Assembly (NCBI GenBank): GCA_033782935.1
Contig: JAWQEG010000288.1
Span: 62,001-126,000 of the forward strand
DNA from: Petrolisthes cinctipes
Lineage: Eukaryota; Arthropoda; Malacostraca; Decapoda; Porcellanidae
Direction: 5' to 3'
Length of the DNA: 64,000 nucleotides
A program made the position numbers and the translations under genes. The notes below the pieces were generated by a model, which did not search any database, was not told where the DNA came from, and was given only the letters and a program-made list of their open reading frames with translations. Positions 1-64,000 of this stretch are shown here, piece by piece; position 1 is the first letter of the stretch; the number at the start of each line of letters is the position of its first letter.

Positions 1-31
1 TTTTCCTATTTTCCTGAGGAAAATTATCCTG

Positions 32-102
32 TCAGGCCCCCAATTTCTGTTACGTCCTCAGCCCCGGGTAGACTGAGGACGTAACAGATTTTGGGGGCCT
101 GA
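32..102. repeat. 30-bp inverted repeat (hairpin) with 11-nt loop
   Basis: The arms at 32-61 and 73-102 are reverse complements with two mismatches around a GC-rich 11-nt loop. The outer end reads TCAGGCCCCCAA. This is seen directly. It could be a tiny foldback element or the end of a DNA transposon; no target duplication was recognised. Confidence 0.8.
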
Positions 103-299
103 AGATGTTGACACTACTAAAACATAATGACGATGTGACATAGTGAAGATATGTCACACCGTAACACATTTTACGTCGTCAATGATAGTAACAGTACTAA
201 ATCACAATAAGATGTTGATAATATATTGGTGTCCATACGATACGGTCTCCGCTGCTGCAGCAACACGTAAACAAACCAACCCAGCACCCAGTGCTTCCA

Positions 300-770
300 T
301 TTTAGGGTAAAATACCCTAAACTAGGGTAATTAGATCCTCTTTAGGGTAGTGTTTAGGGTAAGGCTTAATTTGGGGTAATTTTAGGGTAATTCATAGGCA
401 AAACATATTTTATATGTCAAAATCTATCGAAAATTAAGAATAATACTCAAAGCTGTTGTAGACATGAAAAGAAAGTTGAAAGTTAATTAATACTGAGGCT
501 ACATATTTATGTTGCTTTACAATTTTGTTGAACCCATCAAATTATCCATAATACAGTGTATTGGGGCATAATCCAGATACCGTAAGTTTATTTTCTTTCA
601 CTGATAAACATGATGATCTTTACAAATAGAATTTATTTTAGTTTTTTCTTATATATGATCCTAAATGACTGTGTAATAATGCATTACATTATTCAAAGTT
701 ACGATGTTGCCGATTTTTTAGGGTAATACATAGTAATTTAGGGTAAAACTGGCTCGATTCTAGGGTAATA
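300..770. repeat. Clusters of TTAGGGTAA motifs
   Basis: The motif TTAGGGTAA and close variants recur about six to eight times in 300-390 and again about four times in 715-770, with AT-rich sequence between. Both orientations occur near 305-330. This spacing resembles subterminal transposase-binding repeats of a DNA transposon more than telomeric DNA, because the units are not contiguous. The stretch 390-715 shows no gene. Confidence 0.5.
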
Positions 771-1149
771 TTTTCGGAGCTCATGGAGGCCCTGCCAGCG
801 CAAGGTATGCATATTTCTAATGCTAATAAATGTGAAAATATGACATTTCAACATTTTCCGCTTCATGGTATGGGTCATGCTAAATACAATTGTTAATATT
901 TGTAGGCTGTTATACTCATGCAGTTCATGAAAGCAGCTTAATGCACACATTTCGACTTTTATTATTTACTAATTTATATGAAAAATATAGTATATTCAGC
1001 ATATATTATGCGAAAACACAAAAGTATGTATTTTTTTATACATTTAAGTAAAAGGTCGTGAACTAGAACGCTAATTTTCTAGTGTAAAATAAGGTATGAA
1101 ATTTAACTAAGTTACCCATGTCCAGCACTTAAAAGGTCGCAAATAAAAA

Positions 1150-2674
1150 ATAGATCACCATTTGGCAACATCACTCAAAGTGTGGGCTCGCCTATTTAAC
1201 AAGCATGTCACAGGCCCCTGTCTACTGGATGAAGACTTTAAATGGGTGGATGAACTCTGCAACAACACAGGAGTGGTTGACTACCATGTTCGTTGCAGAT
1301 GCAAGGTGGCATTGCAGGAAGAACGGGTTGCCATTTAAAGTTTTGCTTACAGTGGATAACTGTCCAGCACACCCAGAACATTTAAGTGACCTTCATCCTA
1401 AAGTAAAGGTGCTGTTTTATCCCCCCAACACCACCTCGCTCCTGCAGCCACTTGATCAAGAGGTGATCGCGAACGTGAAGACATTTTATCAGACAAGAGT
1501 TTATGCCTAAATGAGACAGCAAACAGAAACTGGAGAGGAGATACAGGCGATATTGGACAGTGGTGACGAGGCAGGCGACATTGACGATCCCTTGCCAGAG
1601 CCAGCAGGTGGTGAACCTGGTACGGATACCCCCCCTACCCAGACAGACGGCGACGACCAGTCTGCTCGCTTGTCCGCTCCACACCACCACCTCGCACCCA
1701 ACCTCAACGCTATATCAGTGAAACAGTTTTGGAGGCAGTTCACTATAAAAGATGTGGTTACACACATGCTGAAGGCTTGGGAGGATATTAATGTGGCTAC
1801 TATCAGGCATTCTTGGAAGAAAGTTGCCCCATCCTTTGTTAAAAACGGGATTGAAAGTGAAGCACAAGATTTACGTGACTCAGTGACGAGCTGTAGAGGT
1901 AGCAAGGGAGGTGCCGGGATTCGAATCTGTGACAGGAGGAAATTTTGGCTATAAATTCAGAGGGTGATAATCAGAGTGTGGAGGGTATTGTGTCTGGTTT
2001 AGTCATTGAGGACGAGTTGGCACAGCAAGAGCCTATGATGGAGGAAAATGTCGAGAGTGAATATTCATGTCATCAATTAAGTTTAATTTTAGCTAGTGCG
2101 GAAAATCTAAAACAAGTTGTGCTTAAAAATGAAAAATCTAAGATGAAACAGGCTGAGTTTGTGTTACAGTTAGATTCTACTTTGCATTATTACAAGCAGC
2201 TTCACCAGTGTATGGTTAACGCCTGTCTCCTGTTCCTGGTGAGCCTCAGCCTGGCCCCTCTGAGGTCACCAATGATGAGTTTACTGGCTTCTTGAGAGAT
2301 GTGGATGTGTTCAGGAAGAGCTCGAGGGCTATCAACATCCTCACAGGTCCCGCAACTGGTGACGGTGAGGACACCGATAGGGAGTGATCCTCACCAAGCC
2401 TCGGACTCCCCCTTCCCCTGTACATACATCCCCATAGGATTAATGTAAGGAAAACCTTAATACGAATTGTAATATGCATTTTACATACATCCCTGTAGGA
2501 TTAAGGCAAGAAAAACCTTAAAAAGTATTTTATGTTAATTTCAGGGACAATTTTGGTGATTGATCGACCAATTGTCGTTTTCCCCATAGGTTACGTGTAT
2601 CACATAGAACGATTTCACATAAAACGACGTCTTCTATCGACCTATTAGACGTTCTATACGAGACCGAGGTGTAT
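1150..2674 (+). pseudogene. Degenerate Tigger/pogo-type DDE transposase
   Basis: This is the C-terminal half of a Tigger/pogo (IS630-Tc1-mariner) transposase split over frames. The piece at 1205-1510 has VDNCPAHP (second catalytic D) and PPNTTSLLQPLDQ (third D, about 32 residues later). The piece at 1690-1860 has the FWRQF...AWEDIN...SWKK tail block. More tail follows to a stop near 2387 after a frame change. The right end near 2645-2672 has a Tigger-like terminus reading CGAGACCGAGGTGTA, followed by TA. The N-terminal DNA-binding domain is missing. It is an inactive fossil in the presumed PARP1 intron. Confidence 0.75.
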
Positions 2675-2932
2675 ATATATAGCCGTAGAATGAGGGGCAC
2701 GAGGAACCCCTCCTCTGTAAGATTTCCCTAGCAAATGGTTACCTCCAGCATGGAGATGAGGGCCTGATATATAAAAAAAGAATAAAAATGTAACCACACT
2801 CACACCTCATTTATGCAAGAGTTAACCAGTACTCTCAGTCTTTCATATACACAACTGATCAACTCTGGAACACAAACACTCACACACTGGAACACACACT
2901 TATGTTCCAAATGCAGTGAAGACATACATATT

Positions 2933-3092
2933 TAATGTGGTATTACACTTTAGGTACATTGAAGTGCCTTGATTCATCCAAAGTATTTCAGGAGGCAGAA
3001 CCAGATGAACAAATATAATGATGGCCTGTTGTCTGGAATAGTTTAGAGACATCAGTTGCTCCAAATTTACCAACACTGTAGTATCCCTTAAT
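2933..3092. repeat. PAL-1 palindromic element, copy 1
   Basis: PAL-1 is a roughly 150-bp imperfect palindrome. Each arm holds TTGATTCCTCCAAA, then a TATGCCAGGAAACA-like or TATTCCAAGCAACA-like block. The ends read CCCTTAA or TTAAGGGG. At least 20 copies lie in this window, all in introns or spacer. It codes for nothing and looks like a non-autonomous DNA element with a TTAA target. Confidence 0.75.
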
Positions 3093-3115
3093 TAAATAGT
3101 CAAGGGTTATTTAAT

Positions 3116-3190
3116 GGGAGATTTCTCTTGTTGGTGAAATGGAAGGCTACTGATTCTTCCTAACTATGCCAGAAAACAGGCACCCTCAAT
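3116..3190. repeat. PAL-3 palindromic element, half copy
   Basis: PAL-3 full copies read GAGATTCTTTTGTTGGTGAA, then GGAAGGCTACTGATTCC, with the same sequence inverted in the second arm and TTAA at both ends. Only the left arm remains here, and it runs into another repeat at 3190. Confidence 0.65.
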
Positions 3191-3224
3191 GGTACTAATA
3201 GGGGATATGTATGTCATGCATGTG

Positions 3225-3365
3225 TGTACAGTAAATCCTCATACACTGGTGGGCTTATGGGTGTGTAATGTTCAAAAAGAGGGTTTACTGTACACACATT
3301 CATTACAAACAGTACAATACACACCCATAATAACAACAGTGCAAATCAAGGCATTACTGTATAAC
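3225..3365. repeat. Short TIR repeat ending in CATTACTGTA
   Basis: The arms carry TTATGGGTGTGTAATGT and its reverse complement, and the end reads AAGGCATTACTGTA. The same repeat recurs near 16585-16990 and 46555-46750. Confidence 0.55.
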
Positions 3366-3429
3366 AATATTATTATAAAATTTTAGAACAGAATATTGAA
3401 TATACTTAAAAATGAAATGAGTGTATTTT

Positions 3430-3870
3430 ATGGTGTTTGTAAGTGGCGTTTCAATCGCCCACCTTTCTTGTGATGGTACAGTCGACCTCAGAAATTTGTA
3501 TACACACTGTGATATCAAGGGTTCTTAACAACTAGAAAATTTATTACATTAATTTTCCAACACCAAACACTTTTAGTAATGTTATTTGGGTAATACTTGA
3601 ATCAGTCAGCAAAACAATCATTACAGTGTGTGTAGAATAAAGACCCCTTTTAACCAATGCTCTGTATACGAATTATTGAGGCCGACTGTACACTCAGCCT
3701 GGTATCCCCTACAATACAAGGAAGGGAGGGAATGAGGGTTAGGGACCACACACTCTAACAATAATCCCACCAAAGGCTCAAATAGCTTCAGGTTCAGCAC
3801 TGGCACTAGAGCCTACCCTTCCCTTGAAAAACAAAGGGAAATGGGGTAGTAATGATAATAATAATGATGA
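3430..3870 (+). repeat. SINE-C-like repeat, copy 1, with a nested MITE
   Basis: This dispersed repeat starts near TCGCCCACC, contains GTATCCCCTAC, and ends with AACAAAGGGAAATGGGG plus a GAT/AAT-rich tail. Other copies are at 4346-4560 and 45957-46250. A TIR element sits inside at 3479-3688. The tail runs as microsatellite into the PARP1 splice acceptor at 3946. Confidence 0.65.
3479..3688. mobile_element. MITE-D (TA-flanked TIR element)
   Basis: The termini are CAGTCGACCTCAGAAATT and its near reverse complement, flanked by TA on both sides, as for Tc1/mariner-type MITEs. There is no coding capacity. Relatives are at 31435-31730, 36541-36720 and 52735-53160. Confidence 0.75.
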
Positions 3871-3935
3871 TAATAATAATAATAATGATAATAATAATAT
3901 AATAATGATGATAATAATAATGATGTATTTTTCCA
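3839..3935. repeat. AAT/GAT microsatellite
   Basis: Trinucleotide-rich tract that extends the SINE-C tail and stops about 10 bp before the acceptor of the first PARP1 exon in the window. Confidence 0.85.
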
Positions 3936-3946
3936 ACTACTTTCAG

Positions 3947-4050
3947 CGTGGTGATAAATTCTACAATTGTGTGTTGGGTCTTGTTGATGTAATGAGAGGA
4001 ACCAATTCCTACTATAAACTACAACTGTTGGAGAGTGACTCAAAGAGACA
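3947..4050 (+). CDS. PARP1: PARP1 exon a: start of WGR domain
   Basis: Acceptor TTTCAG at 3941-3946, donor GTAAGT at 4051. It encodes [20 protein letters not shown] and [14 protein letters not shown], ending in phase 2 (CA), which pairs with the first G of exon b to make Gln. The acceptor lies directly after a microsatellite SINE tail. Confidence 0.93.
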
Positions 4051-7000
4051 GTAAGTGATGAACTTTGTTTAATTTAATTACGGGCAGATTATTTTGTTAT
4101 TGGTGATTTGGAAGGTCTATAATTTCTCCAAACTATCCCATGAAACAAGTCACCATAATATTACTTATATGGGATCTGTTTTGTGGCACAGTTTGAAGGA
4201 ATCAGTAGCCTTTCAATTTGCCAACAAAAGAAAGAATCTCCACTTAAGGAGAAAAGTACAGTGTTGGTGGGAAACAGGAGCCACTGATTCTTCCAAACTT
4301 TTCCAGGCAACTTATCAGTTCATGTTTTGTTTTTGTCTTTTTTAAGGTAAGTGGTGTCTCCATTGCCCACCATTCTTGTGATGGTACAGTCAGCATGGTT
4401 TCCCCTACATTACGGGGGGGGGGGGGAGTGAGTGTTGGGGACCCCACTCTGATAATAACCCCACTTATAGTTCAAATAGCCTGTCAGAGATCCTGCACTG
4501 AAGCTAGAGCCTCCCAACCCCTTTATAAACAAAGGGAAATGGGGAATTGATGGTGATGATGGGTTTTCCATCCATGGGGTCACATTGGTTTATTATTTAT
4601 ATTCCCTGCTTGTTATAAAAGGCGACTGAAATGGGTTTTCACTTCTCCAACTGCCCCTTTTTTTCATGTTATCTTTTGTGCTTACTGTCCCACCTCTCAA
4701 TCACCTTCCTCGGGCGCCATATGACCTTGCTGTTGCGGCACCTACTATCAATCAGTTGTTCAATCAATCATTTATATATACAGTTGGTGGGTTTTCCATT
4801 CATGGTGTCACATGGGTTTATTATATGACTAGTGGGTTTTATACAAGGCATTACTATATTTATTTATTATACAACTAGAACATTTCTATTAACAGGTGGT
4901 GGGTTTTTCGTTCCTGGGGTCGCATTGGTACAGTCATCGGTAACAACAAGCTGGAGGAGTTTGAGGACCTTAATGATGCCATGGCTTCCTTTAATGAGGT
5001 GTATGAGGAGAAGACTTGTAACACATTCACTGCTAAACAGTTCAACAAGAAACCTGGTGCCTGGTACATCATGGATATTGATTATGGACAGGTATGTGTG
5101 TGTGTGTGTGTGTAGACCACCAAACTTAATAAAATACTGCTGTGTGTATGTAAGGGGTGCCAAACAATGATTGCCCCCCACCTCCCCAGAGTAAACTAAA
5201 GCGGGTATCGCGGCGCATTTTTCCTGCGATACCATTTTCGACGACATGTTGCGGGAAACGGGAGATTTCGGACGACGAGGTGTCCACGGAAACTATCGAA
5301 AACTGTCGGGGATTTCCTGCGACAGGGAGAAAATCATTGAAAGTTTATAGTGAATAATATTGTATGGCATATTATGATTTAAGTAGTGTTGGGTATCATT
5401 ATTTGAGTATAGAAATTGTATTCCTAGATCTTATATATTATATACACCGAATTTAAATGTTAAATATGAGCATGGAACATTGATTTGATTTCGGGGTTTG
5501 TTTACATTTCTACTTTCGCCTGCCGCCTGGTCCAAACCTCTTTCCTCCTCCTCCTTCCAAAGCAATTGCACATGCTCCAAAAGCTAAAATTGCTCGGTTA
5601 AAGGCGACCATCCTTGGTGATTTCGCTTTTGTGACAGAATGTTTTGGTTGTCCCGCCGCCCGCGTAGTGTCGTCGGTCGTCATTGTCTTTATTGAGAATT
5701 TGCCGTGTGCTATTGTTTCCCGCGTCATGTTGTTGAAAATGGTGTCGCAGGACACGATGTCGCAGGAAAAGAGCGACCGTGTGATACGGCCTTTAGCATG
5801 ATAGGAAAAAATATAAATATCAAGAGGTAGCACAATTCATTGTGGGTCTATGTTGACAAGCTGAGTATTAAGTGTTAACTCCATTGGGGTTACAAACAGC
5901 TTGAAGATAAGCAGGGTAGGAAGACAACGTGACTCAAAAAGCTCCATATCCAACTCCATTCTTTGAAACACAGCATCAATGTGCTCCTCTATTTTGGTAC
6001 GATTAAATAGAGTTCAGACATCATCCTTTTTTCAACTTTGTCCTTCAAGATGGATCCTATATTTTCACAGACATTCAGATCGGAAGAATTACCGGGTCAC
6101 TCATTATCAAATAAAAGTTGATGTTGTCCTTTAGAAGGTTCTGAGTTCAAAGCTCTTTAATGTACGATACTTTGTCACGTAGAAAGGTAACCTGAGTGAC
6201 ATACAGAACATTTTGAGAGTTTTGAAGAAAGGGAATGACACACTCCATCAAGAATATAATATCCATCCCAACTTTGCCCCCCGAGGCTTTATTACCCACA
6301 TCATCCACCGTGCAGTGAAGAGAACAAAAACACCAACACATTCAGGACTTTTGATTAATTCACCATGATGCTCTTCATCTGGAATCTCATCCAGAATCAG
6401 TGACCAGATTCTGTCGTTCTGATAATTTGGTCTCCTTGTGATATAAACCAAAAATTCATCACTCACCGCCAAATGGAGGAAGTTGCCTTCATCCCACTCT
6501 CTCAAAACTCCACCAACCAAAAGCGATCTTCAATATTCAGTTGGGTTTTACGAAGCTTTGGAATCTCATGCCATACCTTCAGACCTTGTCTTTGACGAAT
6601 CAATCAAATAACTTCCCGACGTCTAGTTTTCCCGTGACGTTGTTAGATTTCTTGGCTAAGTTAAGTTACGTGCAGCATTACTTTCGGTGACAAGATCCCT
6701 CAGTGACAATGTCTTTTGACTCCAAATACAGAACTTTGGCCTACCACTCACAAACTTACGAGGGTAGTACAGTTTTGAAAAATCTGTAGTAACTGATTCA
6801 TCCAAACTATTCGAGGCAACAGGCCACCATTATTTTTCTTAATCTGGTCCTGTTTCCTGACATACTTTGGAGGAATCAAGGAAGTCTAGTATATCAAAAG
6901 TGTACTTTCCCCTTAACTTCACAATCGTCCAAACTTTTGTTCCAATTACGCTTGATAAAATCCTTCGATCCTCCAAGCCATAGAGCAAAACACAACACAG

Positions 7001-10000
7001 ATATAAAGGAGGAACCGGCATCAAGGACCTCACGAAATGTAACTGCTCGGATGCGGTCGATATATTTCTTATTTTCACTGTAGTTTAATGCAGCAACACA
7101 CATGTTGATACCAGCAAAGAAGAAGAATTGAATGTACTTTCAGATGATATCACCACCATATATCTAGCTAATACAGTATTCGCCCGGCACCTTGTACAAG
7201 GCTAACAAACTCATAAAACACTGCTCTGTGTGTGTACAAGACAACCAAACTTCATTAAACACTGCATGTGTGTGTGTACAATGTGGTGTTTGAATAAAAT
7301 ATGAACGAATAGATGAGATATGAGTTGTATATGTATCTATGTTTCGAATGTGGATAAAGGGGCTTCATCGTAGTTTATGTGGTGAAGTCTGTCCTTTGAA
7401 TTAGTCAGTTCCTGTTGAGCTGCACCAGAGTTAACACATTAATAAACTGCACCGTATACAGTGTGTTTCATAAGCCCGTCAGAACAGAACATGGCGCAGT
7501 GAGTAGCCACTTGAAGATGGAGAATCAAGTGGAACAACTGACGGCACTGCTGGTGCAGCAGGCTGAGATGGCCAGGCAAGCCCAGGAGGAATCTCGGCGC
7601 AGAGAGGGGCGCCTGAATGACGTCTTGGAGCAATTGATATCTCGTCAGGTGGGAAACCCCGGTCGTGAAGACAGTCAAGCCGGCGCAGTCGAGGCTACAC
7701 CACAACATGTCAAGTTTTCACCAAGTGCAGCACTCACCCCACACCTGTCATCCTCCGCTTCTTTACGTGAGTTCGACGCTTGGAGACACAAGTTTAGAGG
7801 TTACGTGGCATTGACGAAGGTGACTTCCCTTCCACTCGTGCAACAAAAAGCAATTCTCACGTCTATGCTAGATGATGAGTGGACTCGTACGCTCCGTTAT
7901 GTCGTCGACGTGGCTGACGGCGCCCAGTTGGAGGAGGTACTTGATGCCATGGAAGCACATCTCCGAGGACAACGCAACGTCATTGTGGATCGGAGGGAGT
8001 TTTACTCAAGAGTGCAACAACAAGGTGAAGCCTTCGATGATTTTTTATGTGCCATAAAGGAAATGGTAAATTTTTGTGACTTTTGTGATCATTGTATTGA
8101 TAATCGTTTGAGAGACCGCATTGTTGTCGGTATTCGTGACGAGGAAGCACTGAAACGTATGCTCCAAGAAAAACATTTACAACTACAAAGTGCCATTGAT
8201 ATATGTCGTGCTTCAGAGAATGCAAATATGAGTAGGGCAGTGATTAGAGACCACGCTAGTCAGTCATTATGTAAAGTGTCTCGCTATAAGCATGAGAAAA
8301 CGCCCCATCATAGTACGAAAGATAAAGTTTCTTTGTGCCATAGATGTGGGAGAAAGAGCCACAAAGAAAAACAAATGTGTAAAGCTTTAGACAAAGACTG
8401 TTTGAACTGTGGAAAGAAAGGCCACTTTGCGGCAGTATGCTGGAACAATCCTCGAACCCCAAGTGTCACTAAACAGTTTCAGGCACGTGCCCCGGTATCA
8501 AAAGTAAGAGCTCGTGATGTTCATCAAATATTGGCGGGTGTGTACACCAACAAAGTGTCAGCTCGCCCGGCGCCAAAAGTGTTGATAAATGCCACTCACC
8601 CACGAGGTCGAGATGCCGTTGTGTGGACACCCGACTCGGGTGCAGAGGCTACGGTGATGGGCCTTGACGTGGCAAAATCCCTTGGTATCCCTCAGACTCT
8701 TTTAGAAGCCCCTAGCTGTGGTGTACTCTTCGCTGCGGGTGACTATCCCCTCACATGTCTTGGATCGTTCACGTCGCAGCTGGAATTGGGTGACAGGAGT
8801 ACCAGTACGGTGGTTACCGTCATCAAGGAGGTAACGGGAGCACTATTGAGCTGGTATGATTCTGTTGCTTTGGGTATTCTGCCATCCGATTTTCCTGCAC
8901 AAATCAAGTCTATTAAGGAAAGTAAAGCAACGGAATCATTGCCTGCTTCGCCTCCCATAGTGTTACCACGTTGGCCACACAACCATGACCCCACCGAAGC
9001 CGAGCGAGAAGAACATGTCAAAACAATAATTAAGGCTTTCCCAAGAGTATTCGACACTTCACATACACTGAGAGAGATGGATGGGGGCCCCATGCGCATA
9101 GAACTGACAGATGATGCTGTCCCATTTGCAGTTACTGCTTCACGTACTATCCCTTACAGCTGGCGTGATGACATAAGAGCCCAGATTGATGAACTTCTAG
9201 CTAAGGATATTATCGCCAAGGTTGACTATCCTACAGTTTGGTGTCACCCGATTGTCCCGTTAGCCAAGAAAACATCAGGGGTAAGGCTTTGTGTGGATCT
9301 CACTCGCCTCAATCGTTACGTGAAGAGGCCAACATACCCTGTGCAATCTCCTCATGATGTGGTGGCAAGGATAGGGTCAGAAGCGTTCTGGTTCACTACT
9401 ATGGACGCCAAAATGGGCTATTTTCAAGTTAAAATAGCAGAGGAGGATCAAGACCTTACATGCTTCATAACACCCTGGGGCCGTTACAAATTTAAGCGTG
9501 CTCCCATGGGACTCGTCTCGTCGGGAGACGAGTATAATCGACGTGGTGATCAGGTATTAGGGGATATTCCTCGAACTATGAAGGTGGTTGACGACATACT
9601 TGCATACGATACACGCTACAAAGATCACCTTTCTCATGTAATCACCATCATACAACGTTGTGACAAGCATGGCATTACTTTAAATGCAGACAAATTCAGT
9701 TTTGCTAAGAACGATGTGGTATATTGTGGCTACAACATAACTCCTCAAGGTTATACTGCAGACTCCAGAAAGGTCAGTGCGATAGCTGATTTTCCCAGAC
9801 CACAGAACCTGACTGACTTACGGTCATTCATGGGATTGGCTAATCAATTGGGTAATTTTTCCCCAGCAATAGCCGATGCTGCACAGCCTTTAAGAGATCT
9901 GCTTAAGCCCAAGAATGTATGGCTATGGACGACACAACATGAGGAAGCCTTCAGGAAGGTCAAAGAATGTTTGGTATCTCCCCCTGTCCTTGCATTTTAC

Positions 10001-13000
10001 GACCCGACACTGCCAACCATGTTGCAGACGGACGCATCGAAAAGGAATGGCTTCGGTTTCGTCTTGCTACAGAGACACGGCGAGATATGGAAATTGGTAC
10101 AATGTGGTTCACGTTTTCTAGCGGATACGGAGTCAAGATACGCCGTCGTAGAACTGGAACTAGCAGCAGTGTGTTGGGCAGTAAAAAAGTGTAAGGTTTA
10201 TCTCGCAGGCCTTCCTCATTTTGATGTTATTGTTGATCATCGCCCTCTAGTCCCGATTTTAAACTCTAAACTACTTAGTGAAATAGAAAATCCTCGTCTA
10301 CAACGATTCAAAGAGAAACTGGCAAGCTATTCATACACAGCATGCTGGCAAAAGGGGTCTTCCCATTTTGCACCTGATGCCCTCTCACGTTCACCAGTGG
10401 AGGATTGTGCAGATGGTGAATCAGGCAGTGACAACGAGGTGGACACTCAAGATCCCCTCCACACTGTCGTGTCAGCTGCCCTTAACGCTGTCTGTGAGGA
10501 TGGCACCCGTCTGGCACCCCTCAAGGACCAAACGCTGGAAAAGATTCGAGCTGCGTCTGAGAAAGATCTGGAATATCAGGCCTTGAAGGAGAGGATTGTC
10601 AGCGGCTTCCCTGAACACCGTCATGATCTGGAACCTGAGCTACGACCATTCTGGGGTGTTCGCAGTTTACTCTCGGTGGACGAAGAATTTATTGTGTACG
10701 GTCCAAGATTAATTATTCCCCACAGTCTCCGAAGGGAAACTCTGTCTCGCTTACATGAGTCTCACAAAGGTATCGATCGGACTAAACGGCGAGCCCGCCA
10801 GACTGTATACTGGCCAGGAATAGACAGGGATATAGAAAATATTGTCTCGAGTTGTCAACAGTGTCGCCCTTTACTCCCCAAGCAACAAAACGAACCATTG
10901 TGGCAGGACGATGACCCACCAATAAGAGTTTTCCAGTCAACTTCTGCAGATTATTTTCATGTTGCTGGCCGCACCTACTTGGTATACGTGGACCGTATGT
11001 CAGGCTGGCCGTATGTGTCATCCTGCCCACGACATGCTTCAGCAGCTCATCTTATCACTGCATTAAGGTCTATATTTACAGATACAGGTGTGCCCGTGCT
11101 TATGAGGACTGATGGTGGACCGCAGTTCACTTCATCCAAGTTACGTCGCTTCCTGACTCGATGGGGGGTGGAACATAGGGTAACTTCCCCATACAATCCT
11201 CAGTCTAACGGTCACGCAGAGGCTGCAGTCAAAACCGTCAAGAAGTTAATCGTGACGTCAACTAAAAGAGGACAGTTAGACGAGGATGAGTTTGCCCGTG
11301 GATTGTTGGAACTCAGGAACGCCCCTCGTGCTGATGGACGGTCACCATCACAAGTACTGTTCGGTCATCCCATGAGGTCAGCTGTGCCCGCACATCATCG
11401 TTCGTTCGCTCCCGAATGGCAACGAGCGGCAGACGACTGTGACATTACTGCTGAGCATATAAAAGTAAAGGCGAAGGAACGATATGACACTACGGCTAGA
11501 CAGCTTCCCAGGTTACACCTCGGCTCGTATGTAGATGTACAGGACCACGCAAGCGGACGATGGGATCGTGTTGGTGTTATCGTGGGTATTGGTTCCCGAC
11601 GTGACTACTTAATCAAGATGGGCAGTGGACGCATTATGTGGAGGAATAGGAAGTTTCTCCGGCCCCATCATCCTATGTTATCGGAGACCATTCCTCGACA
11701 TAAAGCCACACCAGAGGAACGAGAACATGGTAGTCCGGTTGATCCAGCACCGCCTCACCCAACAACAACGGACTTGGGAGAAAAGCGAGCAGCCAACCTT
11801 CCCCGCCGAAGTCATCGCCAGCGACGTGCACCTCAACGCCTGGAGATGCAGTGGAGGACCAAGACTTACGATAATAAATAAGACATCATGTAACTTTGTA
11901 ATACTCTAATGTCTTGGGGGAGGTGTGGTGTTTGAATAAAATATGAACGAATAGATGAGATATGAGTTGTATATGTATCTATGTTTCGAATGTGGATAAA
12001 GGGGCTTCATCGTAGTTTATGTGGTGAAGTCTGTCCTTTGAATTAGTCAGTTCCTGTTGAGCTGCACCAGAGTTAACACATTAATAAACTGCACCGTATA
12101 CAGTGTGTTTCATAAGCCCGTCAGAACAGAACATACAAGACCACCAAACTTCATAATACACCACCGTGTGTGTGTTGTGTGTCCTTCTTTCTGTCTCTGG
12201 CTGTGTGGTGCCAGTTTGAGAGTTGTGATATGTAAGGGGATAGTACAGTGTTGGCAAATCTGGAGCAACTGATTCCTCCAAACTATTCCAAGCAACAGGC
12301 CACTACTGTTTTTGTTAATCTGATCCTGTTTCCTGGCATATTTTAGAGGAATCAAGGTGCCCAAAAGTATACCATCCCTTTGACCTAACCCCAACCCAAC
12401 CCTGACCTGATCTGACCTAACCTAATCTAACTTAACCCGACCGGACCTGACCTGACCTAATCTAATCTAACTTTAACCTACCCTTCCCTTAACTTAACCT
12501 AACTTTAACCTACCCTAGCCTTCCCTTCTCTTAACCTAACCTAACCTAGTGTTCCCTTCCTTTCCCTGTCCTGAGCTTAACCTAACTTTAACCTATCCTA
12601 ACCTCACCTCACCTCACCTCACCTAAGAGTATAACATAAGACACTGGACATATGCATCATCAAGCCCGTTCCCTTGGCCCAGGTCAAGACTTCCAAACTG
12701 GTACCCAGTCACAGAGGGAGGGAAGTGAGGGTAATTCCCAAATACTGCAGCTGTTATGGTACCAGTGAGGGTGTTTTACGACGTTCGGTGGCCTTATAGT
12801 TAGTGCCTGAAACTCAATTTGGAAGAGTAAATATTCTCAGCCCCTCACCTGAGAGGATTCGATCTCCCGACCTATAGGCTAAGAGTCTAGAACACTAACC
12901 ACTCAGCCAACTCCCCTCTGACTGTAACATAGCATAACATAACTTTCCCTTACAGGATGATGACACTGCCTTGGCCCCTAAAGTGGCTGGGTCCAAGAGT

Positions 13001-16000
13001 AAGTTGGCCAAACCTGTACAGGAGTTGGTGTGTCTCATATTTGACGTGGACACAATGAAGAGATCCCTGGTTGAGTTTGAGGTAAGTGTTAAAGAGATAG
13101 TACACCTTTGGTACATTGGAACCTCTTGATTTCTCCAGCTATTGCAAACAACATAGACCATTATTTTTGTTAATTTGGTCATGTTTCTTGGCATACTTTG
13201 GAGGAATCAAGGCACTATAATGTAGCAAAAGCATACTATCCCCTAAAGAGTCTGAGGTTCTTATGTTGTTGGTGAATTGGAAGGCTACTGATTCCTCCAA
13301 ACTATGCCAGGAATCAGATGACATTAATGTTACCAATAGGGGATTTATTTCATGGCCTAGTGTGGAGGAGTCAGAGACTTTCCATTTCACCAACAAAAGA
13401 ATCTCCCTTTAAGGTCCATGTGATTGTGTATGAGGATTGGTGGCTTCTGATTCCTACAAATTATGTCACAAAACAGATCCCCTGTTAGTACCATTGAGGA
13501 CTTCTGTTTTCTAGCATAGTTAGGTGGAATCAGTAGCCTTCCTAATTACCAACGAGACAATCTTCTTACTGTAGACCGTGGATATACAATGAATAAATAC
13601 TTGTATCCACCACTTACTTAATTTTACATTCAATCCCTCATTGAAGACCACCAATTGTTTTCTCAGGCTTGTGTTATTCATTATCATAAATACTAAGTGG
13701 TTTGTCGAGTCTTGTGTTAAAAAGATAAAAGTGTTAAATATATTCATCTTAATTTTGAAGGGCCTAGTGTGAATAATATCAATAACGCTAAATTATTTTC
13801 CAGATCGATGTGAAGAAAATGCCGCTGGGAAAGCTAAGCAAGAAGCAGATTGAGAGTGCATACAAAGTGCTCTCTGAAGCCCTCAAGTTGCTCAAAGAGG
13901 CGGAGGTGAAGCCGGACCCAGATGCAGAAGAGAAAAAAGATGCTTCATTAGACAGTAACTTTGCTCTTAAGACTAAACTACTGGATTGTTCTAACAGATT
14001 CTATACTCTGATTCCACATGATTTTGGAATGAAACAACCGCCACTCTTGGATGACTTGGAGCTGATAAAGGTACGTGTGTGTATATATGTGTGTGTGTTT
14101 GTTTGTTAATAGATGGTGACAGTACTTTTCATATGATCATGTCGTGTGTGTGTGTGTGTGTGTTTGTTAATGGATGGTGACAGTACTTTTCATATGATCG
14201 TGTCGTGTGTGTGTGTTCTTACCCATTTTTATCTTTACAAGGTTGAGTCAAGCTTGTAATGTCCCGTTTTTAAACCCAATTTTCATATTTTTCTTTAAAT
14301 TTATTTATATTGTTGGCATACATCACGTCTTCTGGTAATGCATTCCATTGATCTATTACTCTAGTTGGAAAGCTGTATGTGTGTGTGTTTTTGGCAGACA
14401 CCACATGTTCCAGTAATGTGTTCCATTGATCTATTACTCTATTTGGAGTGCTGTGTTTGATTGTGTGTGTATTTTTGGCACACACTACTTGTTCTGGTAA
14501 TGTGTTCCATTGATGTACAAAAATATAGCTTTACAAATAGAGTAATAACTCTATTTGGAAAGCTATATTTTTGTACATCTTTGTCTCCTCTTCTTTTAAA
14601 TAATTTCTTCATGTGACCTCTCATTGTAGGTATTCCTTGTTGACACAAGTTTTCTATATCTATCTTTTTTCTTTTTCTGTGACACATTTGTAAACCATAA
14701 TCATAATTATCTCCTTTCTTTTGCCTTTCTTTCAGTTTAGGTAACCTTAGTTTCTCTAGTCTTTCTTCATAACTTAGTTCTCTTAGACTTGGTACCCATC
14801 CTGTTGCTGCTCTTTGTACTTTTTCTAATTTGGTGATATATTTCTTTAAATGTGGGTTCCATACTACTGCAGCATATTCCAAGGTATGATGTGACTATTT
14901 TCTTGACCATTTCTTCATCTATATAAGTGAAGGCCACTCATATTTGCTAACAATATATACATGTTTCTCACTTTTTCATTTATATGATCATCTGGTGTCA
15001 ATTTCTTATTTATTGTTACCCCTAAATCTCTTTCTTTTTCTGCTTAATTTAATATTTTATTTCCAAGCTTGTACTGCCAATTTGGTCTTCTCTTACTTCT
15101 TCCATACTTAATAACATGACACTTATCTGCATTAAACTCCATCTGCCATTTATTACTCCAGTTAACCATTTTGTCCAAGTTTTCTTGTAACTTTTTACAG
15201 CAGTCTTCATTTTTAATTGTTCTTTGTACACTCTGCAAAAAAAGTTTTGGAACCACCCCTTTGACAGTGATGTAATATTGGTACGCCTGACTGGCGAGTG
15301 TCATACCTCCGCCACCCTCCTGGTCCCTCCGGCCTCCGTGCCCCTGGCCACTGTCCCTCAGTAGGCTCAGTGTATCATAAGAATTCAAGCAGAAATGACT
15401 CTCTTTCACCCAGTGCTATTTTTTCTGGGTATTTCACGGTTATTTTTGTTCTAAAATACTCTTACGCATTTCCTTTTGTTTAATAATGCATAGTCAAATA
15501 GTAAGAGTTCTTGAACACTCAAATTTAATTTAAAATCAGCTAAACTTTTGATATAAAAAAGTTGTCACTGCCGCTGCCCGCATATTATAGGCCGGCAAAG
15601 ACGATACCCATCTCCTATGACACGAGGCACCAACTGCCCAGTCGGTGGAGTACCAACCCTACACCGCTTACCCATGTTAAAATTAACGTAGGGGTGGTTC
15701 CAAAACTTTTTTTGCAGACTGTACCTTTGCATCATCAGCAAAGATATTTATATAAGTACCATCCGTATCATTGACTTTTATATCATTTATTTAAATTAAG
15801 AACATTATTGGTGCCAATACTGAGCCGTGAGGAACTCCACTTGTCACCTTTAGCCATGGAGAATAGTTCCTCTTAGTACTGTTCTCATTTTTCTTTCAAT
15901 AAGGAAATCTTCCATCCATTTTAGTAGTTTTCCTTTCACTCCTCCTTTATGTTATAATTTCCATATAAGTCTTTGGTGCGGAACTTTGTCAAAAGCTTTT

Positions 16001-19000
16001 TTAAAGTCTAGGTAAATACTATCCACCCATCCTTCTCTTTCTTATATTTTTTCTGATATTCCAGTATAGTAACTCAGTAAGTTTGTAACACATGATCTTT
16101 CCTTCCTAAACCCAAATTGTCTCTCTGTTATCATATCATTTTTCTCCAAGTGCTCAACTCAATTTCTTCTTATAATCTTTTCCATAATTTTACACACTAT
16201 ACTTGTTAGTGATACAGGTCTATAGTTAAATGGGTCTTGTTTATTTCCTTTCAGGAGGGTGAAAAGTTGTTCACTATAAAGGGGTTAGACTTATCACGAG
16301 TGTATCAACCGAGCATGGGGGTGATAGTGGGGTGGTAAGTTTAGTTATCACTAAAACTCATTAAATTATTATTCGTGCACACATATTCCTTTGTTTGTAT
16401 GCATTAATTTTAGTAATTTTCTCTTAAAATCACTACTACTTTTCTTGGAAATCGTCTAGTTAAGGACCGTCTACGTGGGGGGAGCACTGTACATTTATTT
16501 AACATACCGTGATGCAGTATCGACGGTTTTGTTATCGCCGGCCATCTTAAGAACGTAACCCCTGTCGATAACGAGGGAGTACTGTAATGCCTTGTTTTGC
16601 ACTGTTGGTGTTATGGGCTGGTATTACACTGTTTGTAATGAATGTCTGTACTGTATAACCTCATCATACACTGGTGGGTTATAAGTGTGTAATGTACAAA
16701 GAGGTTTTACTGTACAGTATACAGGTTCATTACAAACAGTACATTACACACCCATAACAATAGTACAATACAAGGCATTACTGTATATGGGTGTGTAATG
16801 TACAAAGAGGGTTTGCTGTACACACATTCATTACAAAGAGTTAGTACAATACACACCCATAACAACAACAACAATACAAAACAAGGCATTACAGTACAGT
16901 ACTCAAGAAAGTTTGCTGTACACACATTCATTACAAATTGTTAGTACAATACACATCCATAACAACAACAATACAAAACAAGGCATTACTGTACTCACCA
17001 CCATTTAATTTTCTTTTACAGAACAAAATTGGAATGCTGGATAACCTGAGTGAGATTGAAGTGGCTTACAACCTGCTTAAATCCCAGGACGACGAGGACA
17101 AGGGTGCCGACCCCATCGATAAACATTACCGGAAACTCAAGACAAATATAACGGTGATGGAGAAGGACTGTGATGAGTTTAAGATGATAAAAGATTACGT
17201 CAAAAACACACACGCATCCACTCACTCTCATTACACACTGGATATATCACAGGTAAGGAAAAATATATTTAGTTTATTGGTTGTATTTAAGTGGATAGTA
17301 CAGTGTTGGTAAATTTGGGGCACATGATTCCTCTAAACTATTCCAAGCAACAGGCCCTGGGAATGGCTTCGATTACCCGGGCAATTCCTCGCCCCTCACA
17401 CAACCGGGGCTGTTCGGCCAGACAGCTTGAGAAACTTCAACGACAGGCCCCCATTATTTTAGTTAATCTGGTCCTGTTCTTTGGCATACTTTGGAGGAAA
17501 CAAAGCACTCCTATGTACCAAAAGTATATTAATTACCCTCTTAATATTAAGTTTATATATATCACTTAATATTAAGTGTATATTCAGGTGTAGTAAGTAT
17601 AATAATTATTCCCTTAATATTAACTGTATATTATTACTTCCCTTAATATTAACTGTATATTATTACCTCCCTTTAATATTAACTGTATATTACTACCTCT
17701 CTTAATATTAAATGTATTTTCAGGTGTACAAAGTGGAGCGTCAAGGTGAGAAGAAGAGATACAAGCCGTTCAAACAACTACACAACAGGAAGCTTCTGTG
17801 GCACGGATCCAGACTCACAAACTTTGCCGGCATCCTCTCACAGGTTAGTAAGGTTAATTAATTACACAGCCACAATCAAATATCCACAGACACTTTCCTT
17901 CCATCATAGTAAATATCTTGGTAATAAAGAACAACATGTGTATGATTTTGCAGCACCTCATAATAATAACTGAGGGGGTTGAGTTGACGTAAAGTGTTTT
18001 ATGTTTATAATTTGATACAATGCTGATTTATTTGCACGATGGAAGGAAAGTGTCGGTGGTTATTTGATTGTGGCTGTACATTACACACTACCTTCTGATA
18101 TTTGTAGAAGTATGAATAAAATCATACCACTCATAGCTAGTGTTTGTTGGTAAGTCTGGAGTAACTGATTCCTCTAAACTATTCCAGGCAACATCAGGCC
18201 ACTATTATTTTTGTTAATTTGGTCCTGTTTCCTGGCATACTTTGGAGGAATCAAGGCACTCCAATGAACCAAAAGTATATTAACCCCTTAAGGTTAGGGT
18301 AAAGTTAGAGTAGGTTAGGTTAGGTAAAGGTTAAAGTTAGGTTAGGTTAGAGTAGGTTAATGATAGTAGGCTAACCTGCTGTCAGAAATTTGGTTAATTT
18401 AGGTTAAGTTAAGGTTAGCTTAGGTTAGGTTAGGTTAAGTTAAGGTAAGGTAAGGTATTAGTTAGGTTAGGTTCAGGGGAGTTACTTGCTGTTAAAATTT
18501 AAGAGGTTCTGATTCCTCCAAACTATAAGCCAGGAAACAAAATCCCACCTTATGAGTTATGAGACTACACAGATGTGTTTTATGACAGAGCTTGGAGGGC
18601 TACATGTGCTCCAATTTCCCCACAGCAGGTTACTCCCCTGAAGGTTAGGTTAGATTATTTTAGTCAAGCTTCAATGACTTAATATTTTGTTGTTCCACAC
18701 TTTGCCAGGGTCTTCGTATCGCACCTCCCGAGGCACCAGTGACTGGCTACATGTTTGGTAAAGGTGTTTACTTTGCTGACATGGTGTCCAAATCAGCCAA
18801 CTACTGTGCCACATCAAGTACCAACCCTACAGGACTTTTACTATTGTGTGAAGTGGCTCTGGGTGATATGTAAGTACACTTGTTGGTTTGTTTGTTCCTT
18901 TGTACAAATTGAATCCATATACAATGTATGAATGAATACTTGTATCCACCACTTACTTCATTATACACTCATTCACTCGTTGAAAACCAAATTTTATCCC

Positions 19001-19948
19001 AGGCATGTGTTATTCATTACTCACTCATTGAAGATCACTAAATGTTTTCCCAGGCTTATGTTGTTATTCATTAGCCTACCACCTCTTCATTATACACTCA
19101 TTGAAGATCACCAAATGTTTTCCCAGGCTTGTGTTATTCATTACCCACCACTTACTTCATTTTACATTCATTCACTCATTGAACACCGACACATTTTTTC
19201 ATTACTGGTATGTCAAGACCTCTGCCAACAGCCCTTATAAAATTTCCTAAGTTCTTTTTCTGCTCTTATGTTATGCTAATAAGAAAGTCATATTAATGCA
19301 AGGGTTGTTACATGCAGACAATATTTCTCAGAATTAATTCAAAATAAAAGAATGTAATGTCTGGGATATTTGCATTTACATCTTATAGTCCTTCTAAATA
19401 TATACATCATAATACATACATCATAACAGTCCTTCTAAATTCACAAGTTATAGGATGTCCTTACAGGCCCAGGGGGAATGTTGTATAGAAAATTAAATAC
19501 TCTAAATATGTAATAACAGAAGGTGACTAAAAGGAGCTTTCACTTTAACTGTCCCATTTTTTCATCTGTTACCTTTTGTGCTTAATGTTCCACCTCTCGG
19601 TCACCTTCCTCGGGCACCATATGACCTCGCTGTTGCATCGCCTGATATCAGTCAATCAATCAATGTAATAATGGTATGCCAATTTTTTATTTTAGGTATG
19701 AAAAGACTGGGGCTGAATACGTAGAGAAGCTGCCCAAAGGTAAACACAGCACCAAGGGTGTGGGACGAACTTGTCCTGACCCCAGCCAGAGTATTAAACT
19801 AGAAGATGGTGTTGAAGTACCTCTTGGTAAAGGTACAAGTTCTAATGCTAATAGGACCTCACTACTCTATAATGAATTCATTGTATATGACGTAGCCCAG
19901 ATTAATGTCAAGTATCTCATTAATCTCAACTTCAAATATAAGTACTAA
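3947..19948 (+). CDS. PARP1: PARP1 gene, 3' part: eight coding exons (a-h), WGR to stop
   Basis: Poly(ADP-ribose) polymerase 1 detects DNA breaks in the nucleus and uses NAD+ to build ADP-ribose chains on itself, histones and repair factors. Exons a-h (3947-4050, 4896-5091, 12956-13081, 13804-14070, 17022-17252, 17724-17843, 18709-18869, 19696-19948) join in frame to 485 codons, as expected for WGR plus helical plus catalytic domains. Visible motifs are [10 protein letters not shown] (WGR), [12 protein letters not shown] and [12 protein letters not shown] (helical domain), WHGSR (catalytic H, fragment residue 335), GVYFADM (Y369) and [10 protein letters not shown] (E462). The H-Y spacing of 34 equals that of human PARP1 as I recall it. 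All introns are GT-AG with matching phases. The zinc fingers and BRCT would lie upstream of the window. Family assignment is firm; activity is inferred. Confidence 0.96.
4090..4265. repeat. PAL-3 element
   Basis: The left arm holds GTTATTGGTGATTTGGAAGG and the right arm holds CAATTTGCCAACAAAAGAAA with AGAATCTCCACTTAAGG. Part of a second PAL arm follows to about 4310. Confidence 0.6.
4346..4560 (+). repeat. SINE-C-like repeat, copy 2
   Basis: The copy holds TCCATTGCCCACC, a 12-G run near 4417, AACAAAGGGAAATGGGG and a GATGAT tail. The tail runs directly into the first upstream echo of PARP1 exon b. Confidence 0.65.
4558..4828 (+). repeat. Junction echoes upstream of PARP1 exon b
   Basis: Copies of the first ~35 bases of exon b lie at 4558-4600 and 4784-4821. 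The first matches 25 of 30 bases of TGGGTTTTTCGTTCCTGGGG plus the next ten bases. The second keeps a CAG acceptor at 4781-4783. SINE-A copy 1 separates them. Confidence 0.7.
4600..4770 (+). repeat. SINE-A-like repeat, copy 1
   Basis: SINE-A is a roughly 170-bp dispersed repeat. It begins ATCCCTGCTTGTCATAAAAG and runs through TTCACTTCTCCAACTG and TTTTGTGCTTACTGTCCCAC. It then reads GCCATATGACCTCGCTGTTG and ends in a (TCAA)n tail. Nine copies are seen in this window, in both orientations. The simple-repeat tail suggests LINE-mobilised retroposition. No clear pol III boxes are visible. Confidence 0.7.
4896..5091 (+). CDS. PARP1: PARP1 exon b: core of WGR domain
   Basis: Acceptor AACAG at 4891-4895, donor GTATGT at 5092. 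It encodes [20 protein letters not shown] and continues to [12 protein letters not shown]. The W-G-R signature, which contacts the DNA 5' end and relays the break signal, is intact. It ends in phase 0. Confidence 0.95.
5196..5796. mobile_element. About 600-bp TIR element (MITE)
   Basis: The ends at 5196 and 5796 read CTAAAG with inverted flanks. Inverted subterminal segments follow: TCCTGCGATACCATTTTCGA at 5221 pairs with its near reverse complement near 5735-5768, a stem of about 38 bp with few mismatches. There is no transposase. PIF/Harbinger- or hAT-type ancestry is possible, but no target duplication is certain. Confidence 0.7.
5855..7105 (-). pseudogene. Degenerate Tc1/mariner-like transposase, interrupted by PAL-1
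   Basis: Read on the minus strand, fragments in several frames follow transposase order. A possible helix-turn-helix part ([24 protein letters not shown]) comes first at 7080-6900. SGRPKF and SLRDLVTES follow near 6750-6700, then [20 protein letters not shown] near 6590-6530, a catalytic-core piece with DRIWS near 6410, and a [18 protein letters not shown] third-D block near 6090-6050. Stops and frameshifts are frequent. A PAL-1 element sits at 6770-6918. The N-terminal part is the least certain. Confidence 0.65.
6770..6918. repeat. PAL-1 element nested in the Tc1/mariner relic
   Basis: AGTACAGTTTTG at the left and GTGTACTTTCCCCTTAAC at the right enclose both PAL-1 core blocks. It splits the transposase between the DDCEVKGK and SGRPKF blocks, so it inserted after that element. 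Confidence 0.7.
7282..7491 (+). repeat. 5' LTR
   Basis: 210 bp, begins TGTGGTGTTTG, ends AACAGAACA, and is base-for-base the same as the 3' LTR. An AATAAA-like AATAAAC lies near 7441, usable for polyadenylation. Confidence 0.97.
7492..7508 (+). promoter_or_regulatory. Primer-binding site
   Basis: TGGCGCAGTGAGTAGCC follows the LTR directly. The leading TGG pairs with a tRNA 3' CCA end. Insect gypsy elements with TGGCGCAGT-type sites are usually assigned serine tRNA, but the tRNA here is not proven. Confidence 0.75.
7517..11881 (+). CDS. Gag-Pol polyprotein of gypsy-type element
   Basis: One open frame of 1454 codons from the first Met after the LTR; an earlier Met at 7415 lies inside the LTR. 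Gag has a coiled-coil-like start and zinc-knuckle Cys clusters at residues 274-288 and 295-308 ([14 protein letters not shown]). The protease has DSGA with D373. The reverse transcriptase has the active site VVDDIL (D692, D693). RNase H has QTDASKRNG. Integrase has the zinc-binding H1080, then D1145, D1199 (TDGGPQF) and E1235, with DD35E spacing. No envelope gene follows. The fused gag-pol without frameshift and the lack of stops suggest a possibly active copy. Confidence 0.95.
11914..11923 (+). other. Polypurine tract
   Basis: TTGGGGGAGG lies directly before the 3' LTR, where plus-strand synthesis is primed. Confidence 0.85.
11924..12133 (+). repeat. 3' LTR
   Basis: Identical to the 5' LTR over all 210 bp and followed by the TACAA target duplication. 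Confidence 0.97.
12236..12380. repeat. PAL-1 element
   Basis: GGGGATAGTACAGTGTTGG opens it and GTATACCATCCCTTT closes it; both core blocks are well kept. Confidence 0.75.
12381..12625. repeat. Degenerate CCTAA/AACCT pentamer tract
   Basis: Runs of CCTAACCTAA, CTGACCTAA and CTTTAACCTAC fill the stretch. The pentamer is the complement of the arthropod-type telomere unit TTAGG, but the tract is interstitial and diverged. Confidence 0.75.
12640..12917 (-). repeat. SINE-B, tRNA-derived, minus strand
   Basis: On the minus strand the head near 12917-12846 is tRNA-like. It has an A-box-like TGGCTGAGTGG, an anticodon-arm-like CTAGACTCTTAGCC, and a degenerate B box AGATCGAATCC. The body then runs to about 12650. 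A headless body on the + strand recurs at 58885-59055. It is probably a SINE with a pol III promoter; the B box has changes. Confidence 0.65.
12956..13081 (+). CDS. PARP1: PARP1 exon c: linker into helical domain
   Basis: Acceptor TTACAG, donor GTAAGT, 42 codons in phase 0. It encodes [20 protein letters not shown] then [20 protein letters not shown]. The SKLxKPVQELxxxIFDV pattern is the family start of the regulatory domain. Confidence 0.94.
13090..13246. repeat. PAL-1 element
   Basis: It starts nine bases after the exon c donor and ends GCATACTATCCCCTAAAG, directly next to a PAL-3. Confidence 0.75.
13247..13418. repeat. PAL-3 element
   Basis: Arms: TTGTTGGTGAATTGGAAGG left and CATTTCACCAACAAAAGAAT right, ending TCTCCCTTTAAGG. 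Confidence 0.75.
13425..13570. repeat. PAL-2/PAL-3 hybrid palindrome
   Basis: The left end resembles PAL-2 (GTGATTGTGTATGAGGATTG) and the right end PAL-3 (AATCAGTAGCCTTCC). The mix suggests recombination or a shared ancestor. Confidence 0.55.
13804..14070 (+). CDS. PARP1: PARP1 exon d: helical regulatory domain
   Basis: 89 codons in phase 0 between CAG and GTACGT. The sequence [20 protein letters not shown] and later [20 protein letters not shown] are family hallmarks of the domain that blocks NAD+ until DNA is bound. A lysine- and glutamate-rich stretch ([18 protein letters not shown]) makes the middle longer than in the human protein as I recall it. Confidence 0.95.
14071..14215. repeat. 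GT-rich tandem repeat after exon d
   Basis: Two units carrying GATGGTGACAGTACTTTTCA, each followed by a GT run, start 35 bases after the donor. No exon sequence is included. Confidence 0.7.
14240..16256 (-). pseudogene. CR1/Jockey-like LINE reverse transcriptase, 5' truncated
   Basis: Minus-strand fragments follow LINE order from high to low coordinates: [71 protein letters not shown], then [20 protein letters not shown] and the C-terminal block. Frameshifts and stops make it inactive. A TA-flanked MITE cuts the FADD region (15229-15721). The last ~70 residues ([11 protein letters not shown] type) are repeated about three times at 14270-14600. Confidence 0.8.
15229..15721. mobile_element. 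Tc1/mariner-type MITE inside the LINE
   Basis: The 32-bp TIRs at 15229-15260 and 15690-15721 differ by one base and begin CASTCTGCAAAAAAAG. TA lies on both outer flanks (15227-15228, 15722-15723). Removing one TA plus the element rejoins the LINE frame between KV and QRT. It has no coding capacity. Confidence 0.9.
16257..17020. repeat. Intron with repeated TIR units
   Basis: 16257-16580 shows nothing recognisable. From about 16585 several copies of TTATGGGTGTGTAATGT and its inverse alternate with GGCATTACTGTA-like ends, as a stacked array of the 3225-3365 repeat. Confidence 0.5.
17022..17252 (+). CDS. PARP1: PARP1 exon e: helical domain end, catalytic start
   Basis: 77 codons in phase 0. 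[20 protein letters not shown] and [19 protein letters not shown] match the family pattern MLDNLxDIEVAYxLL and [19 protein letters not shown] lies between. Donor GTAAGG. Confidence 0.95.
17292..17531. repeat. PAL-1 element split by a LINE 3' tip
   Basis: The arms GGATAGTACAGTGTTGG and CAAAGCACTCCTATG enclose an unrelated insert at about 17357-17446. Confidence 0.65.
17357..17446 (+). mobile_element. LINE 3' tip (CAA-tailed Jockey-like family)
   Basis: The insert ends GGCTGTTCGGCCAGACAGC and TTGAGAAACTTCAACGACA. This is the same terminus as the elements at 28330, 39213 and 50855 on the minus strand. The flanks share a CAGGCCC-like duplication. Confidence 0.7.
17540..17723 (+). repeat. Tandem repeat with a junction echo upstream of PARP1 exon f
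   Basis: Units of about 30 bp (TTAATATTAACTGTATATTA) run up to the acceptor. One copy reads GTGTATATTCAG followed by GTGTAGTAAG at 17575-17597, echoing the real TGTATTTTCAG followed by GTGTACAAAG. Use of the echo would give Val then a stop. Confidence 0.75.
17724..17843 (+). CDS. PARP1: PARP1 exon f: donor loop and catalytic His
   Basis: 40 codons in phase 0. [20 protein letters not shown] carries the NAD+-binding His-Gly-Ser. Donor GTTAGT. Confidence 0.96.
17863..18081. mobile_element. MITE-E, TIR element
   Basis: The left end CAGCCACAATCAAATATCCA and the right end, its inverse, enclose about 190 bp, flanked by TA. Related copies are at 36335-36540 and 56932-57150. Confidence 0.8.
18140..18283. 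repeat. PAL-1 element
   Basis: TGTTTGTTGGTAAGTCTGG opens it and AAAGTATATTAACCCCTTAAGG closes it, with TTAA at the right end. Confidence 0.75.
18284..18478. repeat. Degenerate TTAGG pentamer tract
   Basis: GTTAGGTTAGGT-type units run in the orientation opposite to the tract at 12381-12625. A PAL-like half palindrome follows at about 18490-18640. Confidence 0.75.
18709..18869 (+). CDS. PARP1: PARP1 exon g: catalytic Tyr
   Basis: [20 protein letters not shown] and [16 protein letters not shown] carry the catalytic Tyr (GVYFAD) and NAD+-site Ser/Tyr. It ends GATAT (phase 2), joined to G of exon h to make Met. Confidence 0.96.
18920..19200. repeat. Tandem repeat rich in ACTTCATTxTACA units
   Basis: Four imperfect units with CACTCATTGAA and CCCAGGCTTGTGTTATTCATT fill the intron start. 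A single related unit lies at 13570-13690. Confidence 0.65.
19500..19668 (+). repeat. SINE-A-like repeat ending 27 bp before PARP1 exon h
   Basis: The TCAATCAATCAAT tail ends near 19668, and the acceptor TTTTAG follows at 19690-19695. Confidence 0.7.
19696..19948 (+). CDS. PARP1: PARP1 exon h: catalytic Glu and stop
   Basis: It encodes [20 protein letters not shown] and later [20 protein letters not shown], ending KYKY and TAA. The Glu of YNEF is needed for chain elongation. The length fits the family's last exon, so the C-terminus is complete. Confidence 0.96.
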
Positions 19949-20130
19949 GAGGGGTACTGGTAAGTACTGGTGGACTTTTACTGAAGGGGGATAGTATACT
20001 TTTGATATATTGGAGTGCCTTGATTCCTCCTAAGTATACCAGGAAACAGAGCTTGATTAACAAAAATAATTTCTTTTCACTGACAGTATCTACTGTAATT
20101 CATCCTGGTGTGAAACAGCTAAGAATAAAC
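19949..20130 (+). other. PARP1: PARP1 3' UTR candidate with AATAAA
   Basis: AATAAA at 20124-20129 lies about 175 bases after the stop and could be the polyadenylation signal. A half PAL-1 copy lies within it at 19986-20075. Confidence 0.5.
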
Positions 20131-21020
20131 TGAAACAAAATAAGCATATGCAAGTTAATCTTCATCATGCTCTGGCTTCCCTATGAGGAATGGAAAAGCC
20201 TTAGTTGCCACAGTACCTCATTTCCTCTGACCATTTTTTATGTTGATACTTCACCTATACATACAACAAGGCTGGTGACAAAGGGTACTGCATAAACTCA
20301 CAGGAAAGAGTAGATGAAACAGGGGACTGGGGAGAGTTTGGGGGAGGTGTGTGATATTGATTTGTGGGTTTTGGGAATGGTGGGAGTACAGCCGGCAGCA
20401 TAAATTCGCATCCATCTCGTGTACTTAATGCTAATATGACCAGATAGTTGCATTCTGAACCAGTTTAAATTCCAACAACATAGGTAGTTTACCATATGAG
20501 AACTATATATGTCATCCCTGCATAAAAACTGCATTACAACATCACTATAGCTAATACATACGAAGGTGGAAATGAAGCGAACTTATGCTGCCGACTGTAT
20601 ATGGAAAGGTATGAGTCATGATTAGGGCTAGTATTTTGTAGTTGTCCGGATGGATGGCTCATAGACAGTGAGATGGGTAACTCCCAGCCTTCTTCCTTCT
20701 TGTCAATGGGAGTCCCCTGTTTATCCATGCCTTTAAAATCACTCTCACCAAAGAATGGGGCATAACGGCCATTGGAATCCCTTGCCACCTCTTGACCTCT
20801 AAGTCCTCTTCTAGTCTGTATATATTTTTCTCTCATCTCTCTCTATTTTCATCTTTCTTGCTTTCCAAGTAATCTATATCTTTACCTTTCCCTGATATCT
20901 AATTCTAACTCTCCCTGAGTTCTATTGCCCTCATTTTTTTTTTCTATATTCTAAGGACTCTCTTTTCCATTGTTTTAACACTCACTTTCTAAAGCTCTCT
21001 CTCTTCTGCCTCTTTCCTCA
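20131..21020. other. Spacer, nothing recognised
   Basis: Mostly unique sequence with no conserved gene or repeat that I recognise. A 100-codon minus-strand frame at 20534-20836 has no recognisable motif. Confidence 0.4.
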
Positions 21021-21312
21021 CTGTTATAATGGTGTCTTGTTGCTTGGAATAGTTTGGAGGAATAAAGTTACACCAAATTTACCAACGCTATTACCCCCTC
21101 AACAACTTGCTGAACATGTGGATCAAATTAGCATCAGTATAGCACTAGTTCTCCTCAAGCTGAGCTTAATGCATAGATAGTGCTGAAAATCAAAGATTCT
21201 CTTTCTGGTGAATTGGAAGACTACAGAATCCTCCGTACAATGCTTCCTGGCATAGTTTGGAGGAATTATAGGTCTTCCAATTCACCAACAACAAGAGACT
21301 TTCCCCTTAAGT
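21020..21312. repeat. PAL-1 half copy then PAL-3 element
   Basis: The PAL-1 right arm at 21025-21112 ends CTATTACCCCCTCAA. The PAL-3 at 21190-21312 has near-perfect arms, TTGGTGAATTGGAAGAC and its inverse. Confidence 0.7.
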
Positions 21313-21399
21313 ATTATTGATTGTTGAACGGATGATTGTCTTGTACCTCGTCTGATTCCAATATAACAAATGCTGCTAATTTGATTAATTAAGTTAAAA

Positions 21400-21600
21400 A
21401 AATTGTTTATTAGGCAGCCATCATGCATGTACACAAAATTTCTCGTATATTTTGTGCACTTAAATGTTATTGTATTGATTGTGTTTTAAGTTATAAATTG
21501 TTTGTTGGGCAGCCACCATCAACAACACAAAAAGTCTCATGTATTTTGTGCACAGAAATTTTATGTTATTTTATTGATTACTAACAGCCCTTAAGCTGTG
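21400..21600 (+). repeat. Two-copy direct repeat in spacer
   Basis: Units at about 21400-21490 and 21495-21590 share TTGTTTRTTRGGCAGCC, then TATTTTGTGCAC and a TTATTTTATTGATT-like end. 21600-21985 is AT-rich with nothing recognised. Confidence 0.6.
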
Positions 21601-21989
21601 TATATGCAGATGTGATTTAGATAAGTAGTTTTTTAAATACTCATTGTCCAATAATATTGGTTCCACTTGGAATGAAAGTTATATACTGTAATGCATTGCA
21701 ACCTAGAAATACATTACACACTTTTTAGTATATATATCATCAAATGTTAAATTGATAAAAATAATTGTTGTTTAAAGTGCATAAAAACTTTTTATTTATT
21801 TATTAAATACAGTAAAATAAAAGCAGTTCACTTTCAAGGTTTATTTTACTATAATAGAAGTTACAACACAGACTTAAGTCAGACAGTAATGGCATATGTA
21901 CCTGACTGAAATAAAACCACAACAAAAAATTATGTTTTATTGTAAGATTATTTTCCCTAATTTGATACAGCACTCACATCCACACACAT

Positions 21990-22146
21990 TAATGAGGTAA
22001 TACACTTTGGAGTGCCTTGATTTCTCCAAAGTATGCCAGGATATAGGGCCAGATGAACAAAAATAATGGTGGCCTGGTACTTGGAATAGTTTAGGGGAAT
22101 CAGTTGCTCCAGATTTACCACCAACACTGTACTTCCCCCTTTAAGA
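21990..22146. repeat. PAL-1 element
   Basis: TAATACACTTTGGAGTGCC opens it and ACTGTACTTCCCCCTTTAAG closes it. Confidence 0.75.
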
Positions 22147-22239
22147 ATAGTCTCTCAGGTTGCTACCAAATTCCTCATGATATACACTTCTTACTCTTAT
22201 TTTTTTAAAGAAAAATCCAACAAGTATGTCCATCATAGT

Positions 22240-22400
22240 TAAAGGACTAAGGGCTGTATGCAAGGATATCCATGGGGTTGACGATGATTTGGTACTGACA
22301 GGAAGGCTGTGTTGTTTGTCTTATGGAGCCATTGTACCGGTACCACACAATTGTCAACACCATGAACATTCTTACATACAGTCCTGAATGTGAAAGATCA
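22240..22400. repeat. MITE-I, TIR element
   Basis: GGGCTGTATGCAAGGATATCC is inverted as a near match at 22365-22390. Related sequences lie at 29420-29500, 35745-36010 and 57150-57195. A two-copy direct repeat (CAGCAAGTGAGGTAGAAGTG) follows to 22660. Confidence 0.6.
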
Positions 22401-22659
22401 CTATCATTAGATACTGTATGGGCACCACTAAAGGGCTCCTTTGTACCCAATTGGAGACTGGGACAAATCGGAATGGCTGTTGCAGCAAGTGTTGCCTCTT
22501 ATTTCAGACAGACTGTGACAACACATATAAGAAAGTGTAGCAAGTGAGGTAGAAGTGTTGCCTCATTGCAGACATTTAGACTGGGACAACACAGAGAATG
22601 ACATAAGAAGGTGCAGCAAGTGAGGTAGAAGTGTAGCCTCTTATTTCAAACATTCTCTA

Positions 22660-23550
22660 CAGTGCACACCAGCAACACTATACATATTCCTTCTTGTGCT
22701 ACACAAGCTGGATTCCCATAGGGAGGGTGAGTAGTGGGAATTTATTTGTATAATAATATTGCACTGAAGATTGTTTCGGAAGTAAAAATACCACTAGAAG
22801 TGTTACCAAGCCATTGATTTTTAAAAATAATAATTCCACAAAGTGGGAGAAATTAATTGATGCCATGAAGACACAGGAAATACTCATACATCCCCGCATA
22901 ATAGATGTTATAGCAAATATCGAAAGGAGAGAAAACAACTAATGCAAGTGAATGTGAAGATAAACTTGGGCATTGATATCAACAGTGGCATCAGACATTG
23001 CTGTACTGAGTCAACCACACTTTCTAAATTTATCACGTACTGTACATAATTAAAAAGATCGGAGAACAAGGACAGAGTTTCAAGACTGAAAAGTTTATTT
23101 TGAATGCCCTCTATATGCCGAGGATAGAATTATGCTAGATGATCAGCAAACAATTAAGAGGAGACAGAAATAATAGCAACAATTTTACTCGTAGAAAGAA
23201 ATCCAATTTTGTATATAGAAAAGAAGAAAAAGCATTATATAAAAAGAGGACAGCAGACTAGAAAAATTCAAGTAAAAAAATCACCAAAGAACAAGATAAA
23301 AGAGGAGGAGCAATTACAAGGGTTAATTTACAAGAAAAAATAAATAAATAAGAAGAAATGAGACACCAAAATAAAAAAAATAATCATAAATGAGCGCCGT
23401 TGAAAAAACTGAACTGGTGTCTGGTGAATGAAACAAAAACAATACTGTAGAGTGTAGACTGTAAACAACTTCAACCCACGTGTGTATCGGTGTGTTGGCA
23501 GGGATATAATAGCCTAATGATACACTACATACAAGGAATATAAAAGAAGA
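22660..23550. other. NAT10: AT-rich spacer upstream of NAT10
   Basis: No gene seen. The NAT10 promoter should lie here or just downstream, but no TATA box or initiator can be assigned with confidence. Confidence 0.4.
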
Positions 23551-23555
23551 ATTGG

Positions 23556-23722
23556 TGAAGGAACAACAGCAGGATATAACTTAATTAAGGAACAGCAGTC
23601 AGCAGCAGGATATAACTTAATTAAGGAACAGCAGTCAGCAGCAAGATAAACTTAATTAAGGAACAGCAGTCAGCAGCAGGATATAACTTAATTAAGGAAC
23701 AGCAGTCAGCAGCAAGATATAA
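23556..23722 (+). repeat. 36-bp tandem repeat upstream of NAT10 start
   Basis: About four and a half units of GGAACAGCAGTCAGCAGCAGG plus ATATAACTTAATTAA lie 75-240 bases before the NAT10 ATG, probably in the 5' UTR or promoter. One unit has a 1-bp shorter ATAA variant. Confidence 0.9.
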
Positions 23723-23796
23723 TGATACAATACATACCCGTAACACAAGAAATATATAAGAATAATTGGTGAAGGAACAACAACAGCAGGACAAAA

Positions 23797-23913
23797 ATGG
23801 TGAAACTGGACAAGATAGCTGCCGATACAAGGCTCAAGTCACTGATAGACAATAATGGAAGGCTCAAACATCGATCTTTCCTGGCCGTTCTGGGAGATGA
23901 CGTTAAACAACAG
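23797..23913 (+). CDS. NAT10: NAT10 exon 1 with start codon
   Basis: ATG at 23797 in context CAAAAATGG. MVKLDKIAADTRLKSLIDNN then LKHRSFLAVLGDDVKQQ fits the family start (D-x-R-I-x-x-LI-x-N-G, RS-x-F-x-V-x-GD). Donor GTCAGT. Confidence 0.93.
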
Positions 23914-26900
23914 GTCAGTTAATAACATAAGAATTTAGGAATCTCCAGAAGGCTTTTTGGTCCATTTGTATGTATGTATGTACTGGGTACTGTGGGTAGT
24001 GGGTATGTATGTATGTTCGGTATTTATTGAAAGAATTACCGTTTTGTAGCAGTGTTGCCAGATCCGGCTAGGTCCCAGTACTTTGCCCCGGTCATTTCCT
24101 GTACTTTACCACGGTTATTTCCCGGTAGTTTGCCCAGGTTAGGTCCCAGTAGTCTGCCCAGGTTAGGTCCCGGTAGTCTGATGCGGTCTAGGTTAGGTTA
24201 GGTCAGGTCAGGTAAGGTCAGGCTAATTTCAAAATGCCCCATTTGAATATGCCCTATCTTGGAAATGGGGCATTTGCGGAGGAAATGCCATAGAAGAAAA
24301 TAGTCTTAGAATTGTCTAAATAAGTGGGTAATGAAGGTAGAAAAACCGTACGCAATAACGGGAATTCATTCAATATTTACCGTATGTTCTGGGTATGTAT
24401 GTATGTACTGGGTATGTATGTATGTTCTGGGTATGTATGTATCTACTGGGGTAATTCTGTATAAGAGTTCCATGTGTTTTTTTTTTTTTTTTTTTTGTCC
24501 TGCTTATTTTTACTTGTTCTATTCATTAGTGACCATAATATTGATCGGAAACCACTTGGTTTATACATATTCCCTAACCCCTTCAATCTTGGGGGAGAGC
24601 ACTGGGAATCGGGGGTTTTGGGTGGGGGAAATCACGTAAATGAGCTTATTTTGCCTTGATACTGGTTTGTTGACCTGCATAAATGTCGAAAAATTGAAAA
24701 TCCGAGCCAAGTTTCGACAAAAGTTGGCTCGGGTTTTGCAATTTTCATGAGGGATAAATGTCAAGATTTTGGAAATCCGAGCCAAGTTTCGGCAAAAGTT
24801 GGCTCGGGTTTTGCAATTTTCGTGAGGGATAAATGTCAAGATTTTGGAAATCTAAGGCAAGTTTAGATAATTAACCAAACCTAAGCTGACCTGACCTAAC
24901 CTAACCTGGGCAGACTACCGGAACCTAACCGGGGCACACTACCGGGACCTAACCAGGGCAGACTACCGGGACCTAACCGGGGCACACTACCGGGACATAA
25001 CCAGGGCAGACCACGGCACAATATACAGTAGAAACTAGTCAGACCTCACCTGACCTGACCTAACCTAATCTGGACTGGGACACACTACCGGGACCTAACC
25101 GGGGCAGACTACCGGGACATAACCAGGGCAGACTACCGGGACATAACCGGGGCAAACTACCGGGACATAACCAGGGCAGACTACCGGGACATAACCGGGG
25201 CAGACCACGGCACAATATATAGTAGAAATTAGTCAGACCTCACCTCACCTGACCTAACCTAATCTGGACTGGGACACACTACCGGGACATAACCAGGGCA
25301 GACTACTGGGACCTAACCGGGGCAGACTACTGGGACATAACTGGGGCACACTACCGGGACATAACCTCACGTGACCTAACTGCCCCCCTTTATTATCCTT
25401 AGCAGACTACCGGACTGGCCATTACAATTGTTGTACATAATTATTATTGCTATTTGTTAATAAAATATATTACAAAAAGGTTTTAACTCTTACCAGACTT
25501 GCAGGAAAATTGTACAGATGATTAAATTTTCGAAGAAACCTGGGCCGTGATTTTGTATTCCGGCTGACATATTTGTTACATCGCGTAATTTGTTATTATA
25601 ATCCATAGTAGCCTCCTGTCCACACTGCTCACTTATTTTATGTTTCAAAATTAGCCTATGATTCACACATAAATTAAAAAGTTCTTGTGGCTTAGCAAAA
25701 TGCGTGAAAAAAAAAGCCATACCCGCTGGAAGCCATGTTGGTAGTGTCAGCTTGTCACGTACTATTGACACGTAGCAGGGAAAATGGGATGATGGAAAAT
25801 TGCGGATGAATACAGAAGGTTGATAGATTGCATTAATAATAATTATTATAATACTATGAGATGAGAAAATAATTTATGAAATTAAGTTAGTAAATAATGA
25901 AATTATCTATATATAAATGGTGATGGAAATAAAAGAATATTGAAAGCGTCATTTAATTTAAAAAAATACATGATTTACGAGATGGCAACTTGAAGTAGCA
26001 CATGAGCATCCCATCAATGATGTGTACTACTTTGTACAGTGTTCAGTGGCTATTTTAAAGAAGGACCTGGGAGAGAAAGACACCGTGAACGCTGGAGTCT
26101 GAACTTAGGGTATTAACACCGTAGACTTACTCCTACGCTGGACTTTGTCTCGGAAGCGCTACGCTGGACTTCGTCTCAAAAGCGGTCGCGATTTTTCGAA
26201 AGCCTATTCTGCCGAAAGTTAAGTGCAATCGCCTATTACATTCATTACACACGAACACACTACATTGTCCCCTACTTAAATATACATAAATTGTAAATAT
26301 TTGCCGCGTGGAACTTATATACAGATTTTCCTCTACTGGGGTATGTATGTATGTATGTACCAGGTGTGTATGTATGTACCAGGTATGTATTTATGTACTG
26401 GGTATGTATGAATCTACTGGGGTATATATGTATGTACTGGGTATGTATGTATCTACTGGGGTATGTATGTATGTACCAGGTATGTATGTATCTACTGGGG
26501 TATGTATGTATGTACTGAGTATGTATGTATGTACTGGGTATGTATGTATCTACTGGGTATGTATGTATGTACCAGGTATGTATGTATGTACCAGGTATGT
26601 ATGTATGTACCAGGTATGTATGTATGTACCAGGTATGTATGTATGTACCAGGTATGTATGTATGTACCAGGTATGTATGTATGTACTGGGTATGTATGTA
26701 TGTATGTACTGGATATGTATTTATGTACCAGGTATGTATATATGTACTGGGTATGTATTTATGTACCAGGTATGTATATATGTACTGGGTATGTATGTAA
26801 CGTTACAGTTGTTGGCAGCTCTTGATTTAGACCCATCCTGGTAATGTTGCAATATGTTGCCATTTTCTATTACAATGTTTTTACCATCTTTACCCACTAA

Positions 26901-29208
26901 TTTATACCATTTTAAGACACTTTTCTTTATGGCATTTTCCTCGTCAATGTCCCATTTCCAAGATAGGTCGACCATATTCAATTTTGGAATTAGCTTGACC
27001 TTCCCTAACCTAACCTAGACCACAGCAGACTGGACCTGACCATGGCAAACTACCGGAACCTAACCGTGGCACACTACCGGGACCTAACTGGCCCTTGGAA
27101 TTATTTCCGAATTATACAGGTGCGAGATATCTAATTTTCACTGTGATAAACGTTCTTATGGTCAAATTTCCATAAGTTTGACATACCGGTAGGTCTTACC
27201 TTGTGCAACTCCTGGTAGTCTGTTAAGGTTAGGTCCCAGTAGTCTGCCACGGTCCAGATTAGGTTAGGTTAGGTGAGGTCAAGTCTGCCTAATTCTAAAA
27301 CAAACAAATACTATTTGTACTCGCCAAAAATTGGAAAACCCAAGCCAGCCAATTTTTGCCAAAAGCTGATGATGGGGTATGGCTAAAACAGGATATTTGC
27401 ACAATAAATAGATGTTAAAATACAATGAATCACATGAAAAGCTACGGTATAGGAAAAACTATATTTTATCTGAAAATCTCGTATATGTGTAATTCTTGAA
27501 AATTTAACCATCCTTTTGAGTCCATGTACTGTATGTACCAGGTACAGTATGAATGTTTGCACTGGGTATGTATGTATGTACAGTTGTTGATAGCACTTTA
27601 TTTAGACCCATCGCTTTGAGTCCGTGTATGTATGTATGTATGTACAATTGCCTCCATTTGTAACGACCCCAGTCTCAGGTGTGTTTGGCGAAATGTGGCA
27701 GCACTGTGTTTGTTTACTCGTGGTCAGAGTCAGTGAATGGACTCAACTAACCCTCGTTGTTTGGTGCGAAACAACGACGTAGCGAGGTGTAGCTTGTGAG
27801 AGGAAGGAAGGGAGATGGCATGTGGAAACGGGGGATATGGGAATATGCGGGTTGGAGTTAAGCAGTGGTGCATCGAGACTTCTTATTCATCGAAACAATC
27901 CACAAAACCGCATATGTTAGCTAACATTTAATAAAATTGTATTGACCTACATTTATAATAACTAAAGTGCTTTCAAATTAAAGTTAGAAGGCTCATTGTT
28001 CATGTTAAGTCAGTCATAATGTTAGAATGGTTCGTGAAGACACGATGCCTCATAGAGGTGTTTCACTGGCATCCAGTGCATAAAAGAATTCCTGTTTGAC
28101 TTTTATTTGACTTATAGGTCATGTGATTTGAATCCAAATTATTGGTGTTATAGTCTCATTATGCTGAAAATCTTTCATAGCGTTGTAATATTAGAAATAT
28201 AAATCATCATCTTGATCACAGACATGGTGAACGACGTGGCCAGTTATTACACGGGGTGTTGGCTCTTATTGCTTGTCAGCAGTGTTGTTAAAAATGTTTC
28301 CAGAAATACAGTTGATATAACAGATATTTATTTGTTGTTGTTGAAGTTCCTCAAGGTGTCTGGCCGAGCAGCCCCGAGCTCCTGAGGAAGGTCATGGCCT
28401 GAACCGGGCTTTCCCACAATGCCCTCAGAGAGTGTATGTTGTGTTGTTGGCCAGTGTGGTTGTGTACATTGCAGTCTTCAATAATGTGTTTAATAGAATG
28501 GGGGGCTGTGTTGCATCCCGGACAGGCATCTACAATGGCTCCATCCAGCTTCTTCTGATATGTCAGAAGGGCCGGGTGGTGACCACATCGCAGCCTGGCC
28601 AGGTGGACTCTGTCCTCACGGGGAAGGGAGGATTCAGATGGGTGGATGTCAGGAGGTGGTGCATGCAACTGGGTGTTGTTTTTGAGTGTTTGGATGGACT
28701 GTTGAGTGATTTGAGTATGGATGTGTTTCTGGAGACTGGTTTGGGATGATTCCAAAGTTGGCTCGGTTTCTCATATTTAAATAAAGTATTTCTTTCATTT
28801 TACATTTTGATTATAGAATTGGCTTGGATTCTCAATGTTCTGAATTTCTATCATTTCAAAATCCCGAGTTCCCACTTACCCAGGCTCTCCCCCAATGTTG
28901 GTTGGAGTAATGGGGTATAGTCAGTACAAGAGGTTTCCGCAATAAATGAATGTTACAATCACAAATCACATGAAAAACTGTAGGAAAAACCATGTGTTGT
29001 TAGAAAAACTCACATATGTGTAACTCAGAAAATTTACCCTTTCCTCTTTATGTGGAAATGAACATTATAAAGGGAACAAGTATGGGAATACAGTAAAGGA
29101 AATAAATATAGGTACAGTCGCGGCAAATAGTCCTCGACCAAACTTCGCCTCACACTCTGCTCAAGGACTATGTGCCGCGACTGTACATACTTTGCTCAAG
29201 AAAATTGT

Positions 29209-29239
<31 letters not shown>

Positions 29240-32200
29240 TGAATGAAATTGGTATGTGGCTATGTTTTCTCTGGGACTTCTTAGATTTTACAGTCCCTCT
29301 TTTGTATGTTTAAATAGCTGGCAACAGAAATTTTTTTACAATTTTTTATTTCTTTAGAGCCATTTTTCCACTCACAATATGAGGTCGTGGGAAATTATAT
29401 ACTGTTTAGGCCATACTATGGGCCATATGCATGAACATCCACAGTGTTGATGATAGTGTAATACTGGTACAATGGCTCTGTTGTTTGTATATCAGCTGAT
29501 AATTATTATTGTTTTTGTTTTTGTTGATACTGTGGGTAGTGAACTTAAATGGGTAGTATAGTATTGATAGATACGGAGCAAATTATTCCTCCAAACTATT
29601 CCAGGAAACAGGCTACCATTATTTTTGTTAATTTGGTTCCGTTTCCTGGCATACTCTGTAGTAATCAAGACACTCCAATGCACCAAAAATATATTATTAG
29701 TTTTTGTTGGTAAATCAGTAGCAAATTATTCCCCCAAACTGTTCCAAGCAACAACAGGCCACTATTAATTGTGTTCATCTGTCCCTGTTTCCTGGCATAG
29801 TTTGGAGGAATCAATACACTCCAATGTACCCCAAAAAGTGTTAATATTACCCCATTAACATTTATTATTGTCCATATTATACTGTACAGGTAATGGTCAT
29901 TCATCACCTCATCAGCAAAGCATTAGGTGAACGTCCCTCGGTTCTCTGGTGCCACAAGAGAGACTCAGATGTTCCCAGGTAAGAATAATAACAGAGATAA
30001 ACATAATATTTCTTTTACCTACAGGGTCTTGAAAATTCATACAGAGCTTTGGTTAAGGACTCTGTGACCGTGTATGAGACTTGGTGGCTTCTCATTCTCC
30101 TTGACTATGCCACGGAACAAGTTTCTCCAGAACAGGTGGTGTTTCGTGGCAATGTTTAAAGGACTCACTAACGTCCAATTTTCTAAGTACATCATGGGGT
30201 CCTTAACTCTTAAACCTCGGGTGTCAGCATATCTCGGCGGCAGTACCGATGAGTAACCGTGGGTGTCGGCATTTGTCGACAGATGCATTTTCAAATATGC
30301 GCGGACCCTGACATACTTGATTAGGCTCACAACAGAGGGTGTGTGTGCCTAGGAGGGTCCCACGAGTCACACCATCCTTGCCCAGTCAGTATACCAATAT
30401 CTATCAGCGTGTTAAGATGTATTTTCAGCACTCCATTTTTGCGATAATTACCATATAGGCCTATGTACGTAAAAATAACAGTGACGTTATATTTCATATT
30501 GGTGTTTTCAAAAATGTGATACTGACAAGTTTTATGACAAAATCAGAGTGTGAAAATGTACTTGGAATTGTCAGGACGAGTGTAAAAGTAAATTTTGAGT
30601 CGTGGTCATTGTGAGTTGGCTACCCATCCTACAGATGTCCATTTAGTTTTCACAAATACACCAGGAGACAGCTAAAGGTTTTTACTTCAATATACTGTAT
30701 CATTTACTTATGTAGCTTTAGTGGTTTACATACTATTAGCTGTCAAAATGTGTTGTTTACGTTTTGCAAAAATATACCCTTAATACTGAGTCGACAGGCT
30801 CAGATATGGCCGCGGTTAGAGGGTTAAAGGAAGTCTTAATTCTGCATATACTGTAGGCATTGTCCTGCAAACTGATTCAAGTATTAGCCAAAAAAACATC
30901 ACTAGGAAAGTTTGGAGTTCGGAAATTAATGTACTGAATTTTGTGAATGTCACAGTGGTGTATATGAATTCCTGAGGCCAACTATACACTCGCATTTAAC
31001 CCTCATTGTACAGTACACTGGTATTATGAGTGTGTAATGTAATGTACAATAAGTACATTAAGTTGTTTTTCTATCCTGGAGGCATCGTACACGTACCACA
31101 CCATCGTAAACACCACATATATTTCTTGCCTAAGGACCATTGCTACACCTAAGACGATGGCTGTGAAAAATGTCTTGTTTAGGATTAATTACATGAGCTG
31201 CTGTGCTGATCATTGGCACAACCATCACAACACTCATGTCACAGTAAACTCTCATTTTACACTGGAATTATGGATGTGAAATAGTGTGTGTGTGTGTAAT
31301 GAATGTATGTACTGTACTGTACTGTAAACACTTATTGTACACTATATTACGCACTCATAATACCAGTGTACTGTACAATGGGGGTTAAATGTGAGTGTAA
31401 AATGAGGGTTCACATAGTTTTTATTATTGTGTGTACAGTTGGCCACAGGAATTCTTACACAGGCTATTTGGAAAGAGAGGTAATTATTTTGAAAGTACTG
31501 CAATGAATGTGTATGTCTCAGTGTGTATGTTTGCATATGTGTGTGTATGTATATGTCTCTGTGTGTCGGTGTATGTGTGTTTATCAAGTGACTCGGTGAT
31601 TGCAAAACACCAAACTCAGTAATAGTATTGTATTGCAGTTACATAGTCTAATAATCATATTCTATAGGTTGTAAACCCTTGAAAACAACAGCGTGTGTAC
31701 AAATTCTTGAGGCCAATAGTACAGTTGTCAGTGTATGATAGACAGTGATTAGGGGAACAGATTGATTGACTGATATTAGGCACTGCAACAGCGAGGTCAT
31801 ATGGCACCCGAGGAAGAAGGTGATTGAGAGGAGGTGGGGCAGTAAGCACAAAAGATAACAGATAAAAAAACAAAAAGGGAACAGTTGGAGAAGTGAAAGC
31901 CCCTTTTAGTGACCTTTTATAACAAGCAGATATACTGGGGAGGTATTCATAGCCCCCTACCTACCAACCTACCCCAGGGGGATTGGGGAACAGAAAGCAG
32001 ATAGTTTTTGAAAGGACATCAATGATACTGAGTAATACATTAAAAATTTGGAAGTGGTGGAAATTAACTGTAATCTATCCCACCCACTATCCTCAATATA
32101 CCTGCTTGTTGTAAAAGGACACTAAAAGAGGCTTTAACTTCTCCAACTGTCCATTTTCTTTTTTTATCTGTTACCTTTTATGTTTACTGTCCCACAACTG

Positions 32201-35200
32201 CATCCATCACCTTCCTCAGGTGCCATATGACCTCGCTGTTGCGGCACATATCCCACCCACTATGTCAAAAACAATATACATTATATATATGGCAAAAACT
32301 TTGAAGTGCTCTTATTTATTAACCTGATACTGAAGGGGGAAATACAGTGTTGGTAAATCTGGAGCTTCTGATTCCTTCAAAGTACAGTATTCCAAACAAC
32401 AAGTCACAATTATATTATTTTGTTAATCTGGTTTTGTGTCCTGGTAATACGTTTTGGAGGTCTTAAGGCACTCTAAATGTACCAAAAGTATAATTATTAC
32501 CCCTTAACATCTCCATAATACAATATAATTTATAAATGCCAAACCACATTTGTTAACTACAATATGATTATTTAATATTTATATAAACTTGACTACATTG
32601 GTTAACTACAATAAAATTAAATATTTAGTATTTATATAAACTTAACTTACATTTATTAACTACAATATAATTCAATATTTAGTATTTATATATATAAACT
32701 TAACTTACATTTATTAACTACAATATAATTATTTTCTTCACAGGCAAAGTCGAAAGCAACTGAAGAAACTTGAGAAAAACCTCAAGTCTGGAAAATGTGA
32801 TATTTCCAAAGAAAATGCCTTTGATGTTTTTATGTTGTCAACTGGTGTGAAGTATTGCTGCTTTAATGATTCTCAGTCCATTCTGGGAAATACATATGGA
32901 ATGTGTGTAATACAGGTAAGGTTATTATATTGACTAAGATAACATATAAACTTAATATTAAAATTATAACCTGTTTAGAAATGTGTACAGTCGTTGTCAG
33001 AATGTGTGTAATACAGGTAAGGTTATTATATTGACTAAGATAACATGTAAACTTAAAGGGGAAATACATTATTGGTAAATCTGGAGCAACTGATTCCTCC
33101 ACAAACTATTCCAAGCAACAGAGCACCATTATTTTTTGTTCATCTGGTCCTGTTTCCTGGCATAATTATTTGAAGGAATCAAAGCACTCTCCAATGTAAC
33201 AAAAGTGAATTTCCCCCCTTAAGGGACCCTGTGATGTAGTCAGAAAATTGGAGGTTTGCGAGTCCTTCAAACATTGCCAAAAAACACACACACCTAAATG
33301 GATGGAGCGTGTTTCGTGGCATGGTCAGGAGGAATCAGAAGCCTCCAATTTTCATACATGATCACAGGGTCCTTAATAGTAAATTTATAACCGCTTTAGG
33401 AATGTGCAGTTGTCAGAATAGGCTATATATTATAAGATGTATAGTTGTGGACATATAAAACTGACACACACTGAGCATAGGGTAGGATGAGACATTGTGT
33501 GTGTGTGTAGCATGGGGTAGGATGAGACATTGTGTGTGTGTGTGTGTGTGTGTGTGTATAGCATAGGGTAGGATGAGACATTGTGCGTGTGTGTATGTAG
33601 CATAGGGTAAGATGAGACATTGTGTGTGTGTGTGTAGCATAGGGTAGGATGAGACATTGTGTGTGTGTGTGTGTAGCATAGGGTAGGATGAGACATTGTG
33701 TGTGTGTGTATAGCATAGGGTAGGATGAGACATTGTGTGTGTGTGTAGCATAGGGTAGGATGAGACATTGTGTGTGTGTGTGTAGCATAGGGTAGGATGA
33801 GACATTGTGTGTGTGTGTGTAGCATAGGGTAGGATGAGACATTGTGTGTGTGTAGCATAGGGTAGGATGAGACATTGTGTGTGTGTGTGTGTAGCATAGG
33901 GTAGGATGAGACATTGTGTGTGTGTATAGCATAGGGTAGGATGAGACATTGTGTGTGTGTATAGCATAGGGTAAGATGAGACATTGTGTGTGTGTGTGTA
34001 GCATAGGGTAGGATGAGACATTGTGTGTGTGTGTGTAGCATAGGGTAGGATGAGACATTGTGTGTGTGTAGCATAGGGTAGGATGAGACATTGTGTGTGG
34101 GTGTGTGTAGCATAGGGTAGGATGAGACATTGTGTGTGTGTGTGTAGCATAGGGTAGGATGAGACATTGTGTGTGTGATGTTTGGTCACCTAAATTAATT
34201 AAAGGAGGTAGTATGTTCAGTTGTGGCACATAGTCCTTGACCAGCGTGTAAGGGGAAGTTTGTTCAAGGACTATGTGCTGCAGCTGTACACACAGATACC
34301 ATAGTCCACCTGAGTCGAAGCCCGAGATCTGAAGCAGGCAGTTTCTGGATGACAGCCCACCCAAACCATCACGAGTCTACACACATCTTGAACCAGTGGA
34401 GGTTATGGGTGGGCTGTCATCCAGAAACTGCCTGCTTCGACTCGGGTGGGCTAGAGACTATGCCACCATGGTATCCGAGTGTACAATGTTGGTGGTAAAT
34501 CTGGAGCTACTGTTGATTCTTCCACACTATTCCAAGCAACATACAGGTCACCATTACTTTTGTTCATCTGGTCCTGTTTCCTGGCATAGTTTGGAGGAAT
34601 CACAGACCTTCCATTTCACCAACAACAACACAATAATCTTCCCTTAAATGGATAATGGTAATTTAAATAATCTTATATCGAGTGCCTACTGTGTATAAAA
34701 AATAATCCATTGCAGTTTCTGAATCCCTGCTTGTCATAATTTCGCTTTTACAACTGTCCCTTTTTTATTTTATTTATTTATTTTTTAATCTGTTACCTTT
34801 TGTGCTTACTGTCCCACCTCTCGATCACCTTTTCCTCGGGCGTCATATGACCTTGTTGTTGCGGTGCCTAATATCAACCAACCAATCAAACCATTTCCAT
34901 TGCAGGACTTTGAAGGTGTGACAGCCAACACACTGTGCCGTATAACAGAGACTGTGAGTGGTGGTGGTGCAGTCATCTTACTCTTACCAGGAATGAATTC
35001 ATTAAGATGTCTCTCTTCACTCAAAATGGATATACACTCAAGGCTCAAGACTCATTCACATCCCAATGTCATACCACTATTTAATGAAAGGTTAGTGGTC
35101 TCTCTTCTCTCATTAAGACTCATTCACATCCCAGCATCACACTACTATTTAATGAAAGGTTAGCAATGTCACACCACTATATAATGAAAGGGTAGTCTCT

Positions 35201-38200
35201 CTTATTTAATTTAAGGCTTGTCTCTCTTGTAATGGATAAAGGTCAAAACCTATTCACTAATTGATGTAAGGTTAATAATGTAACATCACTACTGTATATA
35301 ATGAAAAGTCACAACACCATAATATTATAATGAAAGTTTAATAATGTCACATCACTACCGTATATAATGAAAGGTAAGCACAACACAGCTTATATAAAAA
35401 GCTTACAATTGACCAAGTTAATATTACACATTTTTGTTATCTTGTTTACACACTGTACTTATAAACTGGATTCAGTTGTATTGGTTCCATGAAGACACAT
35501 AGGCTGCTACTATTAAACTTCTTCTTCAAGGGTAAAGGCTTTTCGTCGCTCGATTTGTAATGTAAAATAAGTGTAATGGATGTATGTACTGTAACACTTA
35601 ATGTACACTATATTTATCACCCATAATACCAGTGTACTGTACAATGAGGGTTTTCTGTACACAGTTTTATTACACACCCAAATTCAAAAAGAAAGTTTAA
35701 TTTAATACCACCCTTAGGATTTTCAGCAAGAACTTTGATGGTGTTGGCGATAGTGTGGTAGCAGTAAGGTGACTCCATAGACAAACGACAGAGCCATCAT
35801 ACCAGTACCACGCTATTGTCAACACCACAGATGTTCTTGCATGCGACCCAAGGACACATAAAATTATTAAGTCATTGGGCTGTATACAGGAACATCTTGG
35901 TGCTTAAGATGCATGGTATTGGTACGATAACTCCATTGACAAACAACAGAGCCATTGTACTGGTAACACACCATTGTCAACACCATGGATGTACATGCAT
36001 ATGGCCCCATTGATACTGTACCATAACACAGGTGGTCCACTAACAATATTAATATAATGTTTATATTGACAGGTTTGTTGTGTCATTAAGTTGGTGTAAG
36101 TCATTCTTGGTATTGGACTCTAAGCTTCAGTTAGTACCAGAACTACCAACTCTAAATGATACTCAAGTGGAAAATATAAACTGCAAACAGCTGACTGCAT
36201 TACAAACATCACAGACACAGTTGGAAGACCTACGCAACTCATTACACGATGCAGAGAAACCTTTACCACATCTGATGTCTTGTTGTTGGACGCTTGATCA
36301 GGTGACCTATTTTACTTACCTTCAAAGTACAGCCACAATCATTTAACCACCGACACCTTCCTTCCATCATGCAAATAAATCAGTATCATATCAGACTACA
36401 ATCATACAACACCTTACCTCAAATCAACCCCCATAATTATTATTATGAGGTGCTGCAAAATCATACACATGTTCTTTATTACCAAGATATTTACTAAGAT
36501 GGGAGGAAAGTGTTGGTGGATATTTGATTGTGGCTATACATGTACAGTTGGCCACAGGAATTCTTACACAGGCTATATGGAAAGAGAGGTCATTATTGTG
36601 GAAGTACTGCAATGAATGGTCTACCAAGTGACTCGGTAATTACAAACAACAAACTAATGATGATGTTGTATTCCAGTTACATAGTCTTACATTTCTTGTG
36701 GCCAATAGTACTGTACAGGGTTGGACATAAGTTTTAATACACATATGGATAATTCAAACAGATTGCTATCTAATGTCTTCACGTTTTCATATGATGTTAC
36801 TGTTTGAAATAGTGAGTTAGTAGCTGCTTGTAATAAATTAGAAATTGGTACATATTCCTGTGTGTGTTATTTTTTTGAATAGTGAGTGAGTAGCTGCTTG
36901 TAGTAACTTGGAAGATGGTACTTATTCCTGTGTGTGTGTGTGTTATTATTTTGATTAGTGAGTCAGTAGCTGCTTGTAGTAACTTGGAAGATGGTACTTA
37001 TTCCTGTGTGTGTGTGTGTTATTATTTTGATTAGTGAGTCAGTAGCTGCTTGTAGTAACTAGGAAGATGGTACTTATGCCTGTGTGTGTGTGTTATTGTT
37101 TTGATTAGTGAGTCAGTAGCTGCTTGTAGTAAATTAGTAGATGGTACTTAACCTATTTCTTGGAAAGTTACTCGGCTAATGAACAGAGGGAAGCGGTCAA
37201 TCACTTACATGAGTAACCCAATGTGGATGATTATTATTGTCCACGACTGTACATGGTATTATACTTACCGGTATTAAATTATATAATGTTGTTCCCTTGG
37301 TCTTCATATCTGTCCAGTATTATCTCGGCAAATACCCAAGTATCCCTGCTTGTCGTAATAGGCCACTAAAAGGGGCTTTCACTTCTCCAATTGTCTCTTC
37401 TTTTTTTTTCATCTGTTACCATTTGTGCTTACTGTCCCTCCTCTCAATCACCTTCCTCAGGCACTATATGACCTTGCTGTTGCAGTGCCTAATATCAATC
37501 AATCAATCAATTAATCAATAATCAATCTCGTCAAATATATAATACACAATACTGAGAATTTCTAGCTGAAAATTGACACACCCAATGAAATGACGAAGGG
37601 AACACATGAGATATTTTTAATAACATCTCTGAATTTTAACTTGAGTTTTTTTTAGTTTGCTGGTTGCCTGTTTTCAGTGATGAGGGTTAAGGGGATAGTA
37701 TAGCATTGGTAAGTCTTGAGCAACTCTAAACTATTCCAAGCAACAGGTCACCATTATTTCCGTTCATTTGGTCGTCATTCCTGGCATACTTTTGAGGATT
37801 GAAGGCAGGCACTCCAATGTACCAAAAGTGTATTACCCTCTTAAGGGGAAAAGCTTTTCTTTGGTAAATTGGAAATATACTAATTCCTCCATACTGTGCC
37901 AGGAAACAGATTCCCTATTTAGCAAGTTAAGGGGCTATGAATACCTTCCCAGTATCACTGCTTGTCATAAAAGGCCACTAAAAGGGGCTTTCACTTCTCC
38001 AACTGTCCCTTTTTTTTTCATCTGTTACCTTTTGTGCTTACTGTCCCACCTCTCAATCACCTTCTTCCTCGCGCCCCATATGACCTCGCTGTTGCGGCAC
38101 GTAATGTCAATCAACCCATCAATCCCTATTTAGCAGCATATAAGTCGGCTGTTTCCTGGTATACAATAGTTAGGAGGAATCAGTAATCCTCCAATTTACC

Positions 38201-38726
38201 CAAAAGAGATTCTTCCCTTATGATGAGAAAATAATAAGCAAGAGTGATGCATGTTGTGATGAAGGTGATGGCAGAGAGAAGGAAGAGAATTGGTTAGTGG
38301 TAATGGCCACAACATTGAGTGTACATTGGTTGGATTAGTTTAAGGAGATAGCATACTTTTGGTACATTAGAGTGTCATGATTCCTCCAAAGTATGCCAGG
38401 AAACAGGACCACATTAACAAAATAATGGAGACTGGCCTGTTGGTGGGAATAGGTTGGAGGAATGATTATCTCCAAAAATGCCAAAACTATACCATCCCCA
38501 TAAAATGTCTAATAATAAGTAGAAAAGATTAACAGACCAATGCCTTGACAAATTTTTATTATTTCCCATCAGGCCAAGTAGAAAAAATAACACACCAATG
38601 CCTTGACAATTATTATTATTATTACTATTATTATTATTATTATTATTATTTTGCATCAGGCCAAGTAGAAAGAATAACACACCGATGCCTTGACAATTAT
38701 TATTATTATTATTATTGTTATTATTA

Positions 38727-38788
<62 letters not shown>

Positions 38789-41700
38789 TGCCATCAGGCC
38801 AAGTAGAAAAAATAACACACCAATGCCTTGACAATTATTATTATTATTACTATTATTATTATTATTATTTTGCATCAGGCCAAAGCTGTACTGAAGATGA
38901 TTGACGTACTGACTGAGAAAGGAGGTCGAGGCACAGTGTCATTGACTGCTGGAAGGGGTCGTGGCAAGTCAGCCGCCCTTGGCCTGGCTGTTGCTGCTGC
39001 TGTACATTTCTCACTCAACAACATCTTTGTCACCAGTCCCGCACCAACCAACCTCGCTACGTTCTTTGAATTCGTATTTAAAGGTATTTTTTTAATCAAA
39101 GAAATTTTTAGTCATACTGTGCTGTACAGTGAACTCTCATTTTACACTAATGTTATATGGAGTGTGTGTACTGAAACTGTGTACAGAAAACCCTCATTGT
39201 ACAGTACACTGGTTGTTGTTGTTGATGTTCCTCAATCTGTCTGGCCGAGCAGCCCCGAGCTCCTGAGGAAGGCCATTGCCTGAACCGGGCTTTCCCACAA
39301 TGCCCTCAGAGAGTGTATGTTGTGTTGTTGGCAAGTGTGGTTGTGTCCATTACAGTCTTCCATAATGTGTTTAATAGAATGGAGTGCTGTGTTGCATCCC
39401 GGACAGGCATCCGCAATGGCTCCATCCAGCCTCTTCTGATATGTCAGAAGGGCCGGGTGGTGGCCACACCGCAGCCTGGCCAGGTGGACTCTGTCCTCAC
39501 GAGTCACGGGGAAGAGATGATTCAGATGGGTGGATGTCAGAAGGTCGTGCATGCAGCTGTGTGTTGTTTTTGAGTGTTTGGATGGACTGATGAGTGATTT
39601 GAGTATGGATATGTTTCTGGAGATTGGTTTGGTGTGGGCAGGGTGTAAGAGATGATAGTATTTGTGTATGGTATCGTGTACTGGGTGTTGTTTTGATGTT
39701 CCTTGGCATGTGTGGGTGTTGTGCCATGTAGTGTAGTGGATGGTGTGGGTTTGTGGAGGCTGCAGCAAGTGTTTGTGTCCCTCTCATGTCAAGGTGATCC
39801 TTGATTTTGAGGACTTTGGTTTCATAGTGTAGGTGGTCTGTAGGTGTGGTAGCTGTGCAGCCTGTGATTGTCTTTAGGGCTCTGTTCTGTATGGTTTGAA
39901 GGGTGTTGTGATGAGTCTCAGTGAGGTTTGAGGCCCAGGCAGGGCTTGCATAATCCATCACTGATCGAATATATTGTTTGTATACTGTGATTGTGGATTC
40001 TTTGTTGTGTCCAAATGTTGTGCTGGCAAGTGATCTGAGGGCTTTAAGTCTTTGCATGCATTTGTTTTTGATGGCCGTGATATGTTGTTTGAATGTCATG
40101 GATGTATTGTATGTTATGCCAAGTATTTTGAGTGTGTGTGTGTGTGGTATAGGTGTGTTGTTTATGGTGAGGTGTGGTGTGTAGCGGTGTTCTGCGTTCC
40201 AGTTGGTGAGAAGGGTGACAGTTGACTTGGTGGGTGCTATTTTAAGTCTGTTTGTGGTGAACCAGGCATTAAGTGTGTTGAGGTAGGGTTGGAGAATGAG
40301 AGTGGCTGTGTCTGCATTTCTGTGTGTACATGTGAGTGTTATGTCGTCTGCGTAGGAGGCTATGTGTATTTGTGGTGCCTGGGGTGTTGGTATGTCGTGC
40401 ATGTATAGGTTGAAAAGGGTGGGTGAGAGTACAGAACCTTGGGGGACACCATTGGTGAAATTTTTAATGTTGGATGACTGACCAGCAAATGTAACATGGG
40501 CTACTCTTCCTCCCAAGAAGCTGGCCAGCCATCTTTTAGTGTTATTATGCATGTTTGTGTTGTAAATTTTGTTTGTGAGGTTGTGGCGGGGGATGGCATC
40601 AAATGCTTTACTAATGTCCAATGTAACTAAGAGTGTTGTGTGTGGGGGTCTATCTGAGTTGATGCCATCAAAAATTCTTTGTGTGAGGTCTGTAAGAAGG
40701 GTGTTTGTTGAGTGTAGCGGTCTGAAGCGGTCTGATGGTGATGATGTTTCCGTGTCTCCAGATGTTGGGTAATGTGTTGTGTGAGTAGCTGTAGTTTGCT
40801 ATGTTAGTGAGTGCTTGTATGCCTTGTGATCCAAGGTGTTTAAGGTGTATGTTACTGATGTCTGGACCACAGGCAGGTGAGTGTTTTATGTTGTGAATGA
40901 TGTGATTTGTCTGATGATTTGTGAATGGTGCATAGTCTGGGTCAGTGGGGAAATGTCTCTTACGTCTGACTCTAATGATTTGTCTGTCTTCAGGGTGAGG
41001 GTGAAGGTGGCTGACATGGGAAAAATGCTGGATGAGTGTGTTTGCTTGTTGTTTGTTAGAGGGTATAGTGTCTGTTGTTGTGATGGCTGCATGTGATTGT
41101 GTAGTATTGCTGTTGGACAGTGTGATGCTGTTTAGTGTTTTGTAGAGTTTGCTGGTGTTGGTTGTGTGGTTGAGTGTGTTGACAAAACTTTGCCAGTTAA
41201 GTGTTTTTTGTTCTTTAATTTTGTTGTTTATTTGTGTATTTAGTGCTTGTATTTGGTTTATTGTGTGTTGTGTAAGAGGAGTTGGGGATGTGTGTTTAAG
41301 TGTGTCACGTTGTTTGATGAGGTCTTGAATTTCTGTTGTAAAGTTGGGGTTGTGTTTTCTTCTGTTACCTCTAGGGATGTGCTGTTTGTCTGCGTTTTGT
41401 ATAATTGTATTGAATTTTTTAACAGCTGTGTTAATGTTTGTGATGGGTGTACTGTTCTGTGTTTCGAAGTGTTGTTCTGTTTCAGTAGTGAAGGCTTCCC
41501 AGTTGGCACTTTTGTAATTTGTGTATGTGTGTCTGTGGCCAACTGGGGTGATTCTTGTTTTTGTGGTGATTATGATTGGAAGGTGGTCAGAGCCGAGGGT
41601 TCTGACCACTCTCCATGATGTTCTGGGGGCGAGGTTGGGAGAGCAAAAGGATATGTCGGGAGAGGATGGTTGGAAGAAGGCTTGATGAGGGATATGAGTG

Positions 41701-44700
41701 TGTTGATGTGGGTTGTTTAATGAAATGAGGCTGTCCTCATCCTGGGTGGTGATTTCAACGCCAAGACGTCGGCTTGGTATGTCAACAACCCAGACATAGA
41801 CAGAGGGCTTGAAATCCTTGCACAGTACACTGGTAATATGAGTGTGTAATGTAGTGTACAATAAGTGTTTACAGTACATACATACATTCATTGCACTCAC
41901 AATATTTCACATACATCATCCCAGTGTAAAATGAGAGTTTACTACATTAGGTATTTATTTAATAAGGACATTTTAGGTTATACTGCATTAAGGACCCTGT
42001 GATCATGTATGAGTAGTGGAGGCTTCTGATTCCTCCTGATTATGCCATGAAACACACTCCTTCCATATAGGTGGTGTCTTGTGGCAATATTTGAAGGACT
42101 CATTTACCTTCAATTTTCTGACTACATCACAAGGACCATCAAATATTATTAGTTTTTTTTTTTTTAATTAAGGGCATTACAATATTGATAATAGGGCACT
42201 TATTTTAGGGGAGATTCTTTTTTTGTTTGAATTGGAAGGCTACTGATTCCTCCTAATTATGCCAGAAAACAACAGACACCCTCAATGTTACTAATGTCTC
42301 CCTAGCCTCCTTTGTGAAGATTTCGTGTTTAACTGGTCTTATTCACAAATTAGCAAACAGCTAGACACCCGTCAGTTTGGCAACATCAAATCCACCTCCA
42401 CTTCCCACTGCCTAGTCAGCTTCCTTGATTTCATCCACAGCCACTTGGACAAACGTAACACATCTCTCGCTCTTGCTTTTGTAGACTTTAGGAAAGCATT
42501 TGATCTTGTAGACCACACTGTTGTCATCAACAAGGCCATTAACCTGGGACTCCACCCCAACCTGGTAGCTTGGCTGGCTGACTTCCTCACAGGAAGGCAG
42601 CAGGCGGTCCGTTATCAGGGCTCCATATCTCCCCTGCAACAGCTGACTTGTGGGGTTCCGCAAGGAACTAAATCTGGACCACTATGCTTCCTCATGCTGA
42701 TTAATGATGCCCTCACCGACACCCAGCATCGATGGAAATACGTGGATGACTGCACGGTTGGCATCCCAGTCAACACCAGGACACCAGACTATAATCCACT
42801 GCAAGCCACCCTTGACAGGCTGCAGACGTGGACAGAGCACAACAACGTCTCCATCAACCACACCAAGACCGTGGTGATGCACGTCTGTACCTCAACTGCA
42901 GCTGTACCGCCCCCCCAGCTCACAATTGGCCCTCACCCACTCCAAGTCATCCACTCCTTCAAGCTTCTCGGCATCACTGTGGATGACCTATTATCATGGA
43001 AGCAACATGTCGCCAGGATGGTCAAGGTAGCCTCATACAAACTGTACATGCTGCGCAGACTCAGGTCTCTGGGGACTCCAGCAGGGGATTTGAAGGCAGT
43101 CTACACCTCTTTCATATTACCCTCACTGCTGTACGCCTCCCCAGCGTGGTCTTCATCTCTGAACAAAACGCAACAACAACAGCTTGAGAAGGTTCAGAAG
43201 AGGGCATGCAGAGTCATACTCGGCCCTGCCTACACCAGCTACAATAATGCCCTCACCACCCTGAGTCTGCCCAGGCTGACAGCCTTGTATGAGCAAGCCC
43301 TTAGCAAGTTTGGGGAAGGCTTGCTACGCAACCCACGCCACCGTCACCTCCTACCACCTGACGCCCCCCCACCAGCCAGGGCTACCCGACACCAAAACAA
43401 ACTGGTGCCGCTAAGAGCCCCTCGCACTGACCGCTATCGCCAGAGCGCTGTTCCCACTTTAGTGCGAAAAATAAACACCTAGATTAGTATGTCTCCAAGT
43501 TGTAGCCTATAGATCCTAGAATTAATATTAATGTAATCTTCCCCTCTGTAAATTTTCAGTCTCTGACTGCCATGTAAATAAACCGTTAATTATTATTATT
43601 ATTATTATTATTAATAGGTACTGATACGGGATCTGTTATTTGTTTGGTGGCAGAGTTTGGTGGAATCAGAGACCTTCCAATTCACCAACACAGAATCTCA
43701 CCTTAAGGGTATAGTGTACCTTTGGTGAATTAGAGAGGAATGGAGACGACTCATAGCACGTCCAACCCCAGCAACGGGAAGAGGAGGACATTAAACGAAG
43801 ATGATGATGATGATAATGATTCCTCCAAAGTATGCCAGGAAACAACAGGACCAGATTAACAAAAATAATGGTAGCCTGTTGTTGCTTGGAAAAGTTTGGA
43901 GGAATCATTATCTCCAAATATGCCAAAACTACCTCCACTTAAGGACCATGAAATTATGTTAGAGAATTGGAGGCTTTTGATTTCCCCTGACAGTGCCACA
44001 AAACAAGTTACTTCAATATAGGTGGTGTTTCATGGCAATAATTGCAGGACTCATTTTCTTATTATTTCCTATCTCCATAACCAAGAGTTGCCGAGAGCTG
44101 GGGTTAGTCTCATTAGAAAGAAGAAAAGTTTTTGTTGATTACAAAACTAAATTTAAGTTTCTACGCATTGTAGTTTAGGAGTATAGATAAAGTGAATTAG
44201 AGCACTTTTAGCAAAATCGCCCAGACACAGCGGTAGATTTTCGCCCACCCACCCGGCCATGGCGGCAGGCAAGAGAGAACTCACCCATTTTTAAAGGGTT
44301 AAGTTGCACCCTTTCGTGTAGGTAGGGGGGCTACAAATACCTCCACAGTATCCCTGCTTGTCATAATAGGTCACGTAAAGGAGCTTTCTCTTCTACTATC
44401 CCTTTTTTTCATCTACAGTATTACCTTTTGTGCTTACTGTCCCTCCTCTCAATCACCTTCCTTGGGCGCCATATGACCTCACTGTTGCAGCGGCGCCTAA
44501 TATCAATCAATCAATCAATCAATATTTACATTATGTACTCTGTTACAGGATTTGATGCGTTAGGTTATCAAGAGCAGAGTGACTATGAGATCATCCAGTC
44601 AACCAATGCAGAGTTTGGTGGAGCCATCGTCCGTGTGAGTGTGTTCCGTGAATACCGACAAATTATACAGTATGTGGAACCAACAGACTGTGCTAAACTG

Positions 44701-44846
44701 AGTCAGGCAGAGTTATTAGTTATTGATGAAGCTGCTGCCATTCCTCTACCACACGTCAAGGCTCTTATTGGTGGTTCATATAATGTCATCATGTCTTCCA
44801 CTATAACTGGGTAAGTTGGCTGGAATATTTGAGGAGTCTACTGGCA

Positions 44847-44877
<31 letters not shown>

Positions 44878-47800
44878 TAATCACCATATTTTAATTTACT
44901 ACATGTAGTTACTCACTCACTGTTCAAAATAATAACACACACACACACACAAGAATGATCACCATCTTCTAATTTATTACAAGCAGCTACTCACTCACTA
45001 TTCGAAATATTAAAACACACACACACACACACAAAAATAATCACCATCTTCTAATTTATTACAAGCAGCTACTCACTCACTATTCAAATCAATAACACAC
45101 ACACACAGAAATAAGCACCATCTTCTAATTTAATTTATTACAAGCAGCTACTCACTCACTATTCAAAACAAAAATATCATAAAAAAAAGAAGAGCATCAG
45201 TCAACATATATACTGTTTGTTTGAGTTACCTACAATACTTTACATGAGGGTCTAGCGGCAGAGGGGCTGACACAGCAAAAAATTAGTGTTTGTTTGTGTT
45301 TGTGTGTTTGTTTCTTATGCATAACCAAATAGAGTAGAAAAGAAGCTATGGTTTGGTGTACAGTCAACTCTCATTTTACGCTGATATTATGAGTGTGTAA
45401 TGTAGTGTATAATAAGTGTTTACATTTCGGTACATACATTCATTACACACACACTCTTTCACATATATAATAATCCCAATGTGAAATGAGAGTTTACTGT
45501 ATAATAATGTGGGTTTGTGTACAATAATTTGCTTAGTGAACGTTATCAGACTTTAACCTTCATTTACTCTAAACTATGTGTTAGACCCTCTACTTCTAGA
45601 CCCTTCATTTCTATGCAAGTTTATAATGTGACGTTCAATTATATCCAACATTTATAACATATTTATAAGTTATTGATGTTCAAGTCAAGGTCCTTTTGTT
45701 AATGGAGGACTACTTTTTAGTATTGTTTGGATTGATTGGTGTCAATTCTCAATTAACATTATATTAATAAATATCTGCATTTTTAGATTTTTTCATGTGG
45801 CATTTGGCACATAATGCTATAAAATTAATGAGGCATACTGTACAGCATTAGAAAAGTAAATATTATGTACATAAATTAACTCACTAAATAAGCTGTTTGA
45901 ACCAAAGGATATTATGATAACATAATTATCTTAGTCTGGACAAATGAATTAGGGCAGTTGTAGGTAATTAGTGTCTCCATCGCCCACCATTTTTGTGATG
46001 GTGCAGTCAGCCTCATATCCCCTACAGTACAAGGGTAAGGGGGGGAGGGGCAGTGACAGTTTGGGACCCCACTCTTTAACAATGACCCCACCCAAAGCTC
46101 TAATAACCTGGGAGCTAAACACCTTGTCTATCAAGGATCCTGCACTGGTACAGTACTATAAAAAAGAAAATTTGGCTTCCCACCCCTTGAAGAACAAAGG
46201 AAAATGGGGTATTGATGATAATGAAGATGATGATAATGTGGTTTTATATTAGAGAACACTTATTTCTACACTTGATCTATTATACAGACATGGATATAAG
46301 ACCATTGATAAATAAGAACTATGGTTCACACTGCTGTTATTAAACTACTCCTCGCTCGGTTCTCCTGGAGTAGGTAGGAGGCTATGAATACCTCCCCAGT
46401 ATCCCTGCTTGTCATCATAAATGGGTTTCACTTCTCCAACTGTCCCTTTTTGCATCTGTTACCTTTTGTGCTTACTGTCCCACCTTTCAGTCACCTTTCT
46501 CAGTCGCCATATGACCTCGCTGTTGCAATGCCAAATATCAATCAATCAAATCCTTGTTTTACACTCTTGTTATGGGTGTGTATTGCAGTGTTTGTTATGA
46601 ATGTGTGTACAGGAAACCCTCATTATCCACTGGTAAGTTTATGGGTGTGTATATATGTACAAAAAGGGTTTACTGCACACACATTACAATCAGTACAATT
46701 TACACCCATAACAACAGTACAAAACAAGGCATTAATGTACTGTATACTGTACAGTAAACTCTCATTTTACACTGGGATTATGTTTGTATAATAGAGTGCG
46801 TGTAATGATTGTATACACACTACATTACACACCCATAATACCAGTGTACTGTACAATGAGGGTTTTCCGTACACAGTTTCATAATTTTCATTACACACAC
46901 TACATTACACACCCATAATACCAGTGTACTGTACAATGAGGGTTTTCCGTACACAGTTTCATAATTTTCATTACACACACTACATTACACACCCATAATA
47001 CCAGTGTACTGTACAATGAGGGTTTTCTGTACACAGTTTCATAACTTTCATTACACACACTACATTACACACCCATAATATCAGTGTAAAATGAGAGTTC
47101 ACTGTACTGATAAAACATGATTGTCATTGTTGCATATTTTGTTTCTTTGTTTTGATCAGATACGAGGGTACAGGACGCTCCCTGTCATTGAAACTCCTGC
47201 AGCAGTTAAGGGAACAAGCAGCAGCATCTTCAGGAGTGAATATTGCCACCACAACTTCTATCCAAACATCAGCTGTGTCAAGTAAGTTAACTTCATCATG
47301 TGAATTTTGAGTTGCGGTCATTGTGAGTTGGCTACCCATCCTACAGATGTCCATTTAGTCTTCACAAGTACATCAGGAGACAGCTAAAGGTTTGTACTTC
47401 AATATACTGTATCATTTATTTATGTAGCGAGAATGGTTTACAAGCTATTAGCCGTCAAATGTGTTGTTTACATAGTGACTGGAGTGCGAGAGAAAGGCCC
47501 GTGCGAGAGAGCTGCCACAGTATGGTTAACCACTGAGGCGTGGGCCTTATCTACCGTGGCAGCTCTCCAGTCCGGGCCACTATATAAGCAACACATCTGA
47601 CGGCTAATAGCTTGTAAACCATTCTCGCTACATAAATAAATGATACAGAATATTGAAGTACAAACCTTTAGCTGTCTCCTGATGTACTTGTGAAGACTAA
47701 ATGGACATTTGTAGGATGGGTAGCCAGCTCACAATGACTGCAACTCAAAATTCACTTTTACACTTTATTTACATATCTAAGTACGTTTTCACACTCAGAT

Positions 47801-50800
47801 TTCGTTATAAAACATGTCAGAATCACATTTTTCAATATGAATTATAATATCACTGTCGTTTTTACGTACATAAATGGTAATTACAGAAAAACGGAGCTCT
47901 GAAAATACCTTCTTCCATCCTCACTGCTTGTTTAACACTAGATGGCTTATGGCTGGCTGGACTTGGGCTAGTCCCTAGGGTCCCACAATCAGTGTTGCCA
48001 GTCGATACAACCATGTCATGGGGGGCACATATTTAAAAACTGCGCTGTCGACTTATGTTGTCACCCGCGGTCCTCCACACTTGTTTGTGGTGTCGACTTA
48101 TATCGTCACTCGCGGTTAAGGGGTTAATATTCCTTTCACCACCACCCACCCAGCAGGTCTTGGTCATAGTCTACATAAGTTAAGGACCCTGTGATTGTGT
48201 ATGAGACCTGGTGGGTTTCTGATTCCTCCTGACTATGCCACGAAACAAGGTCCTTCAATATAGGTGGTGTTTTGTGGCAATATTTGAAGGAATCACTAAC
48301 CTCCAATTATCTAACTACATCACAGGGTCCCTTAGCATTACAACATGAGTGTTAATATTATTCCTTCCATCACTCAGCAGGTTGTGGTCATACCCTACAT
48401 GAGTTAACATTACAATAGTGTTAATATTATTCCTTACACATGAGTTAACTTTAGATGAGAGTGTCCGGTATTATTCATCTTACTATAAGAGTGTTAATAT
48501 TATTTCATCAACCACCCAACAGGTCGTGGTCGTACCCTACATGAGTTAACGTTAAGTGAGAGTGTTCGGTATAGTCCTGGTGACCCTGTGGAGTCGTGGT
48601 TATATCGTTTGCTGTGTTTGGATACACCCACGGTACCATCACATACATCATCTTGTCCACCACCACAAAACTGTTCTTTGTACTATGTAAACAGGTATGT
48701 ATGAATGTTCTGTATATATATATATTTATGTTCTCTATGTCTATGTCTTTATGCAAGTGGGACTGTGTGTATGTAAACAGGTATGTATGTATGTTCTGTA
48801 TGTATGTATTTATGTTCTCTATGTCTTTGTCTTTATGCATGTGGGACTGTGTGTATGTAAACAAGTATGTAATGTATATATGTGTTTATGTTCCCTATGT
48901 CTTTGTCTTTATGCAAGTGGGACTGTGTGTATGTAAACAAGTATATAATGTATGTATGTATTTATGTTATGTATGTATGTTTGTATGTTCTTTATATATG
49001 TACTGTATGTATGTATAGATGTGAATTGTACCATGTGAAATTTAATGTGTTTACGGGAGTGTGTTACTAAGTGGTCACAGTTTATTCTTATCGTCATTCA
49101 TTTCTTGTGTTTACAGGAGTGTGTTACTAAGTGGTCACAATGAGAGTGAACATTTACTGAGTGAGATAATGAGTCTCCTTGCTGCCTCACATTACCGCAA
49201 CTCACCCGATGACCTTCAAATACTGAGTGATGCCCCAGCCCATAGTATCTTTGTCTTGTTGCCACCAGTGTACCAGGGAATGGAATCACTACCACCAGTT
49301 CTTGCTGTTGTGCAGGTTCGTACTTAAATCGTTATCTGTTTGTATTTCCACGTGTGTGTGTGTGTGTATGTATATGTTTGTGTGTATACGTGTCTGAGTG
49401 TGTGTCTGTTTGTGTGTATTCGTGTGTGTGTGTGTGCATGTGTCTTTCTGTATGAATAGGGGTATTACACTTGGTACATTAGAGTGCCTTCCTCCATAGT
49501 GTGCCAGGAAATAGAGATAGAAGAACAATAATAATGGTGACCTATTGTCTGGAATAGTTGGGAGGAATCAATTACCCCAGAAAAACTAACAGTGTACCAC
49601 CCCCTTAAATCTATATCAGTTTGTATTTCCATGTATTTCTGTGTACAGTATGTGTGTGCGCATGTAGTATTATGCTCAATATAAAATGTGAAAGGTTCAC
49701 CATGTAATGAAAGTATATTATAATGAATTATCTTTGGTCGGAACTGTCAAAAAATTACTTATAATGACAACTGTCACTTATAATGAAAAATGTCAGTACA
49801 CCACTACCACTGCTCATCATGTTCATCAACTGTTGGACATTGTTGTTATTGACAAATCTGTGTCATCGTCACAAAATAATTACCATGTTGCAATAACTAA
49901 CTTAGAGGGACGAGCTTATCTATACTTGTGAGGCCTAATGGTGGTGTGGAATGTTATAGCAACACGGTGACATGCTCAAATTCCACACTCAAGATATTAT
50001 TTTTACGTGCAGTAATTATCATTAACATTATAATGTAGAACATGAAATAATAACTCCACGATGTGTTACTATAAATTATCTTTGACCTTTATTGAACATT
50101 CATATAAAATAGCACCTGACCGAGACAACTGCATTACTGCTTACAATCTTCCCCCCCTACCCTAGCTCCATAAAATACGGAGCCACACCCAAGCCCCTAC
50201 CACCCATCAATCAACCTCCCACTCATTCATACTGGTATGTGTTTCGGATACTAAAGCCGATGACACTGGAGGTACACACCTTGTGGGTTACACAGATTGA
50301 CAATGCTGGAGTGATGAAACGGCAGTGGAGAAGACTGTATATTAAAGTGTCTTGATTCCTCCAAAGTGTGGCAGGAAACAGGACCAGATGAACAAAGGTA
50401 ATGGTGGTCTGTTGCTTGGAATAATTTGAAGGAATCGGTTGCTCCAGATATACCACCACCACCAACAACTATCCCCCCCTCCCCCTTAAGGAAGGTAAGA
50501 TTCTTTTGTTGGTGAATTAGAAGGTATCCGATTTCTCCAAAACTATATCACAAAACAACAAATCCCCTATTAGTACCAGTGAGGGTGTCTGTTTTCTGGT
50601 ATAAGGTAATTAGGAGGAATCAGTAGCTTTCCAATTTACCAACAAGAGAATCTCACCTTAAATGAAAAATTACTGTGATATTATTGTTGGTTATTGTTAT
50701 TGTAGGTGTGTGTGGAAGGTAGTATACCAAGTAAAGTGTGTAAAGGTGTACTAATAATGTGATGGTATTATTTGTTGTTCTTGTAGGTGTGTGTGGAAGG

Positions 50801-53800
50801 TGGTATTGCATTAATTAAGTAAAATAATGTGATAATATTGTTTTTTGTCATTGTTGTTGTTGTTGAAGTTCCTCAAGCTGTCTGGCCGAGCAGCCCTGAG
50901 TTCCTGAGGAAGGCCACGGCCTGAACCGGGCTTTCCCACAATGTCCTCAGAGAATGTATGTTGTGTTGTTGGCGAGTGTGGTTGTGTTCGTTGCAGTCTT
51001 CAGTAATGTGTTTAATAGAATGGGGTGCTGTGTTGCATCCCAGACAGGCATCCGCAATGGCTCCATGTCGTTGTTGTTGTAAGTGTGTGTGGAAAGCAGG
51101 ATTCCATTAATTAACTAAAATAATGTGATAATATTATTGTTTATCGTTGTTGTTGTTGTAGGTGTGTGTGGAAGGTGGTATTCCAAGTCAGGTGTCTGAA
51201 AATGTGTTGCGTCGAGGTGAACGTCCTGGGGGTGACCTGGTGCCTTGGACATTGGCGTCACAGTTTCTGTCTTCTGGCATCACTTCTGACGTTGGTCTGA
51301 GAATTGTGAGGGTGGCTGCACATCCAGACTATCAGGTACAGTCACATATATATTGTTCAAACAGATTATTTTGTGTGAGTTGGTCTATGAACAGTTGCGG
51401 ACACATGAAATGGACACATTTGAAATATCCCCTTCATCGAGCATATGGGTGGATGAGCTGACGTGTGTAGTGGCCCTTCCTACCTTATTAAGCTTGTTGA
51501 GGGGCCCATTTTAAGTTTGTCTGTTTCATGTGTCCACAACTGTACATGATATTCACTTTTCTAATGCTGTACAGTATGCCTCATTAATTTTATAATATTA
51601 TGTGTCAGATGCCAGATGAAAAAAGCTGAATATGCAGGTATTTATTAATATAATGTTAATTGAGAATTGACACCAATCAATACAAATAATATTATACAGT
51701 AGTCCTTCATTAGCAAAAGGACCTTGGGCCGATTCCACAGTGGTATTTGTTTGTTAGCTTCCTAACCAACCACACTTGTAAGGCTTCATTATTTTCCAAA
51801 AGCTGAGTATCCACATTCACAAAATCTATCAAAATAATTAGATAATGATGATCACTGCATAGTTTACTTACCAAATTCTTTAGATAATTCACCCATAAGT
51901 CATAAAATTCTTTCATTTGCGTGCTTACAAACTACTACCAACGACTGTGGAATTGACCCCTTAATTGGATCAGCAATAACTTATAGATAAGTTATAAATG
52001 TTGGATATAATTACAGGTCACATATAAACTTGCTTAGAAATGAAGGGTCTAGCAGCAGAGGGTCTTAAATGAAGGTTAATTAAGGGGAGAATACATTCTT
52101 GGTATATTGGAGTGCCTTGATTCCTCCAGAGTATGCCAGGAAACAGTACCAAGTTAATAAGAATAATGGTGGCTTGTTGTTGCTTGGAATAGTTTGGAGG
52201 AATAAGTTGCTCCAGATACACACAAACACAAACAAACACTAAAATTTTTGCCGCTAGACCCTCATAATTTGTACAGTATATTGACTGATTATTCCTGTGT
52301 GTGTGTGTGTGTGTTATTGTGTTGAATAGTGAGTGAGTAGCTGCTTGTAATAAATTAGTAGATGGTGATTATTCCTGTGTGTGTGTGTGTGTGTTATTGT
52401 TTTGAATAGTGAGTGAGTAACTGCTTGTAATAAATTTCAGGAAGGTGTGTGTGTTATTGTTTTGAAAAGTGAGTGAGTAATTGCTTGTAGTAAATTCCAA
52501 GATGGTGATTATCTGTGTGTGTGTGTTATTGTTTTGATTAGTTTGTCAGTAGCTATTTGTAGTAAAATACAAGATGGTATATTACTTATTTATTGGAAAG
52601 TTACTCGGCTAACAAACAGAGGGAAGCTGTCAGTCACTTACATGAGTCACGCCAATGTGTGTAGATGATAATTATTGACCATGACTGTACACACTCTCCC
52701 CATTACAATTTATAATACTATCATTGTACTATTGGCCACAAGAATTGGTACACACACTGTTGTTTCCTAGGGTTTACAACATATAGAAAATGTAAGACTA
52801 TATAACTGCAATACAACATTATTATTAGGTTTTTTGTTTTGTAATCACTAAGTCACTTGACACACACACACACACACTGCAGTACTTTCAGAATACTGAC
52901 CTCTCCTCAAATTGCCTGAGTAAGAATTCCTGTGGCCAGCTGTGGGAGGCAGACCTCCGGTTAGATGGCAGAACAGAGTGGAAGAGTATTTGAGAGAGAG
53001 AAGTGTGAGGGTGGGAGGGGGGATGGAGCAAGTGAGGATGGAGTGCTGGAACAGGGAAAACTGGAGACTCTTCTGCCGTGGCCACCCCCTTGGCGGGAGT
53101 TCCAGGAGGGAATGAGGCGTCGGAGCTATAGATAGATAGATAGATAGTGGCCAGCTGTACATACTATTCCCTTAACCATTTATAACACTATCACTGTACA
53201 TTTGTCAATTGTTTCAGTCAATGGGCTATGGTTCCCGAGCCATCAACCTTCTGAAGGAATATTATAGCGGGCAACACGTCAGTCTAGAAGAGAAAACCAC
53301 GACATCACACACTCTAACAAGAGAGAAACAACAACAACAAGATGATGATGATGACAACACACAGCAAATTATAAGTAAGTACAGTACTGTATGTAGGTTT
53401 GTTTATATGTTAACTCTTAGTAACTCTTTGGTTATTTCTGTTTTCCAGTTGGCTTATATTATGCTGTTAACTCTTACTCTTTGGTACTTGATGTAAGAAT
53501 AAAAATAAAGATAAACATCAGAAAAGTAAAATAAATTAATGAAAATAAAAATAATAATAACTATAACAATTTATTTTATTTTATTTTTTAATAATAATAA
53601 TAACTAACGGGTTTTTTTACGCATTGGTACTTGATGTAAGAAAAATTATAAAGATAGATATTAGAAAAGTAAAATAAATTAATAATAATAAAAATAAAAA
53701 TATTAACTATAAAATTATTTTTTTTATTATTATTATTTGTTTATAATAATAATAACTATTTTATTTTTCTTTCTTTCTTTTTTTTATTGCGTCGAACAAC

Positions 53801-56800
53801 AGCGCCGCGTAAGACGAGTGAACCGCTGCTTCTAAAACTGAGTGAGAGGGTACCAGAGAATGTTGACTACCTGAGTGTGTCGTATGGTCTCACACTCCCA
53901 CTGCTCAGGTTCTGGTCACGTGCTGGCTACCTACCCTTGTATATTAGGTCAGTAACTATATCAGGTCACTCACTAACTCATCTTAACCTGTCCTTGTATA
54001 TCAGGTCACTCACTAACTAACTCATCTTAACCTATCCTTGTATATCAGGTCAGTAACTATATCAGGTCACTCACTAACTTATCTTAACCTATCCTTGTAT
54101 ATCAGGTCACTCACTAACTCATCTTAACCTGTCCTTGTATATCAGGTTAGTAACTATATCAGGTCACTCACTAACTCATCTTAACCTGTCCTTGTATATC
54201 AGATCACTCACTAACTAACTTATCTTAACCTATCCTTGTATATCAGGTCAGTAACTATATCAGGTCACTCACTAACTCATCTTAACCTGCCTTTGTATAT
54301 CAGGTCACTCACTAACTTATCTTAACCTATCCTTGTATATCAGGTTAGTAACTATATCAGGTCACTCACTAACTTATCTTAACCTATCCTTGTATATCAG
54401 GTCACTCACTAACTCATCTTAACCTGTCCTTGTATATCAGGTCACTATCTATCTATCTATAGCTCTGACGCCTCGTTCCCTCCGGGAACTCCCCCCAAGG
54501 GGGTGGCCACGGCAGAAGTGTCTCCAGTTCTCCCTGTTCCAACACTCCCTCCTTACTTGTTCAAGCCCTCCTCTGCCCCTCACGTTTCTCTCCTTTACAT
54601 ACTCTTCCACTCTGTTCTGCCATTTAACCGGCGGTCTGCCTCTCACACCAGGTCCCACAACTTCACTTCCATACACCTTCTTTACAAATTCCTCGCCTTG
54701 CATTCTCTCTACATGTCCAAACCATCTCAGTGTATTACGCTTCACTCTCTCAACCACTCCACACTTAATACCAATTGCCTTCTCACTCATACCACATCTC
54801 TCATACACACTCTCATTACTTTCTCCATCCCACCTAGACACCCCACATGCTCCTCTCAAGTAACTCATTTCCACAGCACCTATTCTAGATTGATGCGCCC
54901 TACTCCATATCCATGTCTCTGATGCATATGTCAGTGTCAGCAGGATTATACTATTTCTCAGTCCCCTTTTCACCTCCATACTCACACTTCTACCCTTCAT
55001 AATCCTTCCCAATGATCCTATGACCTGTCTACCCTTCACTGCTCTCTCCATAATTTCTCCTTCCATACTCCCATGTTTACACAGAACTGTACCCAGGTAC
55101 TTAAACTCCTTCACTTCCTCCATCCTCTCACCCCTCAAAGTTATCTCACATTTAGTCCCAGTTGGTACTCCCACTCTGTAAGGTGTAGCAAAGTCAATCA
55201 CTTCAGTTTCTGCTCTCTCAAACACCATCACTTTACTTTTACCAACATTCACCTTCAGTTTCCTTCGTTTACACACAGACTGAAATTCGTTTACACACAG
55301 ACTGAAATTCGTCTACCACTCTCTGTAACTCCCTTTCACTCTCAGCCATCAACACAGTGTCATCCGCAAATAAACTTGCCACCAAGGACCAATTTGCTTC
55401 ATTCAGCCTCAACTTCACCCCCAGACCATTCACTTTGGCTTTCATCTCTCTCATACAACCATCCATATATATATTGAACAACCATGGTGACATAACACAT
55501 CCCTGTCTCAGCCCTACACTAATATTAAAACTCTCACTTAGATCACCCTCTACCCGCACACATGCTGTTGCCTCTGCATAAAAAGCCTCAATGCCTTTCA
55601 GCAAAGACCCCCCAACACCATAAATTCTCAACACCTCTGACATAGCTTTCCTATCAACCCTATCGTATGCCTTCTCCAAGTCCATGAAGGCAGCATACAA
55701 CTTCCTACCCTTCCCAATATATTTCTCCACTATTGATTTTAATGCAAATATTTGGTCCACACATCCTCTACCCTTTCTGAACCCTCCCTGCTCCTCACTA
55801 ACTTTATTCCCCATTACTTCAATCAGTCTCTCAGTAAGAACCTTCCCATACACCTTCCCCGGTACACTAAGAAGGCTTATTCCCCTATAGCTACCACACT
55901 CCTCCTTACTCCCCTTCCCCTTATACAAAGGTACAATTATGGCTCTCCTCCAATCCTCTGGCACCTCTCCCTGCCTCCAAGCCAAAGTGCATATAAGCAA
56001 CATCCACTCCACCACTACCTCCCCCCCACACTTTGACATTTCAGCAGTTATCCCATTCACCCCCGGTGCCTTTCCCACCTTCAACTTTCCTATTGCTTTC
56101 CTAACCTCTTCCCTTCCCAGTTCTCCCTGTACATCCTGTCGTCTACCACCTGCCTCCATCCCCATGCATGTCACCACCGCCTCCCCTCCTGTCCCCCCAT
56201 TCATCAGACCATCAAAATGCCTCTTCCACACTTCTTTCACTTCCTCACTTCTACTCACAGTAACTCCATCCTCTCTCTTCATTCTCAAGCTACCAGACTT
56301 TCCTTCTCCTCTTTCTCTTTTAACCTCCTTCCAGAATAATTCCTTGTTCTCTTTAAACTTTTCACTCAGTTTCCTGCCAAACTCCTCATCCACTCTCCTT
56401 TTACTCTCACTCACCATCCTTTTCACTTGTCTCTTACATACATTATATTCTCTCTTCCACCTCTCTCTCACTTCTTCCGACACATTCCTCTGTAATGTTC
56501 TCCTATATGCCTTCCTTTTCTCCTTTACGGCATCTTTCACTTCTTCTGACCACCAAGCACTCCCATTCTTGCCCCTCTTCTGTGTCTTATATCCCACTAC
56601 CTCTGCTGCTGTCTTCAATACTATTGTCTTAAACATTTCATACATATCATTCACTCCCACTCCCTCCCCCATACTCAGCCTTGCATCCTCCAACACCTCA
56701 CCCACCCTCCTCACTCACTAACTTATCTTAACCTATCCTTGTATATCAGGTCAGTAACTATGTCAGGTCACTCACTAACTCATCTTAACCTGTCCTTGTA

Positions 56801-57971
56801 TATCAGGTCACTCACTGACTAACTTATCTTAACATGCCTTTGTATATCAGGTCAGTAACTAACTTATCTTAACCTGCCCTTGTATATCAGGTCAGTAACT
56901 AACTAATCTTAATATTTCTGTAGACCCCCAATGTACAGCCACAATCAAATATCCACCAACACTTTCCTTCCATCATAGTAAATATCTTTGTAATAAAGAA
57001 TAACACATGTATGATTTTGCAGCACCTCATATTGATAATTGAGGGGGTTGAGTTGACATAAGGTGTTGTATGATTTATATTTTGATGTGATACTGATTTA
57101 TTTGCACGATGAAAGGAAAGTCTCGGTGGTTATTTGATTGTGGCTGTACAGGGCTGTATTCAAGAACATTCATAGTGTTTATGATGGCATGGTACCCCTA
57201 GTATATCAGGTCACTCAGTCACTTGTATAATTATCTTATATAATAAACTCATTTTAAACTGGGAATGTGTGTGTAATGAATGTATGTATGTATGTACTGT
57301 AAACACTTATTGTTCACTATATTACACACTCATAATACCAGTGTACTGTACAATGAGGGTTTTCTGTACAGTTGAATTACATTATACACCCATAATAATG
57401 TGTAAATGTTGTGTGTAATGTAATGAAACAGTACAGAAAACCCTCATTGTACAGTACACTGGTATTATGAGTGTGTAATGTAGTGTACAATAAGTGTTTA
57501 CAGTACATATATACATACATACATTACACACACACTATTTCACATACATTACCTCAGTGTAAAGGCACCCTGTGATATAGTCAGAAAATTGAAGGTAAAT
57601 GAGTCCTTCAAATATTGCCTTGAAACATCACCTATATGGAAGGTGCATGTTTTGTGGTATAATCAGGAGGAATCAGAAGCCTCTAATTCCCATATACGAT
57701 CACAGAATACTTAAGAAAATACTATATATACTTTTTGGTACATTATAGAGTGCCTTGATTACAAAAAAAGAATGCCAGGAAACAGGACTAGATTAACACA
57801 AATAACAATGTCCTGTGGGCCCAGTGGGGCTGACTTTATTCTCTGTGAATATTAGTTATCCCCCACAGGGCTAGAATAAAGATTGTTGTAGGATCTGGTC
57901 ACTTTCTAGTGGATTTGACGAGATCTGCCCACATGGATTAAAAATCCACGTGAGGTGTACTGCAACCGGAG

Positions 57972-58009
<38 letters not shown>

Positions 58010-59502
58010 CCACTGGTGTGTGGACCACCAGCACACAGAGGGTGCAGTTCCCTTTGCATGCAGCAGTGTAAACTCCCTCCCCCTTATGGTCCCTTCAGGG
58101 CTGGTCTCATGGAAGGTACGGCCCCACTTGTAGCTCTTGTGGTAACTTGGACTTGGGCCCACACCACTGGCTGTGGGATCAAAGCCTTCCCCCCAATCTC
58201 CCTGGCGGTCGGAGGCCCCCAGACTCCCTGGTCCGGTAAGCTCTGGTCCCATTTCCTTGGGATGTGCTTCGGTAGCCCAGGCATATAGGGCCAGCCCCTC
58301 CTTTATTTTAATTTGTTTTTTCACTGCGACCAGAGTGTACCAGGGGTCTGTGGGGCAGGAAGCCATTCTGCCCCGGGAGAACATCAACAACAACAATAAT
58401 GTCCTGTTGGTTGGAATTGTTTAGAGGAATCATTTGGTGCATATTATTTACCACCACAAACACACATGTACTATTTAGGCTACCCCCTTAATAAATTATA
58501 ATACAGTAAGTCATAACACACAATAGAATGATTTATATACTGTACTATCTATCCCCTTTACAGCCAGGTACAGAACAAGACAACAGGAGAACACAGCTGT
58601 ATGATGGTCAACCCACTCAACAACAACAACAACACTGATGACCTTACTGACAACACTGCTAATAATAATAATAATAATGAAAGCTGCAGTGCTTCTGTTA
58701 AAACAAACTCACAAGAATTTCTCCGAAGATTCAAATCGTTGCTTGGTGGTCCACTGAGTGACCTACATCCCATGTTAGCCCTGGGGGTGATACAAGCACA
58801 TGCCAACACACTACCACACAAAGGTATAGTAATGTACACTTGGATACCATAGTCTCTAGCCCACCTGAGTCCAAGCCTGTGATCTGGAGCATATGGTACC
58901 ATAACAGCTGCAGTATTTGGGAATAACCCTCACTTCCCTCCCTCTGTGGCTGGGTACCATTTCGGAAGTCGTGACGTGTGTGTGTGTGTGTGTGTGTGTG
59001 AGTAGCAGTTGACCTGGGCCACGGTAACGGGCTTGATTAAGCCTATGTCCAGTGTCGGAACATATATATAAAAAAAAAAAGTGGTTTCTGGAAAAAAGCC
59101 CACCCAAAGCCTCCATTGGTTTAAGATGTGAGAAGCCTCGTGATGGTTTGGGTGGGCTGTCGTCCAGAAACCGCCTACTTCAGATCTCGGGCTTCGGCTC
59201 AGGTGGGTTAGACACTATGGTGTCTGAGTGTACACCATCAGTAATTATACAGTATAATGAATAATATATTATATGTAAACATATTATTATAACATGATCT
59301 TAATTAATTTAGTGTGTATTGGTGAACAGAGATAGAGTGGAATGAGCTGAGAAATGTGATATCCGGACATGACCTGATGCGACTAGAGAGATACTCCAAG
59401 AACCTGGCTGACCGTCACCTCATTGCCGACCTCCTGACCAGTATTGCTACACTCTTCTTCCTACAGAGGCTTCCCAGTGTTCATCTCTCTCCTCTTCAAT
59501 CT
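23797..59502 (+). CDS. NAT10: NAT10 gene: fifteen coding exons, 3' end beyond window
   Basis: NAT10 (yeast Kre33, bacterial TmcA family) is a nucleolar enzyme that uses ATP and acetyl-CoA to make N4-acetylcytidine in 18S rRNA and tRNA. Fifteen GT-AG exons (23797-23913, 29890-29978, 32744-32915, 34906-35090, 36073-36301, 38879-39083, 44549-44810, 47160-47281, 48523-48694, 49117-49315, 51162-51335, 53218-53374, 53803-53947, 58564-58823, 59330-59502) join in frame to 887 codons. Visible are Walker A AGRGRGKSAA (residues 288-297), Walker B LLVIDEAAAIP (D392, E393), DLQILSDAPAH, and the acetyl-CoA loop HPDYQSMGYGSRA. The last 140 or so residues expected from the human protein lie outside. Introns reach 6 kb and are repeat-filled. 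Confidence 0.96.
24060..24240. repeat. GGTCCCGGTAG / TTAGGT minisatellite, forward arm
   Basis: Units of TTAGGTCCCAGTAGTCTGCCC are the reverse complement of the array at 24880-25390, forming a large inverted arrangement. Confidence 0.65.
24335..24500. repeat. (GTAT)n with poly-T
   Basis: TATGTATGTACTGGG units are followed by a 20-T run at 24477-24496. Confidence 0.7.
24670..24855 (+). repeat. 82-bp tandem duplication with internal hairpin
   Basis: Two units each hold CCGAGCCAA, a 13-nt loop and TTGGCTCGG, then GTTTTGCAATTTTCRTGAGG. Related CGAGCCAA/TTGGCTCGG pieces recur near 27330 and 28750. Confidence 0.8.
24880..25390. repeat. CTACCGGGACATAACCGGGGCAGA-type minisatellite
   Basis: About 16 units of 24 bp with CC-A/G and C/A variants, broken by two longer pieces containing ACGGCACAATATACAGTAGAA. 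Single units recur near 27050-27090. Confidence 0.85.
25391..26330. other. Intron 1 stretch, nothing recognised
   Basis: A 93-codon minus-strand frame (25490-25771) and a short duplication TACGCTGGACTT near 26130-26175 are the only structure seen. No family was recognised. Confidence 0.4.
26338..26810. repeat. (GTAT)n minisatellite
   Basis: About 24 units of TATGTATGTACCAGG or TATGTATGTACTGGG. A shorter tract of the same type is at 27530-27650. Confidence 0.9.
27300..28325. other. Intron 1 stretch, nothing recognised
   Basis: The segment at 27400-27500 resembles 28940-29040 (ATCACATGAAAARCTR). The rest is unique sequence without a recognisable gene. Confidence 0.35.
28330..28755 (-). pseudogene. 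3' end of CAA-tailed Jockey-like LINE
   Basis: Minus-strand frame with REDRVHLARLRCGHHPALLT, a CPGC...SIKHIIEDC cysteine/histidine cluster, and LRALWESPVQAMTFLRSSGL. The low-coordinate end has a CAA tail. It is about 90% like the end of the longer copy at 39213-41821. Confidence 0.85.
29112..29188. repeat. Short hairpin element (MITE-G)
   Basis: TACAGTCGCGGCAAATAGTC and its inverse ACTATGTGCCGCGACTGTA form a stem with a ~30-nt loop, TA at the ends. A second copy is at 34212-34290. Confidence 0.8.
29545..29690. repeat. PAL-1 element
   Basis: First of two PAL-1 copies in tandem; the second runs 29692-29860. Confidence 0.75.
29692..29860. repeat. PAL-1 element
   Basis: Second tandem copy. It ends near ATTACCCCATTAAC, 30 bp before the exon 2 acceptor. 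Confidence 0.75.
29890..29978 (+). CDS. NAT10: NAT10 exon 2
   Basis: Acceptor TACAG at 29885-29889, donor GTAAGA. It encodes VMVIHHLISKALGERPSVLW and CHKRDSDVP, matching the family ILHHMLSKA...RPSVLWCYK. Ends in phase 2. Confidence 0.93.
30047..30203. repeat. PAL-2 palindromic element
   Basis: PAL-2 reads TTAAGGACCCTGTGAT at one end and ATCACAGGGTCCTTAA at the other. Its arms hold TTCTGATTCCTCCTGACTATG and TCCAATTTTCTAACTAC. This copy ends where the piggyBac-like element begins. Confidence 0.75.
30203..30827. mobile_element. piggyBac-like MITE with TTAA ends
   Basis: TTAA lies at 30203-30206 and 30824-30827. The inner ends CTCTTAAACCTCGGG and CCGCGGTTAGAGGG form a short TIR. Inside, TGTGAGTTGGCTACCCATCC marks the family shared with the large foldback at 47300-48130. 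No transposase is present. Confidence 0.7.
31240..31425. repeat. MITE-F, TIR element
   Basis: ACAGTAAACTCTCATTTTACAC is paired with its inverse near 31395-31420; GTACTGTAAACACTTATTGTAC lies inside. Other copies are at 35540-35700, 39115-41940 (split), 45355-45505, 46745-47110, 57245-57560 and 59525-60060 (split). Confidence 0.75.
31435..31730. mobile_element. MITE-D relative
   Basis: TACAGTTGGCCACAGGAATTC at the left and CTTGAGGCCAATAGTACAG at the right form the TIR. It lies against MITE-F on its left. Confidence 0.7.
31735..31945 (-). repeat. SINE-A-like repeat, minus strand
   Basis: The TGATTGACTGATA tail is at the low end and the TTTTATAACAAGCAG head at the high end; all inner blocks are kept. 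Confidence 0.7.
32085..32260 (+). repeat. SINE-A-like repeat
   Basis: Variant copy with TGCTTGTTGTAAAAGGACACT and GCCATATGACCTCGCTGTTG; the TCAA tail is lost. Confidence 0.65.
32336..32512. repeat. PAL-1 element
   Basis: GGGGGAAATACAGTGTTGG opens it and TATAATTATTACCCCTTAAC closes it. Confidence 0.75.
32540..32743 (+). repeat. 65-bp tandem array ending at the exon 3 acceptor
   Basis: About four units of TTAACTACAATATAATTAT plus ATTTAGTATTTATATAAACTT-like sequence run up to TTCTTCACAG. No exon bases are repeated here. Confidence 0.8.
32744..32915 (+). CDS. NAT10: NAT10 exon 3
   Basis: Completes the split Arg codon and encodes QSRKQLKKLEKNLKSGK, then NAFDVFMLSTGVKYCCFNDS and ILGNTYGMCVIQ, matching the family block ending ILGNTFGMCVLQ. 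Donor GTAAGG. Confidence 0.94.
32899..33055 (+). repeat. Junction echo downstream of NAT10 exon 3
   Basis: The 56 bases at 32899-32954 (17 exonic, 39 intronic) recur at 33000-33055 with one change. The copy keeps AATACAG followed by GTAAGG, a donor as good as the real one. A PAL-1 begins directly after the copy. Confidence 0.9.
33056..33224. repeat. PAL-1 element
   Basis: Flush against a PAL-2 at 33225, sharing the CCTTAAGG junction. Confidence 0.75.
33225..33382. repeat. PAL-2 element
   Basis: GGACCCTGTGATGTAGTCAG and its inverse ATGATCACAGGGTCCTTAA bound it. Confidence 0.75.
33474..34180. repeat. 35-39-bp minisatellite, about 19 units
   Basis: AGCATAGGGTAGGATGAGAC plus ATT and a GT run of variable length repeats without spacers. 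The open frames in it on the minus strand are artefacts of the repeat. Confidence 0.95.
34212..34290. repeat. MITE-G hairpin, copy 2
   Basis: AGTTGTGGCACATAGTCCTTG pairs with CAAGGACTATGTGCTGCAGCT across a short loop. Confidence 0.8.
34290..34490. repeat. Long palindrome with GCAGTTTCTGGATGACAGCC arms
   Basis: The arms at about 34298-34365 and 34405-34480 pair over 60 bp (CCCACCTGAGTCGAAGC, GCAGTTTCTGGATGACAGCC). A relative lies at 59075-59235. Confidence 0.8.
34490..34648. repeat. PAL-1/PAL-3 hybrid palindrome
   Basis: The left arm is PAL-1 (TGGTAAATCTGGAGCTACTG) and the right arm is PAL-3 (TTCCATTTCACCAACAAC). Such hybrids show that the families share an exchangeable core. Confidence 0.6.
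34725..34895 (+). repeat. SINE-A-like repeat abutting NAT10 exon 4
   Basis: The CAACCAACCAATCAAA tail ends about 16 bp before the acceptor CATTGCAG, so it probably supplies branch-site or upstream acceptor sequence. Confidence 0.7.
34906..35090 (+). CDS. NAT10: NAT10 exon 4
   Basis: DFEGVTANTLCRITETVSGG, GAVILLLPGMNSLRCLSSLK and MDIHSRLKTHSHPNVIPLFN match the family block DFEALTPNLLARTVETVEGG and MDVHSRYRT. Ends AG (phase 2); donor GTTAGT. Confidence 0.95.
35091..35375 (+). repeat. Junction echoes downstream of NAT10 exon 4
   Basis: The exon end plus donor (35047-35095) recurs at 35115-35163 with 44 of 49 bases the same, all changes transitions. Shorter copies lie at 35165-35192, about 35276-35310 and 35343-35375. 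The last has GAAAG followed by GTAAGC, closer to donor consensus than the real GTTAGT. Use of the first copy would add 68 bases and shift frame. Confidence 0.85.
35540..35700. repeat. MITE-F, TIR element
   Basis: GTGTAATGGATGTATGTACTG and CAATGAGGGTTTTCTGTACAC blocks are kept. Confidence 0.65.
35745..36010. repeat. MITE-I copies in tandem
   Basis: Two TIR units with GTACCACGCTATTGTCAACACC and TGGGCTGTATACAGGAACATC lie head to tail. Confidence 0.6.
36073..36301 (+). CDS. NAT10: NAT10 exon 5
   Basis: FVVSLSWCKSFLVLDSKLQL and later LEDLRNSLHDAEKPLPHLMS then CCWTLDQ match FILSLASCKKCLVIDDQLN and LKESLQDTQPVGVLVDCCKTLDQ. Ends in phase 0, donor GTGACC (weak). Confidence 0.93.
36335..36540. mobile_element. 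MITE-E, inverted copy
   Basis: TACAGCCACAATCATTTAACC left and GGATATTTGATTGTGGCTA right are the TIR. Confidence 0.75.
36718..37255 (+). mobile_element. Element carrying a ~90-bp internal minisatellite
   Basis: Four units hold AGTGAGTCAGTAGCTGCTTG plus GATGGTACTTATTCCTGTGTG. They are followed by GGAAAGTTACTCGGCTAA and GTCCACGACTGTACATG. The same unit plus right flank occurs at 52285-52690, and the units alone in reverse at 44845-45175. Repeat and flank have moved together. Confidence 0.75.
37325..37525 (+). repeat. SINE-A-like repeat
   Basis: Copy with a long (TCAA)n tail at 37493-37525. Confidence 0.7.
37690..37845. repeat. PAL-1 element
   Basis: GGGGATAGTATAGCATTGG to GTGTATTACCCTCTTAAGG, next to a PAL-3. 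Confidence 0.75.
37848..38222. repeat. PAL-3 split by SINE-A
   Basis: PAL-3 arms at 37848-37925 and 38135-38220 surround a SINE-A at 37930-38130. CCCTATTTAGCA lies on both sides as an 11- to 12-bp target duplication, which supports retroposition of SINE-A. Confidence 0.8.
38340..38505. repeat. PAL-1 element
   Basis: AAGGAGATAGCATACTTTTGG to AAACTATACCATCCCCAT. Confidence 0.7.
38516..38878 (+). repeat. Junction echoes and (ATT)n upstream of NAT10 exon 6
   Basis: Three copies of CATCAG followed by GCCAAGTAGAAA (AG at 38571-38572, 38658-38659 and 38796-38797) lie before the real TTGCATCAG followed by GCCAAAGCTG. (ATT)n runs and ACACACCRATGCCTTGACAA separate them. Any echo acceptor gives Ala-Lys-stop. 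Confidence 0.8.
38879..39083 (+). CDS. NAT10: NAT10 exon 6: Walker A
   Basis: AKAVLKMIDVLTEKGGRGTV then SLTAGRGRGKSAALGLAVAA and NIFVTSPAPTNLATFFEFVF. The GRGRGKSA loop binds ATP, which the helicase-like module uses in tRNA or rRNA acetylation. Ends in phase 1. Confidence 0.96.
39213..41821 (-). mobile_element. CAA-tailed Jockey-like LINE, 5' truncated
   Basis: Minus strand. An upstream frame (41900-40668) has the endonuclease end GSDHLPIIIT and the region before RT. A second frame (40621-39497) has DISKAFDAIPRHNLTNKI, TNGVPQGSVLSPTLFNLYMH, SYADDITL and WNPHL-like downstream blocks. A third short frame holds the CX2C...H...C knuckle and stop. Two frameshifts make it inactive. ACAGTACACTGG at 39201-39212 and 41822-41833 is a 12-bp target duplication inside MITE-F. 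Tail is (CAA)n at 39213. Confidence 0.9.
41992..42145. repeat. PAL-2 element
   Basis: TTAAGGACCCTGTGATCATG to GACTACATCACAAGGACC. Confidence 0.7.
42205..43705. repeat. PAL-3 element split by a LINE
   Basis: The arms at 42205-42298 and 43612-43705 are cut at ATGTTACTAAT by the LINE at 42300-43611. Confidence 0.75.
42300..43611 (+). pseudogene. LINE reverse transcriptase fragment with (ATT)n tail
   Basis: The open frame 42325-43482 (385 codons) has the palm motifs AFVDFRKAFDLVDHTVVINK, CGVPQGTKSGPLCFLMLIND and RWKYVDDCTVG, then LLGITVDDLLSWKQHV and the C-terminal block. It lacks endonuclease and fingers, so it is 5' truncated. The tail of about eight ATT units ends at 43613. The clade is unclear (CR1/L2 group likely). 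It is intact over the kept part, so rather young. Confidence 0.85.
43705..43942. repeat. PAL-1 with an RTE-like 3' tip inserted
   Basis: The insert at about 43733-43818 reads ACGTCCAACCCCAGCAACGG and ends (GAT)n, as for RTE-type 3' ends. PAL-1 arms flank it. Confidence 0.6.
43942..44065. repeat. PAL-2 element, right end lost
   Basis: TTAAGGACCATGAAATTATG to GCAGGACTCATTTTC. The following 44066-44330 shows nothing recognised. Confidence 0.6.
44330..44525 (+). repeat. SINE-A-like repeat close to NAT10 exon 7
   Basis: The (TCAA)n tail ends about 25 bp before the acceptor TTACAG. Confidence 0.7.
44549..44810 (+). CDS. NAT10: NAT10 exon 7: Walker B
   Basis: GFDALGYQEQSDYEIIQSTN, VRVSVFREYRQIIQYVEPTD, AELLVIDEAAAIPLPHVKAL and IGGSYNVIMSSTITG match the family throughout. 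Acid pair D392/E393 serves ATP hydrolysis. Donor GTAAGT. Confidence 0.97.
44845..45175 (-). repeat. ~100-bp minisatellite with (AC)n, reverse copy
   Basis: Four units of TTACAAGCAGCTACTCACTC plus an AC run. Same unit as in 36718-37255, opposite orientation. Confidence 0.85.
45355..45505. repeat. MITE-F, TIR element
   Basis: ACAGTCAACTCTCATTTTACG and its inverse TGAAATGAGAGTTTACTGTA. Confidence 0.75.
45530..45865. repeat. Dispersed repeat shared with 51555-52075
   Basis: Blocks TTGATTGGTGTCAATTCTC and GACCCTTCATTTCTA recur inverted at 51555-51740 and 51985-52070. The other copy has about 250 bp more in the middle. Confidence 0.65.
45957..46250 (+). repeat. SINE-C-like repeat, copy 3
   Basis: TCCATCGCCCACCATTTTTG to GGAAAATGGGGTATTGATG with a GAT-rich tail. 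Confidence 0.65.
46378..46555 (+). repeat. SINE-A-like repeat
   Basis: TATCCCTGCTTGTCATCATAA to ATCAATCAATCAAAT. It lies against the TIR repeat at 46555-46750. Confidence 0.7.
46745..47110. repeat. MITE-F with three tandem internal units
   Basis: TTCATTACACACACTACATTA plus CCAGTGTACTGTACAATGAG repeats three times with nearly no change (about 80 bp each) inside one TIR pair. Confidence 0.8.
47160..47281 (+). CDS. NAT10: NAT10 exon 8
   Basis: YEGTGRSLSLKLLQQLREQA then NIATTTSIQTSAVS match YEGTGRSLSLKLIQQLRQQ. Starts and ends within codons (1 nt each); donor GTAAGT. Confidence 0.94.
47300..48130. mobile_element. Large foldback element (piggyBac-like ends)
   Basis: The arms at about 47308-47480 and 47585-47765 are inverted copies over some 170 bp (GTTGGCTACCCATCCTAC, TTTAGCTGTCTCCTGATGTAC). 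An inner palindrome (CTGGAG...GGCAGCTCTCCAGTC) sits in the middle. The right part runs on to GCGGTTAAGGGGTTAA. Arm sequence matches the single-arm element at 30203-30827. Confidence 0.8.
48130..48520 (+). repeat. Junction echoes upstream of NAT10 exon 9
   Basis: Copies of CAGCAG followed by GTCTTGGTCATAG lie at 48151 and GTTGTGGTCATACCCTACATGA at 48381 (26 of 28 exon bases kept). A third, acceptor-less piece (ATGAGTTAACTTTAGATGAG) is at 48439. The first two keep AG. The second would read into a stop after 12 codons. Confidence 0.85.
48181..48333. repeat. PAL-2 element inside the echo array
   Basis: TTAAGGACCCTGTGATTGTG to ATCACAGGGTCCCTTA. It cuts the first echo at its GTTAA, a TTAA target. 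Confidence 0.75.
48523..48694 (+). CDS. NAT10: NAT10 exon 9
   Basis: RGRTLHELTLSESVRYSPGD then PVESWLYRLLCLDTPTVPSH and NCSLYYVNR match ARTLYEVSLQESIRYAPGD, LLCLDC and CELYYVNR. Donor GTATGT. Confidence 0.95.
48695..48945 (+). repeat. Junction echoes downstream of NAT10 exon 9
   Basis: Three ~80-bp units carry TATGTAAACAG followed by GTATGT at 48780, and TATGTAAACAA followed by GTAT at 48864 and 48940. The first is a full donor match; the other two have lost the last exonic G. Confidence 0.8.
49047..49080 (+). repeat. Junction echo upstream of NAT10 exon 10
   Basis: GTGTTTACGGGAGTGTGTTA and the next 13 bases repeat 49107-49139 with one change. That change turns the acceptor AG into GG, so this copy cannot act as an acceptor. 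Offset is 60 bp. Confidence 0.85.
49117..49315 (+). CDS. NAT10: NAT10 exon 10
   Basis: SVLLSGHNESEHLLSEIMSL, LAASHYRNSPDDLQILSDAP and AHSIFVLLPPVYQGMESLPP match the family ASHYKNSPNDLQMLSDAPAHHLFCLLPP. Donor GTTCGT (weak). Confidence 0.95.
49455..49610. repeat. PAL-1 element
   Basis: GGGGTATTACACTTGGTAC to ACAGTGTACCACCCCCTTAA. Confidence 0.7.
49620..50330. other. Intron stretch, nothing recognised
   Basis: Mostly AT-rich sequence with TTATAATGA-type short repeats; no gene seen. Confidence 0.4.
50335..50490. repeat. PAL-1 element
   Basis: Joined end to end with the PAL-3 at 50488-50662 through CCCCCTTAAGG. Confidence 0.7.
50488..50662. repeat. PAL-3 element
   Basis: AGATTCTTTTGTTGGTGAATT and AATTTACCAACAAGAGAATC arms. 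Confidence 0.75.
50695..51160 (+). repeat. Junction echoes upstream of NAT10 exon 11
   Basis: Three copies of TTGTAG followed by GTGTGTGTGGAAGG lie at 50704, 50786 and 51080. The first keeps about 38 of 45 exon bases. The third has TAA in place of TAG at the acceptor. A LINE tip sits between the second and third. Confidence 0.85.
50855..51067 (-). mobile_element. LINE 3' tip (CAA-tailed Jockey-like family)
   Basis: About 210 bp matching the 3' end of the copy at 39213, minus strand, flanked on both sides by GTTGTTGTTG of the echo array. Confidence 0.85.
51162..51335 (+). CDS. NAT10: NAT10 exon 11: GNAT domain
   Basis: VCVEGGIPSQVSENVLRRGE, RPGGDLVPWTLASQFLSSGI and RIVRVAAHPDYQ match VCLEGEISRQSI, GDLIPWTVSEQF and RVVRIAVHPDYQ. 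Phase 0 at both ends; donor GTACAG. Confidence 0.96.
51385..51550. mobile_element. MITE-H, TIR element
   Basis: CAGTTGCGGACACATGAAATG and its inverse TTTCATGTGTCCACAACTG bound about 160 bp. Confidence 0.75.
51555..52075. repeat. Dispersed repeat, inverted copy of 45530-45865
   Basis: The added middle (51740-51985) holds a 68-codon minus-strand frame without a recognised family. Confidence 0.6.
52080..52235. repeat. PAL-1 element
   Basis: TTAAGGGGAGAATACATTC opens it; the right end is lost after GTTGCTCCAGATA. Confidence 0.7.
52285..52690 (+). mobile_element. Minisatellite-carrying element, second copy
   Basis: Four units of TGAGTGAGTAGCTGCTTGTAA type plus the same right flank (GGAAAGTTACTCGGCTAA, ATGACTGTACA) as in 37140-37255. 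Confidence 0.75.
52944..53146 (+). mobile_element. RTE-like LINE 3' end with (GATA)n tail
   Basis: About 200 bp matching the 3' end of the element at 54444-56709, in the other orientation. GTGGCCAGCTGT at 52932-52943 and 53147-53158 is a 12-bp target duplication within a MITE-D relative (52735-53165). Confidence 0.85.
53218..53374 (+). CDS. NAT10: NAT10 exon 12: acetyl-CoA loop
   Basis: SMGYGSRAINLLKEYYSGQH completes the Q-x-x-G-x-G loop begun in exon 11 (QSMGYG). A Gln/Asp run (KQQQQDDDDDNTQQII) follows in a part that is variable in the family. Ends in phase 1; donor GTAAGT. Confidence 0.95.
53475..53770. repeat. AT-rich two-copy repeat
   Basis: TTGGTACTTGATGTAAGAA to AGAAAAGTAAAATAAATTAAT occurs twice with ATA/AAT-rich filler. 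Confidence 0.65.
53803..53947 (+). CDS. NAT10: NAT10 exon 13
   Basis: PRKTSEPLLLKLSERVPENV, DYLSVSYGLTLPLLRFWSRA and GYLPLYI match TPRKDLPPLLLKLNERP, DYLGVSYGLTPRLLKFWKRAGFVPVYLR. Donor GTCAGT follows AG at 53947. Confidence 0.96.
53948..56925 (+). repeat. Minisatellite of NAT10 exon 13 donor junctions, split by a LINE
   Basis: Fourteen copies of CCTTGTATATCAGGTCAGTAA or CCTTGTATATCAGGTCACTC lie at 53991-54440 and 56720-56900, in mixed ~40- and ~58-bp units with TCATCTTAACCTG. The source is the real CCCTTGTATATTAG followed by GTCAGTAAC. The first echo donor after 54004 is 57 bases downstream and in frame. Confidence 0.88.
54444..56709 (-). mobile_element. RTE-like LINE, 5' truncated, one frameshift
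   Basis: Minus strand. Frame one (56714-55269) has WWSEEVKDAVKEKRKAYR, APGVNGITAEM, IIVPLYKGKGSKEECGSYRG, GGFRKGRGCVDQIFALK, FMDLEKAYDRVDR, GLRQGCVMSPWLFNIYMDG and FADDTVLMAES. Frame two (55276-54449) continues KLKVNVGKSKVMVFE, LTYASETW, RWFGHVERM and RGRPPVKWQ. A 22-bp tandem duplication (55267-55288 and 55289-55310) shifts the frame between them. Tail is (TAGA)n near 54450. It inserted into the exon 13 minisatellite. Confidence 0.9.
56932..57150. mobile_element. MITE-E copy
   Basis: TACAGCCACAATCAAATATCC left and its inverse right; closest to the copy at 17863-18081. Confidence 0.8.
57245..57560. repeat. MITE-F, two copies head to head
   Basis: CAATGAGGGTTTTCTGTACAG at 57351 and its inverse at 57430 form a larger palindrome. 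Confidence 0.7.
57565..57715. repeat. PAL-2 element
   Basis: CACCCTGTGATATAGTCAG to ACGATCACAGAATACTTAAG. Confidence 0.65.
57715..58500. repeat. PAL-1 split by a CAA-tailed retroelement
   Basis: The arms at 57715-57816 and 58393-58495 surround the insert; the target duplication is AATGTCCTGT. Confidence 0.75.
57817..58392 (+). mobile_element. Non-coding retroelement with poly-T core and CAA tail
   Basis: About 575 bp flanked by AATGTCCTGT duplications and ending GAACATCAACAACAACAATA. A ~43-T run lies at 57966-58009. The tail matches that of the Jockey-like LINE, which may have mobilised it. No protein motif seen. Confidence 0.7.
58564..58823 (+). CDS. NAT10: NAT10 exon 14
   Basis: QVQNKTTGEHSCMMVNPL matches QTPNDLTGEHSCIMLKTL, and QEFLRRFKSLLGGPLSDLHP then LALGVIQAHAN matches the FRRRF...SPSLALNIIQ block. 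Two Asn runs (from AAC and AAT repeats) expand the middle. Phase 1 end, donor GTATAG. Confidence 0.92.
58885..59055 (+). repeat. SINE-B body without tRNA head
   Basis: GGTACCATAACAGCTGCAGT to AAGCCTATGTCCAGTGTCGG, with a GT run inside; same body as 12640-12845 in reverse. Confidence 0.7.
59075..59235. repeat. Palindrome related to 34290-34490
   Basis: GGTTTCTGGAAAAAAGCCCAC and GTGGGCTGTCGTCCAGAAACC arms. Confidence 0.7.
59330..59502 (+). CDS. NAT10: NAT10 exon 15 (last in window)
   Basis: EIEWNELRNVISGHDLMRLE, RYSKNLADRHLIADLLTSIA and TLFFLQRLPSVHLSPLQS match SREELEALFLPYDLKRLEMYSRNMVDYHLIMDMIPAISRIYFLNQL. Acceptor GAACAG; donor GTTAGT after TCT. No later exon is seen up to 64000. Confidence 0.88.
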
Positions 59503-59524
59503 GTTAGTAAAGTATAATAATAAT

Positions 59525-60060
59525 ACAGTAAACAACTCTCATTTAACACTGGTATTATGTGTGTGTAATGAAACTCTGTACAGAAAACCCACATTGTACA
59601 GTACACTGGTATTATGGGTGTGTAAATTATAGTGTACAATAAGTGTTTACAGTACAGTAATCTCTCAATTATCCGTCGTCGTGCTATCCGTCATGCGGCA
59701 TTATCCGGCGCACGAGATCCTAAAAAAAATGGACGATGGCTGGTCCATTAAACGGTGCAGTGAACACTATGACTGTATTAAAGTATTAATGTGCAGTATT
59801 ATTATGTATTATTAACAGTATTTTTGTTTTATTATGTATTATTAATGTTATTAGCATTGTGCGAGCCGGAAGGAGCTACGGGCGGGCGGGGGGGGGGAGG
59901 GGGGGGGGTAGTGATGCATTATCCACCTTTCGACATTATCCGATGCGGTCTCGGCTGCTATACGCCGGATAATTGAGAGATTACATACATACTGTACATT
60001 CATTACATTCACTCTGTTTCACATATATAATCCCAGTGTAAAATGAAAGTTTACTGTATA
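59525..60060. repeat. MITE-F split by a Tigger-like MITE
   Basis: MITE-F arms at 59525-59655 and 59985-60060 surround the insert described next. Confidence 0.65.
59655..59986. mobile_element. Tigger/pogo-like MITE
   Basis: CAGTAATCTCTCAATTATCCG and its inverse are typical of pogo/Tigger termini. TA-containing flanks fit the target. A G-rich stretch at 59885-59909 lies inside. Confidence 0.75.
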
Positions 60061-60217
60061 AATTGTGTTCTAGAATTGAGTGATATTTTAATTGCATGTA
60101 ATTCAGTTAGAACAGAGCGAGCTTTTGTTTTACATGGATGTGTTTCACTATTATGTTAAAAGTATATTGGTATAAATGAGGGTGAAATGCGGGTTGAAAA
60201 TTTCCGCAGACTTTATT

Positions 60218-64000
<3,783 letters not shown>

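Follow-up and report, generated by a model that had tools for sequence, protein, structure and literature searches.

Intron-side copies of splice junctions in the PARP1 and NAT10 genes of the crab Petrolisthes cinctipes

The introns of PARP1 and NAT10 in P. cinctipes contain partial, directly oriented copies of their own exon-intron junctions, hereafter called echoes, and these echoes seem to track how rich in repeats the introns are locally. We consider it highly likely that they are minisatellites of the kind named 'mirages', i.e. the product of ordinary tandem-repeat growth that happened to run across splice sites. The pattern as such is known from amphioxus; a narrow literature search listed no earlier case from a crustacean.

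Results

Gene models of PARP1 and NAT10

The window is a stretch of 64,000 nucleotides (positions 62001-126000 of contig JAWQEG010000288.1, hereafter C288) that holds the part of PARP1 encoding the C-terminal region and, downstream of it, most of NAT10. Both genes were rebuilt exon by exon (Table 1), and the rebuilt exons could be aligned to solved chains of PARP1 and of RNA cytidine acetyltransferase, respectively. Among the matches listed, the nearest proteins were those of Petrolisthes manimaculis, Pmani_011270 for PARP1 and Pmani_011271, which is 96% identical, for NAT10. As these two gene numbers are adjacent, the same order of PARP1 and NAT10 is suggested for P. manimaculis. An automatic splice alignment to the P. 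manimaculis proteins gave splice sites identical to those of our models in 18 of the 20 window introns. The two missed introns are accounted for: exon a was not recovered, and the aligner took an echo of NAT10 exon 4 for the exon end. The echoes thus mislead tools, and one script likewise anchored NAT10 exon 10 on its own echo. From the rebuilt models we obtained a set of 43 junctions in the window. Just 5' of the likely NAT10 exon 1, a 36-bp tandem array is found at 23567-23756.

Copies spanning splice junctions in both genes

The sequence-only reading of this DNA had listed nearby copies at about ten of some 40 visible junctions, in both genes. Leaving this list unused, we scanned for gapless self-matches with a score of at least 12 at a distance of at most 2000, with low complexity (microsatellites) masked. 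Copies that span the junction with at least six bases on each side were found at 9 of the 43 window junctions, namely the acceptors of PARP1 exons b and f and of NAT10 exons 9, 10 and 11, and the donors of NAT10 exons 3, 4, 9 and 13. With flanks of four bases, the acceptor of NAT10 exon 6 was added, the weakest echo of all (14 bases, five of them exonic), and the resulting 10 of 43 are exactly the junctions named beforehand. The best copy per junction includes 5-44 exon bases and shows an identity of 80-100% over 14-288 bases. In dinucleotide-shuffled introns (60 repeats; score of at least 14, distance of at most 600), a mean of only 0.07 of the 43 junctions carried such a copy, with a maximum of 1, which rules out a chance resemblance to the splice consensus.

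Inclusion of the PARP1 and NAT10 junctions beyond the window yielded echoes at 12 of 64 junctions with six-base flanks. Both boundary types are affected, with four donors and six acceptors in the window and three more donors, one of them weak, outside it. As claimed before, the copies comprise splice site plus exon bases and lie on the intron side; an exon-side copy was found at none of the 64 junctions. The earlier remark that many of them keep AG or GT is also borne out, as the main copy does so at 11 of 13 junctions and has lost the dinucleotide only at the NAT10 exon 10 acceptor and the P3 donor. With respect to orientation, good copies of 40-bp junction segments were direct at 12 of 64 junctions; this set differs from the twelve defined by six-base flanks in that the P2 acceptor enters and the P3 donor drops out. 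The search for inverted copies, which might betray template switching, gave 0 of 64. Replication slippage or template switching near splice sites had been proposed as the origin: the look of direct tandem duplication agrees with part of this proposal, whereas no inverted copies were found and an attraction by splice sites (see below) is not supported.

Table 1 Gene models and junction echoes in the window. Percentages give identity to the junction; empty cells, not given.
Feature	Position	Strand	Description	Basis
PARP1 exons a-h	3947-19948		in-frame joins, stop included	exon-by-exon rebuilding
Second copy of PARP1 exon b start	4555..4598	+	without AG at the matching place	by eye
PARP1 exon b acceptor echo	4769..4817	+	34 exon bases, 80%, 112 bp upstream, AG kept	scan
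PARP1 exon b (WGR domain)	4896..5091	+	acceptor echoed	gene model
PARP1 exon f acceptor echo	17562..17598	+	11 exon bases, 86%; adjoins 29-bp array at 17597-17717	scan
Likely NAT10 exon 1	about 23797-23913			
NAT10 exons 2-15	29890-59502		joins without stop codon	exon-by-exon rebuilding
NAT10 exon 3 donor echo	33000..33056	+	57 bp, 98%, 17 exon bases, 101 bp downstream	scan
NAT10 exon 4 donor, five partial echoes	35115..35378	+	offsets 68, 100, 180, 246 and 283	alignment
NAT10 exon 6 acceptor, weak echo	38651..38664	+	5 exon bases, within ATT-rich array	scan
NAT10 exon 9 acceptor echo	48338..48412	+	75 bp, 84%, 32 exon bases	scan
84-bp tandem array from last bases of NAT10 exon 9	48684..48976	+	three echoes of the exon 9 donor	
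NAT10 exon 10 acceptor echo	49040..49079	+	23 exon bases, 93%, AG changed to GG	scan
NAT10 exon 11 acceptor echo	50679..50749	+	44 exon bases, 80%, 456 bp upstream	scan
NAT10 exon 13	53803..53947	+	donor carries more echoes than any other junction	gene model
Proximal array echoing NAT10 exon 13 donor	53929..54452	+	524 bp	
Distal array	56742..56912	+	unit as in the proximal exon 13 array	

The echoes differ in their layout. The donor site in the NAT10 exon 3 echo is identical to the authentic one, the copies of the exon 4 donor stand at nested spacings, and the exon 9 acceptor has a further copy 366 bp upstream of the junction. In several pairs the shared sequence is shorter than the spacing (40 of 60 bp at exon 10, 57 of 101 bp at exon 3), so that a plain perfect tandem duplication fails to account for every base between the copies. 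At six of the ten echoed junctions (exons b, 3, 4, 9 acceptor, 11 and 13), the exon side encodes residues that are alike in the solved proteins as judged by eye, which points to the exon copy as probably ancestral and the intronic copy as probably derived in these six. In PARP1, positions 4700-4784, located between the two acceptor copies of exon b, belong to a dispersed repeat for which the scored candidates include 39 other matches.

The same echoes are present on a second contig

All 22 exons are also present on a second contig, C671, at 99.6-100% identity and together with the same echoes, and the aligned blocks of C671 are mostly 97-99.9% identical to C288. Judging from this similarity, C671 is probably the other haplotype, the alternative being a duplicated locus; that VCP and EEF2 were found on one contig each was counted against the haplotype reading. 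We compared nine echo sets between the two contigs over 300 bp. Five show no difference and three differ by one or two bases. The ninth, in the ATT-rich region at exon 6, shows 0 mismatches over 724 columns, with gaps of less than 8 bases only. Tandem arrays are prone to assembly error, and the echoes might accordingly reflect sequence falsely repeated at junctions; however, the recurrence of exons and echoes on two contigs with so few differences disfavours such an artefact, which we regard as extremely improbable. Copy number differs between the contigs at the exon 13 donor array only, while the other nine window echo sets are unchanged where compared.

Two further differences between the contigs concern other repeats. 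An 80-bp array at 46815-47088, before NAT10 exon 8, has three core units on C288 and four on C671. Moreover, the intron between PARP1 exons b and c, which contains an LTR retrotransposon at 7193-12300 (long open reading frame at 7400-11878), measures 7864 bp on C288 versus 3038 bp on C671, and the LTR retrotransposon is therefore probably a heterozygous and fairly recent insertion.

Junctions compared with matched intronic anchors

The frequency of echoes at junctions was compared with that at intronic anchors located 30-1500 bp from the same junctions. Pooled over six genes, 12 of 116 junctions carried echoes, against 9.2 expected (95% null range 4-15, P = 0.18). The discovery window gave 9 of 43 versus 6.1 expected, and all junctions outside it 3 of 73 versus 3.1. 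These three echoes all fall to the 21 further PARP1 and NAT10 junctions beyond the window (2.1 expected). None was found at the counted junctions of VCP (0/24, 0.03 expected), EEF2 (0/12, 0.02 expected), SERCA-a (0/8, 0.85 expected at a repeat background near 9%, too few junctions to weigh either way) or the paralogue SERCA-b (0/8, 0.15 expected). Junctions with poorly aligned splice points were left out of the pooled test (4 of 28 in VCP, 2 of 14 in EEF2, 2 of 10 in SERCA-a and 4 of 12 in SERCA-b), and none of these showed an echo. Among the PARP1 and NAT10 junctions beyond the window, we omitted as uncertain the P3 acceptor, the donor at 57038 and the pairs at A 54024/56918 and 130312/131183; the P2 donor was counted although the P2 intron is poorly aligned. 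A stretch on C3910 presumed to be the EFTUD2 gene was excluded, its pieces being merely 25-43% identical to the query; two of its junctions passed the filter, with 0 echoes.

We repeated the test with several thresholds for score and distance and two ranges of anchors. None of five pooled settings showed a significant enrichment at junctions (P = 0.18-0.52), and for the 64 PARP1 and NAT10 junctions the lowest P was 0.086, at the most favourable setting. According to hand-calculated Poisson limits for this small sample, a ratio of up to about 2.3 is compatible with the data. A special density of copies at junctions is thus not clearly supported, and a modest enrichment is possible. An equal density at intronic anchors had been named in advance as the result that would speak against the idea, and within the available power this is what we obtained.

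It could be argued that splice junctions are duplication hot spots, e.g. as a result of replication or repair events close to them, since the raw rates lie slightly above expectation both in the pooled set and in the window, and the lowest P for the PARP1 and NAT10 junctions was 0.086. However, most of the excess is supplied by the discovery window itself, the pooled settings agree in their lack of significance, and the VCP, EEF2 and two SERCA genes contribute 0 echoes at 52 counted junctions. We therefore hold such hot spots to be unlikely.

The alternative is a background of duplication. Copies of this kind cover about 9-21% of the intronic positions of the gene bodies, depending on the setting and excluding two transposon-rich stretches (7100-12300 and 39200-44300, limits set by eye). 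They were found at 2.7% of exon-interior positions versus 15.5% of intron positions. The introns of VCP and EEF2 are nearly without repeats (background near 0.3-0.7%), and no echo was seen at any of their 28 and 14 junctions before rows were dropped. The earlier suggestion of a habit of the whole genome does not hold in this form, as the pattern is not uniform. Taken together, the pooled counts, the lack of echoes in VCP and EEF2 and the depletion in exons indicate that background duplication in repeat-rich introns crosses junctions.

Splice-site strength and the exon 13 donor arrays

The proximal array at NAT10 exon 13 has nine extra GT copies on C288 and four on C671; the distal array has four donor copies on each contig, giving totals of 13 and 8 decoy donors in intron 13. 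Splice sites were scored with rough, hand-set weights rather than a trained model. On this scale, 4 of the 10 proximal exon 13 copies scored exceed the authentic donor (9.0 or 8.5 versus 7.0). The scored set comprises 25 window echoes and leaves out the +246 copy at exon 4 as well as all four distal copies at exon 13. A stop codon is present in the extension of 22 of the 25, and only the exon 13 copy at +57 is in frame and open with its splice dinucleotide kept; its use would extend the exon by 19 residues. Use of most echoes would therefore be harmful, from which we infer that most echo sites are ignored by splicing. The predicted proteins of P. manimaculis fit the exon-proximal sites.

These data also bear on the idea that the arrays are functional, in which case their copies would serve as alternative or decoy sites to adjust the isoforms of NAT10 or PARP1, and array length would depend on the allele. 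The retention of GT or AG in most main copies, the exon 13 copies that outscore the real donor, the open extension at +57 and the copy-number difference between C288 and C671 would all suit this idea, but the stops in most of the scored extensions and the match of the exon-proximal sites to the P. manimaculis proteins argue against it, and we consider it very unlikely. Irrespective of function, the exon 13 array, with decoy numbers that depend on the contig and some decoys outscoring the real donor, represents a natural test of how a splice site is chosen among near-identical copies.

Discussion

How might the echoes have arisen? In the mirage-type scenario that we favour, short direct tandem duplications would build up in the introns of PARP1 and NAT10, and some of them would span an exon-intron junction, thereby placing duplicates of the splice site and of adjoining exon bases in the intron. 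The mutational step may be replication slippage or unequal exchange. The protein-coding original would remain exon-proximal and is presumably the one that is spliced, so that splicing would stay correct and the copies would be nearly neutral. Later rounds of duplication could then expand the copies into arrays that differ between alleles. Their restriction to the intron side would follow from the change to the protein that an exon-side copy entails, and exon-side copies are probably removed by selection. The depletion of copies in exon interiors fits selection against duplication within exons; a duplication across the junction would leave the exon intact provided that the exon-proximal site is used. 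This suggests that the pattern needs no preference for junctions, as a high rate of intronic duplication and selection against exon-side copies would suffice.

Very similar structures are on record for amphioxus. The passages of the reports that deal with mirages describe tandem duplications spanning exon-intron boundaries in Adh3, in the globins BflGb6 and BflGb9 and in troponin C, with similar repeats in PGBD5; both donors and acceptors are affected, and the units range from 10 to about 160 bp (PMC3087553, PMC3902484). According to the same passages, the BflGb6 units are 81-100% identical and number six versus three on two haplotypes, and many but not all of the mirage copies keep AG or GT (PMC3087553, PMC3902484). 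Undisturbed regular splicing is a further trait of mirages. Somatic instability is reported there for the Adh3 mirage (PMC3087553), and a part in intron gain has been proposed for mirages (PMC3087553, PMC3902484). The crab copies resemble mirages, as so described, in that they span boundaries, occur at donors as well as acceptors and mostly keep AG or GT; and if C671 is the other haplotype, their copy number differs between haplotypes as in BflGb6, although at the exon 13 donor array only. In contrast to the amphioxus cases as described in these passages, ours comes from a decapod crustacean, involves 12 of 64 junctions in two adjacent genes with a matched background test, and includes some larger spacings (best copy up to 456 bp away). 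A narrow literature search, decapod minisatellites included, returned no report of the mirage type from a crustacean. Our observations thus add an arthropod case to the amphioxus pattern.

Two other systems invite comparison. In the tandem-duplication model of intron gain, a duplication over an intron-exon boundary copies the splice signals, as outlined for the potato RdRp case in the relevant parts of the sources (PMC4974935, PMC3443670). The crab duplications likewise copy splice signals across a boundary. Unlike the case outlined there, no new intron is seen in the crab: all copies are located within introns already in place, and the exons fit the predicted proteins of the sister species. 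Ordinary intronic minisatellites share similar unit sizes, a similar local rate and the same genome regions with the echoes, which differ from them in that they include a splice site and some bases of the exon.

We put forward only tentatively, and with more doubt than belief, the wider proposal that in this crab lineage duplications run across junctions about as often as through introns in general, so that authentic sites may stand beside copies of equal or greater strength, as with the 13 and 8 decoy donors of NAT10 intron 13. The spliceosome would then have to rely on position or exon definition rather than strength, and the arrays would be a standing, allele-variable source of sites for new isoforms or introns.

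Other repeats in the window

The window ends in a perfect AC dinucleotide run of 1610 bases (62391-64000). Degenerate CCTAA/TTAGG arrays, which we take to resemble the arthropod telomere repeat, are located inside PARP1 introns at 12383-12548 and 18291-18500. Open frames at 1154-1951 presumably resemble a transposase of the Tigger/pogo type.
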